From assembly GCF_022095675.1 (NCBI RefSeq), contig NZ_JAHYSG010000052.1, positions 19,682-83,681 on the forward strand: a stretch of 64,000 nucleotides of DNA, written 5' to 3'. Positions 1 to 64,000 of the stretch are shown piece after piece (the stretch's first letter is position 1; each line of letters opens with the position of its first letter). The stretch comes from Dactylosporangium sp. AC04546. GTDB lineage: Bacteria > Actinomycetota > Actinomycetes > Mycobacteriales > Micromonosporaceae. A program made the position numbers and the translations under genes. Under the pieces are notes generated by a model, which was not told the DNA's origin, did no database searches, and saw nothing but the letters and a program-made list of their open reading frames with translations.

Positions 1-1569
1 GTCGTCCAGGCCGGCCGCGAGGCGCCGGGCCCGCTCGGCGAGGTCGAGCGCGGTGCGGCCGTCGGAGGCGTGCAGCAGCGCGCTCGCGGCGGCGAGCCCG
101 GCCACGACCGCGGGCGACGCGGGCGGCTCGCCGGCGGCCAGGACCCGCTGCACCCACTCGCTCGCCTCCCGGCGCTGGCCGGTGACGTCCCAGAAGCGCT
201 CCAGCGCGGCGATCCAGCGCCAGGCCGCCGGCAGGTCGCCGGCCTCGACGCAGTGGGCCAGCGCGGCCCGGAGGTTCGGCTGCTCCGCGGTGAGCCGGTC
301 GAGCCACCGGCGCTGGCCGGCGCCGCGCAGGTGCCCGGCGGCGTCCTCGGCGAACGCGACGTAGTGGGCGGCGTGGTCGCGGCGGGCGGCCGCGGCGGCG
401 GCGCTGCCGGCCAGCCGCTCGGCCGCGTAGGCGCGGATGGTCTCCAGCAGCCGGTACCGGCGCTCGTCCGCGCCGGCCGAGGTGACGAGCGACTTGTCGA
501 CCAGGGTCGGCAGCAGCGACACGACGGCCCCGGGGTGCACGGCCCGCACGGCGGCGTAGTCGAAGTCGGCCGGGAACACGCCGAGCCGGTCGAACAGTGC
601 CCGCTCGTCGTCGTCGAGCAGCCGGTAGCTCCAGTCGATCGCGCCGCGCAGCGTGCGGTGGCGCGGGCCGGTGGTGCGGGCGCCCGCGGAGAGCAGGTCG
701 AAGCGGTGCTCCAGGTGCTCGACGAGCTCGGCCGGCCCGAAGGTGCGGATCCGCGACGCGGCCAGCTCGATCGCGAGGGGCAGCCCGTCGACCCGCCGGC
801 AGAGCGCGGCGACCGCGGCCGCGTTGGCGTCGGTGAGCGCGAAGCCGGGTGACGCGGCGGCGGCCCGCTCGACGAACAGCCGGACCGCGGCGCTGTCCCC
901 GACGGCGGCGCCGTCCTCCGGCACGTCGAGCGGCGGCACGGGGTACACCACCTCCCCCGGCACACCGAGTGGCTCCCGGCTCGTCGCGAGCACCGCCAGC
1001 GACCCGCCGCCGAGCAGCTCGGCGACGACGGCGGCGGCCTCGGCCACGACGTGCTCGCAGTTGTCCACCAGCAGCAGGCCGGTCACGTCGGAGGCGAGCG
1101 ACCAGCCGGGCTCGGGCACGACGCCGAGGGCCCGCGCGACGACGCCGCCGACCAGGTCCGCGGTCACCGGCGCAAGGTCGGCGAAGAAGACGACCGGACC
1201 GGCGACGTGCAGCGCGAGGCGCGTCTTGCCCACGCCGCCGGGGCCGACGAGCGTCACGAGGCGGTGGGTACCGAGCCGTTCGCGCACCTCGGCCGCCTCC
1301 CGCTCGCGCCCGACGAGGCTGGTCAGCGGGGCCGGTGCCGCCGGGCGGCCCGGGACCGGCCGGCGCAGCAGGCGCTCGCCGGCCTCGACGAGCCCGGCCC
1401 GGTCGGCCACGCCCAGCTTGCGCAGCAGGGCCGCGATGTGGCTCTCCACGGTGCGGATCGAGACGTGCAGCCGCTCGGCGATCTCGCGGTTACGCAGCCG
1501 CTCGCCCACCGCCCGCAGGACCTCGGCCTCCCGCTCGGTGACGCCGGCCCGGGCCAGCTCGTCTGCCAT
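1..1569 (-). CDS. LuxR-type HTH / NB-ARC-like ATPase regulator (3' end outside window)
   Basis: Transcriptional regulator whose remaining C-terminal part lies beyond the window edge; 523 codons are visible. The N-terminus (about residues 8-70) is a LuxR-type helix-turn-helix containing TEREAEVLRAVG, NREIAERL and SIRTVESHIAALLRKLG. It is followed by a P-loop ATPase with GPGGVGKT at 109-116 and a Walker B-like LLLVDNCEH at 165-173, as in AfsR/NB-ARC-type regulators. The HTH-first order is the reverse of the usual LAL layout, where the HTH is C-terminal. The ATG at 1569 gives the HTH directly. It is divergent from the FAD monooxygenase, and a 10-bp inverted repeat lies between them, so control of that gene pair and of itself is likely. 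The target signal is unknown. Confidence 0.85.
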   Translation of the reverse strand, partial: MADELARAGVTEREAEVLRAVGERLRNREIAERLHVSIRTVESHIAALLRKLGVADRAGLVEAGERLLRRPVPGRPAAPAPLTSLVGREREAAEVRERLGTHRLVTLVGPGGVGKTRLALHVAGPVVFFADLAPVTADLVGGVVARALGVVPEPGWSLASDVTGLLLVDNCEHVVAEAAAVVAELLGGGSLAVLATSREPLGVPGEVVYPVPPLDVPEDGAAVGDSAAVRLFVERAAAASPGFALTDANAAAVAALCRRVDGLPLAIELAASRIRTFGPAELVEHLEHRFDLLSAGARTTGPRHRTLRGAIDWSYRLLDDDERALFDRLGVFPADFDYAAVRAVHPGAVVSLLPTLVDKSLVTSAGADERRYRLLETIRAYAAERLAGSAAAAAARRDHAAHYVAFAEDAAGHLRGAGQRRWLDRLTAEQPNLRAALAHCVEAGDLPAAWRWIAALERFWDVTGQRREASEWVQRVLAAGEPPASPAVVAGLAAASALLHASDGRTALDLAERARRLAAGLDD

Positions 1570-1585
1570 GCACGCATTCTCCACG

Positions 1586-1624
1586 GCCGCACGGACGCGG
1601 CGTCAGTGCGAAGTTCCGTGCGGC
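1586..1624. promoter_or_regulatory. Inverted repeat in divergent promoter region (candidate operator)
   Basis: GCCGCACGGA at 1586-1595 is repeated as the exact reverse complement TCCGTGCGGC at 1615-1624, with a 19-base spacer. It lies in the short region between the divergent LuxR-ATPase and monooxygenase starts, a natural place for an operator of the LuxR-type protein. The symmetry is seen; the role is inferred. Confidence 0.4.
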
Positions 1625-1666
1625 GCACGGATGAGTCCGGGCGCCCGGGCGGCGACGCTCATCGGT

Positions 1667-2824
1667 GTGAACACCCGCTCCGACGTCGTCATCGTGGGCG
1701 CCCGCGCCGCGGGCGCCGCGACCGCGCTGCTGCTGGCCCGGCTGGGCCACGACGTGGTCGTGCTCGACCGGGCCGTCTTCCCGGCCGACACGCTCTCGAC
1801 CCACCAGATCGCCCGGACCGGCGTGGTGCAGCTGCACCGCTGGGGGCTGCTCGACGCGGTCCTCGGCACCGGCGCGCCCGCGATCCGCAGGGTGTCGTTC
1901 ACCGCGGGCGGCGAGACCGTCACCCGCGCCGTGAAGGACAAGGCCGGCGTGGACCTGCTCGTCGCGCCGCGCCGGCAGGTGCTCGACACCCTCCTCGCCG
2001 AGGCCGCCGCCCGGGCCGGTGCCCGGATCCGGTTCGGCGTGACCGCCACCGGGCTGCGCCGCGACGGCACCGGCCGGGTCGTCGCGGTCACCGGCCACGA
2101 CGGGCGGGGCGACCCGGTGCGCTACGACGGGCGGTTCGTCGTCGGCGCCGACGGCCTGCGCTCGATGGTGGCCCGCGAGGCCGGGGCCGCGGTCGTCGAG
2201 GAGCACGCCGCCGGCGGCGCCGCCCAGTACGCCTACTACGACGGCGTCCCGTGGGACGGCATCGAGCTGATCATCGCCGACCGCGCGCTCACCGGGGTCT
2301 TCCCGACCCACGACGGCGCGGCCTGCGTGTGGATCTGCGGGCCGTCCGGCGACGCGCACCGGGCCCGGCGGGCCCGCCCGACGCGGGCCGAGGCGTTCAC
2401 CGCCTACCTGCGCCGCACCGCGCCCGAGCTCGCCCGCCGGCTGGAGCACGGGCGGCGGGTCTCGCCCGTCACCGGCATGCTGCGCACCCCGAACGTGCGC
2501 CGCGCGGCGCACGGCCCCGGCTGGGCGCTCGTCGGCGACGCCGCCTACCACCGCGACGCGGTGACCGGCCTCGGCATCAGCGACGCGTACCGCGACGCCG
2601 AGCTGCTGGCCGCCGCCCTCGACGCGGCGCTGCGCGGCACGACCGACGAGCGCGCCGCGCTGGCCGGCTACCGGCACCGCCACGAGCTCGCCCTGCGCGA
2701 GCTGTTCGACCTGACCCTCGCCCTGGCCGCGTACCCGCCGGTGCCGCGCTTCGTCGAGCTGCAGAAGCGGCTCGCCGTGGCGATCGACACGGCGGCGGCC
2801 GACCTGCTCACCCTGTCCCAATAG
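1667..2824 (+). CDS. FAD-dependent monooxygenase / geranylgeranyl reductase-like oxidoreductase
   Basis: Flavoprotein of about 385 residues in the PHBH-type FAD oxidoreductase superfamily. Seen are the N-terminal dinucleotide fold (VVIVGARAAGAATALLLARL), a VGADGLRS motif near residue 160 and the GDAAYH...GLGISDAYRDAELLA flavin-ribityl motif near 290-310. The substrate cannot be told. The GTG at 1667 directly precedes the FAD fold; an in-frame ATG at 1631 would add 12 residues. The stop is 15 bases before the OsmC gene, so the two are probably cotranscribed. The LuxR-type ATPase gene is divergent. It could be a hydroxylase of an aromatic or a saturating reductase. Confidence 0.85.
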   Translation: MNTRSDVVIVGARAAGAATALLLARLGHDVVVLDRAVFPADTLSTHQIARTGVVQLHRWGLLDAVLGTGAPAIRRVSFTAGGETVTRAVKDKAGVDLLVAPRRQVLDTLLAEAAARAGARIRFGVTATGLRRDGTGRVVAVTGHDGRGDPVRYDGRFVVGADGLRSMVAREAGAAVVEEHAAGGAAQYAYYDGVPWDGIELIIADRALTGVFPTHDGAACVWICGPSGDAHRARRARPTRAEAFTAYLRRTAPELARRLEHGRRVSPVTGMLRTPNVRRAAHGPGWALVGDAAYHRDAVTGLGISDAYRDAELLAAALDAALRGTTDERAALAGYRHRHELALRELFDLTLALAAYPPVPRFVELQKRLAVAIDTAAADLLTLSQ

Positions 2825-2839
2825 TTGAAAGGACCCGAA

Positions 2840-3409
2840 ATGACCACCGCACTCAACGACTCCACCCGCAACGGCGTCGACACGGCCACCCTGTTCGCCA
2901 CGATCGACGCGGTGAAGGCCGCGCCGGAGGCCGCCCGGTTCCAGTTCCGGGCGCACAACGAGTGGCTCAGCGGCACCCACAGCCGCGGCACCATCCACGA
3001 CTACTTCGGCGTCGGCGACGAGCGCGAGCACGAGCGGACGTTCACGTTCGACGCCGACCACCCGGCCGTGCTGGTCGGGCGGGACAACGGCCCCACGCCG
3101 GTGGAGTACGTGCTGCACGCCCTCGCCGCCTGCCTCACCGCGGGCCTGGCCAACATCGCCGCGGCCCGCGGCATCCGGCTCACCGAGGTCCGCTCGACGG
3201 TGACCGGCGACATCGACCTCAACGGCATCCTCGGGCTCGACCCGGCCGTCCGCAACGGCTACCAGGGCATCACGGTCCGGTTCACAGTCAAGGGCGACGC
3301 CCCGGCCGAGGACCTGCGCCGCCTGGTCGAGCAGTCGCAGGCCCGCTCCGCCGTGCTCGACGTCATCACCAACCAGGTCCCCGTCACCGTCGAGGTCACC
3401 ACCGCCTGA
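2840..3409 (+). CDS. OsmC/Ohr family protein
   Basis: OsmC-family protein of 189 residues, a fold that reduces organic hydroperoxides through a pair of cysteines or acts in stress protection. The family pattern GPTPVEYVLHALAACLTAGLANIAAARGI carries the peroxidatic-type Cys in AACLTAG. A second clear resolving Cys is not evident in the C-terminal half, as in several OsmC subfamilies. The ATG at 2840 has a GAAAGGA ribosome site about 7 bases upstream. It follows the FAD monooxygenase closely, so it may protect against peroxide formed by that enzyme (inference). Confidence 0.88.
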   Translation: MTTALNDSTRNGVDTATLFATIDAVKAAPEAARFQFRAHNEWLSGTHSRGTIHDYFGVGDEREHERTFTFDADHPAVLVGRDNGPTPVEYVLHALAACLTAGLANIAAARGIRLTEVRSTVTGDIDLNGILGLDPAVRNGYQGITVRFTVKGDAPAEDLRRLVEQSQARSAVLDVITNQVPVTVEVTTA

Positions 3410-3500
3410 GGTCGCCCGCGCTCGTGGCCGCGGTCCGCTGCGTCCAGGGGCGGCACGCTGTCCGCCGCGGTCTCCAGGAGCGTAGGTGTCTTGGGTTGGG

Positions 3501-3542
3501 CGATATTCCTGTGGGGATTATTTATTCCTCACAGGAATATCG
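3501..3542. repeat. AT-rich 17-bp inverted repeat in convergent intergenic gap
   Basis: CGATATTCCTGTGGGGA at 3501-3517 pairs with TCCTCACAGGAATATCG at 3526-3542 (one mismatch) around the loop TTATTTAT. It sits between the convergent OsmC and M20 amidohydrolase genes and is strikingly AT-rich for this genome. It could act as a bidirectional terminator hairpin, although no T-tract follows on either strand, or be an operator or a small mobile-element scar. The rest of 3410-3591 shows no gene. Confidence 0.6.
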
Positions 3543-3591
3543 TTCAGCGCCACACCATGTCTCCTGGTCGGGTGCTGCACCCACTGGCCCC

Positions 3592-4782
3592 CTACGGCGC
3601 CGGCTCCGTACTCTCGGCCCGCGTCAGGCGGCGCGCCGCGAGCTCGGCGAGCAGGACCGCCCCGTCGTAGAGAACGCTGTCGTCGAACAGGGCCCGCGGC
3701 GAGTGGTTGCTGGGCACGGCCGTGTGGTCGTCGCCGGCGGCGGCGCTCAGGAACAGGTAGGCGCCCGGCACGCGCTGGAGCACCCGGGAGAAGTCCTCGG
3801 ACCCCGCATCCGGGTGCTCCATGCGCTGGAACCGGCCGGCGCCGAACAGCTCGCCCACGGTGCCGGCCACGAACTCGTACGAAGCGGTGTCGTTGACGGT
3901 GACCGGGTACTCCATCTCGAAGCGCACGTCGGCCCGCAGCCCGTGGGCGGCGGCGATGCCCTCGCAGAGTCGCACCGAGTCGCGGGCCATCTGCTCGGCC
4001 GCGGCCGTGCTGAACGTGCGGACCGTGGCCTCGAAGACCGCCTCGTCGGGGATGATGTTGCGCAGCGTGCCCGCGTGGAAGCTGCCGACCGTGACCACCA
4101 CCGGCTCGAACGGGCTGAACCGCCGGCCCACCATCGTCTGCAGCGCGGTCACCATCTCGCAGGCGGCCGGGATCGGGTCGAGGGCGTCGTGCGGCGCCGA
4201 GCCGTGCCCGCCCGCGCCGACCACCCGCACGAACAGCCCCGCCGCGGCCGACATCAGCGGGCCGGGGCGGCTGGCGAACACGCCGCGCGGGAAGTCGGCC
4301 GAGGTCACGTGCAGGCCGTAGGCGAAGTCGGCCGGGCGGCCGGCCGCGTCGAGCACGCCCTCGTCGATCATCAGCCCGGCGCCGTTGTGGCCCTCCTCGC
4401 CCGGCTGGAACATGAAGACCACGTCGCCGGCCAGCTCCTCGCGCCGCGCGGCGAGCAGGCGGGCGGCGCCGACCAGGCCCGCGGTGTGCAGGTCGTGGCC
4501 GCAGGCGTGCATGACGCCGGGGACCGTGGAGGCGAACGGCACGTCGGCCGCCTCGTGCACCGGCAGCGCGTCCATGTCGCCGCGCAGCAGCACGACCGGT
4601 CCGGGGGCTCCCCCGCGCAGCACCGCGGTCACCGACGACAGTGCGGTCCCGGTGCGCACCTCCAGCGGCAGCCCGGCCAGGGCGTCGAGCACCCGCCGCT
4701 GGGTGCCCGGCAGGTCGAGGCCGATCTCCGGGTGGCGGTGCAGGTCCCGCCGCAGCTCGATCAGATCTTCACGCAGTCCCAT
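3592..4782 (-). CDS. M20 family metallo-amidohydrolase
   Basis: Zinc-dependent amidohydrolase of 396 residues (hippurate hydrolase / N-acyl amino acid amidohydrolase group) that cleaves N-acyl or amide bonds of small molecules in the cytoplasm. Metal-site motifs are visible: GDMDALPVHE, HACGHDLHTA, PGEEGHNGA and the C-terminal HPDAGSEDFS. The dimerisation insert with GAGGHGSAPH is present. The start is the ATG at 4782 (MGLREDLIELRRDLHRHPE), the usual N-terminus of the family. It overlaps the end of the preceding small DeoR-like gene by 14 bases and is the last gene of the sugar importer/alpha-galactosidase operon. Its link to sugar use is not obvious; it may deacylate a modified sugar or amino acid. 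Confidence 0.9.
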   Translation of the reverse strand: MGLREDLIELRRDLHRHPEIGLDLPGTQRRVLDALAGLPLEVRTGTALSSVTAVLRGGAPGPVVLLRGDMDALPVHEAADVPFASTVPGVMHACGHDLHTAGLVGAARLLAARREELAGDVVFMFQPGEEGHNGAGLMIDEGVLDAAGRPADFAYGLHVTSADFPRGVFASRPGPLMSAAAGLFVRVVGAGGHGSAPHDALDPIPAACEMVTALQTMVGRRFSPFEPVVVTVGSFHAGTLRNIIPDEAVFEATVRTFSTAAAEQMARDSVRLCEGIAAAHGLRADVRFEMEYPVTVNDTASYEFVAGTVGELFGAGRFQRMEHPDAGSEDFSRVLQRVPGAYLFLSAAAGDDHTAVPSNHSPRALFDDSVLYDGAVLLAELAARRLTRAESTEPAP

Positions 4783-5134
4783 CCGCGCCACGGTACCGGC
4801 GGAGCCGCCCGCAGGCCTCGAGGGCCTGGTGGAGGGCGTGCTCGGCGGCGGTGAGGTCGTGCCGGTCGAGGGCGTGCCGGACCCGGACCAGGCAGGTCGC
4901 GAGCAGCCGGGCGTCGCCGCGGGACGCCTGGGCCCGGGTGGCGCCGCCGCGGATGCGGGTGAGGGCACCGCTGGTCGCCAGCCGGGCCAGGTCCCGCTGG
5001 GTGGTGGCCAGCGACGCGCCGGTCGCGTCGCTGACCTCGGTGACCGTCACGTACTCGCGCTGGGCCAGCAGTTCGAGGATGCGCCGGTGCCGGACCGCCG
5101 GCAGCATCGGCGTCTCGGCTTGCCTGGTGACCAT
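4769..5134 (-). CDS. Small DeoR-type HTH protein
   Basis: A 121-residue protein with a DeoR-like winged helix (RRILELLAQREYVTVTEVSD, ASLATTQRDLARL, GALTRIRGGAT) at about residues 17-68. A short helical tail follows instead of the usual 180-residue sugar-phosphate-sensing domain. It may be a reduced regulator that needs a partner, or a phosphate-independent repressor. It lies inside the operon, 4 bases after the alpha-galactosidase stop, and overlaps the M20 gene by 14 bases. No strong ribosome site precedes the ATG at 5134; an internal ATG at 5107 is an alternative. Function beyond DNA binding is inferred. Confidence 0.75.
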   Translation of the reverse strand: MVTRQAETPMLPAVRHRRILELLAQREYVTVTEVSDATGASLATTQRDLARLATSGALTRIRGGATRAQASRGDARLLATCLVRVRHALDRHDLTAAEHALHQALEACGRLRRYRGADGTA

Positions 5135-5138
5135 GGCG

Positions 5139-6632
5139 TCAGGAGATGGGGTACAGCTGGTCGCCGGTGCCGGCCGCGACGGCCGGGCCGAAGTCGACCT
5201 CCCGCCCGTCGACGGTGAACCGGTACCGGCTCAGCTGCCGGATCGCCGGGGTGGCGTCGAGGTACTCGCGCAGGTCCTCCAGCTCGGCCGGGGTCAGCCA
5301 GCTCGGCGGGTCGGAGACCGCGCGGAAGCCGCAGACGTCGGCGAGGTCGCGCAGCCACCGCAGCTGCTGGCTGGTGAGCAGGTTGAGCTTGCTGCGGAAG
5401 TACACGACGTCGGGGTCGACCTCCACGAGCGGCGACTGCCACAGCCGGTGCACGCTGTTGACGACGGCGTTGCGGGCGGTGGCGTCGGACGGGTCGACCG
5501 AGGCGTAGTTGTCCCACATCGGGGCCACGTCGGGGCCGCTGCGCAGGCCGTCGAGCAGGCCGAGCGAGGGCAGCAGGATCGCGCCGGAGCCGAGCAGGTA
5601 GACGTCGTCGCCGGCGACCTCGCGGATGAGGGCGAGCCCGTCGCGGTACACCTGCTCGCGGTGGCGCCCCGGCAGGTAGGCGGCCGCGGCGTTGATGAAG
5701 TCGAGCTTGAGATATTTGAATCCCCACTCGTGCACGACGGTGCGGATCAGGTCGGCGACATGCTCCAGCGCGGCCGGCAGGGTGAGGTCGAGCGCGTAGT
5801 AGGGTCCGCCCCAGTTGTAGCCGGCGACGACGGGCTGACCGGAGGCGGAGCGCAGCAGCAGCTCCGGGCGCTCGGTGGCCAGCCGCGAGTTGGGCAGCGC
5901 GATGAACGGGGCGAGCCACAGCCCCGGGGTGAACCCGGCGTCGGCGATGCGGTCGGCGAGGCTGCGCATGCCGCTGGGGAACTTCGCGTTGGGCACCCAG
6001 TCGCCGACCTTCTCCTCCCAGCCGTCGTCGATCTGCACGACGTCGAAGGGCAGCCCGGCCAGGTCGGCGACGTCCTTGGCGAGCTGGGCCTCGGTGACGT
6101 TCTCGTAGTAGGCGTACCAGCTGCACCAGACGTTGCCGGCCCGGCGGCCGCGCACGCCGAAGCGCTCGGCGAGCTGGGCGGCGTAGGCGGCGAACACCTC
6201 CTGCTCGTCGCCGTGGGCGAGGAACCAGTCGGCGCCGCCGGTCGCGTACCAGCCGGTGAGCGTGTCGCGGTCGGCGACGAGCCGCGGGGTGTCCAGGCCC
6301 AGCGCGCCGAGCAGGAGCGTGGAGCCGTCGGCGCCGTGCAGCGCGGCGACCGCCGACGAGTGGTGCCGGGACGGGTCGTCGAACGCGGGGTCGTCCGCGG
6401 TGACGAGCCGGGTCGGGTTCGGCACACGCAGCGGAGGTTGGCTCAGCGGCCGCCAGCCACAGGGACTCCACGAGTTCTGCCCGTGCCGGTAGAACGATGC
6501 GTCGTCGAGTCCGTGCAGGACCGCGACCCGGCCCGGGGGCAGCAGGACGCCGCCGGGGACCGGCCGCGGTGCGCCTTGGCCGGAGTGCTGGAGGGCGAAC
6601 GAGCGTCCGCCGAGCTCCACGAGCTGTGCCAT
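5139..6632 (-). CDS. Alpha-galactosidase, glycoside hydrolase family 36
   Basis: Retaining glycoside hydrolase of 497 residues, with no signal peptide and thus cytoplasmic. It would release terminal alpha-galactose (or a related alpha-sugar) from an imported oligosaccharide. GH36 marks are WCSWYAYYENVTE at 169-181, the IDDGWEE loop at 201-207, the nucleophile Asp311 in KYLKLDFINA and the probable acid/base Asp368 in LRSGPDVAP. It is shorter than classic 700-residue GH36 enzymes, as in the compact actinobacterial subgroup. It lies downstream of its likely importer and was probably induced with it through the ROK operator near 10.0 kb. Alternative specificities in GH36 (beta-L-arabinopyranose, N-acetylgalactosamine) are possible. 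Confidence 0.88.
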   Translation of the reverse strand: MAQLVELGGRSFALQHSGQGAPRPVPGGVLLPPGRVAVLHGLDDASFYRHGQNSWSPCGWRPLSQPPLRVPNPTRLVTADDPAFDDPSRHHSSAVAALHGADGSTLLLGALGLDTPRLVADRDTLTGWYATGGADWFLAHGDEQEVFAAYAAQLAERFGVRGRRAGNVWCSWYAYYENVTEAQLAKDVADLAGLPFDVVQIDDGWEEKVGDWVPNAKFPSGMRSLADRIADAGFTPGLWLAPFIALPNSRLATERPELLLRSASGQPVVAGYNWGGPYYALDLTLPAALEHVADLIRTVVHEWGFKYLKLDFINAAAAYLPGRHREQVYRDGLALIREVAGDDVYLLGSGAILLPSLGLLDGLRSGPDVAPMWDNYASVDPSDATARNAVVNSVHRLWQSPLVEVDPDVVYFRSKLNLLTSQQLRWLRDLADVCGFRAVSDPPSWLTPAELEDLREYLDATPAIRQLSRYRFTVDGREVDFGPAVAAGTGDQLYPIS

Positions 6633-6683
6633 GGTTCTCCTTCGCAGGCGGTGGGGGTGCCCCCGGCACCCCCACCAGGTGGT

Positions 6684-8018
6684 CTACTTGAACAGGGCGT
6701 TGACCTGGTCGTTGGCCTTCTTCAGCGCGTCGGCCGGTGCGGCCTGGCCGAGGACAACGGACTGGATGGCGTCCTGCACGATCTGGCTGACCTCGTTGCC
6801 GTGGTCGCTGATCGGCAGGAAGAAGGTCCCGCCGGGCGCCGCGGCCTCGTCGGTGAAGACGTGCACGTCCCGGCCGGCCGCCTTGTGGGCGGCGAGGGCC
6901 TTCTCGGCGCCGGACTTGATGGCGGGGAACACGACCGCCTTCTCGCCGACGATGTCCTGGCAGGCGGACGAGCCGAGGAACTTCACCCAGGCCCACGCCT
7001 GGTCCGGGTGCTTGGTGCCGGCGTAGATCGCGTCGGACAGGCCGTTGATGGCGGTCTTGCGGCCCTGCGGGCCGACCGGCAGCGGCGCGAAGGCGTACTG
7101 CTGCTTGGCGCCGGTCCCGAGGTACGAGTTGATGGTCCAGGAGCCGACGATGGTGAACGCGGCGCCGCCGGCGTCCATCACGGCGTCGCGGCCGAGCGTG
7201 GACTGCTTGTCGAACTTCGGCGCCCAGCCCTTGTCGATGAGCTTCTTGAACCAGGCGATGGTCTCGGCCAGCTTCGGGTCGTCGTACTTGTACTTCGTGC
7301 CCCACGGGTTCTTGTCGAGGTACGTGAACCCGTTGCTCACGGCCAGGTCGCCCCAGCCGTTCTGGCCCTGCGAGCCGTCGCCCCACTCCGGCAGGAAGCC
7401 GTAGACCTTGACGTTGTTCTTGTCGAAGGCCGGGTCGAGGCCGTTGCGGCCCTGCGCGTCGACGGTCGCCTTGGCGATCGCCTGCTCGAACGTGCCGCCG
7501 TCGGCCGGGTTCCAGGTGAGCTTGTCCAGGCCGGCGCTGTCGGTGACGAGCTTTTTGTTGTAGACGACGGCCATGGTGTCCCAGTCCTTCGGCAGGCCGT
7601 AGCGCTTGCCGTCCTTGACGAACAGGTCGGCCAGGCCCCCCGCGTACTGGGTCAGGTCCACCTTGTCGCGGTCGACGTACGGCTGGATGTCGAGGATCTG
7701 GTTGCTGGAGACGAACTGCGGGTAGTACGAGGCGTGGTCGGTCCAGACGTCGGGCGCGGCGCCGGCGGCCAGCTGGGTGGTGAGGTTCTGCCAGTACTGC
7801 GCCCACGCGGTCTGCGTGAACTTGATCGTGACGCCGGGGTTGGCCTTGGTGAACTCGTCGGCGCAGGCCTGGTAGGCCGGCTGCTGCTTGTCGTCCCAGA
7901 GCCAGTAGTTGAGCACGACGTTGCCGCCGTCCTCGCCGGACTCGCCCGAGCACGCGGCGAGCGGCAGGGCGAGCGCCGCGACGGTGAGCGCCGCCGCGGA
8001 ACGGAGTCGTCTGGACAT
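6684..8018 (-). CDS. ABC sugar transporter, solute-binding lipoprotein
   Basis: Extracellular solute-binding protein of 444 residues, family 1 (MalE-like). The N-terminus is a lipoprotein signal (basic MSRRLRS, hydrophobic stretch, lipobox LAAC with Cys23). The mature part has the family features NYWLWDDK, DVWTDHASYYPQ and AINGLSDAIYAG. The ATG at 8018 has a strong AAAGGGA ribosome site. It captures an oligosaccharide for the two permeases encoded just upstream. No ATPase gene is in the operon, so a shared MsiK-type ATPase elsewhere is expected, as usual in actinomycetes. Confidence 0.93.
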   Translation of the reverse strand: MSRRLRSAAALTVAALALPLAACSGESGEDGGNVVLNYWLWDDKQQPAYQACADEFTKANPGVTIKFTQTAWAQYWQNLTTQLAAGAAPDVWTDHASYYPQFVSSNQILDIQPYVDRDKVDLTQYAGGLADLFVKDGKRYGLPKDWDTMAVVYNKKLVTDSAGLDKLTWNPADGGTFEQAIAKATVDAQGRNGLDPAFDKNNVKVYGFLPEWGDGSQGQNGWGDLAVSNGFTYLDKNPWGTKYKYDDPKLAETIAWFKKLIDKGWAPKFDKQSTLGRDAVMDAGGAAFTIVGSWTINSYLGTGAKQQYAFAPLPVGPQGRKTAINGLSDAIYAGTKHPDQAWAWVKFLGSSACQDIVGEKAVVFPAIKSGAEKALAAHKAAGRDVHVFTDEAAAPGGTFFLPISDHGNEVSQIVQDAIQSVVLGQAAPADALKKANDQVNALFK

Positions 8019-8062
8019 CGGGTTCCCTTTCACGGATTGGGTCAGGGGTGTCGCAGGGGGTG

Positions 8063-8944
8063 TCATTTGATGCCGGTGAAGTTCAGCGACTGCACCAGCC
8101 GCTTGCCGAGGAAGATCAGCAACAGGAGGACGGGCAGGACGGACAGCGTGGAGCCGGCCATGAGGCCGGTCCAGTCCGGCCGGGTGTTGGGTGACTGCTG
8201 GAGGAACACACCGAGCGCGACGGTGAGCACCCGGTTGTCCTCCCCGCGGCCGACGAGCAGCGGCCACAGGAAGTCCTTCCACGCCCACACCGAGGTGGTG
8301 AGCACGATGGTGATGAGCGGCCCCCGGCTCATCGGGACGATGACCCGCCAGAAGACGCTCCAGCGGCCGGCGCCGTCGATGACGGCCGCCTCCTCGACCT
8401 CGCGCGGCACGGACAGGAAGAACTGCCGGAGGAAGAACACGGCGAACGGGGTCATCAGCAGCGACGGCGCGACCATGCCGGCGAAGGTGTTGACCAGGCC
8501 GAGGTTCTTGACGAGGGCGAAGTTGGGCAGCAGCGTGAAGATCGGCGGCACCATCAGCGCGGCGACCATGGCCCCGAAGAGCAGGTCGCGGCCGGGGAAG
8601 CGCAGCCGCGCGAAGGCGTAGCCGGCCATGGCGCAGCAGAAGGTCTGCACGGCCGCGATGAGCCCGCTGTAGATGAGGGAGTTGACGGTGTACCGCAGGA
8701 AGTTGATCTTCGCCCCGGACCCTCCGGCGGCCCGCGCCGTCTCGTCGTCGACGAGGCCGAGGACGCGCCAGAAGTTGATGAGCGTCGGGTGCTGGGGCAG
8801 CACGCCGGTGCTGTCGGTGTAGATGTCGGCGGCCGGGGTGATCGCCGTGCGGATCATCCAGTAGAACGGCACGATCGTGACGACGAGGAACACGACGAGG
8901 ACGGTCCAGGCCAGCAGCCGGCCGGGCGTCAGGCGGCGGGACAT
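8063..8944 (-). CDS. ABC sugar transporter permease (MalG type)
   Basis: Inner-membrane permease of 293 residues with six predicted transmembrane segments, starting with LLAWTVLVVFLVVTIVPFYWMI. The EAA loop is visible as VEEAAVIDGAGRWSVFWRVIVPMSRGPL, which docks with the ATPase. The start ATG at 8944 has GAAGGG upstream. The gene follows the MalF-type permease by 13 bases and precedes the binding protein. It forms a heterodimeric channel with the neighbouring permease for the sugar later cut by the GH36 enzyme. Confidence 0.93.
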   Translation of the reverse strand: MSRRLTPGRLLAWTVLVVFLVVTIVPFYWMIRTAITPAADIYTDSTGVLPQHPTLINFWRVLGLVDDETARAAGGSGAKINFLRYTVNSLIYSGLIAAVQTFCCAMAGYAFARLRFPGRDLLFGAMVAALMVPPIFTLLPNFALVKNLGLVNTFAGMVAPSLLMTPFAVFFLRQFFLSVPREVEEAAVIDGAGRWSVFWRVIVPMSRGPLITIVLTTSVWAWKDFLWPLLVGRGEDNRVLTVALGVFLQQSPNTRPDWTGLMAGSTLSVLPVLLLLIFLGKRLVQSLNFTGIK

Positions 8945-8957
8945 GTGACGGCCCTTC

Positions 8958-9911
8958 TCAGGTGAGGTCGGAACGGGAGGCACGCAGCAGCCACATCTGC
9001 ACGGCGGTGAGGACACCGAGGATGAGCACGAGCGCCATCGCGACGGCGGACGCGTAGCCCATGTGGAAGTACGTGAATGCCTGCTGGTAGATGTAGTAGT
9101 AGATGACCCGGGTGGCGCCGACCGGCACGACCTTGTCGGTGACGGCGACGGTGTCGAAGATCTGGAACGAGCCGATCAGCGACACGACGAGCACCAGGGC
9201 CAGGATCGGGCGCAGCAGCGGCAGCGTGATCATGCGGAACATCCGCAGCTCCCCCGCGCCGTCCAGGGCGGCCGACTCGTAGAGGTGCGGCGGGATCTGC
9301 AGCATCCCCGCGTAGAGCAGCAGCGCGGTGTAGCCGGTGTAGGCCCAGGTGTTGATGAGCGCGATCGACGGCAGGGCCAGGTCGGGCGAGGTGAGGAAGC
9401 CCCGGCTGTCCAGGCCCACCGCGGTGAGCAGGTGGTTGACGAAGCCGAGGTTGGCGTCGAGCAGCCACATCCACAGCAGGCCGACGGTCACGTTCGGCAC
9501 CAGCCACGGCAGCAGGATCGTGGCCCGCAGCACGACCGAGCGGGTCAGCCGGTGCATGAGCGCGGCGACGACGAGCGCGAGCAGCGTCTGCGAGCCGATG
9601 TTGAGCAGCACGTACCACGCGGTGAGCCGCAGCGACTTCCAGAACTGCGCGTCGCTCGCGAGCTTGGCGTAGTTGTCGGCACCGACGTACGACGGGGTGT
9701 TGAGCAGGCTGTAGTCGGTGACCGAGTACCAGACGCCGCGGATCGTCGGGTACAGGTAGAACACGGCGAAGCCGGCGAGCACGGGCATTAGGAACAGCCA
9801 CGCGATCCGGCGGTCGTCGCGGTGGCGGCGGCGCGGACCGGCGACGGGCGGGCCGCCGGGCGGGTCCGGTGCCGGCGGCGCGGTCACCGCCACGGAGTTA
9901 CGCATCGTCAC
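8958..9911 (-). CDS. ABC sugar transporter permease (MalF type)
   Basis: Inner-membrane permease of 317 residues, first gene of the importer/GH36 operon. It has a basic, Pro-rich N-terminal tail, six predicted membrane segments (first: AWLFLMPVLAGFAVFYLYPTI) and the EAA loop YESAALDGAGELRMFRMITLPLLRP. The GTG at 9911 is preferred because GAGG lies 7 bases upstream; the ATG at 9905 is the alternative. Its promoter region is shared with the divergent secreted DUF4832 protein and contains an AGTTTGTCAACA motif, also found before the ROK gene. Confidence 0.92.
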   Translation of the reverse strand: MTMRNSVAVTAPPAPDPPGGPPVAGPRRRHRDDRRIAWLFLMPVLAGFAVFYLYPTIRGVWYSVTDYSLLNTPSYVGADNYAKLASDAQFWKSLRLTAWYVLLNIGSQTLLALVVAALMHRLTRSVVLRATILLPWLVPNVTVGLLWMWLLDANLGFVNHLLTAVGLDSRGFLTSPDLALPSIALINTWAYTGYTALLLYAGMLQIPPHLYESAALDGAGELRMFRMITLPLLRPILALVLVVSLIGSFQIFDTVAVTDKVVPVGATRVIYYYIYQQAFTYFHMGYASAVAMALVLILGVLTAVQMWLLRASRSDLT

Positions 9912-10003
9912 GATCCGGCCTCGTTTCGTCGATCGACCGCTGTCGAATTTTGCGTCTTGCGGCCGGGGGTGGGCGGCCGCTAATAATGATGAAGCTCAGG
10001 GAA

Positions 10004-10016
10004 AGTTTGTCAACAC
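10004..10016. promoter_or_regulatory. Candidate ROK-regulator operator, copy 1
   Basis: AGTTTGTCAACAC lies in the region between the divergent permease and DUF4832 genes. It matches the sequence AGTTTGTAAACAT found 40 bases before the ROK gene, and AGTTTGT resembles the half-site of Bacillus XylR, also a ROK protein. The match is seen; binding is inferred. Confidence 0.5.
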
Positions 10017-10055
10017 CTCTTCGTATCAGGCATCCAACTTCCCGGAGGTCCACCC

Positions 10056-12383
10056 ATGCGCACCGCCCTGCGGCGGCGCCGCCTCGCGCTCGCCACCGCA
10101 CTCTGCACGGTCGCCGCCAGTGCCGTGCTCGCCCTGGCGCCGCCCGGCGCCCTCGCCGCTCCCGCGGGCCCGCCGGCCCGTCCGGCCGCGCCGGGCAGCC
10201 CGGGCCCGTCGCTCACCGACCACCCGCTGACCGCCGCCCCCAGCCCGCTCGACAACCCGCTCAAGGGCTTCGCCCGGTTCTACTTCCCGGGCGACAACCA
10301 GAACCTCGGCTACCCGCGGTCACTGGCCTGGAGCTACTTCGGCCTCTCCGAGGTGATGACCAGCGCCACCAACTGCGCCACCTACGACTGGTCCATCGTG
10401 GACAACGCGCTGAACGAGATCGCCTCGTACGGCAACCAGGCCGCCATCCGCTTCTACATGGAGTACCCCGGCGGCACCGGCAGCCACCCGGGCAACGCGA
10501 TCCCGCACTGCTTCGACGGCCACGTCACCTACCGCACCAACACGTTCTGGGGCACCACCTCCCCCGACTACGACAGCCCCTACCTGCTGAGCGCGGTCAC
10601 GAACTTCATCGCCGCGTTCGGCGCCCGCTACGACGGCGACCCGCGCATCGGCTTCATCAACCTCGGCATCGTCGGCCTGTGGGGCGAGTGGCACACGTGG
10701 CCGTTCGACACCGACACCGCCGACGGCTACCCGAACCTGATGCCGACCGACGCGCACGGGGCGCAGATCATCCAGGCCTTCGACACCGCCTTCAACACGA
10801 CGAAGCTGGAGATCCGCTACCCCGACTCGGCCGGCGGCGCCGCCAACACCCGCCGGATCGGCTACCACGACGACTCGTTCTGCTACCGGGAGGGCTCGCC
10901 GCTGGCCGGCGTGACCCTGCCGCAGTCGATGGGCGGTGCGAGCTACTCGCAGCTCCAGCGCGCGCTGAACATAGGCGTGGAGAACAAGTGGGTCACCGAC
11001 TCGATGGGCGGCGAGGTCCGCCCCGAGATCCAGAGCTCAGCGTTCACCGCGTGGCCCGGCGGCTCCGGCCAGGTCGACAACATGAAGGCCTGCATCGAGC
11101 TCGAGCACACCACGTGGAAGATCAACCAGACCAGCCAGAGCTATGCCGCGTCGGACGCGAACGTCGCGGCCGCGGTGCGGCTCATGGGCTACGACCTCAC
11201 CGCCACCCACGCCTACTTCACCGACACCGCCTCCGGCAGCGCGACCGTCGGCGTCACCGTCGTCAACAACGGCGTCGCCCCGTTCTACTACCCGTGGACG
11301 ATGACGCTCGGGCTGAAGAACCCGGCCGGCACGGTGGTCAAGACCTGGGACACGCCGTGGGACCTGCGGACCGTGATGCCCCTGAAGATCCGGGCGTTCC
11401 CGGACTGGGGCGTCGGCGCCGACCCGACGTACCGGGACTTCGGCTACCCGCAGTACTTCCAGTCGAGCGTCAGCCTGGCCGGCGTCGCGTCCGGCTCGTA
11501 CCAGCTGGTGCTGCGGGTGAAGAACCCCCTGGAGGCGCTCAGCCCGGCCGCGAAGAAGCTCCGCTTCGGCAACGCCACCCAGAACGCCGACGGGTGGCTC
11601 GGGCTCGGCGCCATGAGCGTCGGCACCGGCGGTGGCACCGACACCACGCCGCCGTCCGCGCCGACCGGCCTCGCCTCGCCGGCGAAGACGGCCTCGACCG
11701 TGTCGCTCACCTGGACCGCGTCGACCGACAACGTCGGCGTCACCGGCTATCGCGTGCTGCGCGGCGGCACGCAGGTCGCCACCACGGCCACGACGTCCTA
11801 CACCGACTCCGGCCTCACCGCGGCGACGGCGTACACCTACACCGTCCAGGCCTATGACGCGGCGGGCAACACCTCGGCCGCGTCGGCCCCGCTGACCGTC
11901 ACGACCTCCACCCAATCCACGCCCGGCCTTGTGCTCGACGACTTCGACGGCTCGCCCGCCTACCCCTCAGCCGCCCAGAACGACCTCGGCAAGTGGACCG
12001 GCGGCAACTGCTTCCTCAACGGCGGCGGCAGCGGCGCCGTCACCGGCGGAGCACTCACCCTGCAGTACAACAACTGCGGCTGGTTCGGCAGCGACGTCGG
12101 CACCGACCTCACCGGCTACACCTACCTCGTCGTCCGCATCAAGGGCAACGCCGGCGGCGAGCAGACCCACTTCAACCTCGGCCTCGGCGGCACCACAAAG
12201 GTCTTCGGCGACTACACCCTCGACGGCGGCGCACACCCCGTCATCACCACCACCTACCAGGAGATACGCATCCCGCTCACCGCCAACGGCATCAACCGCA
12301 ACAGCCCGGCCCAGCTCGCCATGGGCTTCTGGTACGGCGGCAACAGCAGCATCACCATCGACGGCTTCTCCTTCACGAACTGA
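10056..12383 (+). CDS. Secreted DUF4874/DUF4832 protein with Fn3 and C-terminal binding module
   Basis: Exported protein of 775 residues, probably acting on or binding an extracellular polysaccharide. A Sec signal peptide (basic MRTALRRRR, cleavage near ALA-AP at 34/35) is followed by a DUF4874/DUF4832 region (about 60-510) with NPLKGFARF near 67 and GIVGLWGEWH near 204-213. This looks like a TIM-barrel glycosidase relative of unknown activity. A fibronectin III domain (about 528-617) and a 150-residue beta-rich module (626-775, GLVLDDFDG...GFSFTN) come next. The last module is almost identical at DNA level to that of the next gene. The stop is 7 bases before that gene, so they form an operon, divergent from the sugar importer. 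Confidence 0.82.
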   Translation: MRTALRRRRLALATALCTVAASAVLALAPPGALAAPAGPPARPAAPGSPGPSLTDHPLTAAPSPLDNPLKGFARFYFPGDNQNLGYPRSLAWSYFGLSEVMTSATNCATYDWSIVDNALNEIASYGNQAAIRFYMEYPGGTGSHPGNAIPHCFDGHVTYRTNTFWGTTSPDYDSPYLLSAVTNFIAAFGARYDGDPRIGFINLGIVGLWGEWHTWPFDTDTADGYPNLMPTDAHGAQIIQAFDTAFNTTKLEIRYPDSAGGAANTRRIGYHDDSFCYREGSPLAGVTLPQSMGGASYSQLQRALNIGVENKWVTDSMGGEVRPEIQSSAFTAWPGGSGQVDNMKACIELEHTTWKINQTSQSYAASDANVAAAVRLMGYDLTATHAYFTDTASGSATVGVTVVNNGVAPFYYPWTMTLGLKNPAGTVVKTWDTPWDLRTVMPLKIRAFPDWGVGADPTYRDFGYPQYFQSSVSLAGVASGSYQLVLRVKNPLEALSPAAKKLRFGNATQNADGWLGLGAMSVGTGGGTDTTPPSAPTGLASPAKTASTVSLTWTASTDNVGVTGYRVLRGGTQVATTATTSYTDSGLTAATAYTYTVQAYDAAGNTSAASAPLTVTTSTQSTPGLVLDDFDGSPAYPSAAQNDLGKWTGGNCFLNGGGSGAVTGGALTLQYNNCGWFGSDVGTDLTGYTYLVVRIKGNAGGEQTHFNLGLGGTTKVFGDYTLDGGAHPVITTTYQEIRIPLTANGINRNSPAQLAMGFWYGGNSSITIDGFSFTN
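11934..12298 (+). repeat. Direct repeat, copy 1 (C-terminal module of DUF4832 protein 1)
   Basis: These 365 bases match 14440-14804 with only three differences by eye. After that point the two genes diverge abruptly at DNA level while the protein stays similar. This pattern suggests a recent duplication or gene-conversion tract. Confidence 0.85.
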
Positions 12384-12390
12384 GCGGACG

Positions 12391-14889
12391 ATGCGACGAA
12401 CCCTCGCGACACTTCTCGCCCTCGCGCTCGCCGGCCTGCCCGGCGTCGCGCACGCCGACGCGCCGACCACGACCGTGACCTTCACCGCCGACACCGCGAC
12501 CGTGTTCACCAACCCGGAGCGCGGCTTCCACAACCGGTACGAGATCGTCAACGACCCGACCGTCAACGACTACGCGAGCAACACCATCCCCGGCTTCAAC
12601 CCCGACATGCTCGACCGCACGTTCGCCCGGGCGCACGCGGCCGGGAACACGCTCATCCACAGCTACGTCCACCTCGACAAGTACCAGACGAGCGACCTGC
12701 CGCCGGCCCTGCTGGACAACCTCGGGACCGGCCTGGGCGCGATCCGGGCCCAGGGCATGAAGATCGTGCTGCGGTTCGCCTACGTCTGGGACGGCTACTC
12801 CGCGGTCACCGAGCCGCAGATGGAGCGGCACCTCGACCAGCTGGCCCCGGTGCTGGCGGCGAACGCCGACGTCATCATGCACATCGAGGGCGGGTTCTTC
12901 GGGGCGTGGGGCGAGTGGCATTCCAGCCCCTACACGGCCTCCTCCGAGGAGAGCCAGGCGCCGGTGCGGTACCGCCTCGTGAAGAAGCTGCTCAGCAGCA
13001 CGCCGGCGACGATCCCGATCGCCATCCGCTACCCCATCTTCAACTACGAGTTCGCCCAGCGCACCACGCCGCCGCCCGGCTGCCCGCTGCCGGACAACTG
13101 CCTGATGACCACCCAGGACTTCGACCGGCTCGGCTTCCACGACGACTGCTTCCTGGCCGACTCGGCCGACATGGGCACGTACGACCAGAACTCCTGGCTG
13201 GGCTGGTTCGACGTGGCCACGAAGAAGCAGTGGGTGTACGACATGGCGACGTCCACCGGCGGCAACAAGCTCGTCGGCGGGGAGACCTGCAACTCCAGCG
13301 GGGCCAACGACGCCGCCGGGGTCAACGCCCAGTTCGAGCTGTCGCACCAGCACTGGACCGAGATCAACGAGGACTACGCGCCGGTCAACATCGACATCTG
13401 GAAGGCGGCGCAGCTGCCGGCGTCGGGCGCCGACCCGGCCGAGACACTGTTCCACCGGGTCGAGCGCAAGCTCGGCTACCGGCTGCGCCTCACCGACGCC
13501 ACCTGGACCGCGCAGGCGACCGCCGGCGCGCCGTTCACCTTCGCCGCCCACCTGGCCAACGACGGCTACGCGGGCATCGTGAAGGCCCGCCCGGTGTTCC
13601 TGGTCTTCGACAACGGCACGAACCGCTACAACGTGCCGCTCACCGGCCTCGACCCGCGCACCTGGCGGCCGGGCGCGGCCACCGTGCCGACCCAGACGGT
13701 CACGCTGCCGGCGATGGCGGCCGGCACGTACAAGCTCGCGCTCTGGCTGCCCGACCAGGCGACCGGCCTGCGGGCGAACCCCGCCTACTCGGTCCGGCTG
13801 GCCAATGCCGGGACCTGGGACGCCACCAAGGGCTACAACGTGCTGTCCACGGCGATCCCGGTCGGCTCGTGCACCGCGGACTGCGTGGCACCGACGGCGC
13901 CGGCGCTGACGGTCACCGGGTCGACGTCGTCGTCCGTGTCGCTGTCCTGGAGCGGCGCGACCGACAACGTCGGGGTGACCGGCTACGCGGTCTACCGTGA
14001 CGGCGTCCTGCGCACGACGGTCACCGGCACCTCGTACACCGACACCGGCGTGCCGGCCGGGTCGCACACCTACACCGTGCGGGCCCGCGACGCGGCCGGG
14101 AACGAGTCGGCGGCGAGCAACGCGGTGACGGTCGGCGTCGGCTGCACCGACTGCGCGGCGCCGTCCACGCCGGGCGGCCTGGCGGTCACGGCGACGACAC
14201 CGACGTCGATCGCGCTGTCGTGGACCGCCTCGACCGACAACGTCGGCGTCACGGGCTACCAGGTGTACCGCGACGGCGTCCTGCGCACGACCGTGACCGG
14301 CACGTCCTACACCGACACCGGCCTGGCGGCCGGCTCGTACACCTACACCGTCAGGGCCCGGGACGCGGCCGGCAACCTCTCCCCGGCGTCGGCGCCGGTG
14401 ACCGCGGCGACCGCGCCGCCGACGCCGCCGGGGCTGGTCCTCGACGACTTCGACGGCTCGCCCGCCTACCCCTCAGCCGCTCAGAACGACCTCGGCAAGT
14501 GGACCGGCGGCAACTGCTTCCTCAACGGCGGCGGCAGCGGCGCCGTCACCGGCGGAGCACTCACCCTGCAGTACAACAACTGCGGCTGGTTCGGCAGCGA
14601 CGTCGGCACCGACCTCACCGGCTACACCTACCTCGTCGTCCGCATCAAGGGCAACGCCGGCGGCGAGCAGACCCACTTCAACCTCGGCCTCGGCGGCACC
14701 ACAAAGGTCTTCGGCGACTACACCCTCGACGGCGGCGCACACCCCGTCATCACCACCACCTACCAGGAGATACGCATCCCGCTCGTCGCCAACGGCATCA
14801 ACCGGGCCAGCCCCGCGCAGCTCGCGATGGGCTTCTGGTTCGGCGGCAACAGCGCCATCACGATCGACAGCATCTCGTTCAGCAACTGA
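12391..14889 (+). CDS. Secreted DUF4874/DUF4832 protein with two Fn3 domains and C-terminal binding module
   Basis: Second exported protein of the pair, 832 residues. Sec signal peptide (MRRTLATLLALALAGLPGVAHA), then a DUF4874 start FTNPERGFHNRYE, the shared GGFFGAWGEWH motif near 167-177 and a DUF4832 core to about 490. Two Fn3 repeats follow (about 497-585 and 588-675), similar to one another (YAVYRDGVLRTTVTGTSYTDTG and its twin), each preceded by a short Cys-containing linker (CTADC, CTDC). The C-terminal module (681-832) is nearly identical to that of the previous gene. The ATG at 12391 is 7 bases after the upstream stop. The catalytic residues of this family are not established; the invariant Glu in WGEWH is a candidate. 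Confidence 0.82.
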   Translation: MRRTLATLLALALAGLPGVAHADAPTTTVTFTADTATVFTNPERGFHNRYEIVNDPTVNDYASNTIPGFNPDMLDRTFARAHAAGNTLIHSYVHLDKYQTSDLPPALLDNLGTGLGAIRAQGMKIVLRFAYVWDGYSAVTEPQMERHLDQLAPVLAANADVIMHIEGGFFGAWGEWHSSPYTASSEESQAPVRYRLVKKLLSSTPATIPIAIRYPIFNYEFAQRTTPPPGCPLPDNCLMTTQDFDRLGFHDDCFLADSADMGTYDQNSWLGWFDVATKKQWVYDMATSTGGNKLVGGETCNSSGANDAAGVNAQFELSHQHWTEINEDYAPVNIDIWKAAQLPASGADPAETLFHRVERKLGYRLRLTDATWTAQATAGAPFTFAAHLANDGYAGIVKARPVFLVFDNGTNRYNVPLTGLDPRTWRPGAATVPTQTVTLPAMAAGTYKLALWLPDQATGLRANPAYSVRLANAGTWDATKGYNVLSTAIPVGSCTADCVAPTAPALTVTGSTSSSVSLSWSGATDNVGVTGYAVYRDGVLRTTVTGTSYTDTGVPAGSHTYTVRARDAAGNESAASNAVTVGVGCTDCAAPSTPGGLAVTATTPTSIALSWTASTDNVGVTGYQVYRDGVLRTTVTGTSYTDTGLAAGSYTYTVRARDAAGNLSPASAPVTAATAPPTPPGLVLDDFDGSPAYPSAAQNDLGKWTGGNCFLNGGGSGAVTGGALTLQYNNCGWFGSDVGTDLTGYTYLVVRIKGNAGGEQTHFNLGLGGTTKVFGDYTLDGGAHPVITTTYQEIRIPLVANGINRASPAQLAMGFWFGGNSAITIDSISFSN
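14440..14804 (+). repeat. Direct repeat, copy 2 (C-terminal module of DUF4832 protein 2)
   Basis: Partner of 11934-12298 at an offset of 2506 bases. The differences seen are one silent change (GCC/GCT) and two bases giving Thr to Val. It encodes most of the C-terminal carbohydrate-binding-like module. Confidence 0.85.
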
Positions 14890-14897
14890 AACCCCAC

Positions 14898-14931
14898 GTC
14901 CCGGCGCCGCGGTCGCACGCGGCGCCGGGAC
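14898..14931 (+). terminator. Intrinsic terminator after the DUF4832 operon
   Basis: Perfect 14-bp stem (GTCCCGGCGCCGCG and its complement) with the 6-base loop GTCGCA, 8 bases after the stop of the second DUF4832 gene. It is followed by CTTGCGCT rather than a T-tract, as is usual in actinomycetes. Confidence 0.8.
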
Positions 14932-14947
14932 TTGCGCTCCTCCGGGG

Positions 14948-14960
14948 AGTTTGTAAACAT
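14948..14960. promoter_or_regulatory. Candidate ROK-regulator operator, copy 2 (autoregulatory)
   Basis: AGTTTGTAAACAT lies 38 bases before the GTG of the ROK gene, inside an AT-rich promoter stretch. It shares 11 of 12 core bases with the site at 10004-10016. Autoregulation by the ROK protein is inferred. Confidence 0.5.
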
Positions 14961-14998
14961 CATAGCAATATTACGTTCACCGACCCGAAGGGCAGACC

Positions 14999-16168
14999 GT
15001 GACAGACCAGGTCATCGCCGGCACCGACCTGTCGCGGCTGCGGGAGCTGAACTCGCTGACGGTGGTCCGGGCGCTGCGCGACCAGCCGCCGACCACGGTC
15101 ACGGAGCTGGCCAACGTGACCGGGCTGTCCCGCCCCGCGGTCGACGTGATCGCGCAGGGCCTGGTCAGCAGCGGCTGGGCGACGATCGTCGAGCCCGGCG
15201 GGAGCAGCACGGTCGGCCGACCGGCCCGGCGGTACCGCTTCCGGGCCACCGCCGGCTACGTCATCGGCGTCGACGTCGGCGCCCACAAGATCCTGGTGCT
15301 GCTGGCCGACCTCGACGGCAACGTCGTGCACACGGCCCGGTGCGCGGTCGCCGCGGACGCCGACCCGGCCGCGCGGCTCGCCGCCCTCGACCAGATCCTC
15401 GCCGCGACCCTGGAGGAGTCGGGCAAGGCCCCGGCCGACATCTGGGCGGTCACCGTCGGCGTCACCGGCCCGGTCGACGCGTCCGGCAAGACGACGCTGT
15501 TCACCCCGCTGCCCGGCTGGCGGACGGTCGACCTCCCGGCCCACCTGAGTGACCGCTTCACCTGCCCGATCATCGTCGAGAACGACTGCAAGCTGGCCGC
15601 CCTCGCCGAGCGCTGGCAGGGCGCGGCCCGTGACGCGAACGACATCGTGTTCCTGCTCGCCGGCATGCGCCTGGGCGCCGGCCTCATCATCGACGGCGTC
15701 CTGCGCCGCGGCTACGGCGGGGCGGCGGGCGAGATCGGCGCCCTGAAGGCCGTCCGCTGGCTGACCGCCCCGTCGCACCTGCAGAGCTGCCCCGGCGTTC
15801 CGACCACGGTGAGCCCGGACGACGCCGCGGCCTGGGTCTTCAACGCGGCCCGCGCCGGCAACCGCGACGCCCGCACAGCGGTGAACCGCTACGTGAAGGA
15901 CCTGGCGATCGGCACCGCAGCCCTGGTCCTGGCCCTGGACCCGCAGATCGTGGTCTACGGCGGCGGCTTCTCCCGCTCCGCCGACCTGGTCCTGGAGCCC
16001 CTGCACCGCGAGCTGCAGAAGCTCTGCCTGCGCGTGCCGGACGTGCGGGCCTCGACCCTGGGCGCGGACAGCGTGGCCCTGGGCGCCCTCCGCCTGGCCC
16101 TGAACGAGGTCGACCAGCGCCTGTTCACGGTCGGCCTGAGTGCCCCGGTCGCCCCTCGGCGCGACTAG
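14999..16168 (+). CDS. ROK family transcriptional regulator
   Basis: Sugar-responsive repressor of 389 residues. It has an N-terminal MarR-like winged helix (about 14-65: SLTVVRALRDQPPTTVTELA, GLSRPAVDVI) and a ROK sugar-kinase-fold domain (IGVDVGAHKILVLLADLDG, VTVGVTGPVD, IVENDCKLAALAERW, YGGGFSRSADLVL). The usual ROK zinc site (CxCGxxGCxE) is missing: the corresponding stretch reads SHLQSCPGVPTTVSP. The GTG at 14999 has GAAGGG upstream. It stands alone after a terminator. The shared AGTTTGTnAACA motif suggests it controls itself and the divergent importer/DUF4832 operons. Confidence 0.88.
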   Translation: MTDQVIAGTDLSRLRELNSLTVVRALRDQPPTTVTELANVTGLSRPAVDVIAQGLVSSGWATIVEPGGSSTVGRPARRYRFRATAGYVIGVDVGAHKILVLLADLDGNVVHTARCAVAADADPAARLAALDQILAATLEESGKAPADIWAVTVGVTGPVDASGKTTLFTPLPGWRTVDLPAHLSDRFTCPIIVENDCKLAALAERWQGAARDANDIVFLLAGMRLGAGLIIDGVLRRGYGGAAGEIGALKAVRWLTAPSHLQSCPGVPTTVSPDDAAAWVFNAARAGNRDARTAVNRYVKDLAIGTAALVLALDPQIVVYGGGFSRSADLVLEPLHRELQKLCLRVPDVRASTLGADSVALGALRLALNEVDQRLFTVGLSAPVAPRRD

Positions 16169-16172
16169 CGGG

Positions 16173-16793
16173 TCACCAGCCGAGGACCGGGCCGTCCAGG
16201 ACCGCGCCGCCGGCCAGGGCGGCCAGGTGGGCCGCGAGCTCCGGCATCTCGGGCGGGACGTGCACGTAGAGGTTGTGACCCGGGTGCGGCGGGCGGTGCC
16301 ACAGCTCGGCGCCGTTGACGCTCAGCTCGAATCCGGACTCGTGATGGACCCCCGGCCAGTGCGTCAGCCACGAGATCGTGGCCGGCTCCGGGCCGGCCAG
16401 CGCGAGGATCGTGTCCGGCAGCGGGCTCGGCAGCGGCTGGTCGTAGGCGGTGAACTCGGCCGGGACCGGTGGCAGCTCCCGCAGCGCGGCGCGCAGCCCG
16501 GGCGTCAGGCGCGTGCCCACCCGCACGCCGCCGTCGTCCCGGCGCGGGATCGGCAGCTCGTCCGGCGGGAGCAGCGGCGTGAGCACGGTCGCGGCCCGCG
16601 CATCGGGGAACTGGACGCAGACCATGCCGTCGACGTCCGCGAAGCGGTCCAGGTCGTGGGAGCCGGTCGTGACCGACGCGCCGACCTCCGGCTGGCAGCA
16701 GGGCGGGGCGACCGCGGCGAGGCGCCGCGCCATCGCAAAGGCCTCGGCGAGGTCGTCGCCGGTGTGGATGCGGTAGACGGCCGAGTTGCCCAA
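16173..16793 (-). CDS. Hypothetical protein
   Basis: I do not recognise this 206-residue protein. Codon use is typical of the genome (third positions nearly all G/C), which supports it as real. It has no signal peptide or membrane segment. Visible features are a Cys pair in APPCCQPEVG, a Pro-rich central part (LPPDELPIPRRDDGG) and the His/Trp-rich LTHWPGVHHESGFELSVNG. The TTG at 16793 is chosen because the frame continues upstream only into the stop region of the SGNH hydrolase gene 27 bases away. It is convergent with the ROK gene (4-base gap). The domain pattern suggests a small soluble globular protein only. Confidence 0.6.
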   Translation of the reverse strand: MGNSAVYRIHTGDDLAEAFAMARRLAAVAPPCCQPEVGASVTTGSHDLDRFADVDGMVCVQFPDARAATVLTPLLPPDELPIPRRDDGGVRVGTRLTPGLRAALRELPPVPAEFTAYDQPLPSPLPDTILALAGPEPATISWLTHWPGVHHESGFELSVNGAELWHRPPHPGHNLYVHVPPEMPELAAHLAALAGGAVLDGPVLGW

Positions 16794-16819
16794 CGCCTGC
16801 CCCGTTCCGTAGCCGACGC

Positions 16820-17626
16820 TCAGTAGCCGATCGCGGTGGCCGCCACGCCACGGAGGTACGACGCGACGGGCGCGGTCAGGTACAGGTCCGGAAGGTCACG
16901 GGGCGACTCGCGGAACAGGATGCCATACAGGGTCACCGCGTCGAGATAGATCGCGGTCTGGTTGGGGTGCTTGCCGTCGGGGGCGATGAGGTAGGCCGTG
17001 CCGCGGTCGGCGACGACGGTCTCGAACGTGTCGCCGATCGGCGCGAGGAGGTTCGGGGTGGCCAGGGCGGCCGACAGCGCCGCGTAGTTGGCGTCGATGG
17101 CGGCCTTCGCGGCGGCCCGGGACGGGAACGGGGACGGGTCGACCAGGGCCCAGTTCTTGAACAGCACCACCCGGCCGCCCGGCTTCAGCGCGCGGGCGAA
17201 GGTCGGGGCGTAGGCGTCGAGCAGCGTGGCCGTCGCGGCGGACAGGTCGGTCGCCACCAGCGTGCTGTACTCCTGCAGCACGATGGCGTCGTATTGGCGC
17301 TCGCCGTCGAGGGCCGTCCGCACGGGACCTTCCTCCCAGTGCCGGCGCAGCGTGTAGCCGGAGTGCAGGACCTCGGTGGCGTGCAGCGTGCGGCCCACCG
17401 CCGACGCCAGGTGGCGCACCAGGGCCGGCGTGTTCTCGCCGGGGGTGTCGGCCACGGCACCGAGCAGGCTGTTGCCCACGAACAGCACGTCGACGGCGGC
17501 GTCGTCGACCAGCGACACACCGCGGACGACCCGGCCGTCGCTCGCGGCGACCTGGGGCGCCGCCCAGGCCAACACGACGGCGATCGCGAGGACGGCGGCG
17601 ATCGCCAGCCGGTGACGGTACGGCAC
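16820..17626 (-). CDS. Secreted SGNH/GDSL-type hydrolase
   Basis: Exported protein of 268 residues with a signal peptide or anchor (RLAIAAVLAIAVVLAWAAPQVAAS). The mature part starts with the SGNH block I-like motif VLFVGNSLLG and ends with the DGKHPNQTAIYL catalytic Asp-His block V. An intermediate VLQEYS may hold a conserved Gln/Asn position. Such enzymes cleave esters such as acetyl groups on polysaccharides or lipids; the substrate is unknown. The GTG at 17626 has a GAGGAG ribosome site about 10 bases upstream. It precedes the hypothetical gene on the same strand by 26 bases. Confidence 0.78.
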   Translation of the reverse strand: MPYRHRLAIAAVLAIAVVLAWAAPQVAASDGRVVRGVSLVDDAAVDVLFVGNSLLGAVADTPGENTPALVRHLASAVGRTLHATEVLHSGYTLRRHWEEGPVRTALDGERQYDAIVLQEYSTLVATDLSAATATLLDAYAPTFARALKPGGRVVLFKNWALVDPSPFPSRAAAKAAIDANYAALSAALATPNLLAPIGDTFETVVADRGTAYLIAPDGKHPNQTAIYLDAVTLYGILFRESPRDLPDLYLTAPVASYLRGVAATAIGY

Positions 17627-17656
17627 AGTGCGGTGACTCCTCGAACACGACGACCC

Positions 17657-17685
17657 GGTGGTGCCCGCCCAGGGTGGGCACCACC
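17657..17685 (-). terminator. Hairpin downstream of the quinone oxidoreductase gene
   Basis: GGTGGTGCCC pairs with GGGCACCACC, forming a 10-bp stem that extends with one mismatch, about 80 bases after the MDR stop on the minus strand and before the SGNH gene start. Likely terminator for the oxidoreductase transcript. Confidence 0.55.
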
Positions 17686-17762
17686 GCACACCGTGTCAAT
17701 CGCGGGCGCCCGCGACTCCTCCGAACCGCGACCAGGTCGACCCGGGCGTCGGACACCGGCGG

Positions 17763-18731
17763 CTACATCGTCACGACGAGCTTGCCGGTCGTGTGCCGGC
17801 GGGCGAAGTCGACGCAGGCCTGCGCGCCCTCGTCCAGGGTGTACCGGCGGCCGATCGTCACCGGCAGGCCGCCGCCCGCGGCCAGGTCCGCCACCTCGCG
17901 CATGCCGCCGAGCGTGCCGTCCATGTCGAGCACGAACCGCAGGTCGACGTCGGGCCGGCCGAGCCAGCCGGGCTCCGGCACCGGGAAGGTGATGGTGAGC
18001 ACGCGACCGCCGGGGCGGACGGCGGCGGCCACGCCCCGGAGGCGGTCGCTCGGCAGCGTCAGGTTGAACGCCGCGTCGACGCCCGCCGGGTAGCCGGACT
18101 CCGCGTAGCCGATGGTCTCGGCGGCGCCCAGCGCCCGCAGGACGTCCGCGTCGGCGTCGGTGGACGTCGCGACCACCCGCGCCCCGGCCGCGGCGAGCAT
18201 CGGGACGACCGCGGTGCCGACGCCGCCGGTGGCCCCGACGACCAGGACCGTCTCGCCGGGCCGCACGGCGGCGGTGGCCATGAGCGCCCGGGCGGTGAGC
18301 CCGACGGTCGGCAGGGCGGCCGCCTCCTCGACGCCGAGCCCGGCCGGACGGTGGGCCAGGAACGGGGTGTCGGCCTCGAACACGGCGAACTCGGCGAGGG
18401 AGCCGGTGCTCAGCGACGGCCGGGCCGCGCCGGCCATCGCGCGCAGCGCCCGTGGTACCGCCTGGCCGAAGATCTCGTCGCCGACCCGGAACGCCGTCAC
18501 GCCGGGGCCGGCCTCGCTCACCGTGCCGGCGAAGTCGTTGCCCGGCACGTGCGGGAACGGCAGCGGCGTCGTGTCGCGGAACTCGCCGCTGGGCAGGCGG
18601 ACGTCGGCCGGGTTGATCGAGGCGGCGGCGATGCGCACCAGGATCTGGCCCGGGCCGGGCCGTGGTTGCGGCACGTCGCCCACCACGTACTCCTCCGGCG
18701 GGCCGTAGCCGGTCACGACGACTGCTTTCAT
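17763..18731 (-). CDS. NADP-dependent oxidoreductase, zinc-independent MDR (quinone oxidoreductase-like)
   Basis: Medium-chain reductase of 322 residues. It has the N-terminal GroES-like fold (VRIAAASINPADVRLPSGEF, VPGNDFAGTVSE) and a Rossmann domain with VLVVGATGGVGTAVVPML. There are no zinc ligands, as in the quinone oxidoreductase group that reduces reactive enones or quinones with NADPH. The ATG at 18731 has a GGAGG ribosome site. It is divergent from a TetR gene, with two copies of a palindromic operator between them, so it is very likely repressed by that TetR protein and induced by its substrate. Confidence 0.9.
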   Translation of the reverse strand: MKAVVVTGYGPPEEYVVGDVPQPRPGPGQILVRIAAASINPADVRLPSGEFRDTTPLPFPHVPGNDFAGTVSEAGPGVTAFRVGDEIFGQAVPRALRAMAGAARPSLSTGSLAEFAVFEADTPFLAHRPAGLGVEEAAALPTVGLTARALMATAAVRPGETVLVVGATGGVGTAVVPMLAAAGARVVATSTDADADVLRALGAAETIGYAESGYPAGVDAAFNLTLPSDRLRGVAAAVRPGGRVLTITFPVPEPGWLGRPDVDLRFVLDMDGTLGGMREVADLAAGGGLPVTIGRRYTLDEGAQACVDFARRHTTGKLVVTM

Positions 18732-18743
18732 CTGAGCCTCCAA

Positions 18744-18790
18744 TAAGCGGACCGTGCGGTCACATTAAGGCTAAGCGGACCGGGCGGTCA
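18744..18790. promoter_or_regulatory. Tandem TetR operator between MDR and TetR genes
   Basis: Two 19-base direct copies, TAAGCGGACCGTGCGGTCA (18744-18762) and TAAGCGGACCGGGCGGTCA (18772-18790), start 28 bases apart. Each holds the palindromic core GACCGnnCGGTC. One copy lies near each divergent promoter. This is a textbook TetR-type arrangement; binding by the adjacent regulator is inferred. Confidence 0.75.
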
Positions 18791-18796
18791 ACTTGC

Positions 18797-18802
18797 TATC
18801 GT
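18797..18802 (+). promoter_or_regulatory. Candidate -10 hexamer for leaderless tetR-type gene
   Basis: TATCGT ends 7 bases before the GTG at 18810 and overlaps the flank of operator copy 2. No ribosome site is present, so a leaderless transcript is likely. Confidence 0.4.
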
Positions 18803-18809
18803 GACGCCC

Positions 18810-19397
18810 GTGATGCGCGCCGACGCCGCCCGCAACCGGCGGCTGCTGCTGGCGGCCGCCGCCGACGAGTTCGCCGAGCGGGGGCTGGACGCCTCGGTGG
18901 CCGACATCGCCCGGCGGGCCGGGCTCGGCAAGGGGACCGTGTTCCGGCACTTCCCGACCAAGGACGACCTGCTGGCGGCGATCGTGCTCGACCGCATCGA
19001 CGAGCTCGTCGCGGCCGGCGAGCGGCTCCTGGCCCACGACGACGCGGGCGCCGCGCTGCTGGAGTTCCTCACCGTCGCCGCGCACCAGCGCCAGCAGCGC
19101 GACCTGTCGTTCCTGCACGAGGCAAGCGCGCCGAGCCCGGACGTGACCCGGGCCCGCGAACGGATGGACACCACCGTCGCCCGGCTCGTCGAGCGGGCCC
19201 GCGAGCAGGGCGCCGTGCGGGCCGACGTCACCGGCACCGACGTGGTGCTGCTGATGTGCGCGCCCAACTACGTCACGAGCTACGTGCCGGGCGCCCCGCC
19301 CGACCTGTGGCGGCGCTACCTCGCGATCATCTTCGACGGCCTGCGTCCCCAGGGCGCCCATCCGCTGCCGCACCCACCACCGGATGCGTCCCTGTAA
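18810..19397 (+). CDS. TetR family repressor
   Basis: Repressor of about 195 residues. The TetR HTH is at the N-terminus: RNRRLLLAAAADEFAERGLD, VADIARRAGLGKGTVFRHFPTKDDLLAAI. The helical ligand-binding domain shows no named subfamily. Starts are possible at GTG 18801, GTG 18810 and ATG 18813. The GTG at 18810 is chosen because a -10-like TATCGT ends 7 bases earlier and no ribosome site is seen. It is divergent from the quinone oxidoreductase gene across tandem operators, so it probably represses both genes until an electrophile or quinone binds. Confidence 0.9.
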   Translation: MMRADAARNRRLLLAAAADEFAERGLDASVADIARRAGLGKGTVFRHFPTKDDLLAAIVLDRIDELVAAGERLLAHDDAGAALLEFLTVAAHQRQQRDLSFLHEASAPSPDVTRARERMDTTVARLVERAREQGAVRADVTGTDVVLLMCAPNYVTSYVPGAPPDLWRRYLAIIFDGLRPQGAHPLPHPPPDASL

Positions 19398-19464
19398 GGG
19401 TGGATTTGCGGGTGAACGCCGGTAGTCTCGTCCCGACGCCGGCCGCCCGACCCCTAGGGAGATC

Positions 19465-20475
19465 ATGAGGAAGTCCGCCGTGCTCGTGGGAGTGCTCGCC
19501 GTGTTCGCCTTCGCAGCCGCCTTCGCCTGGTCCGACAAGTCGCCCGACAGGTCCCCGCAGTCCACCGCACAACCCGCCGCCAGGAAGCTCGGCCTGCACG
19601 TCCAGGGCCGCGACGTCGTGGAGGCCGGCGGGACCCCGTTCGTGATGCGCGGGATCAGCCACCCGTACGCCTGGATGAAGGACCAGGGGCAGGCGTTCGC
19701 CGACGTCAAGCGGCTGGGCGCCAACACGGTCCGGGTGGTGCTCACCAGCGAGGTGGGCGCGAGCGAGGTGGCCGACGTCATCGCCACCTGCAAGCAGCAG
19801 CGGCTCATCTGCGTGCTGGAGAACCACGACACCACCGGCTACGGCGACCAGGCCGGCGCCGCGACGCTCGACCGGGTGGCCGACTGGTGGGCCGGGCTGC
19901 GTGACGTGCTCGCCGGCCAGGAGGACTACGTCGTCGTCAACATCGGCAACGAGCCGTACGGCAACAGCGGTACCGGCGAATGGACCGCGGCGACCAGCGC
20001 GGCGATCGGCAAGCTGCGCGCCGCCGGGCTGCGCCACCTGCTCATGGCCGACGCGCCGAACTGGGGCCAGGACTGGTCCGGCGTCATGCGCGACAACGCC
20101 GCGTCGGTGCTGGCCGGCGACCCCCTGCACAACACGGTGTTCTCGGTGCACATGTACGGCGTGTACGGCACCGCCGACAAGGTCACCACCTACCTCGACG
20201 CCTTCCACGAGCGGGGGCTGCCGCTGGTCGTCGGCGAGTTCGGCTGGAAGCACACCGACGGCGCCGTCGCCGACGAGGCCATCATGCGCGCCGCGCAGGA
20301 GCGCGGGATCGGTTACCTGGGCTGGTCGTGGAGCGGCAACAGCGGCGGCGTGGAGTACCTCGACGCGGCCGCCGGCTTCGACGCCGAACGGCTGACGGAC
20401 TGGGGCCGGCGCCTCTTCGCCGGCATCAAGGAGACCGCGCGGGAGGCCACCGTCTTCGCGACGGCATCGCGATGA
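19465..20475 (+). CDS. Secreted GH5-family endo-glycanase (mannanase/cellulase type)
   Basis: Extracellular retaining glycanase of 336 residues. An N-terminal signal or anchor (SAVLVGVLAVFAFAAAFAW) is followed by a short Pro/Ser linker and a single TIM-barrel domain. The acid/base Glu163 (VVVNIGNEPYGN) and nucleophile Glu258 (LVVGEFGWKH) are visible, with a conserved SVHMYGVYG strand. The ATG at 19465 has AGGGAG just upstream, and a -10-like TAGTCT lies about 40 bases before it. It is tail-to-tail with a GT2 synthase (21-base gap). Beta-mannan is a reasonable substrate, beta-glucan the alternative. Confidence 0.87.
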   Translation: MRKSAVLVGVLAVFAFAAAFAWSDKSPDRSPQSTAQPAARKLGLHVQGRDVVEAGGTPFVMRGISHPYAWMKDQGQAFADVKRLGANTVRVVLTSEVGASEVADVIATCKQQRLICVLENHDTTGYGDQAGAATLDRVADWWAGLRDVLAGQEDYVVVNIGNEPYGNSGTGEWTAATSAAIGKLRAAGLRHLLMADAPNWGQDWSGVMRDNAASVLAGDPLHNTVFSVHMYGVYGTADKVTTYLDAFHERGLPLVVGEFGWKHTDGAVADEAIMRAAQERGIGYLGWSWSGNSGGVEYLDAAAGFDAERLTDWGRRLFAGIKETAREATVFATASR

Positions 20476-20496
20476 CCGGCCTCGCGATAACCGGCT

Positions 20497-21981
20497 TCAC
20501 GACGGCTTCGCGATGACCTGGAAGCGGTTCTCCGTGCGGCGGGCGAACTTCAGGAACCCGCGCAGCCCGGGGATGCCCTCCATGAGCCCGAAGAACGGGA
20601 TGAGCATCAGCACGACCGGCGGCTCCCACCAGCGCCGCCGGTCGTGGGCCGACACGGTGGCGTTGATGCGCAGGCCCTCCCAGTACATCCAGATGGTGTA
20701 GGCCATGTTCAGCGCCCACAGCGGGATGACGAGCAGGGTCTCCGGTGACGTGTTCGGGTCGGCGACGAGCAGGCCGATGAACAGCACCACGCCCACGTTC
20801 TGGAACGGGCCGACGACCCACGACAGCACCGAGTAGCCCAGCAGCACCCGGTTGCGCCGCTGCAGCGAGCGGTTGAACACCAGCGCCGCCAGCCCCCACG
20901 ACCAGCGCTCGCGCTGGCGGAAGAAGTCGCGGACGCCGGCCGGGGACGCGCCGTAGCACCGGCCGGCGAACCAGCCGCTGCGGCCCGGGTAGCGGTCGCT
21001 GAACAGCAGCGCGAACTGGGCGTCCTCCACCAGGCTGCGCGGGCCGAAGTCCCAGCCGATGGTGGCCTCGACCGAGGCCCGCACGAGCAGCAGCTCGCCG
21101 TGCACACCGGCCCGGGGCGTGCCACTGCCCGTCCAGGCGGAGAACCGCCCCACGTCCTCGGCCGGGCGGACCGCGTCGGCGAGCCAGGTGAGCCGGTTGA
21201 CCGCGTACTCGCGCGGATACGTGAGCATGCCCTGGGCCAGGTGCTTGACCCGGTCCCCGGCGCTGGCCTGCTCCGCGACGAAGCGGGCCATCGCCACGGT
21301 CGTGTCGGGGCCGACGCCGGTGTCGTCGTCCATGTGCAGGACCCACACGTCGTCGCGGGCCTCGCCCTCGTACAGCCGCAGCTCGTGCGCGTAGTGCGTG
21401 GCGCGCGCCTTGAACCGGGTGCCGTTCGGCGTGCGGTACCGCCGCGGCACCACGACCAGCCGGATCAGCTCGCTCCCGGCGGCGAGCGCCGCGATGCGCT
21501 CGGCCGCCTCGCACCCCTCGTCGATGACGACGTCCACCCGCAGGCGCGGAAAGCACCGGGGCAGGCAGGCGACGTAGGAGCGGACCGAGCGTTCGAGGGC
21601 GGGATAGGTGTCGTGCCGCCCGATGGTCGGCACGACCACGACGAGCCGGTCGTTTATCACCGGCGTCCCGCGCCCGGACCACCGCGCCGCCGACTCGCGC
21701 ATCGCCCGCCGGGTCCGCCGCAGGCCCACGATGCCGGTGAGTGTGGTGAAGATGGGCCAGGTCCACAGGATCGTCAACGGCCAGCCGAGCCGCCCGCCGT
21801 AGCGGCCGGTGAACCAGAAGTCGCTGGCCAGGATGATCAGGTAGGAGAGCACGAGCGGCCAGTAGGAGGGCCGCCAGCGGGCCAGTCGCCGGCGCACGGC
21901 CCGCCGCTCGCCGGCGACGGCGGGCGCGTACCGGACGGCGGCCGGCGGCAGCCCGGCGTCCCACTCAGAAGTTCCTGCCAC
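20497..21981 (-). CDS. GT2 family membrane glycosyltransferase, egghead-like
   Basis: Processive-type GT2 enzyme of 494 residues in the membrane. Two N-terminal membrane segments (YWPLVLSYLIILASDFWF; WPLTILWTWPIFTTLTGIVG) precede the catalytic domain with VVVPTIGRHDTY, the metal-binding HMDDDTG at 216-222, the SLVEDAQF acceptor loop and QRERWSWG (the QxxRW element). At least three further membrane segments follow. The layout resembles bacterial relatives of egghead beta-mannosyltransferase and cellulose-synthase-like proteins. It may make a beta-linked cell-surface polymer or glycolipid. Its tail-to-tail neighbour is a secreted GH5 enzyme, which could trim the product, as cellulases do in cellulose operons. 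Confidence 0.85.
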   Translation of the reverse strand: MAGTSEWDAGLPPAAVRYAPAVAGERRAVRRRLARWRPSYWPLVLSYLIILASDFWFTGRYGGRLGWPLTILWTWPIFTTLTGIVGLRRTRRAMRESAARWSGRGTPVINDRLVVVVPTIGRHDTYPALERSVRSYVACLPRCFPRLRVDVVIDEGCEAAERIAALAAGSELIRLVVVPRRYRTPNGTRFKARATHYAHELRLYEGEARDDVWVLHMDDDTGVGPDTTVAMARFVAEQASAGDRVKHLAQGMLTYPREYAVNRLTWLADAVRPAEDVGRFSAWTGSGTPRAGVHGELLLVRASVEATIGWDFGPRSLVEDAQFALLFSDRYPGRSGWFAGRCYGASPAGVRDFFRQRERWSWGLAALVFNRSLQRRNRVLLGYSVLSWVVGPFQNVGVVLFIGLLVADPNTSPETLLVIPLWALNMAYTIWMYWEGLRINATVSAHDRRRWWEPPVVLMLIPFFGLMEGIPGLRGFLKFARRTENRFQVIAKPS

Positions 21982-22035
21982 GGTGGGGCTCCCTGCGTCG
22001 TCGGGGGATCTCGCGGGGCGGGATCGGATCTACCC

Positions 22036-22073
22036 GCCGAGAACCCGGCCATGCCGCCGACCGGGTTCTCGGC
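22036..22073. terminator. Hairpin in the 345-base gap between GT2 and HxlR genes
   Basis: Perfect 13-bp stem GCCGAGAACCCGG / CCGGGTTCTCGGC with a 12-base loop. It would end the HxlR transcript before the GT2 gene. The gap 21982-22326 otherwise holds only the regulator remnant listed separately. Confidence 0.55.
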
Positions 22074-22141
22074 TGCCCAGGTCAGGGCCGGCCGGTCGCC
22101 GGGTCGCCGGCCCAGGCCGGCACCGTGGTGCCCGCGCCGAT

Positions 22142-22327
22142 ACCTCCGCGGCGCTCGGCCATGAGCCGACCCGGCTGCTGGACGGGCTGACCGAGCCGGC
22201 CGACACCAGCCTCGTTCGGGTCACCGCCGACGGCGACGGGTCGCGGCACACGCTGCCCGACGCGATGCGGGAGCCGGCCACCGAGCGGCTCGCCGCATCG
22301 GCCGACCGCCACGGACCCGCAGGCACT
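22142..22327 (+). pseudogene. Remnant of an AfsR/LuxR-type ATPase regulator
   Basis: About 60 codons with third positions mostly G/C read as LLDGLTEPADTSLVRV...HTLPDAMREPATERLAASADRHG. This matches the pattern just after the ATPase domain of AfsR/LAL-type regulators (L-x-x-L-x-D-x-S-L-V, then L-x-D-x-x-R-E-x-A-x-E-R-L-A). There is no start, no P-loop and no continuation, and it runs into the convergent HxlR gene. It appears to be a leftover of a deleted regulator of the same type as the one at the window start. Confidence 0.45.
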
Positions 22328-22677
22328 TACACGGATGCTCGCCTGAGCTCGTCAGCGTGCTCGACCGCCCACTCGCCGATCGCGATGACCAGCGGCAGCA
22401 GCGAGCGACCCAGGTCGGTGAGCGCGTACTCGACCCGCTCCGGCGTCTCGCGGCGGCTCACCAGCCCGTCGGCCTCCAGCCCGCGCAGGGTGCGGGTGAG
22501 GATGCGCCGGCTCAGCCCGTGCACGGTGCGGTCGAGCTCGTTGAACCCGTACGGCCGCTCGCGCAGCACGGCCAGGATGAGCACGCTCCATTTCTCGCCG
22601 ACCCGGCGCAGCACGTCGGTCGCCACACAGGACGCGCGGTCGGCCGGCGTCACGGGCAGGGGCAGCACAGGTGACAT
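22327..22677 (-). CDS. HxlR family winged-helix regulator
   Basis: Regulator of 116 residues with the full HxlR pattern: an N-terminal Cys (ASCVATDVLRRVGEKWSVLILAVL), PYGFNELDRTVHGLSRRILTRTLRGLEADGLV and the wing VEYALTDLGRSLLPLV. The Cys17 position is the redox/electrophile sensor in several HxlR proteins (for example YodB, HypR). It is divergent from the short-chain dehydrogenase, with starts 47 bases apart, so it most likely controls that gene. A small palindrome ACATCGATGT spans its own start codon. Confidence 0.9.
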   Translation of the reverse strand: MSPVLPLPVTPADRASCVATDVLRRVGEKWSVLILAVLRERPYGFNELDRTVHGLSRRILTRTLRGLEADGLVSRRETPERVEYALTDLGRSLLPLVIAIGEWAVEHADELRRASV

Positions 22678-22724
22678 CGATGTGCCTTCTTTCGCGGTCG
22701 GCGCGCGGGAACCACCATCCGAGT

Positions 22725-23483
22725 ATGCGCACAGTAGTGATCACCGGCGGGACCCGCGGCATCGGCGGCGCCCTCGCCGAGCGGCTCCGGCAGGCCGGCG
22801 ACGAGGTCGTGGCGATCGGCAGCGCCGACGCCGACCTCACCTCGGTCCGCCAGACGGCCGCCCTCGCCGACCGGCTCCCCGACCGCATCGACGCCCTCGT
22901 CCTCGCCGCCGGGCGGTTCGGGTCGCGGCGGGTCGTCACGCCCGAGGGCTTCGAGCAGACATTCGCGATCGGCGTGCTCAGCCGCTACCTGCTCGCGGAA
23001 CGGCTGCGCCCGGCCCTCGAGCGCGCTGCCCGCCCGGTCGTGCTCAATCTCAGCGGTACCGGTGGCATCCGCGCCGGCGAGGTGCACTGGGACGACCTGC
23101 AGCTGACCGGCGGGTACTCGCTGCTCGCCGCGACCATGCAGGCGGCCCGGGCGAACGACCTGCTCGGCGCCGGATTCGCGGCCCGCCACCCGGACAGCCC
23201 GGTCCGGTACGTGCTGTACAACCCGCTCTTCGTCAACTCCGGCCTGCAGCGGCACTTCGACCCGCCGACGCGCTGGATGGTCGGCGCCGCGGCCGCCGTG
23301 TTCGGCGCGTCGACGGCCCGCGCGGCGGCCCGGCTGGTCCCCCTGCTCGACGACCCGCCGGCGGCGCCGCTGACCGCACTGCGCCGCGGCACCCCGGTGC
23401 CGCTGTCCCGCCCCGAGTTCGACCCGGCCGCGGCAGAACGCCTTTACACGGTCCTGGCCGGGCTGACTACGGTACGGGGGTGA
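22725..23483 (+). CDS. Short-chain dehydrogenase/reductase family protein
   Basis: SDR-fold protein of 252 residues. The nucleotide site is TGGTRGIGGALAERL at the N-terminus, followed by ADADLTS and VLAAGRFG. The catalytic block is unusual: after VVLNLSGTGGI the expected YxxxK is not clear (YSLLAATMQAARAND), where Tyr is followed by four residues and then Ala/Thr rather than Lys. It may be a redox-inactive or altered SDR, as in several retinol-dehydrogenase-like actinomycete proteins. The ATG at 22725 gives the fold directly. It is divergent from the HxlR regulator, the probable control. Confidence 0.82.
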   Translation: MRTVVITGGTRGIGGALAERLRQAGDEVVAIGSADADLTSVRQTAALADRLPDRIDALVLAAGRFGSRRVVTPEGFEQTFAIGVLSRYLLAERLRPALERAARPVVLNLSGTGGIRAGEVHWDDLQLTGGYSLLAATMQAARANDLLGAGFAARHPDSPVRYVLYNPLFVNSGLQRHFDPPTRWMVGAAAAVFGASTARAAARLVPLLDDPPAAPLTALRRGTPVPLSRPEFDPAAAERLYTVLAGLTTVRG

Positions 23484-23530
23484 TGACGTTCCCGGTCGAC
23501 GACGCGGCGGCCGCCGCGATCGGCTACTGA
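23483..23530 (+). other. 15-codon mini-ORF coupled to the SDR gene (possible truncated gene)
   Basis: An ATG overlaps the SDR stop (TGATG) and opens a frame MTFPVDDAAAAAIGY, then TGA. The stop lies inside the end of the convergent decarboxylase gene. The coupling and codon use resemble the start of a real second gene that was cut off here, so this may mark the left edge of the inserted biosynthetic cluster. Equally, it may be chance. Confidence 0.25.
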
Positions 23531-24825
23531 ACGGGGGCAGTCATGGGCAACCCATTCTCCACAGCGGTGTAGAGGCGCTGCGGCCGCAGGAGGTCCTCGA
23601 CGGTGTCGCGGACCCGGATCAGGTACGACCGGCCGCCGTCGACGAGGACCTCGGCGGGATGGCCGTGGCTGAGGAACAACACCGGCGACGCGCTCGGCCC
23701 GTAGGCGCCCGACCGGAAGATGCCGATGAGGTCGCCCGGGCGTACCGGCGGCAGGTCGACCGCCTTGCCCAGCGTGTCGCTCGGCGTGCAGAGCGGGCCG
23801 GTGACGTGCCACGACTCGGTGGCCGGCGCGTCGCGGCGGTTGAGCACCGCCATCGGGAAGTTGCGCTTGACGAACGAGCCGATGCCGACCGCCGCCATGT
23901 GGTGGTTGGTGCCGCCGTCGGCGACCGCGAACCGCTCCCCCATCGACGTCTTGGTCCCGGTGACCCGCACGACGTAGGTGCCGGCGGTCGCGGCGAGGTA
24001 CCGCCCCGACTCCAGCAGCAGCCGGGTGCCCGGGTGCCGGTCGGCGAACGCCGCCACCACCGGGTTCAGCCGCTCGGTGAGCAGCACCGGGTCGAGGTCG
24101 CGCTCGCCGTCGAAGTAGGCGACGCCGAGGCCCCCGCCGACGTCGACGAGCTCCAGCGGGAAGCCGCACCGGGCGGCGACCCGCTCGGCCAGCTCGAAGA
24201 TCCGCTCGGTGTTCTCGACGATGACGTCCTCGCTGAGGATCCGGGTGCCGACGTACGCCTGGACCCCGATGACCCGCACGCCCGGGCGGCGCAGCAGGTC
24301 CGGGCCGAGGTCGAGGACCTGCTGCTCGTCGATGCCGAACTGGCGCGGCTTGCCGCCCATCGTCAGGCCGGAGCCGCGCACCGAGAAGGCCGGGTTGACC
24401 CGCAGCACGACCGGGGTGACGACGCCGGCGGTGCGGGCGATGCCGTCCACGAGGTCGATCTCGGGCACCGACTCGCAGACCACGGCGGCCAGGCCGGCCC
24501 GGACGCAGGCGGTGAGCTCGGCGACGCTCTTGCCCGGGCCGAGGAAGATGACGTGCTCCGGCGGGATCCCGGCCCGCTGCGCGGTGACCAGCTCGGCCAG
24601 CGACGAGATCTCGGCGCGTGCGCCGAGTGAGCCGAGCAGCGCACAGATCGACAGGTTCGGGTTGGCCTTCAGCGAGAAGAAGATCTCCATCGCCGGGTGC
24701 AGCGCGGCGCGCAGCGTGCCGAACCGGTGGCGCAGTTCGTCGCCGTCGTAGAGGTACATCGGCGTGCCGTAGCGCTCGGCCAGCTCGCCGATCGTGATGC
24801 CCTGCACGGTGTGCTCGCCGGTCAT
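23524..24825 (-). CDS. PLP-dependent decarboxylase, fold type III (DapDC/ODC family)
   Basis: Amino-acid decarboxylase of 433 residues (alanine-racemase-fold group: diaminopimelate, ornithine/arginine or carboxynorspermidine decarboxylases). The PLP lysine is Lys53 in FFSLKANPN. LVDVGGGLGVAYF binds the phosphate, and LLLESGRYLAATAG and the cross-subunit GPLCTPSDTL (Cys and Asp) complete the site. The start ATG overlaps the stop of the ATP-grasp gene (ATGA), so the two are translated together. The pair suggests decarboxylation of an amino acid or of an amino-acyl conjugate made by the ligase. It could be a lysA-like paralogue, but the setting argues for secondary metabolism. Confidence 0.85.
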   Translation of the reverse strand: MTGEHTVQGITIGELAERYGTPMYLYDGDELRHRFGTLRAALHPAMEIFFSLKANPNLSICALLGSLGARAEISSLAELVTAQRAGIPPEHVIFLGPGKSVAELTACVRAGLAAVVCESVPEIDLVDGIARTAGVVTPVVLRVNPAFSVRGSGLTMGGKPRQFGIDEQQVLDLGPDLLRRPGVRVIGVQAYVGTRILSEDVIVENTERIFELAERVAARCGFPLELVDVGGGLGVAYFDGERDLDPVLLTERLNPVVAAFADRHPGTRLLLESGRYLAATAGTYVVRVTGTKTSMGERFAVADGGTNHHMAAVGIGSFVKRNFPMAVLNRRDAPATESWHVTGPLCTPSDTLGKAVDLPPVRPGDLIGIFRSGAYGPSASPVLFLSHGHPAEVLVDGGRSYLIRVRDTVEDLLRPQRLYTAVENGLPMTAPVQ

Positions 24826-26189
24826 GTGGTGGTCCTCTCGGCCAGGCCGGCGAGCCGGCGGGTCAGCTCCTCGTCGATGGCCTCCGCCTCGGTCGCGGTA
24901 CCGGCGACGAGCAGGGCGTAGAGCCGGCCGTCGAACGGCTTGCCGCCCTCGCCGGCGGCCGCGTTGACGGTGGCGAAGTTGTTCACGATCGCGCCGCTGC
25001 CGCCGGCCCGCGCCGGCAGAAGGTCGGCGATCGCGCCGCGCAGCTCGGCGTACGAGACCGGGCGGCCCAGCCGCAGCGGGTACTGCCGGGCCAGGGCCGC
25101 GCCGCCGTCCGGCACGCACGCCTCCTGCAGCCGCACCTGGTAGGTCGACATGTTGCTGCGGGCGTTGATCTCGATGACCGGGAACAGCCGCTCGTCGTCG
25201 CCGACCAGCGCGTCGACCCCGGCGACGCCGTGGTAGCCGTCGGCGGCGAGGGCCGCGCCGATCGCCTCGGCCGCCGCCCGCACCTCGACCAGCTGCGCGG
25301 CGTCGAGCCGGGCCGGCATGCGGTGTCCCTTGTGGACACCGTTGGCGGTGAGCGCCTCCTTGACGAAGTCGAACCGCGGGGTACCGTCGCGGCCCACGGT
25401 GACCTGGTAGTTGAGGTCGGCCCGCTTGCCGACCCAGGTCTCGACGACGAGCGTGAGCCGGTCGTCGCCGCGCCGCTCGGCCCGCTCGTGCAGCTTCCGG
25501 TCGAGCCGCAGCAGCATCGGCTCGTCCCGGACCGTCATGATGCCCTTGCCGGACACCCCGAACGCGTCCTTGACCACGACGGTCCGGCCGGCGGCCAGCA
25601 GCGCGCGGGCGGACTCGGCCGCGGCCCGCCACTCCTGCAGGGTCGTGCAGGTCCAGCCGTCCGGCTGGCGCAGCCCGAGCCGGTCGGCGAGCCGCCGGCT
25701 GTAGATCTTGCTGTTGACCGCCTTGCACACGGCGGCCGGGCTGCCCGCGATCCCCAGGCCGGTCGCCTCGGCCAGCTGCTCCTCCAGGGCCGAGACGCCG
25801 TGCGGGAGCAGTCGGGCCCCGCCCGGCGCGAGGGCCCGGAGCCGGCCGAGCAGCACCGGGTCGGCGAGCGCGTCGGCGGTGACCACGCGGGCCGGGTCGC
25901 CGTCGCCGGCGGCGAGCACGCGCGGCAGGTCGAGGCCGAGCCGGGCCAGGTCGTCGAGGTGGTCCGGGTCGGGCGCGGCCTTGAGCACCACCGCGTCACC
26001 GCCGCCGGCGAGCAGCAGCGCGAACTCGTCCATCCGGTGCACCATCGCCGCGGAAGTGCCGAAGGCGTAGCGGGGCAGCCCCGGCTCGCCCTCCGCCCAG
26101 CGGTCCTCGACCTCGAAGTTGCCGACGAAGACCAGGGGCGTGGCGGCGTCCCCGGTCGTCGCCCGCTTGAGCCGGGGCAGGAATGGCAT
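24822..26189 (-). CDS. ATP-grasp ligase
   Basis: Protein of 455 residues with an ATP-grasp domain in its C-terminal two thirds: TVVVKDAFGVSGKGIMTV binds ATP, VVETWVGKRADLNYQVTV is the linking strand, and PVIEINARSNMST (Glu340, Asn342) binds Mg. The N-terminal 150 residues resemble pre-ATP-grasp domains of peptide-forming carboxylate-amine ligases. It would activate a carboxylate as acyl phosphate and join it to an amine. The next gene is a PLP decarboxylase overlapping by 4 bases. It is divergent from the nucleotide-sugar dehydrogenase across a 155-base promoter region. Substrates are unknown; a ligase for a small peptide or amine conjugate in the cluster is inferred. Confidence 0.75.
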   Translation of the reverse strand: MPFLPRLKRATTGDAATPLVFVGNFEVEDRWAEGEPGLPRYAFGTSAAMVHRMDEFALLLAGGGDAVVLKAAPDPDHLDDLARLGLDLPRVLAAGDGDPARVVTADALADPVLLGRLRALAPGGARLLPHGVSALEEQLAEATGLGIAGSPAAVCKAVNSKIYSRRLADRLGLRQPDGWTCTTLQEWRAAAESARALLAAGRTVVVKDAFGVSGKGIMTVRDEPMLLRLDRKLHERAERRGDDRLTLVVETWVGKRADLNYQVTVGRDGTPRFDFVKEALTANGVHKGHRMPARLDAAQLVEVRAAAEAIGAALAADGYHGVAGVDALVGDDERLFPVIEINARSNMSTYQVRLQEACVPDGGAALARQYPLRLGRPVSYAELRGAIADLLPARAGGSGAIVNNFATVNAAAGEGGKPFDGRLYALLVAGTATEAEAIDEELTRRLAGLAERTTT

Positions 26190-26344
26190 GGCGTCAACCG
26201 TCCGCCGCCGCGCCGGACCCAGGAAGTCGCGATGGTGCGCCCATGCGGCGGGGCGGTTGGCGTACCCGGTCGGGCAGCTTGAGGCGGCCCGCGGGCGCGG
26301 CTAGCGTCCGTGCCGCGACCGGTGGCCCGAGCGGAGGACGACTG

Positions 26345-27640
26345 ATGCCCGACCAGCAGACCATCACTGACCGCTACGACGTCGCGGTCGTCGGCCTCGG
26401 CTACGTCGGGCTCCCGCTCGCCGGGCTGTTCGCCGCCGCGGGCGTGCGGGCACTCGGGGTCGACACCGACCCGGCGGCCCGGGCCGCGGCGGCCCGCGGC
26501 GAGCCCGGGTTCTTCGAGCCCGGCCTGCCCGGCCTGCTGACGCGGAGCGGGCTCGAGCTGGCCGGCGCCCTGCCCGCGCAGCCGCCGGCCGCGGTGGTCA
26601 TCTGCGTCGGCACCCCGGTCGACGAGGAGACCCGCACGCCGGACCTGCGCCAGCTGGTCGCGGCGACCGAGCACGTGGCCGCCCACCTGGGCCCGGACAC
26701 GCTGGTCGTGGTGCGCAGCACGGTGCCGGTCGGCACCTGCCGCACGGTGGTCCTGCCGATCCTGCGCCGGGCGGTGGACCAGCCGCTGCTGGCGTTCTGC
26801 CCGGAGCGGACGATCCAGGGCCGGGCGGTGGCCGAGATCCAGCAGCTGCCACAGGTGATCGGCGGGCTCGACGAGCGGTCGCTCGAACGGGCGCGCGAGC
26901 TCCTCGCGCCGCTGGCCGCCGACCAGGTCACCGTGTCCTCGCTGGAGGCGGCCGAGCTGGTGAAGCTCGCCTGCAACGCGCACACCGACCTCATCTACGG
27001 CTTCGGCAATGAGCTGGCGACCATCGCCGAGCACCTCGGGCTCGACGCGCACGAGGTGATCCGCGGGGCCAACCTGCGCTACCCGCGGCCCGACCTGGCC
27101 CGGCCCGGGTTCGTCGGCGGCAGCTGCCTGACCAAGGACCCGTACCTGCTCGCGCACAGCGCCCGCGCGGCCGGCTACGAGCCGCCGATGGTCGCCGCGT
27201 CCCGGGCCGTGAACGAGGCGGTACCGGTGCGCGCGGCCCGGCGGGTCCTGGCGGCGCTGGCGGGTCGGGCCACGCCGGTCGCCGAGTGCACGGTGCTCGT
27301 CTGCGGGGTCGCCTACAAGGGCCGCCCGGAGACCGACGACGTGCGCGGCGCCGCGTCGGTGACGATCGCCCGCGAGCTGGGCCCGTGGGTGGGCCGGCTG
27401 CTCGGCCACGACCCGCTCGTGCCGGCGGCCCGCATCGCCGCGGCCGGGCTGGAGCCGGTCGCCCTGGCCGACGGCCTGCGCGCCGCCGACGCGCTGGTCG
27501 TGCTCACCGACCACCCGGCGTACGCCGGCCTGACCGCCGACGTCGTCCGGGCGCCCGTGGTGTTCGACATGTGGAGCGTGCTCGCCGACCGGCTGCGCGA
27601 CGCGCCCGGTGTCGTGTACCTCGAGCTCGGCCGTGGCTGA
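26345..27640 (+). CDS. Nucleotide-sugar dehydrogenase (UDP-glucose/UDP-ManNAc type)
   Basis: Four-electron NAD enzyme of 431 residues that oxidises C6 of a nucleotide sugar to a uronic acid. It has an N-terminal Rossmann fold (VAVVGLGYVGLPLAGLFAAAG), a central helix with LEAAELVKLACNAH, the catalytic Cys261 in GGSCLTKDPY and the C-terminal VLVCGVAYKGRPETDDVR. The CLTKDPY form is closer to WecC/UDP-HexNAc dehydrogenases than to plain Ugd (GGSCFPKD). The ATG at 26345 has GGAGGA upstream. The glycosyltransferase gene overlaps its stop, and the aminotransferase/epimerase operon is nearby, so a uronic or amino-uronic sugar donor is plausible. Confidence 0.88.
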   Translation: MPDQQTITDRYDVAVVGLGYVGLPLAGLFAAAGVRALGVDTDPAARAAAARGEPGFFEPGLPGLLTRSGLELAGALPAQPPAAVVICVGTPVDEETRTPDLRQLVAATEHVAAHLGPDTLVVVRSTVPVGTCRTVVLPILRRAVDQPLLAFCPERTIQGRAVAEIQQLPQVIGGLDERSLERARELLAPLAADQVTVSSLEAAELVKLACNAHTDLIYGFGNELATIAEHLGLDAHEVIRGANLRYPRPDLARPGFVGGSCLTKDPYLLAHSARAAGYEPPMVAASRAVNEAVPVRAARRVLAALAGRATPVAECTVLVCGVAYKGRPETDDVRGAASVTIARELGPWVGRLLGHDPLVPAARIAAAGLEPVALADGLRAADALVVLTDHPAYAGLTADVVRAPVVFDMWSVLADRLRDAPGVVYLELGRG

Positions 27641-28694
27641 GGCCCGGCGCCGGATCCTCACCGTCTTCGCCGGCCTCCCCGGCGGCCAGACATCGGGTGC
27701 GCAGCGCATGGCGTGGCGCACCACGGCCGCCCTCGCCCGCCGCGGCCACATCGTGGCGGTGCGGACCGACGCGGCCCCACCATCCGAGGTGGACACCGCA
27801 TTCGCCGAACCGGCCGGCTTCGTCCCCGACGTCGTGCACGCCTACGACCTGGCGCTGCCCGGCGCGGTGGTGCTGGCCCGGGACCTGGCCCGGCGCTGCG
27901 GTGCCGTGTTCGTCCTCACCCCCGCGTCGGCGCCGTCGGTCTGGCCGGACGTGGACCTCGGGGCCCGGCTGTGCGCCGCCGCCGAGGCGCTCTTCCTGCT
28001 CACCCCGGCCGAGGCGGCGGCGCTGCGGGCGTTCGGCGCCGACCCGGCCCGGCTGCGGACCCTGCCGTCGGCGCCCGATCTCGCCGGCCGCCCGGACCCG
28101 GACGGCTTCCGGGCCCGCCACGGCATCGCCGGCCCACTGGTGCTGTTCCTCGGCCGGCGGGTGGCGACGAAGGGCTACCGGGTGCTGCTCGACGCCGCGC
28201 CGCGGGTCTGGGCCGACCATCCGGGCACGACGTTCGCGTTCGCGGGCCCGTACGCCGAGCCGGGGGCCGCGGCGGCGTTCGCGGCCGCCGACCCGCGGAT
28301 CCGCGACCTCGGCGTGCTGGACGAGCAGGCCAAGCATGACGCGCTCGCCGCCTGCGACGTGTTCTGCCTGCCCACGTCGGCCGACGTGTTCCCGCTGGTC
28401 TTCGCCGAGGCGTGGAGCCTGGCCCGGCCGGTGGTGACCGGCCGGTTCCCGGGGGTGCGCGACGTGGTCGGCGACGGCGTCGACGGCCTGGTGGTGGCGG
28501 CGCGGGCGGCCGACGTGGCGGCGGCCGTGGGCCGGTTGCTGGCCGACCCGGCGCTGCGGGCGGCCCTGGGCGCCCGGGGACGGGCCCGGGTCGCGGCGAC
28601 GATGGGCTGGGACCGGGTCGCCGCCGCGGTGGAGGCCGGCTATCCCGGGTACAGGACCACCTTCAGCGCGCCGCCGCGGTCGAACAGGTCGTAG
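27633..28694 (+). CDS. GT4-type glycosyltransferase
   Basis: GT-B fold glycosyltransferase of 353 residues. The C-terminal domain is clear: LVLFLGRRVATKGYRVLLDA, CDVFCLPTSADVFPLVFAEAWSLARPVV (the EX7E region) and GVRDVVGDGVDGLVV. The GTG at 27633 overlaps the stop of the dehydrogenase (GTGGCTGA), so it is coupled to it. It probably transfers the sugar made by the neighbouring genes to the cluster product. It overlaps the convergent zinc dehydrogenase by 55 bases at its 3' end, which includes its last codons and is unusual. Confidence 0.85.
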   Translation: MAEARRRILTVFAGLPGGQTSGAQRMAWRTTAALARRGHIVAVRTDAAPPSEVDTAFAEPAGFVPDVVHAYDLALPGAVVLARDLARRCGAVFVLTPASAPSVWPDVDLGARLCAAAEALFLLTPAEAAALRAFGADPARLRTLPSAPDLAGRPDPDGFRARHGIAGPLVLFLGRRVATKGYRVLLDAAPRVWADHPGTTFAFAGPYAEPGAAAAFAAADPRIRDLGVLDEQAKHDALAACDVFCLPTSADVFPLVFAEAWSLARPVVTGRFPGVRDVVGDGVDGLVVAARAADVAAAVGRLLADPALRAALGARGRARVAATMGWDRVAAAVEAGYPGYRTTFSAPPRSNRS

Positions 28695-29674
28695 GCCGCG
28701 GGCGCCTCGTCCAGCGGGAACCGGTGCGACACCAGCGCCGCCGGGTCGAGGCGGCCCGAGCTGATGAGCTCCAGCGCCGGCGCCCGGTCGGCGATCGGGT
28801 CCCCCACGACGAACCGGACCGTCAGCTCCCGCGCGAACCCCGTCCCGGTCGGCAGCGGCGCGTCGGTGGCGTGGTGGGCCCCGACGACGGCGATCCGCCC
28901 GCGCGGCCCGGCCACCAGCATCGCCTGGGCCAGGGCGGCCGGAGAGCCGACCGCCTCGACCACCGCGTCGGCCGGTCCGCCGGAGGCGGCGAGCGCGTCC
29001 GCGAGGCCGTCCGGGGCGACCGCCGCGAACCCGAGCGCCTCGGCCGCGGCCCGCCGGGCCGGCAGCGGGTCGGCGACGACGACCCGGGCCGCGCCGGCCT
29101 CCCGGGCACACATGGCGCTGAGCAGGCCGACCGGGCCACCGCCGACGACCGCGACCGACTCACCGGGCGTCACCGAGGAGCGCCGGATCGCGGTGTGCGC
29201 GGTGGTGAGCGTGTCGCACACGAACAGCGCCTGCTCGGGGGTCACCGACGCTGGGCGGCGGGCCAGCACGTACGCGGCGTGCGGCACCAGCACCAGGTCG
29301 GCCTGCCCGCCGTCGACGGCGGCCCCGACGACGGTGGAGTAGCCGAACAGCGTCGCCGACGGGCACTGGTAGTGCCAGCCCCGGGCGCAGACCCGGCAGG
29401 TACCGCAGCTGATGAGGTCGGACGCGAACACCTCGTCGCCGGGCCGGTGGCCGGCGTCGGCGCCGGCGGCGACCACGGTCCCGACGAACTCGTGGCCGAG
29501 CACGGTGCCGGGCGCGAAGCCGGGGATCTCGCCGCGGTACGGGTGCAGGTCGGTGCCGCAGATCGCCGCGCAGGTGACCCGCACCAGCGCGTCGCCGGGC
29601 CCGCACCGGGGCGGCTCGGGCAGGTCGCGGCGCACCCGCACCCGCCGGGGTCCCTCGTACACCACACCGCGCAT
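28640..29674 (-). CDS. Zinc-dependent alcohol/sugar dehydrogenase (MDR)
   Basis: NAD(P) dehydrogenase of 344 residues. Catalytic zinc ligands are Cys39 (CAAICGTDLH), His61 and Glu62 (VLGHEFVG). The structural zinc site is Cys90, Cys93, Cys96 and Cys104 (SCGTCRVCARGWHYQC), and the Rossmann motif is VAVVGGGPVGLLSAM. It belongs to the formaldehyde/threonine/polyol dehydrogenase branch. It is the last gene of the six-gene sugar operon and begins 3 bases after the glycosidase stop. With the DegT aminotransferase it could supply a keto group for amination, as 2-deoxy-scyllo-inosamine dehydrogenases do (analogy only). Confidence 0.88.
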   Translation of the reverse strand: MRGVVYEGPRRVRVRRDLPEPPRCGPGDALVRVTCAAICGTDLHPYRGEIPGFAPGTVLGHEFVGTVVAAGADAGHRPGDEVFASDLISCGTCRVCARGWHYQCPSATLFGYSTVVGAAVDGGQADLVLVPHAAYVLARRPASVTPEQALFVCDTLTTAHTAIRRSSVTPGESVAVVGGGPVGLLSAMCAREAGAARVVVADPLPARRAAAEALGFAAVAPDGLADALAASGGPADAVVEAVGSPAALAQAMLVAGPRGRIAVVGAHHATDAPLPTGTGFARELTVRFVVGDPIADRAPALELISSGRLDPAALVSHRFPLDEAPAAYDLFDRGGALKVVLYPG

Positions 29675-29677
29675 CCC

Positions 29678-31495
29678 TCAGCCCTCCACGTTGACGATCG
29701 CCCAGTCCTTGCCCGGCAGCGCCACGCGCCGGGTCGCGCCGGACGGCCGGCGCAGCTCGGTGTCGGCCGGGGTGGCCCGGTGGTTGACCGCCAGCACCGC
29801 GCCCGGCGGCTCGACCAGCGCCACCAGCTCGACGTCGGGGTCGTCGCACGAGACGTCGGGCACGACGCCGGCGCCGGCCGCGACCGTCGCGTACCAGGCG
29901 TGCCAGGGCGCCGCGTCGAGGCGGTGCGGATGGTCGAGCAGCCGTTCGAGGGGCAGCGGCGCGAAGTAGACGGTGCCGGCGCCGGCCCGGTTGCGCAGCA
30001 GCGCGGGTGCCCCGTCGGCGAACGTCGCGAGCACCTCCGCGGTCGTCGGGCGGACCTCGGCCAGCAGCTCGCCCGCCGGGACGCGCACCGGCCAGGTGAC
30101 GCCGGCCCAGGCGAACTCGCGCGGCCCGCCCTCGGCAAGCGCGAAGTCGACGAGCTCGGCGCCGGCGAGGGCCGCGCCGGGGAAGCCGTGCAGGTGGTCG
30201 TCGAGGGTGAACCAGACGGTACCGCCGGCGCGGACCACGGCGTGCAGGCGGTCGAGGTCGGCCGCGGTCACCTGCTGTACCGAGGGGCAGATCACCACGT
30301 CGTAGCCGGTGAGGTCGCCGGTCACCAGGTCGCAGCGCAGGTGGGCCCGCTTGAGCAGCAGGTAGGCGTAGAACGTGGCGAGCGCCGGCCCGGCCGGGTC
30401 GAGGTACGAGGCGGCGCCACCCGACGGCGGCGGGCCGCCGGCGAAGAGCGCCACCCGGGCCCGGCCCGGCGCCGGGCGCAGCGCGGCCGCGTGCCGGGCC
30501 AGCCGTCGCACGGCGGCCATCCGCGGCTTCGGCACACCGTCCACATCGGACAGCCCGGCGAACCGCTCCATGGGCCGGGCGTCGTAGGGCTCGGCGGTGG
30601 AGGCGACGTCCTGCCAGCACCAGTAGATCGCGCCGAGCCCGCCGCCGGCGAGGCACGACGCCGTGCTCGCGGCGAGGTGCCCGGTCGCGACCGCCTCGTC
30701 GGTGCCGTAGCTGCCGAGCTCGTCCACGAGGGACGGCCGCCAGGCCGACGCGTACCAGGCCGCGAACGCCGCCAGGTGGCTCGCCTTCACCGCGCGGGTC
30801 GACTCGACGCTGCCGGGCGACCAGGTGGGGAACGCGTGCACGGCGGTGACGTCCAGCCCGCCGGTGCGCCGCACGTCGAAGGCCGACGGGCCGAAGACCG
30901 CGCTCGCGTCGTTGGCCTGGCAGACCAGCGTCCCCGGGGCGGCGGCGCGCACCGCGTCGGCGAGCGTGCGCCGCCAGCGCTCGACCTCGGCGACCGTCAG
31001 CCCGGCCGCCTCGGCCGGGTCGACGTTGCCGATCTCGTCGCCGAGGTCGACCAGGAGCAGCGCGTCCGCGCCGGCGAGGGCACCCGCGACGGCGCCGGCG
31101 TAGCGGGCCTGCGCCGCCAGCAGGTCCGGGTCGCGCCACAGGCTGCGGCCGCGCCGCCAGGGCGGGTCGAGCCGCTGGCCGTTCATCCAGATCGTGACGA
31201 GGGACAGCACGCAGGCCAGGCCGTGCCGGCCGGCCGCGTCGACCGCCCAGCGCACCCGGTCGAGCACGGCCGGGTCGAGGCGGCCCTCGTCCGGTTCGGC
31301 GTCGCGCCAGAACAGGAACAGGCGCACGGTGTTCAGCCCGGTCGCGGCGATGGCGGCGAAGTCGTCCTCGACGGCCTTCGGCGCCCAGTCCCGCCACAGC
31401 TCGCAGCCGGCGGCGGCGGGCCAGTAGGTGACGCCGAGCGGGGTGAACGGCGCGCCGTCGCGGGTCAGGCGACCGTTGTCGATGTGGTACGTCAC
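29678..31495 (-). CDS. Cytoplasmic clan GH-A glycoside hydrolase (GH5/GH42-like)
   Basis: Protein of 605 residues without a signal peptide. The N-terminal barrel begins TPLGVTYWPAAAGCELWRDW and continues with the strand LNTVRLFLFWRDAEPDEG. The likely acid/base is the Glu in LLLVDLGDEIGN and the nucleophile the Glu in LVDELGSYGTDE. After about residue 330 a Rossmann-like region (YDVVICPSVQQVTAADL) resembles the trimerisation domain of GH42 beta-galactosidases, and a small beta domain ends the protein. The GTG at 31495 overlaps the aminotransferase stop (GTGA). A cytosolic glycosidase inside a sugar-building operon is odd; it might act as a transglycosidase or remove a protecting sugar. Confidence 0.78.
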   Translation of the reverse strand: MTYHIDNGRLTRDGAPFTPLGVTYWPAAAGCELWRDWAPKAVEDDFAAIAATGLNTVRLFLFWRDAEPDEGRLDPAVLDRVRWAVDAAGRHGLACVLSLVTIWMNGQRLDPPWRRGRSLWRDPDLLAAQARYAGAVAGALAGADALLLVDLGDEIGNVDPAEAAGLTVAEVERWRRTLADAVRAAAPGTLVCQANDASAVFGPSAFDVRRTGGLDVTAVHAFPTWSPGSVESTRAVKASHLAAFAAWYASAWRPSLVDELGSYGTDEAVATGHLAASTASCLAGGGLGAIYWCWQDVASTAEPYDARPMERFAGLSDVDGVPKPRMAAVRRLARHAAALRPAPGRARVALFAGGPPPSGGAASYLDPAGPALATFYAYLLLKRAHLRCDLVTGDLTGYDVVICPSVQQVTAADLDRLHAVVRAGGTVWFTLDDHLHGFPGAALAGAELVDFALAEGGPREFAWAGVTWPVRVPAGELLAEVRPTTAEVLATFADGAPALLRNRAGAGTVYFAPLPLERLLDHPHRLDAAPWHAWYATVAAGAGVVPDVSCDDPDVELVALVEPPGAVLAVNHRATPADTELRRPSGATRRVALPGKDWAIVNVEG

Positions 31496-32634
31496 GCCGT
31501 CAACGCCGCTCGGACGGCGTGCACGACGTGGTCGGCGTCGGCGTCGCTGAGCAGGGCGTGCAGCGGGAGGCTCACCAGCCGCCCGGCGAGCGCGTCGAGG
31601 ACGGGCAGGGGCCGCCCGGTGCTGCGATAGCGGCGGCGGTACAGCGACATGTGGTGGATCGGCTGGTAGTGCACGGACGTCTGGACGCGGTTGCGCCACA
31701 GCGCGGCCCGGAACGCGTCCCGGTCGGCGCCGTCGGGCAGCAGCACCGGGAACAGGTGGTGGGCCTCGTCCGGCTGCGCCGCCGTGCCCGGCAGGCCGAG
31801 GCCGGGCACGTCGCCCAGCCCGGCGCGGTAGCGGGCGGCCAGCGCCGCGCGCCGCCGCCGCTCGTCGGGCAGCCGGCCGAGCTGGACCCGGCCGATCGCC
31901 GACGCGATCTCGGTCGGCCGGTAGTTGAGGCCGACGTCGTCGACGTCGTAGCTCGCAACCGCGTCGGTGCTGCGCTCCCAGGTGGCCCGGGTGAGGCTGT
32001 GCGAGCGCAGCCGGCGGATGCGCGCCAGGCGGCCCGGGTCGGCGGCGACGACCATGCCGCCCTCGCCGGTGGTGAGGTTCTTCGTGGCGAAGAAGCTGAA
32101 GCAGCCGACGTCGCCGACGGTGCCGAGCGCGCCGGCCGGGTGGGCCACGACGGGCGCGTGGGCGGCGTCCTCGACAAGCGCGACGGGCGTGCCGGCGAGC
32201 AGGTCCCGCAGCGCCGTCAGGTCGGCCGCCCGGCCGGCGTAATGGGTCGCGACGACCGCGCGGACCGCGGGGTTGAGCAGCCGGGCGACGTCCGCCGGGT
32301 CGATCGTGAGGTCGTCGGCCGAGCGGACGTCGGCGAAGACGGGCGTGGCGCCGTGCAGCGCGACGACGGCGGCCCCGGCGACGAACGTCAGGCTCGGCAC
32401 GATCACCTGGTCGCCGGGGCGCAGGTCGAGCGAGAGCATCGCGAGGTGCAGCGCGGCGGTACCGCTGGACACCGCGACCGCGTCGCCGACACCGAGGGCC
32501 GCGGCGAACTCCAGCTCGAACGACCGGGTGACCGGGCCGGCCGACAGCCAGCGCGAGCGCAGCACCTCGGTCACCGCCGCGATCTCCGCGTCGCCGACGG
32601 TGGTGTCGGCCAGCATGATCATCGCCTCGCTCAT
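31492..32634 (-). CDS. DegT/DnrJ/EryC1/StrS sugar aminotransferase
   Basis: PLP enzyme of 380 residues that converts a keto group of a nucleotide sugar or cyclitol to an amine, typically with glutamate or glutamine as donor. The PLP lysine is Lys185 (CFSFFATKNLTTGEGGMVV), with Asp156 in VEDAAHA binding the ring nitrogen, and SSGTAALHLAM binds phosphate. The ATG at 32634 is chosen because it overlaps the epimerase stop (ATGA). It would act after the epimerase/dehydratase-type enzyme encoded upstream. Confidence 0.92.
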   Translation of the reverse strand: MSEAMIMLADTTVGDAEIAAVTEVLRSRWLSAGPVTRSFELEFAAALGVGDAVAVSSGTAALHLAMLSLDLRPGDQVIVPSLTFVAGAAVVALHGATPVFADVRSADDLTIDPADVARLLNPAVRAVVATHYAGRAADLTALRDLLAGTPVALVEDAAHAPVVAHPAGALGTVGDVGCFSFFATKNLTTGEGGMVVAADPGRLARIRRLRSHSLTRATWERSTDAVASYDVDDVGLNYRPTEIASAIGRVQLGRLPDERRRRAALAARYRAGLGDVPGLGLPGTAAQPDEAHHLFPVLLPDGADRDAFRAALWRNRVQTSVHYQPIHHMSLYRRRYRSTGRPLPVLDALAGRLVSLPLHALLSDADADHVVHAVRAALTA

Positions 32635-33587
32635 CGCGTGTACCACGCGTACGTCTGCCGCAGCCCGTCTGCCAGGCCGACCGCCGGCTCATAGCCGGTC
32701 AGCTCGCGCAGCCGGCGCAGGTCGGGCGCCCGGCGGTCCGGCGATCCCTGCGGTGCGGGCCGCGGGTCGATCCGGGGCGACCGCCCGGCCAGCGCGCACA
32801 GCCGCCCGGCCAGGTCGGCGATGCGGATCTCCTCGCGGTCGTTGCCGATGTTCACGGTGACCGCACCGGGATCCGGATGTCGCAGGACCGCGACCGTCGC
32901 GTCGACCGCGTCGTCGACATGGCAGAACGAGCGGGTCTGATCGGCGCCGGGCAGACCCAGGGGGTCCTCGCCGCCCTGGATGCGCCCGATGAGCTGCGGG
33001 ATCACGTGCCGGTTGCCCATCCGCGGGCCGTACACGTTGTGGTACCGCGCGATCCGGACCCGGCTCGGCAGCCCGAGATGGCCGAGGAGGTGCTCGCCGG
33101 CCATCTTGCCCAGCGCGTACGCGGTGCGGGGCGAGCCCGGCTCGGCGAGCACCCACGGCACGTCCTCCGGCACCGGGAAGCCGGCCAGCCCGGTGCGGGC
33201 GGCGCCGTCGCCGACCTCGCTGGTCGAGCTGAAGAGCAGCACCGACGGCGGCCGGCGGGCGCACCAGTCGGCGAGGTGGACGGTGCCGAGCAGGTTCGTC
33301 CGCAGCACCGCGGCCGGCCGGGTGAGGGCCTGGGCGACGCCGACGACGGCGGCGAGGTGCACGACCGTGTCGTACGGGTCGGGCAGCAGCGCGTCGGGGA
33401 TCGGCGTGGTGAGGTCGTGGCGGGCGAGCGTGGCGCCGTCGTCGAGGACACGCCGCAGGGCCGGGTCGTCGGCACCGCGGGACAGGTCGTCGAGCAGGGT
33501 GACGGCGGCGCCGTCGCGCTGCAGCCGCCGGGCGAGGTGAAGCCCGACGAACCCGGCGCCCCCGGTGATCAGCACCCGCTCGGTCAT
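32631..33587 (-). CDS. NAD-dependent epimerase/dehydratase
   Basis: Extended SDR of 318 residues acting on a nucleotide sugar. It has the NAD motif GGAGFVG at 9-15, a DDLSRG ribose contact, the active-site FSSTSEVGD stretch at 119-127 and Tyr157/Lys161 in TAYALGKMAGEH. NVYGPRMGNRHVIPQL and RSFCHVDDAVDA are as in UDP-xylose synthase and UDP-glucose 4-epimerase relatives. Whether it epimerises, decarboxylates a UDP-uronic acid or dehydrates cannot be told. If it decarboxylates, it could follow the nucleotide-sugar dehydrogenase at 26.3 kb. It is coupled by 4-base overlaps on both sides. Confidence 0.9.
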   Translation of the reverse strand: MTERVLITGGAGFVGLHLARRLQRDGAAVTLLDDLSRGADDPALRRVLDDGATLARHDLTTPIPDALLPDPYDTVVHLAAVVGVAQALTRPAAVLRTNLLGTVHLADWCARRPPSVLLFSSTSEVGDGAARTGLAGFPVPEDVPWVLAEPGSPRTAYALGKMAGEHLLGHLGLPSRVRIARYHNVYGPRMGNRHVIPQLIGRIQGGEDPLGLPGADQTRSFCHVDDAVDATVAVLRHPDPGAVTVNIGNDREEIRIADLAGRLCALAGRSPRIDPRPAPQGSPDRRAPDLRRLRELTGYEPAVGLADGLRQTYAWYTR

Positions 33588-34897
33588 GTCGTGGACTCCT
33601 CACGTGACGGGCGGGGCAGCCGCCCGCGGTCGACCTTGCCGAGCGGGCCGCGCGGCAGCTCGGGCAGCACGTGCACGGCGCGCGGCAGCTCGTGCGGGGA
33701 CAGCCGGCGCCGGCACGCCTCCATCACCCGGTCCGGCTCGGCGCCGACGACGGCGAGGTGGACCTCCTCGTCGCCGGTGCGCATGGCGACGCCGTAGGCG
33801 ACGACGTCGCGCACCGGAACCGCCTCGCGCACGACCCGTTCGAGCCGGGCCGGGTTGACCTTGCGGCCACCCACGTTGATGAACGTCGACTTCCGGCCGA
33901 GCAGCCGCAGCTCGCCGTCCTCGAGCCGGCCGGCGTCGCCGGTCGCGAACGCCGGGGCGGTGCGGGGCGGCTCTCCGAGGTACCCGTCGAACATCGTGTC
34001 CGTGGTGACGTGGAGGAGCCCGTCGTCCGCCACCGCGATCCGGGCGCCGGGGACCGGGGACCCGACGCCGTCCGGGTGCCACGGGAGGTCCCGCTCGTGC
34101 TGGGCGCAGATGAGGCCGGTCTCGGTGCTGCCGTAGCACTGCCACGGCGGCCGGCCGTTCCAGGCGGTGGTCGCGGCGACGACGTCGGCGGGCATCGGGC
34201 CGCCGGAGGTGAGCAGGGTGGCCGGGCGGGGCAGGGGCGCCGGGCGGGCCTGCGCGAGCAGCGAGTACAGCAGGGGCGTGCCTAGCAGCACCGGCGCCGG
34301 GTCGCCCGCCAGCAGCGCGGCGAGCGACCGCAGGTTGAGCCGCGGCATGGTGACCAGCGTCGCGCCACCGGCCAGGGCGGCGGCGAGCCCGGCGCCGAGG
34401 CCGAACGAGTGCGCGAGCGGCAGCGGCGCCACGATCACGCTGCCGGCGGTGAGGCCGTGCAGGTCCCGATACAGCTCCCCGCCGCGCAGGATGTGCTCCA
34501 GCGGCTGTACCGCCAGCTTCGGCTCGCCGGTCGACCCGGAGGTGAACTGCAGCACGCGCGGCGGGTCGACCGGCGGGAGCGGGCGGTCCTCGGCGAAAAC
34601 GATGTCGCCGGGTGCGAGGACGGCGCGGACGTTGGGCCGGGCGTCGGCGAGGTAGGAGCTGCCCGGCTCGGCCAGGAGCACGTCGAGGCCCGCGAGCCAG
34701 CAGCCGAGCAGGCCGGCGATCGTCTCGGGGGTGCCGTCGACACACAGCGCGACCCGCTCCCCGGGTGCGAACCGGCGGCGCAGGCCGTGGGCGGCGCGCC
34801 GGGCCAGCCCGGCCAGTTCGTCCCGGCCGACGGCGACATCGGTCCCAGCCATCCGGACCGCCGCCCGGACCGCCACGCCGCCCAGCTCGCTGCTCAC
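33584..34897 (-). CDS. Acyl-CoA/acyl-ACP synthetase, AMP-binding family
   Basis: Adenylate-forming enzyme of 437 residues that activates a carboxylic acid with ATP. Motifs are LQFTSGSTGEPKLAV at 116-130, CYGSTETGLICAQ, FATGDAGRL and the C-terminal lysine in GPLGKVDRGRLP. The N-terminal subdomain is about 80 residues shorter than in typical acyl-CoA synthetases, with the first recognisable strand at ALCVDGTPE. The GTG at 34897 overlaps the nucleotidyltransferase stop (GTGA), and its stop overlaps the epimerase ATG. An acyl activator inside a sugar operon suggests the amino sugar is N-acylated or that a starter acid is loaded onto one of the carrier proteins. Confidence 0.85.
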   Translation of the reverse strand: MSSELGGVAVRAAVRMAGTDVAVGRDELAGLARRAAHGLRRRFAPGERVALCVDGTPETIAGLLGCWLAGLDVLLAEPGSSYLADARPNVRAVLAPGDIVFAEDRPLPPVDPPRVLQFTSGSTGEPKLAVQPLEHILRGGELYRDLHGLTAGSVIVAPLPLAHSFGLGAGLAAALAGGATLVTMPRLNLRSLAALLAGDPAPVLLGTPLLYSLLAQARPAPLPRPATLLTSGGPMPADVVAATTAWNGRPPWQCYGSTETGLICAQHERDLPWHPDGVGSPVPGARIAVADDGLLHVTTDTMFDGYLGEPPRTAPAFATGDAGRLEDGELRLLGRKSTFINVGGRKVNPARLERVVREAVPVRDVVAYGVAMRTGDEEVHLAVVGAEPDRVMEACRRRLSPHELPRAVHVLPELPRGPLGKVDRGRLPRPSREESTT

Positions 34898-35622
34898 CGC
34901 GGCTCGCCGATGAGCGGTTCGGCGAGGAACCGGCCCGGGTCGTCCAGGAAGTCGAGCTCGGCGCGGGCCAGGCTCTCCGGGGTGCCGACGTCGTGCCAGG
35001 TGTCCGCGAACCGGTGGGTGGCGACCGGCCGGCCCGCGTCGACCAGCCGGGTGATGAGCTCCGGCATGTCGAGCGGCCGGTCCGGCGGCAGCTGCCCGAC
35101 GACGCTGGGGTCCACCACGTACATCCCGGCGGCCACGTCGACGGTGACCGTCGGCTTCTCCTCGACCGCGGTCACCCGGCCCGCGGCGTCGGTGCGCAGG
35201 ACACCGAACGCGACCGGCACGGGGCACTCCCGCACGGCGACGGTGAGCACGGCGCCGCCGTGGCGGTGCGCCGCGACGAGCCGGTCGAGCTCCGCGGTCG
35301 TCAGGATGTCGGCGTTCATCACCAGGGCCGGCGCGTCGAACCCGGCGACGGTGCGCAGCGGGCCGGCGGTGCCGAGCGGGGTGCGGTCCCAGTTGTACGC
35401 GATCGACACGCCGAACCGGCGGCCGTCGCCGAGCGCCTGTTCGATCTGCGCGCCGAGATGCGACACGCAGATCGTCAGCCGGTCGAATCCGGAGGCCCGC
35501 AGTTGCCGGACGATGATTTCGATGATCGGGTTTCCCCCCACCTCGATCAGCGGTTTGGGAATCCGCGGGGCGACGGCGGCCAGCCGGCGGCCCATTCCCC
35601 CGGCCATGACGATTGCGTGCAT
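34894..35622 (-). CDS. Sugar-1-phosphate nucleotidyltransferase
   Basis: NTP-transferase of 242 residues that makes an NDP-sugar, the first step of the sugar branch. The nucleotide-binding signature IVMAGGMGRRLAAV is followed by RIPKPLIEVGGNPI. The Mg-site motif appears as LVMNADIL, with the common GD replaced by NAD, and EEKPTVTVDVAAGMY follows. The lack of a C-terminal left-handed helix domain matches RfbF/MpgA-type short enzymes. It is the first gene of the minus-strand operon and is divergent from the adenylation-domain gene. The ATG at 35622 has AAAGAG upstream. Confidence 0.88.
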   Translation of the reverse strand: MHAIVMAGGMGRRLAAVAPRIPKPLIEVGGNPIIEIIVRQLRASGFDRLTICVSHLGAQIEQALGDGRRFGVSIAYNWDRTPLGTAGPLRTVAGFDAPALVMNADILTTAELDRLVAAHRHGGAVLTVAVRECPVPVAFGVLRTDAAGRVTAVEEKPTVTVDVAAGMYVVDPSVVGQLPPDRPLDMPELITRLVDAGRPVATHRFADTWHDVGTPESLARAELDFLDDPGRFLAEPLIGEPR

Positions 35623-35809
35623 CGGCGTCTCTTTCGACCGTCAGGCGCGTGCTGTCCGGGAAATCTTCGGCAGCGGCGGATTCGCGCGGCAAGGATCGGC
35701 CGCCCGCACGATGGACCTAGCCGCTTTGCCAGGTCCCGTGGTCATTGACATTTCTCGAAAATCGCTGGGACAGTGGCGCCGGTCGTTCCCTGGTGAAAAG
35801 GAGACCGTC

Positions 35810-37351
35810 GTGCAGTCCCTGGCGTCCCTGGTGCGGCATCACGCGCGGCGGGCCCCCGATGCGGTCGCGGTGGTGCACGGCGCCGACCGGCTGACCTACG
35901 GCGAGCTCGACGAGCAGAGCGACCAGCTCGCGGGTGCGCTGCTCGCCGCCGGGGTCGGGCCCGGCGACCGGGTGGTGCTGCTGGTGCCCCGCTCGACCGG
36001 CCTGATCCGCTCGGTGTTCGGCGTGCTCAAGAGCCGCGGCGTCTACGTGCCGCTGGAGATCGACGCCCCGGCGGCCCGGCTGGCGCCCCGGATCGCCGCC
36101 GCCGAGCCGCGCGTCGTGATCGCCCACCCGCGGGCCGCGCACCTGCTCGGCGCGGTCCGCGCCGCCGCACCGGCCGCCGTGCTCTGGACCGGGGACTCCC
36201 CGCCCGGCGCGGCCCGCCCGGGCGGTGGCCCGGTGCCGCTGCCGGAGGGCCGCCGCGACGACCTCGCCTACCTGCTGTTCACGTCGGGCTCCACCGGCGT
36301 GCCGAAGGGCGTGCCGATCACCCACGACAGCGTGCTGACGTTCGCCACCTGGGTCGCCGGCGAGCTCGGCATCGGCCCGGACGACCGGGTGTCGGGGCAC
36401 TCGGCACTGTCGTTCGACTTCTCGGTCTTCGACCTGTACGGGGCGATGGTCGCCGGTGCCGCGCTACACCTGGTGCCCGAGCACCTGAACCTCGTGCCGG
36501 ACCTGCTGGCCGGTTTCATCCGCGAGTCGCGGCTGACCCAGTGGTCGTCGGTGCCGTCGGTGATGACCGCGATGGCCGGCCGCGGCGTCGTGCGGGACTT
36601 CCCGGACCTGCGCCGGGTCGTGTGGAGCGGCGACGTCTTCCCCGCACCCGCGCTGCGGCACTGGATGCTGGCGCTGCCGGGGGTGCCGTTCACGAACCTG
36701 TTCGGCCCGACGGAGACGACGGTGGCGAGCTGCATCGCCACGCTGAGCGTGCCGCCCGGCGCGGCCGATCCGATCCCGATCGGCCGGGCCGTCGGCGGGG
36801 ACCGGGTGGCGCTGCTGGACGACGACCTGCGGCCGGTCCCGGCCGGCACGATCGGCGAGCTGTACTTCGCCGGCGCGGGCCTCAGCCCGGGGTACTGGCG
36901 CGATCCCGGCGCGACGGAGCGGGCGTTCCGGGTCGTCGACGGGATCCGCTGGTACCGCACCGGCGACCTCGCCACCCTCGGGCCGGACGGCCTGTACTAC
37001 TTCCACGGCCGGCGCGACCGGCAGGTCAAGTCCCGCGGCTACCGCATCGAGCTGGACGAGATCACGGCGGCAGCCGGCCGGCTCACCGGGGTCGTCGCGG
37101 CGGCGGTGGTCGCGGTCGACGCACCGGGCCTCGCCGGCCGGGAGCTCTGCGCGGCGTACGTCCCGGCCGGCGGGGCGGCGCTCGACCCGGCCCGGCTGCG
37201 GGCCGAGCTGAGCGCGACGCTGCCGACGTACATGCTGCCGACCCGCTGGCTCGCCCTCGACCGGCTGCCGGTGAACACCAACGGCAAGATCGACCACGGC
37301 GCGGTCGTGCGGGTCTTCGAGGACGTCGCCGCCGCGCCGTCGCACGGATGA
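35810..37351 (+). CDS. Stand-alone NRPS adenylation domain
   Basis: Amino-acid-activating enzyme of 513 residues with all A-domain cores: LAYLLFTSGSTGVPKG near 156, GHSALSFDFSVFDLYGAM (core A4), TNLFGPTETTVA (A5), ELYFAGAGLSPGYW, WYRTGDLA near 382, RRDRQVKSRGYRIEL (A8) and the catalytic Lys in NTNGKIDH near 490. The sequence type is that of discrete A domains such as PltF, RedM and CloN4, which load a separate carrier protein; those use proline, but the specificity here is not decided. The GTG at 35810 has AAAAGGAG upstream, and a TTGACA box lies at 35745. The carrier protein gene follows by 15 bases and is the likely acceptor. Confidence 0.9.
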   Translation: MQSLASLVRHHARRAPDAVAVVHGADRLTYGELDEQSDQLAGALLAAGVGPGDRVVLLVPRSTGLIRSVFGVLKSRGVYVPLEIDAPAARLAPRIAAAEPRVVIAHPRAAHLLGAVRAAAPAAVLWTGDSPPGAARPGGGPVPLPEGRRDDLAYLLFTSGSTGVPKGVPITHDSVLTFATWVAGELGIGPDDRVSGHSALSFDFSVFDLYGAMVAGAALHLVPEHLNLVPDLLAGFIRESRLTQWSSVPSVMTAMAGRGVVRDFPDLRRVVWSGDVFPAPALRHWMLALPGVPFTNLFGPTETTVASCIATLSVPPGAADPIPIGRAVGGDRVALLDDDLRPVPAGTIGELYFAGAGLSPGYWRDPGATERAFRVVDGIRWYRTGDLATLGPDGLYYFHGRRDRQVKSRGYRIELDEITAAAGRLTGVVAAAVVAVDAPGLAGRELCAAYVPAGGAALDPARLRAELSATLPTYMLPTRWLALDRLPVNTNGKIDHGAVVRVFEDVAAAPSHG

Positions 37352-37366
37352 GGAGGTCCCTCCACA

Positions 37367-37642
37367 ATGGACGACGTCATCGCCGCGTGGCCGGCCGAAT
37401 TCGAGGCGCTGCTGCGCGAGCAGCTGCACGACCTGCCACGGCACGACCCGATCCCGGCCGGCACGTCGCTCATCGAGCTGGGCCTGGACTCGCTCGGCGC
37501 GGTGTCGCTGATCACCGAGGCCGAGGAGGCGTTCGGGGTGTCCTTCGGCGAGGAACTGCTCGACCCGCGGTTCTTCTCCTCGGCGGCCCACCTGTGGTCC
37601 GTCGTCGAGCGCCTGCGGGCCGAGCAGGGCGTGACGGCTTAG
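37367..37642 (+). CDS. Acyl/peptidyl carrier protein 1
   Basis: Carrier protein of 91 residues whose Ser42 in ELGLDSLGAVSL should receive the phosphopantetheine arm. It lies 15 bases after the adenylation domain and probably carries its aminoacyl product. Its last codons and TAG stop form the left arm of a palindromic terminator that has been split by a MITE-like element. Confidence 0.9.
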   Translation: MDDVIAAWPAEFEALLREQLHDLPRHDPIPAGTSLIELGLDSLGAVSLITEAEEAFGVSFGEELLDPRFFSSAAHLWSVVERLRAEQGVTA

Positions 37643-37817
37643 GTCCTGTCCTGCCGATCATGCCGGCCTGCGACGGGCCCAGATTTCGTCTGGCGCCACC
37701 CCGCGAAAGCCCGGTTACAACACCGGTAGCCGGACTTCCGCGGGGCGACGCCAGACGAAGTCTGGACTCCGTCTCGGCTCGACATGATCGGCAGGACAGG
37801 ACCTAGGCCGTCACGCC
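37628..37817. terminator. Bidirectional terminator palindrome, interrupted by an insertion
   Basis: GGCGTGACGGC (37628-37638) and GCCGTCACGCC (37807-37817) are exact complements. If the intervening element and one TA are removed they form an 11-bp stem with the loop TTAG, exactly between the convergent carrier-protein and LuxR-type genes. The palindrome is seen; the ancestral state is inferred. Confidence 0.65.
37642..37803. mobile_element. MITE-like element with 21-bp perfect terminal inverted repeats
   Basis: The 162-bp element starts GGTCCTGTCCTGCCGATCAT and ends with its reverse complement (37783-37803), 21 of 21 matching. It is flanked by TA on both sides (37640-37641, 37804-37805), as in IS630/Tc1-type insertions and some IS5 relatives. 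Inside, 37680-37695 and 37749-37764 are complementary with one mismatch, so the whole element folds into a long hairpin. It has no coding frame. The insertion kept the TAG stop of the carrier-protein gene. Confidence 0.75.
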
Positions 37818-37845
37818 GGCGCACTCCCACAGGATTAGCGCCGCC

Positions 37846-38472
37846 CTAGACCAGGCCGATCTTCATCGCGGTCACCACTGCGGCGGTGCGGTTGGGCGCG
37901 CCGAGCTTGATGAGCACGGCGCTCACCAGGCGCTTCGCGCCGTGCGTGGAGATGCGCAGGTTGCGGGCGATCTGCTTGTTGCTCAGGCCGACGGCGAGCA
38001 GGCCCAGCGTCTCGGCCTCGCGGGCGGTGAGGCTCACGGCCCGGGACTGCCGCTCCGGGATGCGGGCCTGCCCGCCGGTCAGCAGCCGCCGGGCGAGGTC
38101 GCCGGGCATCGGCAGCTCCCCGCGCAGCGCGCGCTCCAGGGTGTCCTCGAGAACCTCCGCCGACAGGCTGTCGACCGACACGAATCCGTCGGCCGGGAGG
38201 TCGGGGTCGAGGTCCACGGCGTCCGCATCGAGCAGCACCACCACGAGCGGCCGGTCGGGCGGCTCGCCGGCCAGCTCGAGCGCGCGCCACCGGCGGCCGG
38301 CGACCAGCAGGACGTCGACGTCCCCGGTGGGCTCGCCCTCGCTGAGGACGCGCGTGGCGCAGCCGATGCGGTCCAGCAGAAGCCGGAGCCCGCCGCGCAG
38401 CACCTCGCTGTCGACCAGCAGGCCAGCGGTGATCTTCGTGATGTCCGGAAGTACGTCCCCCGTCGGCGGCAA
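37846..38472 (-). CDS. LuxR-type regulator with degenerate receiver domain
   Basis: Regulator of 208 residues. The C-terminus is a LuxR HTH (SLTAREAETLGLLAVGLSNKQIARNL, STHGAKRLVSAVLIKLGAPNRTAA). The N-terminal 120 residues resemble a receiver fold, but the phospho-acceptor Asp is missing: the strand reads VDVLLVAGRR. It may therefore sense a ligand instead of phosphate, as pathway-specific atypical response regulators do. The TTG at 38472 is preferred because AAGGGAG stands 8 bases upstream. It lies alone inside the cluster and is the best candidate for cluster control. Confidence 0.82.
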   Translation of the reverse strand: MPPTGDVLPDITKITAGLLVDSEVLRGGLRLLLDRIGCATRVLSEGEPTGDVDVLLVAGRRWRALELAGEPPDRPLVVVLLDADAVDLDPDLPADGFVSVDSLSAEVLEDTLERALRGELPMPGDLARRLLTGGQARIPERQSRAVSLTAREAETLGLLAVGLSNKQIARNLRISTHGAKRLVSAVLIKLGAPNRTAAVVTAMKIGLV

Positions 38473-38633
38473 GATGTCGTCTCCCTTGTCCTGAAGGGCG
38501 CCAGCAGGACCGCTGCGACCCTACGTGCAGGCTAGGACATCGACAGTGATTGCACTAGATTTATGCGACCTGCTGATTGAAATTTGCAGACCAAACGAAG
38601 ATTCTTTCTGCCACCTTGCGAACAACGGACATT

Positions 38634-38665
38634 ACCGCCCGGTCCACGCAGCGGGACCGGGCGGT
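38634..38665 (-). terminator. Terminator hairpin after the KS-like/ACP/KAS III operon
   Basis: Perfect 12-bp stem ACCGCCCGGTCC / GGACCGGGCGGT with an 8-base loop, 20 bases past the stop of the KS-like gene on the minus strand. The remainder of 38473-38633 is unusually AT-rich and should hold the promoter of the LuxR-type gene. Confidence 0.75.
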
Positions 38666-38684
38666 CGCAGTGGAGCGAGCGCGC

Positions 38685-39494
38685 TCAGCCGGGCGGCGCG
38701 CCGCCCACGGTGACGGCCGCGAAGCGTCCCGCGTCCGGGCAGTAGTCGGCGACCACGGTCCGCCCGCCGGACCCGAGCACCCCGGCGAGGACGCTCCAGA
38801 CGCCCGTCGCGGGCAGCCCGGCCGGGGCCGGCAGCACGGTGACCGCACCGTCGCCGCGCACGGCGTCCGCCGCGGCCGGGGCAAGCCCCCGGCCGAGGAT
38901 CAGCGTCACCGGCCCCGCGCCCTCGGCCAGCGCGCGGAGGCGGGCCGTGGCGGCGGGCGGCGTGAGCGGCTCCGGGCCGTGGACCGTCACCGGGGCACCG
39001 GCCGGCGCCGCGTCGAAGAGCACGGCTACCGCGACGTTGCGGGTCGCCCGCAGCCGCTCGGGCACGGGCTCGTCGTGGTGGACCGTGCGCTGGTCCGCCA
39101 CCAGCAGCGCCGCCCGCGCCGCCGGGGAGGCGCGCAGGCTGTGGGCGATGATCCGCAGCGCGGTGAACGGCCCCGTGGCACCCTGGTCGCAGATGCCGAA
39201 GGCGTGCCCCACCTCGGCCACGCTCGCGAGGTAGCTCGTCGGCCAGCCGGGCTCGCCGTCCGGGACCGCGGCGGCCAGCACCGCCAGGTCCACGGGGCCG
39301 GCCAGCCGCGGGGCCAGCTCGCCGAGCAGCTCGCGGAACGACGCGCGGCGGGCCGTCGCCAGCCGCGCCGGCACCGGCACGCTGAACGAGCCGAGCAGGT
39401 CGGTGAAGTAGTCGAGCTCGTCGGCCGTGAACGGCTCCCGCTCGGCCAGCGAGACGACCTCGACCGACCGCAGCGCCAGCGGCACGGTGGACAC
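38685..39494 (-). CDS. Thiolase-fold KS-like protein lacking the catalytic Cys
   Basis: Protein of 269 residues related to beta-ketoacyl synthases. The nucleophile-elbow region is recognisable (VGHAFGICDQGATGPFTALRIIAHSL), but the catalytic Cys position appears to be Gly105; Cys102 lies three residues earlier. The later catalytic His and Asn motifs are not evident, and the protein is about 50 residues shorter than KAS III. It could be a non-catalytic partner, like a chain-length factor, of the KAS III encoded two genes upstream. It starts at a GTG 6 bases after the carrier-protein stop. The family assignment is moderately sure; the role is inferred. Confidence 0.6.
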   Translation of the reverse strand: MSTVPLALRSVEVVSLAEREPFTADELDYFTDLLGSFSVPVPARLATARRASFRELLGELAPRLAGPVDLAVLAAAVPDGEPGWPTSYLASVAEVGHAFGICDQGATGPFTALRIIAHSLRASPAARAALLVADQRTVHHDEPVPERLRATRNVAVAVLFDAAPAGAPVTVHGPEPLTPPAATARLRALAEGAGPVTLILGRGLAPAAADAVRGDGAVTVLPAPAGLPATGVWSVLAGVLGSGGRTVVADYCPDAGRFAAVTVGGAPPG

Positions 39495-39500
39495 CGGCGG

Positions 39501-39746
39501 TCAGACCCGGGAGCGGGCGGCGACGTACCGGGCCAGGGTCTCGACGGACTGGAAGTCGTCCGCCTCCAGCGTGTCCGGGTCGAAGTCGAAGTCGAGGTCC
39601 GTCTCCAGCTGCATGAGCAGTTCGAGGATGGTCGTGGAGTCGAACCCCAGGTCCTCGAAGAACCGGCTCTGCGCCGTGATCGACGACGGCGCGCGGCCGA
39701 CCATGACCGCGGCGGAGTCGATCACCTTCGCGACGACGTCCTGCAT
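39501..39746 (-). CDS. Acyl carrier protein 2
   Basis: Acidic carrier protein of 81 residues with Ser37 in EDLGFDSTTILEL as the phosphopantetheine site; the usual Leu after Ser is Thr. The ATG at 39746 has AAAGGGA upstream. It lies between the KAS III and the KS-like gene and is probably their acyl substrate carrier. Confidence 0.92.
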   Translation of the reverse strand: MQDVVAKVIDSAAVMVGRAPSSITAQSRFFEDLGFDSTTILELLMQLETDLDFDFDPDTLEADDFQSVETLARYVAARSRV

Positions 39747-39764
39747 GCGTGATCCCTTTCTCGG

Positions 39765-40703
39765 TTAGTGCTCGAAGACCATGGCGGAGAAGGTGGCGCC
39801 CAGGCCGACGGCCGTCATCAGGTACCGGTCGCCGGGGCGCAGCCGGCCGGCCTGCCGCGCGTCGCGCAGGCTGACGAACGAGTCGGCGCCGAAGCAGTGC
39901 CCGTGCTGCGCCAGGTTGTCCAGGTGCAGCAGGTCCGTGCCGCGCAGCCCGAGCAGCTTGAGGATCCGCAGCCACGACATCCGGTTGACGTTGTGGGGCA
40001 GGATCAGGGCGAGGTCGGCCAGGCCCAGCCCGGCCGAGTCGAGTGCGGCCCGGACGACCCCGGCGAGCGTCTCCGCGTAGACCTCGGTGAACAGCGCGCT
40101 CGCCGCCGGGTCGAGCCAGGCGCCGCGGTGGAACTCGCTGCGGGTGCGGGTGGCGTAGCCGAGCACGCGGTCCCGTGGCCCGTCCAGCCCGACCAGGACG
40201 GCCGCGGCGGTCTCGCCCATGACGCCGGTGTCCTCCAGCACCTTGGCCCGCGAGGTGAACGTCTTCTCGCCGGCGAGGATCAGCGCGAGCGCGTCCGGGT
40301 CACCGTCACCGGCCAGGAGCTTGCCGGCCAGGTCGACGCCGAGCAGCCCGGAGGCGCAGGCGTGCTGGGTCAGGCAGAATGCGTTGGCGTGGGCCAGGCC
40401 GAGCTTGCGGCAGGCGTCCTGCAGCGGGTTGGCCGGATAGGGCGCGACGATCGGCATCGTGCGCGCGTGCATGACGTACCGCACCCGGTGCTCCTGCCCG
40501 GCCAGCCCGCGCAGCTCGGAGGCGGCCCGGACGAGCAGGTCGGTCAGGTCGCCACCGGGGTCGACCCGGACCTCGCCGAACCCGAAGCACCGCTCGTGCA
40601 CCTTGATGCGCGCCTCCGCGACGCCGAACGGGCGCAGGATGTCGCTCACGTGCACTCGCGACGGCGGCACGTAGCTGGCCACCTCGAGCAGCGCGGTCTT
40701 CAC
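39765..40703 (-). CDS. 3-oxoacyl-ACP synthase III family protein
   Basis: KAS III-type condensing or acyl-transfer enzyme of 312 residues. The catalytic Cys116 is in LTQHACASGLLGVDLA and His237 in ILPHNVNRMSW. The third catalytic residue, normally Asn in GNTxAAS, is replaced by His269 (AQHGHCFGADS), giving a Cys-His-His set. Such divergent KAS III proteins can act as acyltransferases (CerJ type) instead of decarboxylative condensers. The GTG at 40703 starts the first strand directly. First gene of a three-gene operon (KAS III, ACP, KS-like), divergent from the aldehyde dehydrogenase. Confidence 0.85.
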   Translation of the reverse strand: MKTALLEVASYVPPSRVHVSDILRPFGVAEARIKVHERCFGFGEVRVDPGGDLTDLLVRAASELRGLAGQEHRVRYVMHARTMPIVAPYPANPLQDACRKLGLAHANAFCLTQHACASGLLGVDLAGKLLAGDGDPDALALILAGEKTFTSRAKVLEDTGVMGETAAAVLVGLDGPRDRVLGYATRTRSEFHRGAWLDPAASALFTEVYAETLAGVVRAALDSAGLGLADLALILPHNVNRMSWLRILKLLGLRGTDLLHLDNLAQHGHCFGADSFVSLRDARQAGRLRPGDRYLMTAVGLGATFSAMVFEH

Positions 40704-40815
40704 CGGACCAGCCTGCGCAGCGCCGGGCGGCGGAAACAGTGCACGATGGGCGCGCGACGACCCTGGCCCCTCGGCCATACCGCAAAGAGGGGGTCGGCGG
40801 GCCGGTGAAGACGGC

Positions 40816-40821
40816 GATAGT
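40816..40821 (+). promoter_or_regulatory. Candidate -10 hexamer for leaderless aldehyde dehydrogenase mRNA
   Basis: GATAGT ends 6 bases before the GTG at 40828, and no ribosome site is present. Confidence 0.4.
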
Positions 40822-40827
40822 GGGACG

Positions 40828-42240
40828 GTGCTCGATCTCACCACGACCACGGGGGCGGCCCTGCCGGTCCGCGACCCCGCGACCGGCGAAACGTTCGCCC
40901 ACGTGCCCGACGACGGCCCGGCCGAGGCGTCCGCGGCGGTCGGCGCGGCCGGCGACGCGTTCGCCGGCTGGGCCGCCCGGCCGCACGCCGAACGGGCCGC
41001 GCTGCTGCGCGAGTGCGCCGCGGCCCTGCGGCCGCACGCCGGCGACCTGGCCCGGCTGCTGACCCGCGAGCAGGGCAAGCCGCTCGCGCAGGCCGCGGCG
41101 GAGGTCGGCCTCGCCGTCGACTGGTTCGACCTGACGGCGGACCTCACGCTCGACCCGGAGATCGTCGAGGACGGCCCGGTCCACGTGACCGTCGGGCGGA
41201 TGCCGCACGGGCCGGTCGCCGCTATCGCCCCGAACAACTTCCCGGTCATCCTCGCGGTCACGAAGGTCGCCCCGGCGCTGCTGGCGGGGAACACCGTCGT
41301 GCTGAAACCCTCCCCCGTCACGCCGCTGACCACGCGGTACCTCGGGGAGATCCTCGGCGGCGTCCTGCCGGCCGGCGTCCTCACCGTGCTCACCGGCGGC
41401 CCCGCCCTGGGACCGGCCCTCACCGCGGACCCGCGGATCCTCCTGGTGTCGTTCACCGGCTCGGTCGAGACCGGCCGGGCGATCGCCGCCGCCGTCGCGC
41501 CCCGGCTCGCCCGCGTCGTGCTGGAGCTCGGCGGCAACGACGCCTGCGTGGTCCTGCCCGGCGCCGACCTCGACGCGGTCGCGCCGGCCGTGTACGCGGC
41601 CGCGATGCGCAACACCGGCCAGTTCTGCGCCGCCATCAAGCGCGTCTACGCCCACCGGGAGCAGGCCTCAGCACTGGCCGGGGCGCTGGCCGAGCTGGCG
41701 GCGAAGGCGGTCGTCGGCGACGGCCTCGACCCGGCGTCGGAGCTGGGCCCGCTGACCGTGCCGGCCCAGCGCGACACCGTGGCGCGCATGGTGGCGCAGG
41801 CGTCGGCGGCCGGCGCGCGGGTGCTCACCGGCGGCGCCGCGCTCGACCGGCCGGGCAGCTTCTACGCCCCGACGGTCGTCGGCGACCTGCCGCCCGGGAC
41901 CGAGCTGGAGCTGGAGGAGCAGTTCGGCCCGGTCATCCCGGTGATCGCCGTCGACGGCGTCGAGGAGGCCGTGCGCCGCGCCAACGGGACGCGCTACGGC
42001 CTGGGCGGGTCGGTGTGGGGCGACCCGGACGAGGCGCGGGCGGTCGCCGGGCGGCTCGAGTGCGGTACCGCCTGGGTCAACACCCACGGCGAGCTGCGGG
42101 CCGACGTCCCGTTCGGCGGGCACCGCTCGTCCGGCCTCGGCGTGGAGTACGGCTACTGGGGCCTGCTGGAGTACACCCGTATCACGGTGTGCCACGAACG
42201 GCGGACACCAGGAAGCTCCGCGGCAGCCCCGGCAGGTTGA
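40828..42240 (+). CDS. NAD(P)-dependent aldehyde dehydrogenase
   Basis: Aldehyde oxidase of 470 residues producing a carboxylic acid. Motifs are APNNFPVILAVTKVAPALLAGNTVVLKPS, FTGSVETGR, the general base Glu in LELGGNDACVV and the catalytic Cys in NTGQFCAAIKRVY. The GTG at 40828 is preceded by a -10-like GATAGT and no ribosome site. It is divergent from the KAS III operon. It may oxidise an aldehyde intermediate of the cluster, for example one made by decarboxylation and transamination of an amino acid. Its 3' end overlaps the convergent methyltransferase gene by 59 bases. Confidence 0.9.
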   Translation: MLDLTTTTGAALPVRDPATGETFAHVPDDGPAEASAAVGAAGDAFAGWAARPHAERAALLRECAAALRPHAGDLARLLTREQGKPLAQAAAEVGLAVDWFDLTADLTLDPEIVEDGPVHVTVGRMPHGPVAAIAPNNFPVILAVTKVAPALLAGNTVVLKPSPVTPLTTRYLGEILGGVLPAGVLTVLTGGPALGPALTADPRILLVSFTGSVETGRAIAAAVAPRLARVVLELGGNDACVVLPGADLDAVAPAVYAAAMRNTGQFCAAIKRVYAHREQASALAGALAELAAKAVVGDGLDPASELGPLTVPAQRDTVARMVAQASAAGARVLTGGAALDRPGSFYAPTVVGDLPPGTELELEEQFGPVIPVIAVDGVEEAVRRANGTRYGLGGSVWGDPDEARAVAGRLECGTAWVNTHGELRADVPFGGHRSSGLGVEYGYWGLLEYTRITVCHERRTPGSSAAAPAG

Positions 42241-43039
42241 CCGGGTTGGCGCCGGCCGGCCAGCGCCCGAAGTCGGCGTCCGGCCGGCCCGGCTCGAGGA
42301 CCGTCACGTCCGCCCAGCCGTTGGCGCGGACGAACCCGGCCGGGTCGTCAGTGCCGAACTGCCACGGGCTGCCGGCGTCGGCCAGCTTGCGCAGAAACGG
42401 GCGGGTGTACGGCAGCCGGAATACGCCGAGGCCGACCAGGTCGGCGGCGAGCCGGCTGCCCGGCGCGGACAGCGCGGCCATGGCCCGGACCACCTCGGCG
42501 GCGAGGGCCTCGGGCAGGTAGAAGAGCACGCCCTCGGCGAACCACAGCGTGGGCCGCGCCGGGTCGAAGCCGGCGTCGCGCAGCGCGCCGGTCCAGCCGC
42601 CGCCGAGGTTCGCCGGCACCACCCGCCGCTCGCAGCGCGGCTCGGGCGCGAGCGGGGCCAGCCGGTCGGCCTTGTAGTCGAGCAGGGCCGGCTGATCGAG
42701 CTCGAACAGCACGGTGCCGGTCGGCCAGGCGAGCCGGAACGCGCGGCTGTCGAGCCCGGCACCGATCCCGACGACCTGCCGGGGCCCGCCCGGCGCGGCG
42801 ATCGCCGCGACGACGGTGTCGTCGAACCAGCGGGTGCGGATCGGCAGGAACGGGTTGCCGTCGTCGGCCGCGTGCTCGGTGTGGAAGTGCTGGAGCAGCG
42901 CCACGCCGGTGGGTCCCGCGAGCACCTCGGCGAACGGGTCGGAGAACAGCCGGTCCGCGCGCCGGCTCTCGCGGGCACGGGCGGCGGCGGTCCACAGCGC
43001 GGTGTCGGCGACGCCACCGACGGCTCGGGCATTGGTCAC
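42182..43039 (-). CDS. SAM-dependent methyltransferase, leucine carboxyl methyltransferase-like
   Basis: Methyltransferase of 285 residues of the group typical of mycobacteria and streptomycetes. N-terminal substrate cap (ADTALWTAAARARESRRADR, FSDPFAEVLAG), SAM motif VVGIGAGLDSRAFRL, VLFELDQPALLDYKA and LWFAEGVLFYLPEAL. It would methylate an oxygen, perhaps a carboxylate. The GTG at 43039 has no ribosome site but has a TACCGT hexamer 7 bases upstream. It stands alone on the minus strand between ALDH and the carrier-protein/amidase operon. Confidence 0.87.
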   Translation of the reverse strand: MTNARAVGGVADTALWTAAARARESRRADRLFSDPFAEVLAGPTGVALLQHFHTEHAADDGNPFLPIRTRWFDDTVVAAIAAPGGPRQVVGIGAGLDSRAFRLAWPTGTVLFELDQPALLDYKADRLAPLAPEPRCERRVVPANLGGGWTGALRDAGFDPARPTLWFAEGVLFYLPEALAAEVVRAMAALSAPGSRLAADLVGLGVFRLPYTRPFLRKLADAGSPWQFGTDDPAGFVRANGWADVTVLEPGRPDADFGRWPAGANPVNLPGLPRSFLVSAVRGTP

Positions 43040-43046
43040 CTGGCCG

Positions 43047-43052
43047 ACGGTA
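43047..43052 (-). promoter_or_regulatory. Candidate -10 hexamer for leaderless methyltransferase mRNA
   Basis: On the minus strand TACCGT ends 7 bases before the GTG at 43039. Confidence 0.35.
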
Positions 43053-43166
43053 TCGACGCCGCCCGCGCAGCGGCATCGGTCCTTCCGGACATGGCCAACC
43101 GGGCATCTCGTCCGGGCGGCCGCTCGCCGATCCCGGCGCGCGGGCCGGGCCGACAGATTGGGACCC

Positions 43167-43436
43167 ATGACTGAGACCGACGTCGTCGCCCGGACGATGG
43201 GTGAGCTGTTGTCGGCACCGCCGCTGGAACCGGCCGACGACTTCTTCATCCGCGGCGGTGACTCGCTGCGCGCGGTGGAGCTCATCGCGCGCCTGTCCGC
43301 CGCGTTCCCGGCGCCGGACGGGACACCGGACGAGAACCTCGGGGCGGCGCTGCTGCTGGTGCTGTTCGAGGACGCGACCCCGCAGGCGCTCGGCGACGCG
43401 GTCACGCGGCACCGCGCGGCGCTCGCCGCGGGGTGA
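43167..43436 (+). CDS. Peptidyl carrier protein 3
   Basis: Carrier protein of 89 residues with the NRPS-type motif FFIRGGDSLRAVELI; Ser33 is the phosphopantetheine site. It starts at the ATG 43167. Its stop overlaps the GTG of the amidase gene, and a stand-alone condensation domain follows, so the three are one operon. It probably presents the donor or acceptor substrate to the condensation enzyme. Confidence 0.9.
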   Translation: MTETDVVARTMGELLSAPPLEPADDFFIRGGDSLRAVELIARLSAAFPAPDGTPDENLGAALLLVLFEDATPQALGDAVTRHRAALAAG

Positions 43437-44797
43437 CCGCTGCGCACTGGTGGCCGGCGGGCCGGGTCGCGGCGGCGATCGCCGGCGGCGAGCTGTCCGC
43501 GGCCGAGTACCTCGACCTGCTGCTCGACCGGGTCGCGCGGCTCGACCCCGGCCTGGAGCTGCTGGTCACCGTCGACGACACCGCCCGGGACCGGGCCCGC
43601 GCCGCCGACCGGGCGGTGGCCCGTGGCGAGCCGCTCGGCCCGCTGCACGGGGTCGCGCTGACCGTCAAGGACAGCCTGGCCACCGCCGGCCTGCGCACCA
43701 CCGCGGGCAGCGCGCTGCGCCGCGACCACGTCCCGGCGGCCGACGCCCGTGCGGTGACCGCGCTGCGCCGCGCCGGGGCGATCGTGTTCGGCAAGACGAA
43801 CCTGCCCGAGCACTGCGCCGACATCCAGGCCCGCAGCGTCTACGGCGTGTCCCGCAACCCGTGGGACCCGGCGTACAGCACCGGCGGCTCGTCCGGCGGC
43901 GGCGCGGGCGCGGTGGCCGCGGGCCTCACCCCGGTCGAGGTCGGCTCCGACGTGGCCGGCTCGATCCGCATCCCGGCCGGGTACTGCGGCGTCGCCGGGC
44001 ACAAGCCGACCTACGGCATCGTGCCGCTCGACGGCCACCTGCCGCCGTACCACCCGACGACCCCGGACGTGGTGGTCGTCGGGCCGCTCGCCCGCACGGT
44101 CGACGACCTGGAGCTGATGCTCGGGGTCCTCAGCGGGCCCGGCGGCCGGGACGGCTCGGCCTGGCGGCTCGACCTGCCGCCCGCCCGGCCGGTCCGGCGG
44201 ATCGCGCTGTGGACCGGCGACCCCGCGGTACCGACGGATCCCGAGATCGTCGCCGTCCTGCACGACGTCGCCGAGCGCCTCGGCAAGGAGGGGGTCGCGG
44301 TCGAGGAGGACGCGCCGCCCGGCGTGCGGCTGGCCGACGCGTCCCGGATCGCGGACCGGCTGCTCGCCGGCGTGGGGGTGCCGCTGCGGGGCGCCCACGA
44401 CCGCGCCGCGCTCGGCGGGGCGCACGCCGGCCAGTCGTACGCCGACTGGTACGACGCCGACGTGGCCCGCTGGCGGCTCGCCGCCCGCTGGGAGCGGTTC
44501 TTCGCGCGGTACGACGCGATCCTCACGCCGGTCACCCCGAACCTCGCGATCGTCCACGACGGCCGCCCGTTCGCCGAGCGGCGCGTGCTCGTCGGCGGCG
44601 CCGAGCGGCCCTACTGGGACCAGGTCGCCTGGGCCACCCTCACCGGGGTGTGCCACCTGCCGACGACCGTCGTCCCGGCCGCCCTCGACAGCCGCGGCCT
44701 GCCGATCGGCGTGGCGTTCAGCGGCCCCCGGTTCGGCGACCTGACCACCCTGGCCGCCGCGCGGCTGGTCCCGCCGATCGGCCACCCACCCTGCTGA
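43433..44797 (+). CDS. Amidase-signature family hydrolase
   Basis: Ser-Ser-Lys hydrolase of 454 residues that cleaves, or in some pathways forms, amide bonds. The catalytic Lys79 is in ALTVKDSLATAG, the cis-Ser in STGGSSGGGAGAV (153-154) and the nucleophile Ser177 in VGSDVAGSIRIPA, where the usual DTGGS reads DVAGS. KTNLPEHCADIQ is also conserved. The GTG at 43433 overlaps the carrier-protein stop. In this setting it may release a product from a carrier protein, remove an N-acyl protecting group, or form an amide. Confidence 0.88.
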   Translation: MTAAHWWPAGRVAAAIAGGELSAAEYLDLLLDRVARLDPGLELLVTVDDTARDRARAADRAVARGEPLGPLHGVALTVKDSLATAGLRTTAGSALRRDHVPAADARAVTALRRAGAIVFGKTNLPEHCADIQARSVYGVSRNPWDPAYSTGGSSGGGAGAVAAGLTPVEVGSDVAGSIRIPAGYCGVAGHKPTYGIVPLDGHLPPYHPTTPDVVVVGPLARTVDDLELMLGVLSGPGGRDGSAWRLDLPPARPVRRIALWTGDPAVPTDPEIVAVLHDVAERLGKEGVAVEEDAPPGVRLADASRIADRLLAGVGVPLRGAHDRAALGGAHAGQSYADWYDADVARWRLAARWERFFARYDAILTPVTPNLAIVHDGRPFAERRVLVGGAERPYWDQVAWATLTGVCHLPTTVVPAALDSRGLPIGVAFSGPRFGDLTTLAAARLVPPIGHPPC

Positions 44798-44808
44798 AGG
44801 AGGACACC

Positions 44809-46161
44809 GTGCTGGAGTACGGCGACGGCACGAGCCGCAGCGGCCCCCTCGCCGTGGGGCAGCGGATCATGTGGAACATCCTGCGCGACCTGCCCCCGGA
44901 CGACGTGTCGACGAACATGGCCACGCACCTGCCGGTGCCGCACGGCACCACCTGGGACCGGCTGCTCGGCGCGCTGCGCCTGGTGCTGGGCCGCCACGAG
45001 GCCCTGCGGACCCGCTTCCTCGCCGACGCGGAGGGTTCGCCGGTACAGCAGGTGCCGCCCACCCTGCGTATCCCGCTCGACGTCGTCGCGGCGGACCCGG
45101 CCGACCCCGGGCAGGTGCTCCGCCTGCGCGACGCGATGCGGGCCGTGCCGTTCCCGCCCGGCGACCCGCGCCCGGTGCGCGCCGCAGTGCTCGCCGCCGG
45201 CGACGCGCCCACCGACCTGGTACTCGCCCTGTCGCACCTCGCCCTCGACGGCTGGAGCCTGGCGATCGTCGTCGAGGAGCTCGTGACGGCGCTCGACGGC
45301 GGCGAGCTCCCGCCGGTCGGCGAGCAGCCGATCGACCGCGCGCTGTACGAGCGCTCCGAGCGCGGGCGGCGCCGGCAGGCGGCGTCGCTGGAGTACTGGG
45401 CCGGCCATCTGCGCACGCTGCCGCCGCTGTACTTCGCGCCGGCGCCGGTCGCCGACGACTACGACAGCGTCGTCTATACGTCGCCCGAGGCGGCCCGCGC
45501 GATCGCCGCCGTCGCCGAGCGTGCGAAGGTGACCCCGGCGCTGTGCCTGCAGGCGACGGTGGCCCTCGTCATCGGCCTGCACACCGGCGCCCGGGACAGT
45601 GCACTGTGGACGGTGACGGCGACCCGGTTCCGGCCGGCGTCGCGCCGGCTGGTCTCGGCGTTCAACCAGAACGCGCTGTTCCGTCCCGACTGGGACGCCG
45701 GCAGCTACGCCGCGTTCCTGGGTCGGGCGGCGCAGAGCGCGGTTCGCGCATACGCGCACTGCGAGTACGACCAGGACGAGCAGGACGCCATGCTGGCCCG
45801 CGTCGCCGCCGAGCGGGGCGGCGCGCAGCCGATCGGCTGGTTCTACAACGACAACGGCGCGGCGGCGACCGTCACCAGCCACGACGGCCCGATCCCGGCG
45901 CCGGCCGGGCGCGAGTGCCACCGCATCGACATGCACGACGGCCAGGTCGGGCACCGGATGTTCTTCCGGGTGCTGGAGCTGTCCCCCGCCGTGACCCGGT
46001 GGCTGCTCACCGCCGACCGGGGCGTGCTGCGCCCGGGCGGCGCCGAGACGTTCGTCCGGGACGTCGACGCGGTGCTGGTCGCCGCGAGCGGGGACCCGGA
46101 CCTGACCCTGGACGGCGCGGCCCGGCTCCTCGGCGTTCAGGCCGGCTCGAGCGCCAGCTGA
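44809..46161 (+). CDS. Stand-alone NRPS condensation domain
   Basis: Free-standing condensation enzyme of 450 residues that should form an amide (or ester) between carrier-bound or free substrates. The HHxxxDG motif is degenerate: SHLALDG at 142-148, with the first His replaced by Ser but the catalytic His143 and Asp147 kept. Other features are LRTRFLAD and the C-terminal lobe (ALWTVTATRFRPASRRLVSAFNQNALF). The GTG at 44809 has GAAGGAGG upstream. Last gene of the PCP-amidase-C operon; it ends 25 bases inside the convergent acyl-CoA dehydrogenase gene. Confidence 0.87.
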   Translation: MLEYGDGTSRSGPLAVGQRIMWNILRDLPPDDVSTNMATHLPVPHGTTWDRLLGALRLVLGRHEALRTRFLADAEGSPVQQVPPTLRIPLDVVAADPADPGQVLRLRDAMRAVPFPPGDPRPVRAAVLAAGDAPTDLVLALSHLALDGWSLAIVVEELVTALDGGELPPVGEQPIDRALYERSERGRRRQAASLEYWAGHLRTLPPLYFAPAPVADDYDSVVYTSPEAARAIAAVAERAKVTPALCLQATVALVIGLHTGARDSALWTVTATRFRPASRRLVSAFNQNALFRPDWDAGSYAAFLGRAAQSAVRAYAHCEYDQDEQDAMLARVAAERGGAQPIGWFYNDNGAAATVTSHDGPIPAPAGRECHRIDMHDGQVGHRMFFRVLELSPAVTRWLLTADRGVLRPGGAETFVRDVDAVLVAASGDPDLTLDGAARLLGVQAGSSAS

Positions 46162-47318
46162 CCGCGTTGGAGGGCGCCGAAGACGGCGAGCCGCTGCACG
46201 TTGCCGGCGCCCTCCATGAACTCGATGCCCCGGGCGTCGCGGGCCAGCTTCTCCAGCAGCGGGTGGTCGAACACCGCGCCGGGGCCGAGCCGGTCGAGGC
46301 ACTCCCGGGTCACGTCCTCGACGAGCCGGGCCGCGCGGACCTTGGCCGCCGACGCGAGGTGCCCGTCGCCCGGGTCGCGGTCCACCGCCTCCGCGGCCCG
46401 CGCGGTCAGCCGCCGCACCGCGGCGATCCGCCGCCCGATGCGGTCCAGCCGCTCGTCCGCCGGCCGGTGGTCGAGGACGTACTCGTAGGCGGCCCGGGCG
46501 ATGCCCAGGCCCATCGCGGCGACCGACGGCCGCAGCAGGTTGAACGTGCGCACCCAGCCCCACATGCCGCGCCGGCTCGCCGGCAGGTGCCGGCCGAGCA
46601 CCCGCTCCGGCGGTACCTCGACGCCGTCGTAGGTCAGCGCGCCGAGCTGGGCGCCGCGCAGGCCGATGGTCGGCACCGGCTCGGCCGTGATGCCGCGCAT
46701 GCCGGGGCGTCCGGGCCCTCCGGGGCTTCCGGGCCCTCCGGGCTCGATGAGCACGGCGGCGAAGCCGAGCGGGCCGGTGCCGGTACGGGCGAACGTCACC
46801 CCGAGCCGGGCCCGCACGGCGTTGCCGACGTACCGCTTCCCGCCGTCGAGCACGAGTGTGCCGTCGCCGCGGGTGGTCAGGGTCGTGCGCATCCCGGTGG
46901 CGTCGGAGCCGCGGCCGGCCTCGGTGAGCGCGAAGCACGTCCAGGTCGGACCGCCGGGGCCGGACAGCAGCCGGTCGAAGAACCAGTCCTGCTGCGCCGG
47001 GCTGCCGAGCGCGCCGACGAGCACGCCGGCCATCGCACCGCCGGGCGCGGCGAGGGTCAGGCCGAGGTCGCCCCACGCCAGCTCCTCCAGGAACACCACC
47101 CGCTCGGCGGCGCTGTCCAGGTAGAACCTGTGCCCGTCGAGCACGAGGGGATCCGGGTTGTACTGCGGGGGGATCTGCAGGCGGGCCACCCGCGACAGCG
47201 CCGGCAGCCCGAGGTGCCGCACGACGGCGTCGGGGTCGCGGTCCACCTCCAGCGCGTGCGGGCGCAGCTCGGCGGCCCACTCCCGGGTCTGCGCGCGCAG
47301 CACCGCCAGCCGGTTCAC
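46137..47318 (-). CDS. Acyl-CoA dehydrogenase family flavoprotein
   Basis: FAD enzyme of 393 residues introducing a double bond into an acyl (or aminoacyl) thioester. It shows the flavin-binding TCFALTEAGRGSDATGMRT, LDGGKRYVGNA and the C-terminal IEFMEGAGNVQRLAVFG with the likely base Glu. A Gly/Pro-rich insert (GGPGSPGGPGRPGMRG) sits in the middle beta domain. The GTG at 47318 overlaps the stop of the shorter relative upstream (GTGA). Together with the A domain and carrier proteins it recalls the aminoacyl-carrier dehydrogenases of pyrrole pathways (analogy). Confidence 0.88.
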   Translation of the reverse strand: MNRLAVLRAQTREWAAELRPHALEVDRDPDAVVRHLGLPALSRVARLQIPPQYNPDPLVLDGHRFYLDSAAERVVFLEELAWGDLGLTLAAPGGAMAGVLVGALGSPAQQDWFFDRLLSGPGGPTWTCFALTEAGRGSDATGMRTTLTTRGDGTLVLDGGKRYVGNAVRARLGVTFARTGTGPLGFAAVLIEPGGPGSPGGPGRPGMRGITAEPVPTIGLRGAQLGALTYDGVEVPPERVLGRHLPASRRGMWGWVRTFNLLRPSVAAMGLGIARAAYEYVLDHRPADERLDRIGRRIAAVRRLTARAAEAVDRDPGDGHLASAAKVRAARLVEDVTRECLDRLGPGAVFDHPLLEKLARDARGIEFMEGAGNVQRLAVFGALQRGQLALEPA

Positions 47319-47953
47319 CGGGTGCTCCGGACGTACGCGTCGGCCAGCAGCTCGGAGACGTGCGCGAGGACGCCGGGCCCGTCGGCGACGAACCCGGCCG
47401 CGCCGAGCAGCAGCAGCGCGGCGCGGTCGGCGTCGGTGAGCTGCTCGTGCATGTCGCCGAGCTCGTCCGCGGTGAGTGCCGGCGCGCCGAGCGCCGTGTG
47501 CACGTCGAGGTGGGCGATGGCGATGTCAGCCAGGGCGCCCTTGATGAGCTGCAGCTGCGACTGCGGCTGCCCGCCGACGGTGCGGCCGTCGAGGTAGGTC
47601 ACGACCGCCGCCGCCAGCCTGGTCGACAGGCCGAGCCGCAGCCAGGCGAGCGCGAGCTGCCACTCCCCGGCCGGCTCGCCGTCGTCGACCGGATCGATGC
47701 TGGCGAAGGCGCGCAGCCCGGTGCCGTCGAGCGCCGCCGGTTGACGGGCGCAGAGCCGCAGGCGGGCGGCGTCCCCGGACGGCCAGACGCGGGCCACCGG
47801 GTCGACGGCCCGGATGGCGGCGATCCCGTGGCCTCGCGGGCCGCGGACCAGGGTCGGGCCGTCGAAGCCCGAGTAGAGCACCCGCACCGCGGCCTCGGGG
47901 CCGTCGGCGCGGGCGGCGGCACAGGCCTTCGGGCCGAGCGCCGGATCCAGCAC
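47315..47953 (-). CDS. Short acyl-CoA dehydrogenase-like protein (C-terminal domain)
   Basis: Protein of 212 residues. Its C-terminal part resembles the helical domain of acyl-CoA dehydrogenases (LALAWLRLGLSTRLAAAVVTYLDG, RTVGGQPQSQLQLIKGALADIAIAHLD), while the N-terminal half replaces the full flavin and beta domains. The GTG at 47953 has GAGGGAG 7 bases upstream, so it is translated as such and is not a broken gene. It is coupled by GTGA to the full-length enzyme and may be its heterodimer partner, as with other split or paired dehydrogenases. The family match is moderately sure. Confidence 0.68.
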   Translation of the reverse strand: MLDPALGPKACAAARADGPEAAVRVLYSGFDGPTLVRGPRGHGIAAIRAVDPVARVWPSGDAARLRLCARQPAALDGTGLRAFASIDPVDDGEPAGEWQLALAWLRLGLSTRLAAAVVTYLDGRTVGGQPQSQLQLIKGALADIAIAHLDVHTALGAPALTADELGDMHEQLTDADRAALLLLGAAGFVADGPGVLAHVSELLADAYVRSTR

Positions 47954-47964
47954 GGTGCACTCCC

Positions 47965-48858
47965 TCAACGGACGAGCAGGGACGGGCGGAGGATGGTGTC
48001 GCCGTGGTGCATGACCGGTTCGAGCAGCTCGGTGAGGTGCCAGAACGCACCCTTGGGCACCCGGTTGGCCGGCCAGGCGGCGCCGTCCACGATGCCCCAC
48101 CGGCCGAGGACCAGGTTGAAGAACGGGTCGGCGGTCCGCCACTCGCCGCCGATGCGCAGCTCCAGCCAGCAGTGGGTGTTGGCGAACGGCCGGGAGAGGT
48201 GGATCCCGGCCGCCGGACGGACGTCCAGCCCGAGGCGGCGGCCGACGTGCACGAGGTACCGGGTCGCGGACCGGCAGTCGGCCAGCCCGGTCTCCGCGGT
48301 GAAGCCCACGTCGGCGATCACGTGGTAGGGAACGCGGTGGAACTCCAGAGCCGCGGCCGCCTCGACGAGCTGCCAGTGCGCGGGGCCGAAGTCCAGCAGC
48401 TCGGCCGGGCCGCCCGGCACCTCGACCGCGATCTGGTAGTGCCCGCCGGCCATCCGCGTGATCTCCCGGGCGGCGGCGCGGACCGGCGCGGCGAGGGTGA
48501 CGTCGCAGTCGCCCTCGTGGCCGGGCGCCGGGCAGCCGGCCGTCACGTTCAGGGTCCGCCGGACGACCGCGTGCCGGCTGCCGTGCTCCAGGGCCTCGGC
48601 CATCGACCGCAGCGCGGTGTGCTGGGGCGAGCGGACCGACAGGCGCAGCACGACGTTCTTGAGGTCGCGCCGGTCGAACAACAGCCGGTCGCCGTCGCGG
48701 GCGTGCGGCAGGCCGTGGTCGAGCAGGCCGGTCAGCAGCTCCGGCGGGATGCGGTAGAAGCGGGTGACCCGCTCCTGCGGCTCGGTGTAGGCGCGGAACC
48801 GGTCGGGGACGCGGTTGATCCGCTCGACGACGACGGCGACGCTCTCGTCCGAGGTCAT
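47965..48858 (-). CDS. Transglutaminase-like protein
   Basis: Protein of 297 residues with a C-terminal transglutaminase/arylamine-acetyltransferase-like fold. The triad is Cys195 (LADCRSATRYLV), His229 (NTHCWLEL) and Asp244 (WRTADPFFNLV). The N-terminal 130 residues are a separate domain of unknown role. In andrimid biosynthesis the homologous-fold AdmF joins carrier-bound acyl and aminoacyl chains, so an amide-forming role here is possible; a peptidase role is the alternative. The ATG at 48858 overlaps the O-methyltransferase stop (ATGA), and the short dehydrogenase-like gene follows after 11 bases. Confidence 0.8.
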   Translation of the reverse strand: MTSDESVAVVVERINRVPDRFRAYTEPQERVTRFYRIPPELLTGLLDHGLPHARDGDRLLFDRRDLKNVVLRLSVRSPQHTALRSMAEALEHGSRHAVVRRTLNVTAGCPAPGHEGDCDVTLAAPVRAAAREITRMAGGHYQIAVEVPGGPAELLDFGPAHWQLVEAAAALEFHRVPYHVIADVGFTAETGLADCRSATRYLVHVGRRLGLDVRPAAGIHLSRPFANTHCWLELRIGGEWRTADPFFNLVLGRWGIVDGAAWPANRVPKGAFWHLTELLEPVMHHGDTILRPSLLVR

Positions 48859-49895
48859 CGGCGGCGGCCCAGGACGAGCCCGTTGCCGGGGGCACTGCGC
48901 AGCGGGACGGTCCGCACCCGGGTCAGGCCGGCGGCGCGGAACCATCCGGCGACCTGGTCGAGGTGGTAGGTCTGCTGCCCGAGCGCGTTGAACATGCTCA
49001 GCGCCATGAACGAGCCGAACGCGCGGCCGACGCCGCCGAGCCGCCGGTCGCGGAACTGGTCGAGCAGCACGACCTGGCCGCCCGGCTCGGTCGCGCTCGC
49101 GGCGCGCTCGATCAGCTTGACGTTCTGCGCCTCGCTCTTGGAGTGGATGACGTTGAACAGCAGGATGATCGAGGCACTGCCGAGGTCGTCGGTGAAGAAG
49201 TCGCCGGCCCGGAACGAGATGCGCTCCGCCAGCCCGTGTTCGGCGATGGTACTGCGAGCGATGCGCTCCATCGACGGGATCTCGAACACGGTCGCGGTGA
49301 GCCGCGGGTGGCGCTTGCAGAACTCGATGCTGTACAGGCCGTGCCCGCCGCCGATGTCGAGCAGGTGCTGGTCGCCCTTGGCGACGGCGACCCGGCGCAG
49401 CACCTCGTCGAGGTTGAGGTTGGCCAGCGCGACCATGCCGTCCTGGAACAACCGCCACTCCTTGGCCAGCCACCGCGGGGTGCGCGGCTCGTCGACCTCG
49501 AACGGCAGGCCGGACTCGCCGCGGAGGCGGTCCTCCAGGGTCTGCCAGTCGGTGAAGACGATCTTCTCGAAGTACGGCAGCCCCATCCCTACCATGTCGA
49601 CCAGCGCGGCCGCCCGCCCGGTGGCCCGGTAGCGCCCACCCGGCCCGGCCTCGACGTACCCGAGCACGTCGAGCGCGTCGAGCAGGAAGCCGGTGCCGCG
49701 CGGGTCGAGGCCGAGCCGGCCGGCGAGCGCGGCGCTGTCCGCCGGCTCCTGCCGCAGCGCGTCGAGGACGCCGAGCCGGAAGCCGGCGAGCACCGCCCGG
49801 AACCCCCAGACGGAGAGGAACTCCTGCAGAAACGCGGTCTGCGGGCCCCGTGGTCCGGTCAGCCGCCCCTCCCGGAAACTGGGAACGATTGGCAT
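48855..49895 (-). CDS. SAM-dependent O-methyltransferase (acetylserotonin/CrtF type)
   Basis: Methyltransferase of 346 residues with an N-terminal winged-helix dimerisation domain (FRLGVLDALRQEPADSAALA, FLLDALDVLGYVE) and a C-terminal SAM fold (LLDIGGGHGLYSIEF, FEIPSMERIAR, FFTDDLGSASIILLFNVIH). The usual catalytic His is probably the one in NVIHSKS. It methylates a hydroxyl of a small molecule. The ATG at 49895 has GAAGGAG upstream. First gene of a four-gene minus-strand operon, divergent from the MATE exporter. Confidence 0.9.
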   Translation of the reverse strand: MPIVPSFREGRLTGPRGPQTAFLQEFLSVWGFRAVLAGFRLGVLDALRQEPADSAALAGRLGLDPRGTGFLLDALDVLGYVEAGPGGRYRATGRAAALVDMVGMGLPYFEKIVFTDWQTLEDRLRGESGLPFEVDEPRTPRWLAKEWRLFQDGMVALANLNLDEVLRRVAVAKGDQHLLDIGGGHGLYSIEFCKRHPRLTATVFEIPSMERIARSTIAEHGLAERISFRAGDFFTDDLGSASIILLFNVIHSKSEAQNVKLIERAASATEPGGQVVLLDQFRDRRLGGVGRAFGSFMALSMFNALGQQTYHLDQVAGWFRAAGLTRVRTVPLRSAPGNGLVLGRRR

Positions 49896-50125
49896 TCCTC
49901 ACTCCTTCGGCGATTGACCCGAGTCTGTCTCGTGCGGGCCGCCGCGGAAACGCCGACTCTTGCCATACCCAAACGGACAGGGCACCGGAGCGGTCCTGCG
50001 CGGACGCCTGGAAATCTGGCGGAAAATGTTGTTAGGCTCGCCCGCACGGCGTCGCCGGAAGCCAATTCACCAATGCTGTCGCGGCTGCCGCGTGCGCTTT
50101 TTCCTCACCAGGCCGGAGTTTCGCG

Positions 50126-51469
50126 ATGACATCGACACCCGAGTCCAGCACGGTCACGACCGACACCGAGACCGCCGCACCCGCGGAGCCGACGCTGCTG
50201 CGCACAGCGATCCGGTTCGCACTGTCGATCCTCTTCGGCATGGCCGCCGGGATCGTCCTGCAGGTGTGGACGATGGCGTTCCTCGGCTGGCTCGGGCGGG
50301 AGGCGCTGTACGTCCGCTCGATCTACACGCCGGTCGGGTTCATCACGACCGCGATCGTCGAGGGCCTGGTGGTGGCGGCCCAGGTGTCGGCCGGCATCGC
50401 GACCCGCACCGGGCGGCGCGAGGACGCGCTGCGGCACCTGCCGACGTTCGTCGCGGTCGGCGGCGGCTTCCTCGCGGTGACCACGCTGGTCTTCGTCGCG
50501 TTCGCCGACCCGTTCCTGGCCGTCCTGGAGGTCACCCAGGAGCAGCGGCGCCCGGTCGTCGAGTTCGTCGTCGCCGTCACCGCCTCGTCGATCCTCGGCC
50601 TCGTGCCGTACCTGTGCGGCGCGGCCCTGCGCGGCGTCGGCCGGCCCGGCCTGTCGACCGCGCTGGGCGTCCCGTTCGCCGTGCTGTCCATCGTGGGCAT
50701 GCTGCTGTGCAACGAGCTCACCGGCCTCGGCGCGCTCAGCGTCCCGGTCGGCGGCCTGCTCGGCACGGTCGTCATCGGCGTCGCGTCGGTCGTCGTGCTG
50801 CGCCGGTGCGACCTGCGCGCGCCGGGCTGGCGCCTGGACCGCGCGGCGCTGCGCGCCGCCTGGACCCTGGCCGCACCGGTCGCCGCCACGTTCCTGCTGC
50901 TGTCGGTGGTCACCTTCGGCTACCTGCGGGTGCTGCGCGACGCCGGCGACGTCGACATCGCCGGCTTCAGCCTCGGCCAGATGGCGACCTCGTTCCTCAT
51001 GGTCGGCGCCTTCGCCGCCGGCTCCGGCGCGGCGATCGCCGTCAACCTGCGGCCCGGGGAGCAGCGCCGGGAGCTCAACGAGCGCGGGCTGGTGGTCACG
51101 GCGCGCATCGCGATGCTCGTCTACCTGGCGGTCGGCGCGGTCAGCTTCCTGCTGCGCGACCCGATCGCGCGGCTGCTGACCTCCGACCGCGAGATCGCCG
51201 CGGTCGCCGCCGACTACCTGCAGTGGCTCGCCCCCACGTTCGCGCTCTTCGGTGCCACCCTCGCCATCCTCACGTACCTCGAGCAGATCGGCCGGGCCGG
51301 CGCCGCCGCGCTGCTGAACACCGTCTACTTCGCCATCGTGCTCGGCGTCGCGTTCCTGCTGTCCCAGCCGGTCGACAGCGACGCACTCGCCCGCCTGCTG
51401 GCGATCAGCAACGTCGTCGGGTTCGCCAGCCTGTGGTACAGCGTCCGCTATCTCGTCCGCCGCACGTGA
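50126..51469 (+). CDS. MATE family multidrug exporter
   Basis: Integral membrane antiporter of 447 residues with about 12 predicted membrane segments in two halves (LFGMAAGIVLQVWTMAFLGWLGREAL near the start; MATSFLMVGAFAAGSGAAIAVN in the second half). It moves organic, often cationic, molecules out with Na or H uptake. The ATG at 50126 follows CGGAG. It lies at the right side of the cluster, between the O-methyltransferase operon and an exported beta-glucosidase, and is the best candidate for product export. Confidence 0.9.
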   Translation: MTSTPESSTVTTDTETAAPAEPTLLRTAIRFALSILFGMAAGIVLQVWTMAFLGWLGREALYVRSIYTPVGFITTAIVEGLVVAAQVSAGIATRTGRREDALRHLPTFVAVGGGFLAVTTLVFVAFADPFLAVLEVTQEQRRPVVEFVVAVTASSILGLVPYLCGAALRGVGRPGLSTALGVPFAVLSIVGMLLCNELTGLGALSVPVGGLLGTVVIGVASVVVLRRCDLRAPGWRLDRAALRAAWTLAAPVAATFLLLSVVTFGYLRVLRDAGDVDIAGFSLGQMATSFLMVGAFAAGSGAAIAVNLRPGEQRRELNERGLVVTARIAMLVYLAVGAVSFLLRDPIARLLTSDREIAAVAADYLQWLAPTFALFGATLAILTYLEQIGRAGAAALLNTVYFAIVLGVAFLLSQPVDSDALARLLAISNVVGFASLWYSVRYLVRRT

Positions 51470-51516
51470 CACCGAGCCATAGCGGGGGAATTCTGGGCGT
51501 ACCGGGAAAACCGCGC

Positions 51517-51522
51517 TAGGTT
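51517..51522 (+). promoter_or_regulatory. Candidate -10 hexamer for leaderless GH1 mRNA
   Basis: TAGGTT ends exactly 7 bases before the ATG at 51530; no ribosome site is present between them. Confidence 0.45.
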
Positions 51523-51529
51523 CGCCGCC

Positions 51530-52924
51530 ATGCGACGCCGTTCTCTGCTCGCCCTGGCCGGGTTGGGCGCGTTGGCCGGCTGCGCCCGCACCGGCGCCAC
51601 CGTCCAACCGGCGGCCGGCCCGTCCGGCGCCTCCGCCACCTTCCCGCCCGGCTTCGGCTGGGGCGCGTCCACGTCGGCGTACCAGATCGAGGGCGCCGCG
51701 ACCGAGGACGGCCGTGGCCCGTCGGTCTGGGACGTCTTCAGCCACGAGGCGGGCCGGACCCGCAACGGGGACACCGGCGACGTGGCCGCCGACCACTACC
51801 ATCGCCTCACCGGCGACCTGGACCTGATGCGGGACCTCGGCCTGCGCTCGTACCGCTTCTCGGTCTCCTGGTCGCGGGTGCTGCCGACCGGCCGCGGCGC
51901 GGTGAACCAGCAGGGCCTGGACTTCTACCGCCGGCTCGTCGACGGCCTGCGCGAGCGCGGCATCGCGCCGGTCGTCACGCTGTTCCACTGGGACACCCCG
52001 CAGGCCCTCCAGGAGCTGGGCGGCTGGGAGAACCGGGACTGCGCGCAGTGGTTCGCGGACTACGCCCACACGATGTACACGGCGCTTGGCGACGCGGACC
52101 CGACGTGGCTGACGCTGAACGAACCGAAGACCGTCGTCGATGTCGGCTACACGGCCGGCATCCACGCCCCGGGCAAGCGCGACCGCCAGCTGGCCAACAT
52201 CGTCGGCCACCACCTGCTGCTGGGCCACGGCCTGGCGGTGCAGGCGCTGCGCGCGGCCGGCACCGGCGGACGGATCGGCGCCGCCCTGTCACTGTCGCCG
52301 GTCTATCCCGCCGACGAGACGGACGCGGCCCGCAGCCAGGCGACGGCGTCGGACGCCGAGGAGAACCGCCGCTGGCTCGACCCGGTCCTGAAGGGCAGCT
52401 ACCCGCAGGACTGGCTGGCGACCCAGCCGGCCGCCGTCCGCACGGCGATGCGCGACGGCGACCTGGCCGTGATCGGCACCGCGAGCGACCTGCTGGGCGT
52501 GAACTACTACGGCCCGACCCACATCACCGGCACGGGCTCCCGCGTCATGAAACACCCGACGTCGCAGGCGACGTGGCAGGAGATCGACCCGAACGGATTG
52601 TACGATCTGCTGACCCGCATCAAGCGCGACTACGGCGACGTCCCGCTGACCATCACCGAGAACGGCATGCCCACGACGAACGCCTTCGACGACCAGGACC
52701 GCGTCACGTTCCTGCGCGAGCACTTCGCGGCCGCCCACCGCGCTATCGCCGCGGGCGTGAAGCTGGAGAGCTACCACGTCTGGTCCCTGATGGACAACTT
52801 CGAGTGGGCCGAGGGCTACACCCAACGCTGGGGCATGGTCCACGTCGACTACACCACCCAGCAGCGCACGCTCAAGGCCAGCGCCAGGTGGTACAAGGAA
52901 GTGATCGCCCGCAACGGCGTCTGA
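51530..52924 (+). CDS. Exported (lipoprotein) beta-glucosidase, GH1
   Basis: Retaining beta-glycosidase of 464 residues. The N-terminus is an export signal with a lipobox (MRRRSLLALAGLGALAGCAR, Cys18), unusual because most bacterial GH1 enzymes are cytoplasmic. GH1 motifs are FGWGASTSAYQIEGA, the acid/base Glu in LTLNEPKTV, LGVNYYGPTH, the nucleophile Glu in LTITENGMPT and SLMDNFEWAEGY. It has a leaderless-type start with TAGGTT 7 bases upstream. It sits next to the MATE exporter, so it may remove a protecting glucose from the exported product; plain cellobiose use is the alternative. Confidence 0.9.
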   Translation: MRRRSLLALAGLGALAGCARTGATVQPAAGPSGASATFPPGFGWGASTSAYQIEGAATEDGRGPSVWDVFSHEAGRTRNGDTGDVAADHYHRLTGDLDLMRDLGLRSYRFSVSWSRVLPTGRGAVNQQGLDFYRRLVDGLRERGIAPVVTLFHWDTPQALQELGGWENRDCAQWFADYAHTMYTALGDADPTWLTLNEPKTVVDVGYTAGIHAPGKRDRQLANIVGHHLLLGHGLAVQALRAAGTGGRIGAALSLSPVYPADETDAARSQATASDAEENRRWLDPVLKGSYPQDWLATQPAAVRTAMRDGDLAVIGTASDLLGVNYYGPTHITGTGSRVMKHPTSQATWQEIDPNGLYDLLTRIKRDYGDVPLTITENGMPTTNAFDDQDRVTFLREHFAAAHRAIAAGVKLESYHVWSLMDNFEWAEGYTQRWGMVHVDYTTQQRTLKASARWYKEVIARNGV

Positions 52925-53186
52925 ACGGACCACCGCCCTGAGCCCGAGCCTGCTCGCGCGGCGCTCCCCCAACGCTATGACAGCTTTCCGGACGCGACGC
53001 GACCTCGCCGACTCCCCGCCGGGGGACCGTGGACCCTGCGCTGCCGCCGAACGACGGCTGGTGGCCGACACCCGCGCTCATCTCGGTGCGCGACCCCGCG
53101 CGGGCACGTGCTGTGACAGCATCTGTATCACGCGTGCCGGAACCGCATCCGTACATACAAGGGGTACGCAGGGACGGGGGACCGCA

Positions 53187-53801
53187 GTGCAGGAAAGCTG
53201 GCCGCACACGCTCGCCGACGGGTTCGTGGGGGCGTTCCTCGGGTCGATCCTCTCCGTGCTCGTCGCGCTCTACGCGATCCGCCGCTCGCAGCGCACCGAC
53301 CGGGAGAACCGGCGCGAGGAGCTGTCCCTGGCCGCCGCCGCGCGGCTCACCGAGGCGCTCCTGGAGGCGCTCAAGCGGCTCAACCAGCTCGCCGACCACT
53401 CGGTCGCCCGCACCCGCGCGTCGCGGGCCGAGGCGATGTCGGCCCTCGCCAGTGAGCTGGAGACCGCCGTCGACCTGCACGCGCCGGTGCTGCTGCCGGC
53501 GGCGTTCGCCGAGCTGCCCGAGCGCACGCACACGCTGCTGGAGCGGTTCCTCCCCGCCATCGACGAGCGCGAACGGGCGGTCATGCGGCAGGAGCGGCTC
53601 GCGGAGACCGACGAGGACCGCGGGTTCGCGGTCGACCGGCAGGCGGCCGACCTGCGCAAGGTGCTCGTCGGGTTCCTGCGCGACACGATCACGACGCTGA
53701 CGGACTACCGCCGCGGCCAGGCCCTGCCCACCGGGGCACTGCCCGCGGTGCCCGCGCTGCCGGTCGCCCCGGGCCGCGCGGCGACACCGCGCCAGCGATA
53801 A
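53187..53801 (+). CDS. Small membrane-anchored helical protein, unknown function
   Basis: I do not recognise this 204-residue protein. One membrane segment lies at about residues 11-33 (DGFVGAFLGSILSVLVALYAI), followed by a basic stretch (RRSQRTDRENRREE) and a long helical, coiled-coil-prone cytoplasmic part rich in Leu, Glu and Arg. It ends in a Pro/Ala-rich tail. The GTG at 53187 is chosen because the membrane segment starts soon after and GGGGG stands upstream. The 262 bases before it (52925-53186) hold no other gene that I can support. It is tail-to-tail with the STAND gene (8-base gap) and could be its partner. Confidence 0.7.
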   Translation: MQESWPHTLADGFVGAFLGSILSVLVALYAIRRSQRTDRENRREELSLAAAARLTEALLEALKRLNQLADHSVARTRASRAEAMSALASELETAVDLHAPVLLPAAFAELPERTHTLLERFLPAIDERERAVMRQERLAETDEDRGFAVDRQAADLRKVLVGFLRDTITTLTDYRRGQALPTGALPAVPALPVAPGRAATPRQR

Positions 53802-53809
53802 GGCGCGGG

Positions 53810-56800
53810 TCACCAGAGGACGGGTGCCTCGACGGGCAGGCGGCGGATCGAAGTGTCGACCGGCGCGTCGAGCTGCCCGGGCGAGTAGCGGCAGAGCTTG
53901 ATCGCCCACCACAGCGCCTCGCCCGGCTCGCCGTCGAGCTTGTAGCGGCCGTCGGGCAGGATCGTGGCCCAGCCGTCCTGGTCGAACGGCACGAGCGTGG
54001 CGGCCGGGACCGGGCTCGGCGGCCGCCACAGCAGGACCACGCCGTCGGCGCCGGAGCTGGCCAGCAGTCCGCCGGCGCAGTAGGTCACGTCGTAGACGGC
54101 GCCGAGGTGCCCGGTCAGGGTGGCCAGCGGCGCGCCGTCGGCCGTGCGCCACACGCGGACCGTCTCGTCCTGCCCGGCGGTGGCGAACGTGGTGCCGTCG
54201 GGGCTGAACGCCACGCTGTGCACCCAGCCGCGGTGCGCGGCGAGCGTCGCGACGTGGGCCCGGTCGGCGTACCGCCACAGCTGGACCGTGCCGTCGCTGC
54301 CGCCGCTGGCCAGGAGGCTGCCGGCGCCGTTGAAGGCGAGCGCCGACACGACCCGGGTGCGCCCGGTGAGCAGCGGCTGGCCCCAGGTGCCGTCGTCCAT
54401 GTTCCACAGTTGGATGGTCTCGTCGCCGCCGGCCACCACCAGCGTGCGGTCGTCGCGGGTGAACGCCAGCCCGGCGACCGTGCGGGTCGGGCTGGCCAGG
54501 GTGTTGACGCGGGCGGCGTCGGACACCCGCCACAGCCGGATGCGGCCCTCCCCCGCCGCCGTGGCGAGCAGGTCGCCGGCGTGGTTGAAGACCAGCTTGC
54601 GGACCGGGCCGCCGTGCGGGGCACCCGCCGGTGACGCGTGCAGCTCCCCGTCGGCGAGCCGCCGCAGCTGTACCGTCCCCTTCGCGCCGCCGACCGCGAC
54701 GAGCGCGCCGTCGGGGCTGAACCCGACGCCGAACACGCCGTCGGTGTGGTCGCGGTGCAGCACCGTGGAGGTGCCGTCGGCGACCCGCCACAGCCGGACC
54801 CGCCCGTCGTCGGTGCCGGCCGCGAGGAGCCGCCCGTCGCCCGTGCCGGCGAGGTCGTTGATGTCGTGCTGGCGGCCGCCGAACGCGAACCGGCCGCTGT
54901 GCGACGACACCGTCCAGATCCGCACGCTCCCGTCGGTGCCGGCGGTGGCCAGCAGGTCGCCGTCGGGGCTGTAGGCGGCGGCGAGGACCTCGTCGTCGTG
55001 GCCGGACAGGTTGGCCACGACCGAGCCGTCGGCGACGTTCCACAGCCGCACCAGGCCGTCGCCGCCGCAGGTCGCCAGCTCCGTGCCGTCGGGGCTGAGC
55101 GCGACGCCGAGCACCACGCGGATGTGCGCGGCGATCTCGTCGCGCAGCGCGCCGTCGCCGACCCGCCACAGCCGGGCCTTGCCGTCGCCGCTGCCGGTGG
55201 CCAGCAGCGTGCCGTCGGCGTTGAACGCGAGCGCCTGCACCGGCCGGGCGGACACGTGCAGCGTGCGGCCGCGGGTGCCGTCGGCGACGTTCCACATGCG
55301 CACCAGGCCGTCGGCGGCGGCCGCGGTGAGCAGCGTGCCGTCGGGGCTGAACGCGACCGCGGTCACGCCCGGCCCGGCCGCGTCCTCGGCGCCGAGGGTG
55401 CGGTGCAGCACGCCGTTGGCGACCCGCCAGAGGTACAGGCTGCCGTCCTCGCCGCCGGCGGCGAGCAGCGTCCCGTCGGGGCTGAACGCCACCGCCTGCA
55501 CCGGCCCGGTGGGCTCGGCGAACGTCTCGCGCAGCGTCACGTCGTCGGTCCGCCAGACCCGCACGGTCCCGTCGAGGCCGGCGCTGGCGAGCAGGCCGCC
55601 GTCGGGGCTGAACGCGACCGACGTGATCTCGCCGGTGTGGCCGGACAGCGTGCGGTGGATGCGGCCGCCCTGCGGGCCGGCGATGACGACCGTCTGGCCC
55701 ATGCCGTACGCGACGAGCCGGCCGCTCGGGCTGAACGCCACGCTGCGCGCCGGGGCGACCGCGGGCGGGCGCTGCACGACGACCGGGTCACGGCCGGCGA
55801 CGGCGGCCTCGGCGAGCTCCGGGCCGCCCAGCGCGGCCGGGTCGGCGGTCACGTTGATGAGCGACGCCCCAGTCCAGCGGCTGCCGGTGAGCACGGTGCC
55901 GGACAGGTCGGTCGCGACGAGGCGGGCCTCGCTGAAGTCGGCGCCGGCGAGGTCGGCGCCGACCAGCCGGACCCGGTCGAGCGCGGCGCCGACGAACTGC
56001 GCGGCGCGCAGCGAGGCCCGGCTGAGGTCGCTCTGCACGAGCCGGGCCGAGGTCAGGTCGGCGCCGGCCAGGTCGGCCTCGCTGAAGTCGTTGCCGGCGA
56101 TGAGGCTGCCGCGCAGGTTCTGCCCGGACAGCCGGGCCTGGGTGGCGTGCTGCACGCCGACGCGGTCCTGCACGAGCAGCGCGTTCTTCTTGGCCACGTC
56201 GCTGGCGGTGACGCTGTCGAGCACCTGCCGGGCCCACTCGACGGCGGGCCCGCGGCCGACCAGCCCGGCGAAGAAGTCGGCCATCAGCGCGGAGATCGGC
56301 CGGTGGCCGAGCACGGCCGGGTTGCGGTCGGGGCCCTGCAGCTGGCGGGCGGCCTCGGCGGCGATGAGCCACTCGAGCACCGACTGGTGCACGAAGCCGA
56401 ACCGGCCGTCGTCGTCGCGCACGAGCAGCGTGCCCGAGCCGACGAGCTGGGCCGCCTGGTCCTCGTCGAGGAAGCGTTCGGCGAGCGGGCCGAGCGCCTG
56501 CGCGGTCTCCTCCTCCAGCTCCGACACGGCGACGGTCCACTCGATCGACTGCCACAGCCGCATCGCGAGGGCGCGCACCGCCCGCCAGCGGTCGTCGGTG
56601 GTGAGGACCGGGGTGGCGCCGCGCGGGCTGGCCCGCCAGTCCTCGTGCCGGAACCAGTGGTCGAGCAGCTCGCGGTACAGGTCGGCGGAGCTGATGCTGC
56701 CCTCGCGCGCGTGCACGCGGCGCAGCCGCGCCTCGTCGAGGTTGGCGATGAAGCCGAGCATCCGCGGGTTGCGGGACAGCCCGAGCAGGTCGCGGATCTC

Positions 56801-58795
56801 GCGGATCAGGTCGAGGCGGGCGTCGGCCTTGCGGTGGTCGCCGCCGAAGAGGCGGATGAGGTACTCGCGGATCTGCTCGTCGGTGAAGTCGACCAGCTCG
56901 ACGAGGTGCGAGCTGCGGACCCGCTCGACGCGCTCGCCGAGCGCGGTGAGCACCTGCTGGGTCGACATGAAGTGCTGCGAGCGGCTGCTGATGACCAGCT
57001 TGGCCCGGCCCTCCAGGCCCTGGAGGAGGGTCTGCAGGCGGTCGGCGGCCCGGTCGTAGGACACCCGCAGGGCCAGCTCGTCGAAGCCGTCGAACATGAG
57101 CACGATCCGGCCGCTGCGCAGCATGTAGCGGAACGCGTCGAGATTGATCCGCTTCTCGCCGGAGAACGCGAGGTGCTGCGCGACGAGCTCGTCGACGCTG
57201 CGGGCCTTCTCCAGGGTGCGCAGCTCCAGCAGCATCGGCACCAGGTGCGGCAGCCGCTCGGGCATCCGCCGCGCCAGCTCCTGCAGCAGGAACGTCTTGC
57301 CCAGGCCGAAGTCGCCGAGGACGAGCACGAACTGCTGGTCGTCGGTCTCCATCCAGCTGAACACCTGCTCCAGCAGGCCGGCGCGGACCTCGCCGGGGGT
57401 GCCGATCACGCGGTACCGCTGCGGCACGTAGGTGGCCGGCGGATAGAGCCGGCTGTTCTCCAGGCGCTCGGTCTGGCGGGCCAGGTAGCTGCGCAGGTCC
57501 ATCAGGCCCTGGTACTCGACGAAGCTGCGCAGGTTGACCCCGCGCTTGCGGGCGAGCGCGACGAGCACCTCGTCGGCGGGCGCGCCGCTGTAGACGAACT
57601 CGGAGACCAGGTACGGGTCGGCGGCGGCGAAGTCCTGGTGGACGTGCTGCACGAACTGGTCGATGATCCGCTCGGTGACACCGTTCTCGGCCAGGCCGAC
57701 CGGCCGCTGGGTGACGAACGAGTCCTCGACCGAGCTGACCCGCAGGTACATCGGCGCCTTCGCGGTCGCGGCGACCGTCACGATCGTGGCGCCGCCGTGG
57801 CGCAGGGCGCAGATCTCCTTGACCCGGTCGGCGAACTCCTCGACCCGCCGGGCCCGGCCGCCAGGCTGGATCGTCTCGACCGGCGCTGGTGTGGGGCCGG
57901 CCGACGGGAACGTCGCGTGGACCGCGTCGAGGGCGGCCGGCAGCTCCTCGCGGACGAGCCCGCCGTTGCGCGCCGTCCAGCGGGTCAGCCCCTCCGGGGC
58001 GATGCGCACCAGCGCGGCGCCGCCCGGCCCGGCGGCGAACATCGGCGTGCCCGCGCCGGCCCCGCCGTTCGCGCCGTGCACGACCAGGTTGAGGTGCGGG
58101 GCGACGAGGCGGTCGAGCAGCTCGGCATCGCGCAGTTCCTCGCCGCCGGAGCCCGCCGGGCCGTGCCGCAGCACGCCGATGCGCAGCCAGCCCTGCCCCG
58201 CGTAGCGCGGCAGCCGCGACTGGAACCACTGCGCCTGCTGCTCGCCGATCAGCCCGTAGGCGTCCTCGTCGCGGTGGCTGTGCGCCATCGTCGAGTTGAC
58301 CCCGGCGACGATCACCTTCAGGTCGGGCTGTTCGAACAGCGACCACGGCTCGCCCGGCGCGAACGACACGTCGGCGACGTCGTGATAGAACCGGCCGAAC
58401 ATGGCGGCGAACTGTGTCCACTTCGGCCAGTACGGCGGCTCGGCCTCCTCGTCCTCGGCGGCGCGCTGCAGAAAGTAGGAGGCGGCGGCCTCGCGGTTGA
58501 TGTCGCCCTCGCCCGGCACGAGCACCACGCGCCGCGGCGGCAGGTCGACCGCGGCGGCCAGCTCGGCGAGGTAGCGCAGCGCCTGGTCGTACTCCCATTT
58601 GCGGCCGCGGCGGGCCAGGTTGCCGGACACCACCACGAGATCGGGCCGGGGCAGCCCGTCGCCGAGCATGATCCGGAATGCCTCGTCCGGACGTTCGCCG
58701 GGGCCGCCGTCCGGCTTATGGAATTCCGGCAGCCCGGCCAGCTGTAGCACCGTAATCGCAGGTCGTTGCTCATTTCCGGCCACGATTGTGGACAC
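53810..58795 (-). CDS. STAND NTPase: pseudo-phosphoesterase, NACHT, pentapeptide repeats, 14 WD40 repeats
   Basis: Very large signalling or defence-type protein of 1661 residues. Residues 1-270 keep a calcineurin-like phosphoesterase layout, but the metal motifs are lost: SGNL for GD, PGEGD for GNHD, HGANGG for GHxH. Residues 320-440 form an unassigned alpha/beta region. The NACHT ATPase has Walker A GDFGLGKTFLL at 494-504 and Walker B IVLMFDGFDEL at 564-574. Pentapeptide repeats (A(D/N)LxxADL type) span 885-978. Fourteen WD40 repeats (VAFSPDGxLLA...VRLW) span about 1008-1592, enough for two seven-blade propellers. The GTG start has AGGGGG upstream. The ligand and the output are unknown. Confidence 0.9.
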   Translation of the reverse strand: MSTIVAGNEQRPAITVLQLAGLPEFHKPDGGPGERPDEAFRIMLGDGLPRPDLVVVSGNLARRGRKWEYDQALRYLAELAAAVDLPPRRVVLVPGEGDINREAAASYFLQRAAEDEEAEPPYWPKWTQFAAMFGRFYHDVADVSFAPGEPWSLFEQPDLKVIVAGVNSTMAHSHRDEDAYGLIGEQQAQWFQSRLPRYAGQGWLRIGVLRHGPAGSGGEELRDAELLDRLVAPHLNLVVHGANGGAGAGTPMFAAGPGGAALVRIAPEGLTRWTARNGGLVREELPAALDAVHATFPSAGPTPAPVETIQPGGRARRVEEFADRVKEICALRHGGATIVTVAATAKAPMYLRVSSVEDSFVTQRPVGLAENGVTERIIDQFVQHVHQDFAAADPYLVSEFVYSGAPADEVLVALARKRGVNLRSFVEYQGLMDLRSYLARQTERLENSRLYPPATYVPQRYRVIGTPGEVRAGLLEQVFSWMETDDQQFVLVLGDFGLGKTFLLQELARRMPERLPHLVPMLLELRTLEKARSVDELVAQHLAFSGEKRINLDAFRYMLRSGRIVLMFDGFDELALRVSYDRAADRLQTLLQGLEGRAKLVISSRSQHFMSTQQVLTALGERVERVRSSHLVELVDFTDEQIREYLIRLFGGDHRKADARLDLIREIRDLLGLSRNPRMLGFIANLDEARLRRVHAREGSISSADLYRELLDHWFRHEDWRASPRGATPVLTTDDRWRAVRALAMRLWQSIEWTVAVSELEEETAQALGPLAERFLDEDQAAQLVGSGTLLVRDDDGRFGFVHQSVLEWLIAAEAARQLQGPDRNPAVLGHRPISALMADFFAGLVGRGPAVEWARQVLDSVTASDVAKKNALLVQDRVGVQHATQARLSGQNLRGSLIAGNDFSEADLAGADLTSARLVQSDLSRASLRAAQFVGAALDRVRLVGADLAGADFSEARLVATDLSGTVLTGSRWTGASLINVTADPAALGGPELAEAAVAGRDPVVVQRPPAVAPARSVAFSPSGRLVAYGMGQTVVIAGPQGGRIHRTLSGHTGEITSVAFSPDGGLLASAGLDGTVRVWRTDDVTLRETFAEPTGPVQAVAFSPDGTLLAAGGEDGSLYLWRVANGVLHRTLGAEDAAGPGVTAVAFSPDGTLLTAAAADGLVRMWNVADGTRGRTLHVSARPVQALAFNADGTLLATGSGDGKARLWRVGDGALRDEIAAHIRVVLGVALSPDGTELATCGGDGLVRLWNVADGSVVANLSGHDDEVLAAAYSPDGDLLATAGTDGSVRIWTVSSHSGRFAFGGRQHDINDLAGTGDGRLLAAGTDDGRVRLWRVADGTSTVLHRDHTDGVFGVGFSPDGALVAVGGAKGTVQLRRLADGELHASPAGAPHGGPVRKLVFNHAGDLLATAAGEGRIRLWRVSDAARVNTLASPTRTVAGLAFTRDDRTLVVAGGDETIQLWNMDDGTWGQPLLTGRTRVVSALAFNGAGSLLASGGSDGTVQLWRYADRAHVATLAAHRGWVHSVAFSPDGTTFATAGQDETVRVWRTADGAPLATLTGHLGAVYDVTYCAGGLLASSGADGVVLLWRPPSPVPAATLVPFDQDGWATILPDGRYKLDGEPGEALWWAIKLCRYSPGQLDAPVDTSIRRLPVEAPVLW

Positions 58796-58881
58796 GGTGC
58801 CCCCTGTCGCCCATCGATTGGCGCCTACTCTACCGGTTCACGCGATCACGGTGCGACAACCGATCGAGTGCGGCCATCCCT

Positions 58882-58887
58882 GATACT
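58882..58887 (+). promoter_or_regulatory. Candidate -10 hexamer for leaderless transporter mRNA
   Basis: GATACT ends 7 bases before the GTG at 58895, and no ribosome site is seen. Confidence 0.4.
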
Positions 58888-58894
58888 GGGCGCT

Positions 58895-60118
58895 GTGAAC
58901 GACTCGGTGACGGTCGAGCAGCGGCCCGCGCGGGCGGCCAGGTGGCGGCCCGACGCATTGACCTGGGTGGCGATCGCGGTCAGCGTGCTGGGGGTGGCCG
59001 CGGTGCTCGCCGGCCCGCTCACGCCCGCGGACGCGACGGCGACCCTGCGGCGCGTCCTGCCCTTGCTGATCTTCCTCGGCTTCGTGGTGATCCTCGCCGA
59101 GCTGACGGCGAAGGCGGAGGTGTTCGACGTCGTCGCGGCCCGGCTGGCGATCCTCGGCCGCGGCCACTACGCGGTGCTGTTCCTGCTGTGCGTGCTGCTC
59201 GCTTCGGCGACCACGATGTTCCTCAACCTCGACACGACCGCGGTCCTGCTGACCCCGGTCATGCTGGCCGTGGCCCGCGCGATGCGCGTCCCACCCCTGC
59301 CGCTCGCCATGACGACCGTCTGGCTCGCCAACACCGCGAGCCTGCTGCTGCCGGTCTCCAACCTCACCAACCTGCTCGCCGGCGACCGCATCGACCTGAC
59401 GCCGGCCGAGTTCGCGGCCCGCACGTTGCTGCCCCAGGCGGCGTCGATCCTGGCCACCATGGCCTGCCTGTGGCTGTTCTACTGGCGGCGCGGCCGGCGG
59501 GGGGCCGAGCGCTACACGCCGCCGGCGCCGCACCGCCCGCACGACCGGGTGCTGTTCGTGCTCGCGTCGGTCGCGTGCGTCAGCTTCGTCGTGCTCATCC
59601 TGGTCGGCGTGCCGCTCGCCTGGACCACCGGTGCCTGCGCCGGCGCCGTTCTCGCCGGCTTCCTGCTGCGCGACCGGGCGAGCCTGCGCTGGTCGCTCAT
59701 CCCGGTCCGGCTGCTGTGCTTCGTCACCGGCCTGTTCCTGGTCATGCAGGCCGTCGGCCGGCTCGGCCTCGACGACCTGCTCACCACGATCATGAGCACC
59801 GACCCGGGCGTCGCCGGCACCGTGCGGGCCGCCGCCACCGGGGCCGGGCTGTCCAACCTCATCAACAACCTGCCGGCCTACGTCGCGGGTGAGTCGGCGG
59901 TGCCCGTCGCGAACCACACCCAGCTGCTCGGCCTCCTCCTCGGGACGAACATCGGGCCGATCATCGTGCCTTGGGCGTCCCTGGCGACGCTGCTGTGGTA
60001 CGAACGGTGCCGGGCCCAGAACGTGACCGTCAACTGGAGCACCTTCATCCGCACCGGCGCCGTCACCGCCGTGGTCACCCTCGGCGCCTCGGTCGCCGTC
60101 CTCCTGCTGATCGGATAA
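58895..60118 (+). CDS. ArsB/NhaD/SLC13-type ion transporter
   Basis: Membrane carrier of 407 residues of the ion transporter superfamily (arsenite, Na+/H+ or dicarboxylate carriers), with about 11 membrane segments. The paired re-entrant signatures are visible: ATTMFLNLDTTAVLLTPVM and NTASLLLPVSNLTNLLAG in the first half, LSNLINNLPAYVAG and LLLGTNIGPIIVPW in the second. The latter pair is most like ArsB. No arsenic-resistance neighbours (ArsR, ArsC) are present, so the ion is open. The GTG at 58895 is 7 bases after a -10-like GATACT. The next gene starts 3 bases after its stop. Confidence 0.85.
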   Translation: MNDSVTVEQRPARAARWRPDALTWVAIAVSVLGVAAVLAGPLTPADATATLRRVLPLLIFLGFVVILAELTAKAEVFDVVAARLAILGRGHYAVLFLLCVLLASATTMFLNLDTTAVLLTPVMLAVARAMRVPPLPLAMTTVWLANTASLLLPVSNLTNLLAGDRIDLTPAEFAARTLLPQAASILATMACLWLFYWRRGRRGAERYTPPAPHRPHDRVLFVLASVACVSFVVLILVGVPLAWTTGACAGAVLAGFLLRDRASLRWSLIPVRLLCFVTGLFLVMQAVGRLGLDDLLTTIMSTDPGVAGTVRAAATGAGLSNLINNLPAYVAGESAVPVANHTQLLGLLLGTNIGPIIVPWASLATLLWYERCRAQNVTVNWSTFIRTGAVTAVVTLGASVAVLLLIG

Positions 60119-60121
60119 TCC

Positions 60122-60439
60122 ATGATCTTCATTACCGTGAAGTTCCGCGTCCGGCCCGAGCACGCCGACGCCTGGCCGTCGATCACCGCCGCGTTCACCG
60201 CGGCGACCCGCGCCGAGCCGGGCAACCTGTGGTTCGACTGGTCCCGCAGCCTCGACGACCCGGACGAGTACGTGCTCGTGGAGGCGTTCCGCGACGACGC
60301 CGGCGAGGCCCACGTGACGTCGGAGCACTTCAAGGAGGCACAGCGGACGCTGCCGCGGTACCTCGTCGAGACCCCGCGGATCGTCAACGTCACCCTGCCC
60401 CAGGACGACTGGTCGGCGCTCGGCGAGATGGCCGTCTGA
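60122..60439 (+). CDS. Antibiotic biosynthesis monooxygenase (ABM) domain protein
   Basis: Small dimeric ferredoxin-like-fold protein of 105 residues of the YgiN/ABM family: IFITVKFRVRPEHADAWPSI, EPGNLWFDWSRSLDDPDEYVLVEAF and HVTSEHFKEA. Members oxidise quinols or polycyclic aromatics without metal or flavin. It is 3 bases after the transporter gene, so they are cotranscribed. It may be a general quinol monooxygenase and not part of the cluster. Confidence 0.87.
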   Translation: MIFITVKFRVRPEHADAWPSITAAFTAATRAEPGNLWFDWSRSLDDPDEYVLVEAFRDDAGEAHVTSEHFKEAQRTLPRYLVETPRIVNVTLPQDDWSALGEMAV

Positions 60440-60446
60440 GGTTCCC

Positions 60447-60464
60447 GCCCGGCCGCGGCCGGGC
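60447..60464. terminator. GC palindrome after the monooxygenase gene
   Basis: GCCCGGCC-GC-GGCCGGGC is an 18-base perfect palindrome 8 bases past the stop; likely terminator of the transporter/monooxygenase transcript. Confidence 0.5.
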
Positions 60465-60473
60465 AGGGCGACC

Positions 60474-60679
60474 TTGTTCGTCCAGTTTGACCGGCTGACC
60501 GCCCTCGGCCGGGAGCTGCTGCACGACCTGCTCGCCGACCTGCCGGCCGACCTGGCCGGCGACGACGCCGAGTTCCTCACCCGGCTCGGGCAGTTCGAGC
60601 AGCTCACCACGGACTGGCCGCCGCCGCGGCCGCCCTGTCGCTGCGCCTCCCGGCCCGGACTCAGGCCGTCACGCCGTAG
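60474..60679 (+). pseudogene. Small frameshifted gene or gene remnant
   Basis: About 48 codons with G/C third positions read FDRLTALGRELLHDLLADL...QFEQLTTDW from a TTG at 60474. The frame then degrades to a Pro/Arg run, while a frame one step away continues with good codon use (ALSLRLPARTQAVTP) to a TAG at 60677. This suggests one frameshift in a short gene of about 68 residues. The family is unknown. Confidence 0.3.
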
Positions 60680-61212
60680 CGGATGATCGTCCGCAGCCGC
60701 TCCGGGGCCGTGCGGCGCGGGTCGCTCAGGTAGATCTCGTGGTGCGTACCGGTGACCGCGCGGTCGTGGCGGGCCGCGAACGCCAGCAGGCGCTCGATCG
60801 CCGGGGTCTCCTGCGCGTACGGGCCCACGTGCAGCACGTGCACCGACGGGCCCTCCGTGAACGTCTCGAAGCGGACCCCCTCGACGTCCTGCATCGCCGC
60901 GTCCGCCCCGGCCGGCTGCTGCAGCAGCATCGTCCACTTCCAGGCCGAGCGGTCGCCACGGCCGTCGCCGACGTCGGTCCACAGGCCCTGCAGCGGTGGC
61001 ACGCTGTACACGGTCCCGGCCGCCTTGAGCACGGCCCGGACCCGGTAGGCGGCCTTGTACAGCCGCCCGACCGCGTCGAGGTACGCCTCCCCGGCGGGGT
61101 CCCCGGCGCCGTCCACCATGAGGAACGGCAGCGGCGGGACGTCGACGAACTCGGGTTCGGCGCCCGCGGTGTACAGCGGCCGGTGCAGCTTGCGCAGGTC
61201 CAGCGTGGTCAT
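60661..61212 (-). CDS. GyrI-like small-molecule binding domain protein
   Basis: Stand-alone GyrI-like (SOUL/effector-binding) protein of 183 residues. Characteristic parts are PPLPFLMVDGAGDP, LYKAAYRVRAVLKAAGTVYSVPPLQGLW, GPSVHVLHVGPYAQETPAIERL and HHEIYLSDPRRT. Such proteins bind or hydrolyse lipophilic cationic compounds and can sequester toxins. It is encoded 6 bases after a MerR regulator with a related C-terminal domain, and GGAG precedes the ATG at 61212. Confidence 0.87.
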   Translation of the reverse strand: MTTLDLRKLHRPLYTAGAEPEFVDVPPLPFLMVDGAGDPAGEAYLDAVGRLYKAAYRVRAVLKAAGTVYSVPPLQGLWTDVGDGRGDRSAWKWTMLLQQPAGADAAMQDVEGVRFETFTEGPSVHVLHVGPYAQETPAIERLLAFAARHDRAVTGTHHEIYLSDPRRTAPERLRTIIRYGVTA

Positions 61213-61218
61213 CGGCGG

Positions 61219-62010
61219 TCACTCCTCTACGACCGGCACCACGAGCTGGGTCACCAGCCGGTCCGGTTCGGTGGTCGTCGGGTCGGTCAGGTAGAGCTCG
61301 CGGGCGGCGCCGAGCGGCACCAGCCCGCGCTCGTGAATCCAGGCGAAGACGGACTGGTACGTCAGCGGCAGCTGCTCGTACGGCCCGCTGTGCACGGCCA
61401 CCACCGCCGCCGTCGCCGGCAGCTCGGCGACCTCCAGCCCGGCGGGCGGCGCCCCGGCCGCGGGTGCGCCGGCGGCGACGGGCAGCTCGCCGTCGAGGTC
61501 GGTCGGGAAGAGGCCCCACAGCGGGCCGGTGAACGGCACGCCGGCGGCGAGGAAGCGGACCACGCAGCCGGCGACCGCCGGGCCAACGTCGTCGGCCGTG
61601 CACACCGCGCGGGCGACGAGCAGGCGGCGGGCGGGCTCCCGGGTCAGGCGCACGTCGTGCTGGAGCAGCCCCTCGCTGAGCAGCCGCTGCAGCGCGTCGA
61701 CCGTGCGGCGGGCCCGGGCCAGCTCCCGCTCCAGCCGGTCGCGCTGGGCCGCGAGCACGGCCGCCCGGTCGTCCTCGTCACCGGCGAGGATCTCGGCGAT
61801 CGCCGGCAGCGGCACGTCGAGCGAGCGCAGCAGCCCGATCGCCATCGCGTCGCGCACCTGCGAGCGGTGGTAGAACCGGTAGCCGGTCGCGGCGTCGACC
61901 TCGGCCGGCCGCAGCAGGCCGAGCTCGTCGTAGTGGCGCAGCCGCTTGACGGTCAGCCGGCACAGCCGGGCGAACCCGCCGATCGTGAGACGTTCACTGG
62001 AACCTGGCAC
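61219..62010 (-). CDS. MerR family regulator with GyrI-like effector domain (BmrR type)
   Basis: Regulator of 263 residues. The MerR winged helix is at about 7-75 (LTIGGFARLCRLTVKRLRHYDELGLLRP, GYRFYHRSQVRDA). The coiled-coil dimer helix is DRLERELARARRTVDALQRLL, and a C-terminal GyrI-like pocket (VVAVHSGPYEQLPLTYQSVFAWI, RELYLTDPTTTEPDRL) should bind a drug-like ligand, as in BmrR. The GTG at 62010 with AGGA upstream is chosen. It is coupled to the free GyrI-like protein downstream. It is divergent from the sugar ABC gene, whose control seems to be LacI-type instead. Confidence 0.88.
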   Translation of the reverse strand: MPGSSERLTIGGFARLCRLTVKRLRHYDELGLLRPAEVDAATGYRFYHRSQVRDAMAIGLLRSLDVPLPAIAEILAGDEDDRAAVLAAQRDRLERELARARRTVDALQRLLSEGLLQHDVRLTREPARRLLVARAVCTADDVGPAVAGCVVRFLAAGVPFTGPLWGLFPTDLDGELPVAAGAPAAGAPPAGLEVAELPATAAVVAVHSGPYEQLPLTYQSVFAWIHERGLVPLGAARELYLTDPTTTEPDRLVTQLVVPVVEE

Positions 62011-62139
62011 CGCCCCATCCTGAACCCTCCCACAGTGGCCGGGTCCAGCCCTTCCACACATCGGTGGGACATCGGTGGACATCGGTGGACGTTGACGCGC
62101 GGGGGCGCGGTTCAGTACCGTGCTGCCTCAACCGCCGAA

Positions 62140-62154
62140 TGTTAACGCTCTACA
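62140..62154. promoter_or_regulatory. Imperfect LacI-type operator
   Basis: TGTTAACGCTCTACA keeps one perfect half of the LacI/GalR consensus TGTTAACGCTAACA and a degraded other half, 66 bases before the perfect site. Confidence 0.45.
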
Positions 62155-62205
62155 ACGCGTCTCCCGCCACCGCACCAAACCGCCACGAGCACCGCCGGGC
62201 CGGTT

Positions 62206-62221
62206 GTGTTAGCGCTAACAC
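62206..62221. promoter_or_regulatory. Perfect LacI-type operator before the sugar ABC gene
   Basis: GTGTTAGCGCTAACAC is a perfect 16-base palindrome matching the LacI/GalR-family consensus, 46 bases before the ABC ATPase start. A LacI-family repressor, not encoded in this window, is expected to control the operon. Confidence 0.8.
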
Positions 62222-62267
62222 GATCCGGTGGTCCGGCGTGCCCGCACACCCAGGAACCGGGGGTGCC

Positions 62268-63758
62268 ATGGACACCGCGCCTGTGCTCTCGATGTACCGG
62301 ATCAGCAAGGAGTTCCCCGGGGTCAAGGCCCTGGCCGAGGTCGACTTCCGGCTGTACCCCGCAGAGATCCACGCCCTCATGGGCGAGAACGGCGCCGGGA
62401 AGTCGACCCTGATCAAGGTCCTGACCGGGGTCCACAGCGCCGACGCCGGGCGGATCGTGCTCGACGGCGAGGCCGTGAGCTTCGCCGGACCGGGGGCGGC
62501 CACCCAGGCCGGGATCAGCACCGTGTACCAGGAGGTCAACCTCTGCCCCAACCTGTCGGTGGCGGAGAACATCTTCATCGGCCGCGAGCCGACCCGCTTC
62601 GGGCACATCCGGTGGAAGACCATGCGCCGGCGCGCGGCCGAGCTGCTCCACGACCTCCAGCTCGACCTCGACGTGGCCGCCCAGCTCGACGACTACCCGA
62701 TCGCCATCCAGCAGATGGTCGCCATCGCCCGCGCCGTCGACGTCGAGGCCAAGGTGCTCGTACTCGACGAGCCGACGTCCAGCCTCGACCAGGGCGAGGT
62801 CGAGCGGCTGTTCCGGGTCATGCGCCGGCTGCGGGAGCAGGGCATCGCGATCCTGTTCGTGTCGCACTTCCTGGACCAGGTGTACGAGATCTGCGACCGG
62901 ATGACGGTCCTGCGCAACGGCACCGTCGTCGGCGAGCACCGGGTCGGCGACCTGCCCCAGCTGGAGCTCGTCGGGCTGATGCTCGGCAAGGAGCTCGACA
63001 GCCTCGACGACCTGCCGCGGCACCGGCCCGACCGCGCCGAGCCGGTCGTCGTCGCCGACGGGCTGGGCCGCGCCCCGGCGGTCGAGCCGTTCAGCCTCAC
63101 CATCCACAAGGGCGAGGTGGTCGGGCTGGCCGGACTGCTCGGCTCCGGGCGCACCGAGCTCGCCCGCCTGCTGTTCGGCGCCGACCGGCCCGACACCGGC
63201 CGGCTCACCGTCAAGGCGGCGGCCGTCACGCCGGAGCCGCACGAGGCGGTGCGGCACGGCATCGCGTTCTGCTCCGAGGACCGTCGCACCGAGGGGCTCG
63301 TCGAGCAGCTCACCGTCGAGGAGAACATCCTGCTCGCGCTGCAGGCCTCGCGCGGCTGGTCGCGACCGATCCCGAAGCGGCGCCGGCAGGAGGTCGTCGA
63401 CTGGTACATCGCCGGCCTCGACATCCGCCCGGCCAACCCCAACCTGCCGGTGCGCGAGCTCAGCGGCGGCAACCAGCAGAAGGTGCTGCTGGCCCGGGCC
63501 ATGCTCACCGACCCGTGCCTGCTCATCCTCGACGAGCCGACCCGCGGCATCGACGTCGGCGCCAAGGCCGAGATCCAGCGGCTCGTCGTCGAGCTCGCCG
63601 GGGCCGGCATGGCCGTCGTGTTCGTCTCGGCCGAGCTGACCGAGATCCTGCGGATGAGCCACACGATCGCCGTCCTGCGCGACCGCCGGATCGTCGCACG
63701 GGTCACCGACACCGACCACCTCGACAACGCCCGCCTCCTCCGCGAGATCGCCGGGTAA
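62268..63758 (+). CDS. Sugar ABC transporter ATPase (AraG/RbsA/XylG type)
   Basis: Double-cassette ATPase of 496 residues for import of a pentose or similar monosaccharide. First cassette: Walker A MGENGAGKSTLIKVL, VYQEVNLCPNLSVAENIFIG, Walker B VLVLDEPTSSLD, with IAIQQMVAIARAV in place of a canonical LSGGQ. Second cassette: a modified P-loop GLLGSGRTELARLLFG and a complete ELSGGNQQKVLLARAM, LLILDEPTRGID. This matches the CUT2 family. The ATG at 62268 follows GGGGGTG. A GH127-type arabinofuranosidase gene follows after 18 bases, so arabinose is a likely substrate. The permease and binding protein must lie beyond the window. Confidence 0.92.
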   Translation: MDTAPVLSMYRISKEFPGVKALAEVDFRLYPAEIHALMGENGAGKSTLIKVLTGVHSADAGRIVLDGEAVSFAGPGAATQAGISTVYQEVNLCPNLSVAENIFIGREPTRFGHIRWKTMRRRAAELLHDLQLDLDVAAQLDDYPIAIQQMVAIARAVDVEAKVLVLDEPTSSLDQGEVERLFRVMRRLREQGIAILFVSHFLDQVYEICDRMTVLRNGTVVGEHRVGDLPQLELVGLMLGKELDSLDDLPRHRPDRAEPVVVADGLGRAPAVEPFSLTIHKGEVVGLAGLLGSGRTELARLLFGADRPDTGRLTVKAAAVTPEPHEAVRHGIAFCSEDRRTEGLVEQLTVEENILLALQASRGWSRPIPKRRRQEVVDWYIAGLDIRPANPNLPVRELSGGNQQKVLLARAMLTDPCLLILDEPTRGIDVGAKAEIQRLVVELAGAGMAVVFVSAELTEILRMSHTIAVLRDRRIVARVTDTDHLDNARLLREIAG

Positions 63759-63776
63759 CCAGGAAAGGACCACATC

Positions 63777-64000
63777 ATGGCCCGACTGAGCCGCCGCCGG
63801 CTGCTGCAGACCACCGGCGCCACCGCCGTGGCGACGACGTTGATCCCCGGCACGGCCGCGGAGGCCGCGCTGACCCCGGTGCGTGCCGACATCGGTGTCG
63901 GTGCATACCCGTTCGAGCTGGGGCAGGTGCGGCTGACGGCGGGCCGGTTCCTGGACAACCAGAACCGGACCCTGTCGTACCTGCGGTTCGTCGATGTCGA
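63777..64000 (+). CDS. Tat-exported GH127-like beta-L-arabinofuranosidase (5' part only)
   Basis: Only the first 74 codons are in the window. The N-terminus is a twin-arginine signal (RLSRRRLLQTTGATAVATTL) and the mature start reads YPFELGQVRLTAGRFLDNQNRTLSYLRFVD. This is the usual beginning of DUF1680/GH127 proteins, which release beta-L-arabinofuranose from plant glycans. The ATG at 63777 has AGGAAAGGA upstream. It is in an operon with the CUT2 sugar ATPase under LacI-type operators. The call rests on the short N-terminal pattern. Confidence 0.7.
   Translation, partial: MARLSRRRLLQTTGATAVATTLIPGTAAEAALTPVRADIGVGAYPFELGQVRLTAGRFLDNQNRTLSYLRFVDV

Follow-up and report, generated by a model that had tools for sequence, protein, structure and literature searches.

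The DNA-binding pyrrolamide antibiotics congocidine and distamycin have 4-acetamidopyrrole-2-carboxylate as their key precursor (PMC4047045, in which 297 nm is the absorption wavelength for pyrrolamides), and a review names N-acetylglucosamine as the source of the pyrrole precursor in this class (PMC10058459). In the butirosin system, for which the roles of BtrI and BtrK have been described, BtrK converts BtrI-S-Glu into BtrI-S-GABA (PMC7857480). We compared these systems with a window of 64,000 nucleotides from Dactylosporangium sp. AC04546, in which a hybrid cluster appears to join pyrrolamide sugar-to-pyrrole machinery to a second, widespread carrier-protein cassette. The reading that we favor, and consider reasonably probable, is that of a pyrrolamide-like hybrid with two feeder lines, one supplying a pyrrole and the other an aminoacyl unit, assembled on a carrier protein, to which the pyrrole is coupled. 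The product is probably a new relative of the DNA-binding pyrrolamides rather than a sugar-decorated fatty acid.

Gene content and extent of the cluster

For this cluster, the features of which are listed in Table 1, gene content and orthology are established, as are the residues that are conserved and the folds predicted by modeling. Gene calls, Pfam and NCBIfam place only free-standing enzymes and three carrier proteins at 23.5-51.5 kb; the longest called gene encodes a product of 605 aa, and a modular PKS or NRPS is therefore absent from the interval. The initial annotation had described one cluster built solely from discrete carrier-protein enzymes, and every part that it named has been located, including the three free carriers, which are the same three that a whole-genome search with PF00550 finds. 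Its list of genes is sound but lacks the diverged AMP-ligase and the aldehyde dehydrogenase, and its acyl-CoA dehydrogenases correspond to one such enzyme and an ACAD-like partner protein. The interval, drawn there to 52924, holds up to the MATE exporter. The GH1 gene at 51530, however, probably lies outside the cluster because none of nine related loci holds a counterpart, and it was rejected as a member. A short-chain dehydrogenase gene is found just beyond the cluster edge (22737-23483).

Table 1. Positions of the cluster features in the window, with the basis of each assignment
Feature	Position	Strand	Basis
PLP decarboxylase, BtrK-like, predicted aminoacyl-carrier-protein decarboxylase	23524..24825	-	Pfam Orn_Arg_deC
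PreATP-grasp/ATP-grasp ligase, predicted acidic-amino-acid loader onto ACP	24822..26189	-	PF18604 above, PF02222 just below cut-off
UDP-sugar 6-dehydrogenase, pyrrole block	26345..27640	+	Pfam
GT4-type glycosyltransferase, pyrrole block	27633..28694	+	Pfam
Zn-dependent dehydrogenase, pyrrole block	28640..29674	-	Pfam
Glycoside hydrolase (GH5/GH42M-like), pyrrole block	29678..31495	-	Pfam
DegT-family sugar aminotransferase, pyrrole block	31492..32634	-	Pfam
NAD-dependent epimerase/dehydratase, pyrrole block	32631..33587	-	Pfam
Diverged AMP-ligase, predicted pyrrole-acid activator	33584..34897	-	PF00501
Sugar-1-phosphate nucleotidyltransferase, pyrrole block	34894..35622	-	Pfam
Free NRPS A domain	35810..37351	+	TIGR01733, 353.7 bits
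Carrier protein 1, adjoining free A domain	37367..37642	+	PF00550, LDSL motif (Ser)
LuxR-type regulator	37846..38472	-	PF00196
KAS III-fold partner without conserved Cys (KS-like)	38685..39494	-	Fold prediction; no Pfam match
Carrier protein 2 (ACP) of KAS III cassette	39501..39746	-	PF00550, FDST motif (Ser)
KAS III with Cys-His-His	39765..40703	-	PF08541
Aldehyde dehydrogenase, assigned to pyrrole block	40828..42240	+	Pfam
LCM-family methyltransferase	42182..43039	-	PF04072
Carrier protein 3 (PCP-like), predicted pyrrole carrier	43167..43436	+	PF00550, GGDS motif (Ser)
Amidase, predicted deacetylase of carrier-bound 4-acetamidopyrrole	43433..44797	+	PF01425
Free condensation domain	44809..46161	+	PF00668; SHxxxDG motif read from sequence
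Acyl-CoA dehydrogenase	46137..47318	-	PF00441, PF02770
ACAD-like partner protein	47315..47953	-	20-homologue profile matches ACAD C-terminal parts
Transglutaminase-like enzyme, predicted amide-forming or amide-breaking	47965..48858	-	PF01841
O-methyltransferase	48855..49895	-	PF00891
MATE exporter	50126..51469	+	PF01554
GH1 glucosidase (last gene of the interval)	51530-52924

Locus counts refer to reciprocal best matches with a query coverage of at least 50% in nine related loci of the KAS III type and ten Streptomyces loci. Eight of the nine span about 39-40 kb, and the incomplete Marinitenerispora locus, on an 8.8 kb contig, was kept as the ninth; the stretch from Micromonospora radicis breaks off within the amidase gene. 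Apart from that of S. netropsis, the Streptomyces loci have flanks of only about 5 to 10 kb to either side of the match, and absences from them are therefore soft.

The KAS III pair and its cassette

Matches to the KAS III are present in all nine related loci and in none of the ten Streptomyces loci. Its Cys, a His and a GHC/GHS motif are invariant in 11 of 11 sequences, the His of GHC/GHS occupying the usual Asn position, so that His replaces Asn throughout relative to the Cys-His-Asn triad of decarboxylating KAS III (FabH). The chemistry that we attribute to this enzyme is putative; Cys-His-His fits acyl transfer and condensation alike. Its KS-like partner can be assigned to the KAS III type from its predicted fold and a weak PDB match: the AlphaFold2 model (pLDDT 85.1) has KAS III-type enzymes as its top Foldseek matches. 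At the sequence level, its alignment with the KAS III is weak (hhalign E 0.074, probability below 1%, the fused protein of Amycolatopsis sp. WAC 01376 being left out). The invariant columns of 10 partner sequences include no Cys; a DQG motif is conserved, and the residue aligned, weakly, to the KAS III Cys varies. The ACP of the cassette is matched in eight of the nine related loci.

The best solved relatives of the decarboxylase are BtrK entries (7ru7/2j66, 304 bits, versus 180 bits for the best diaminopimelate decarboxylase), which places it by sequence in the BtrK subfamily, with a predicted aminoacyl-carrier-protein decarboxylase activity. It is matched in seven related loci and the ATP-grasp ligase, for which PDB matches are weak only, in six, in each case together with the pyrrole block. 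The Glu of the MEG motif of the acyl-CoA dehydrogenase is found in the window and in all six related loci that have the gene. Its ACAD-like partner is modeled with a pLDDT of 90.6, and the 50 Foldseek matches listed are all ACAD-family proteins with TM-scores of 0.42-0.56. Both Amycolatopsis loci keep the KAS III, ACP and ACAD but lack the decarboxylase, ATP-grasp and amidase genes in the 40 kb examined; an ATP-grasp match is present on a different contig in one of the two genomes and absent from the other, so that the aminoacyl line proposed below cannot be identical everywhere. The Actinoplanes italicus genome gives no ATP-grasp match, and the ACAD pair was not found in the locus stretches examined from A. 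italicus and Nonomuraea.

Among 200 genomes of the bacterial family, ATP-grasp matches occur at 26 places in 24 genomes. In 20 stand-alone loci of about 20 kb chosen from these places (L077-L096), the KAS III, ATP-grasp and decarboxylase genes are always consecutive, the ACP directly follows the decarboxylase in 18, and an ACAD-type gene follows the KS-like gene in 16. Nineteen of the loci match no pyrrole-block gene and one (L085) matches two; AMP-ligase, long ACAD or C-domain genes are found nearby instead. In L083 the run of genes that contains the cassette also includes, three genes upstream of it, a methylaspartate mutase E gene, which has a homologue in L082; an acidic amino acid as the substrate would be in keeping with this. 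No description of the KAS III/ATP-grasp/decarboxylase cassette was found in the open-access PMC literature searched, and these data bring to notice a tightly ordered trio, after which ACP, KS-like and ACAD genes usually come.

These distributions also bear on a second role for the pyrrole, as a starter unit that the KAS III pair would condense, while carrier-bound, with a malonyl unit, so that a short polyketide containing the pyrrole would be made instead of an amide. The KAS III is indeed more constant in the related loci than the decarboxylase or ATP-grasp ligase, its Cys-His-His resembles the triad of the decarboxylative KAS I/II enzymes, and 35 of the 61 KAS III matches in the 200 genomes have no adjoining ATP-grasp gene. 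Nevertheless, such a KAS III stands no more than 79 bp away from 25 of the 26 ATP-grasp matches, and a full-length pyrrole glycoside hydrolase is missing from 21 of the 24 genomes, so that the KAS III there works without this pyrrole. Moreover, Pfam recognizes no acyltransferase or ketoreductase domain within 23524-51469, the short-chain dehydrogenase being just outside. We therefore consider the starter reading unlikely, and retain the pyrrolamide-like hybrid for what follows.

Sugar genes and putative assembly and tailoring genes

All eight genes of the pyrrole block (seven sugar genes at 26345-35622 and the aldehyde dehydrogenase gene) have reciprocal matches in the S. netropsis locus. Three of them were scored genome-wide in S. 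netropsis, and in all three cases the cluster gene is far above the next paralogue: UDP-sugar 6-dehydrogenase (51%, 404 bits versus 102), DegT aminotransferase (56%, 403 versus 142) and aldehyde dehydrogenase (61%, 526 versus 264). The glycoside hydrolase is matched in every locus of both groups and, as a query, retrieves 18 loci in genome contigs, S. netropsis among them. Matches to the glycosyltransferase and the epimerase/dehydratase are present in eight of nine related and all ten Streptomyces loci, and those to the Zn-dependent dehydrogenase and the nucleotidyltransferase in eight and nine, respectively; the aldehyde dehydrogenase is matched in eight related loci and, given the short flanks, only three Streptomyces loci. 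An unrooted tree of six concatenated genes splits the Streptomyces loci from the group containing the window with a support of 1.0 (matches below 60% of query length were excluded, the Marinitenerispora locus dropped out, and the S. netropsis region, being longer, was used in place of L018).

Exactly these sugar genes are said to form the pyrrole, in work by Lautru et al. from 2012, and on the basis of orthology the block probably builds 4-acetamidopyrrole-2-carboxylate and not a glycoside. The initial annotation had instead read these genes as an amino-sugar branch, knew of no described pathway with the gene set of the cluster, and had proposed a glycosylated acyl-amino acid or pseudopeptide as the simplest guess. 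A pseudopeptide is still reasonable, but a glycosylation branch is not supported and the glycosylated product is less likely, and for the sugar part a described counterpart exists, all eight genes being matched in S. netropsis, a congocidine/distamycin species. That an amino sugar is made and attached to an acyl-amino acid does accord with the presence of a glycosyltransferase, a nucleotidyltransferase and an aminotransferase, and also with genome G197, where just two of the eight genes, those for the nucleotidyltransferase and the UDP-sugar dehydrogenase, are retained next to the cassette. We nonetheless find it improbable because the block in its entirety, with its glycosyltransferase and glycoside hydrolase, has orthologues in a congocidine/distamycin species, and the key precursor in that system is 4-acetamidopyrrole-2-carboxylate (PMC4047045). 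G197, for which no glycoside-hydrolase match is listed, also has the AMP-ligase, carrier and LCM methyltransferase, perhaps implying that the ligase does not always activate a pyrrole. Its two remaining block genes are compatible with a sugar-derived acid other than a pyrrole in the wider family.

A chance assembly of unrelated operons is highly improbable: the ATP-grasp/decarboxylase pair of the window does lie 13.6 kb from the KAS III, unlike at the 25 other places, and close orthologues of the free A domain and of its carrier are missing from the related loci, but nine loci of other genomes combine the pyrrole block with the KAS III, in differing gene orders, and their pairing is thus not due to chance. 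The single cluster of the initial annotation is supported by the same recurrence.

The free A domain is matched at only 26-29% in two of nine related loci and at 34-37% in nine of ten Streptomyces loci. Its pocket motifs differ from those of the large S. netropsis synthetase, for which reason we rejected it as the pyrrole activator, and are closer to those of extra free A proteins (~510-523 aa) of six Streptomyces loci. The adjoining carrier has a reciprocal match in none of the nine related loci. The single free C domain of the cluster is matched in one related locus and four Streptomyces loci and shows 24-30% with the Streptomyces C domains. By comparison, the AMP-ligase is matched in eight related loci and, by reciprocal match, in no Streptomyces locus, and carrier 3 in eight and two, respectively. 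The amidase gene overlaps that of carrier 3 by 4 bp and is matched in six related loci; in one of the Amycolatopsis loci that lack it, a Pfam Abhydrolase_3 gene adjoins the carrier. In the related loci, matches number eight for the LCM methyltransferase, four for the O-methyltransferase, four for the MATE protein (27-31%) and five for the LuxR-type regulator, the last with one Streptomyces match. The transglutaminase-like protein scores 23.3 bits with PF01841 against a cut-off of 23.0, and C195, H229 and D244, which we infer from the family to form its catalytic triad, are invariant in four of four sequences.

Proposed pathway and comparison with known systems

In the pathway that we propose, every reaction, pairing, order and product of which is inferred, the first line (26345-35622 with the aldehyde dehydrogenase) would oxidize, aminate and rearrange a GlcNAc-type nucleotide sugar to 4-acetamidopyrrole-2-carboxylate, as in congocidine. 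The AMP-ligase would place this acid on carrier 3, and the amidase would remove the acetyl group. In the second line, the ATP-grasp ligase would charge the ACP with glutamate or a different acidic amino acid, the BtrK-like enzyme would decarboxylate it to a gamma- or beta-aminoacyl thioester, the ACAD pair would desaturate this thioester, and the KAS III pair would then transfer or extend the unit. Amide bonds would be made by the free C domain and the transglutaminase-like enzyme, with one further residue supplied by the free A domain, decoration by the two methyltransferases and export by the MATE protein. Going further, we suggest only tentatively that this is an undescribed pyrrolamide branch in which a portable cassette makes an end group on a carrier (through ATP-grasp loading, decarboxylation, two-part ACAD desaturation and two-part KAS III handling), so that the resulting pyrrole amide would carry a reactive dehydro-amino acyl group, and that many actinobacteria obtain such building blocks from the cassette as a general source. 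A testable structure class can now be given to a cluster that had seemed unreadable, and the pathway from sugar to pyrrole known from the DNA-binding pyrrolamides is seen to extend beyond Streptomyces, in combination with another assembly logic.

The pyrrolamide clusters (congocidine cgc and S. netropsis pya) share with the window the eight block genes, a free C domain, free carriers and a LuxR-type regulator. The large Cgc18-type A-domain synthetase (1056 aa in S. netropsis) is absent from the window. Pyrrolamide products carry 4-aminopyrrole-2-carboxamide units, and their pathway includes a pair of free C domains with a free PCP (Cgc2, Cgc16, Cgc19); the window has one C domain and three carriers. 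The deacetylating amidohydrolase of the pyrrolamides is Cgc14/Pya25, and the PF01425 amidase of the window is a candidate for this role. The KAS III, ATP-grasp, BtrK-like, ACAD pair, amidase and transglutaminase-like genes are present in the window and in none of the ten Streptomyces loci within the stretches examined; an ATP-grasp enzyme, Ant23, has reportedly been described for anthelvencin by Aubry et al. (in 2020). The butirosin side-chain system, where BtrJ is the ATP-grasp ligase, shares a BtrK-like decarboxylase, a free carrier and an ATP-grasp ligase with the window, where the last is assigned by Pfam. It differs in its BtrO-type monooxygenase, none being seen in the Pfam matches of the 26 genes of the cluster, which has KAS III and ACAD pairs instead. 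ChlB3, a KAS III-type acyltransferase, and PqsBC, a heteromeric KAS III with a partner that lacks the active Cys, have the same KAS III fold, ChlB3 being among the weak matches of both window proteins; in the window, by contrast, the usual triad Asn is replaced by His and an ATP-grasp/decarboxylase pair is associated. The stand-alone cassettes hold the KAS III, ATP-grasp and decarboxylase genes as the window does, but consecutively.

Cluster limits and related loci

The window (C52:19682-83681) lies in a 13.0-Mb assembly of 348 contigs, rated 99.75% complete with an estimated contamination of 11.5%, a value that may be a trait of the genus rather than a sign of mixed DNA. Genomes sampled from the same genus carry contamination ratings of 4-10%. 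Gene finding by codon usage gave 57 genes, 26 of which fit a biosynthetic cluster in Pfam and NCBIfam scans. These scans bear out the gene list of the initial annotation, which had described discrete carrier-protein enzymes with an amino-sugar branch, and add two missing genes, a diverged AMP-ligase and an aldehyde dehydrogenase. The flanking genes look unrelated to the cluster. On its left are GH5, GT2, HxlR and SDR genes; on its right are a GH1 gene, one for a 204-aa protein that neither Pfam nor NCBIfam matches, and one for a 1619-aa protein with WD40 repeats and a NACHT-associated inactive nuclease domain.

Searching genome_contigs with the glycoside hydrolase of the pyrrole block (seven sugar genes plus the aldehyde dehydrogenase) gave 18 loci, ten from Streptomyces, including S. 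netropsis, and eight from Marinitenerispora, Micromonospora (three), Amycolatopsis (two), Actinoplanes italicus and Nonomuraea fuscirosea. Together with a ninth locus, in genome G043, these eight share more with the window than the Streptomyces loci do, KAS III being present in 9/9 versus 0/10. The KS-like protein, ACP, LCM methyltransferase, diverged ligase and PCP-like carrier each occur in eight of the nine related loci, the locus without them being an 8.8-kb contig; PCP-like carrier matches are also seen in two of the ten Streptomyces loci. Six pyrrole-block proteins, concatenated (19 rows, 2348 columns), gave an unrooted tree that places the window with the related loci, apart from the Streptomyces loci, with support of 1.0. 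Whole-genome searches for KAS III gave a match in 8/9 genomes, S. netropsis being the exception. A PhoX alkaline phosphatase (Pfam) in one Micromonospora locus, whose copies in the other two Micromonospora loci and in G043 are 83-98% identical, is possibly a sign of phosphorylation-based self-protection.

Positions of features and occurrence of counterparts in the nine related loci (plain coordinates are window positions; G000 is the window's genome)
Feature	Position	Related loci
Cluster genes	23524-51469	
Seven sugar genes	26345-35622	
Glycoside hydrolase	29678-31495	
Diverged AMP-ligase	33584-34897	
KAS III partner	38685-39494	
Aldehyde dehydrogenase	40828-42240	
212-aa protein	47315	
1619-aa protein	53810-58669	
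Decarboxylase		7/9
ATP-grasp		6/9
Amidase		6/9
ACAD		6/9
ACAD-like partner		5/9 (fused Amycolatopsis sp. WAC 01376 copy left out)
Transglutaminase-like		4/9
O-methyltransferase		4/9
MATE		4/9
LuxR		5/9
C domain		1/9
Free A domain		2/9 (26-29% only)
Carrier of free A domain		0/9
Second KAS III	G000:C44:75912-76829	
Its adjoining carrier	G000:C44:76902-77111	
PhoX phosphatase	L037:6435-8354	
Fused KS-like/ACAD-like protein	L046:2525-3937	
Glycoside hydrolase relative	L074 (G253:C6:100363-102081)	
Methylaspartate mutase E	L083:2652-3908	

A probable pyrrole block

Reciprocal matches to the UDP-sugar dehydrogenase, glycosyltransferase, glycoside hydrolase, aminotransferase and epimerase are present in all ten Streptomyces loci, those to the Zn-dehydrogenase and nucleotidyltransferase in nine each, and those to the aldehyde dehydrogenase in three (four under a looser rule); the S. 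netropsis locus has all eight genes. As a paralogue control, three genes were searched across the whole S. netropsis genome, and the cluster copy outscored the next match for the aminotransferase (403 versus 142 bits), the aldehyde dehydrogenase (526 versus 264) and the UDP-sugar dehydrogenase (404 versus 102). In the primary paper on the congocidine pyrrole, the sugar genes are said to convert N-acetylglucosamine to pyrrole. A review names N-acetylglucosamine as the pyrrole precursor (PMC10058459). For S. netropsis strain CGMCC 4.1650, congocidine and distamycin have been reported together with a pyrrolamide cluster in two parts (PMC4047045); the strain compared here is CECT 3265. On the basis of the S. 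netropsis matches and this N-acetylglucosamine origin, the block most likely yields 4-acetamidopyrrole-2-carboxylate. Its full-length glycoside hydrolase occurs in 4/200 genomes of the window's family, own included (E below 1e-160), and among 396 genomes drawn from across the phylum passes 1e-40 only in the window's own genome and in one 37% match, a full-length relative (L074) in a 2.2-Mb genome.

A portable carrier-protein cassette

Across the same 200 family genomes, KAS III is found at 61 places in 47 genomes (1e-50), the ATP-grasp ligase at 26 places in 24 (1e-70), and the ACAD at 25 places in 22 (1e-60). KAS III lies within 79 bp of 25 of the 26 ATP-grasp places, the window being the exception at 13.6 kb, and an ACAD lies within 8 kb of 20; 35 of the 61 KAS III places have no adjoining ATP-grasp match, and 21 of the 24 ATP-grasp genomes lack the full-length pyrrole glycoside hydrolase. 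In the 20 of these 26 places that were fetched, KAS III, ATP-grasp and decarboxylase are always consecutive and a KS-like gene is always present, with an ACP directly after the decarboxylase in 18 and a short-type ACAD after the KS-like gene in 16, and no pyrrole-block gene is matched in 19. Neighbors differ, free C domains being common and an AMP-ligase and long ACADs occurring in some loci. Three genes upstream of one cassette (L083) is a methylaspartate mutase E (PF06368, checked in this locus alone) with a homologue in L082, which suggests 3-methylaspartate as the substrate there. The varied neighbors and this mutase suggest a cassette that builds a unit from an acidic amino acid, to be passed to different partners.

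The decarboxylase has its closest solved relative in BtrK from butirosin biosynthesis (304 bits, versus 180 for the best diaminopimelate decarboxylase); BtrK converts BtrI-S-glutamate to BtrI-S-GABA (PMC7857480). In KAS III the Cys and His are kept; where Asn is usual, the alignment reads GHC or GHS in 11/11 sequences, giving a Cys-His-His residue set. Its partner, the KS-like protein, has no Cys in invariant columns of a ten-sequence alignment and keeps a DQG motif in 8/8; it aligns only weakly with the window's own KAS III and has one KAS III match by sequence (9z38, E 9e-5). Its model (pLDDT 85.1) has 586 matches in the PDB with E no higher than 0.001, and the 50 listed are all KAS III or close relatives. 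The 212-aa protein, the ACAD-like partner, has no Pfam match, and a profile built from 20 homologues aligns with the C-terminal parts of ACADs; its model (pLDDT 90.6) has 82 structure matches with E no higher than 0.001, and the 50 listed are all ACAD-family (TM-scores 0.42-0.56). The Glu of the ACAD C-terminal MEG motif, which we take to be the catalytic base, is kept in the window and in 6/6 relatives having the gene. In Amycolatopsis sp. WAC 01376 the KS-like protein and ACAD-like partner are apparently fused (470 aa). The window's genome has a second KAS III of the same type (48%) beside a carrier protein; its sole ATP-grasp match at 1e-70 is the window copy.

Variation among loci and the proposed product

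Several related loci depart from this gene set. The decarboxylase, ATP-grasp and amidase are absent from the fetched 40 kb of both Amycolatopsis loci, one of these genomes having an ATP-grasp match on another contig and the other none; Actinoplanes italicus has the decarboxylase and no ATP-grasp match genome-wide, and the ACAD pair is absent from the stretches fetched for it and Nonomuraea. In another genome, G197, the cassette adjoins the ligase, carrier and LCM methyltransferase, and of the pyrrole block that locus holds just two genes, those for the UDP-sugar dehydrogenase and the nucleotidyltransferase; the best aminotransferase match, at 42%, lies in another part of the genome. With just these two genes, G197 may use a simpler sugar-derived acid, which makes the pyrrole less certain as the substrate of the ligase. 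For the free A domain and its carrier, the related loci offer no close counterpart; the best matches seen (34-37%) come from Streptomyces pyrrolamide-type loci.

Searches of open-access PMC papers, in which Micromonospora was the only one of these groups queried by name, found no product for the window cluster or the nine related loci. In the most economical reading, the product would be a pyrrole-2-carboxamide linked to an aminoacyl unit that is decarboxylated and probably desaturated; the free A domain would supply one more residue, and one or two methyl groups would be added. The KAS III pair may act by transfer or by condensation. Such a product would be similar in layout to congocidine, whose amine partner is 3-aminopropionamidine (PMC4047045).
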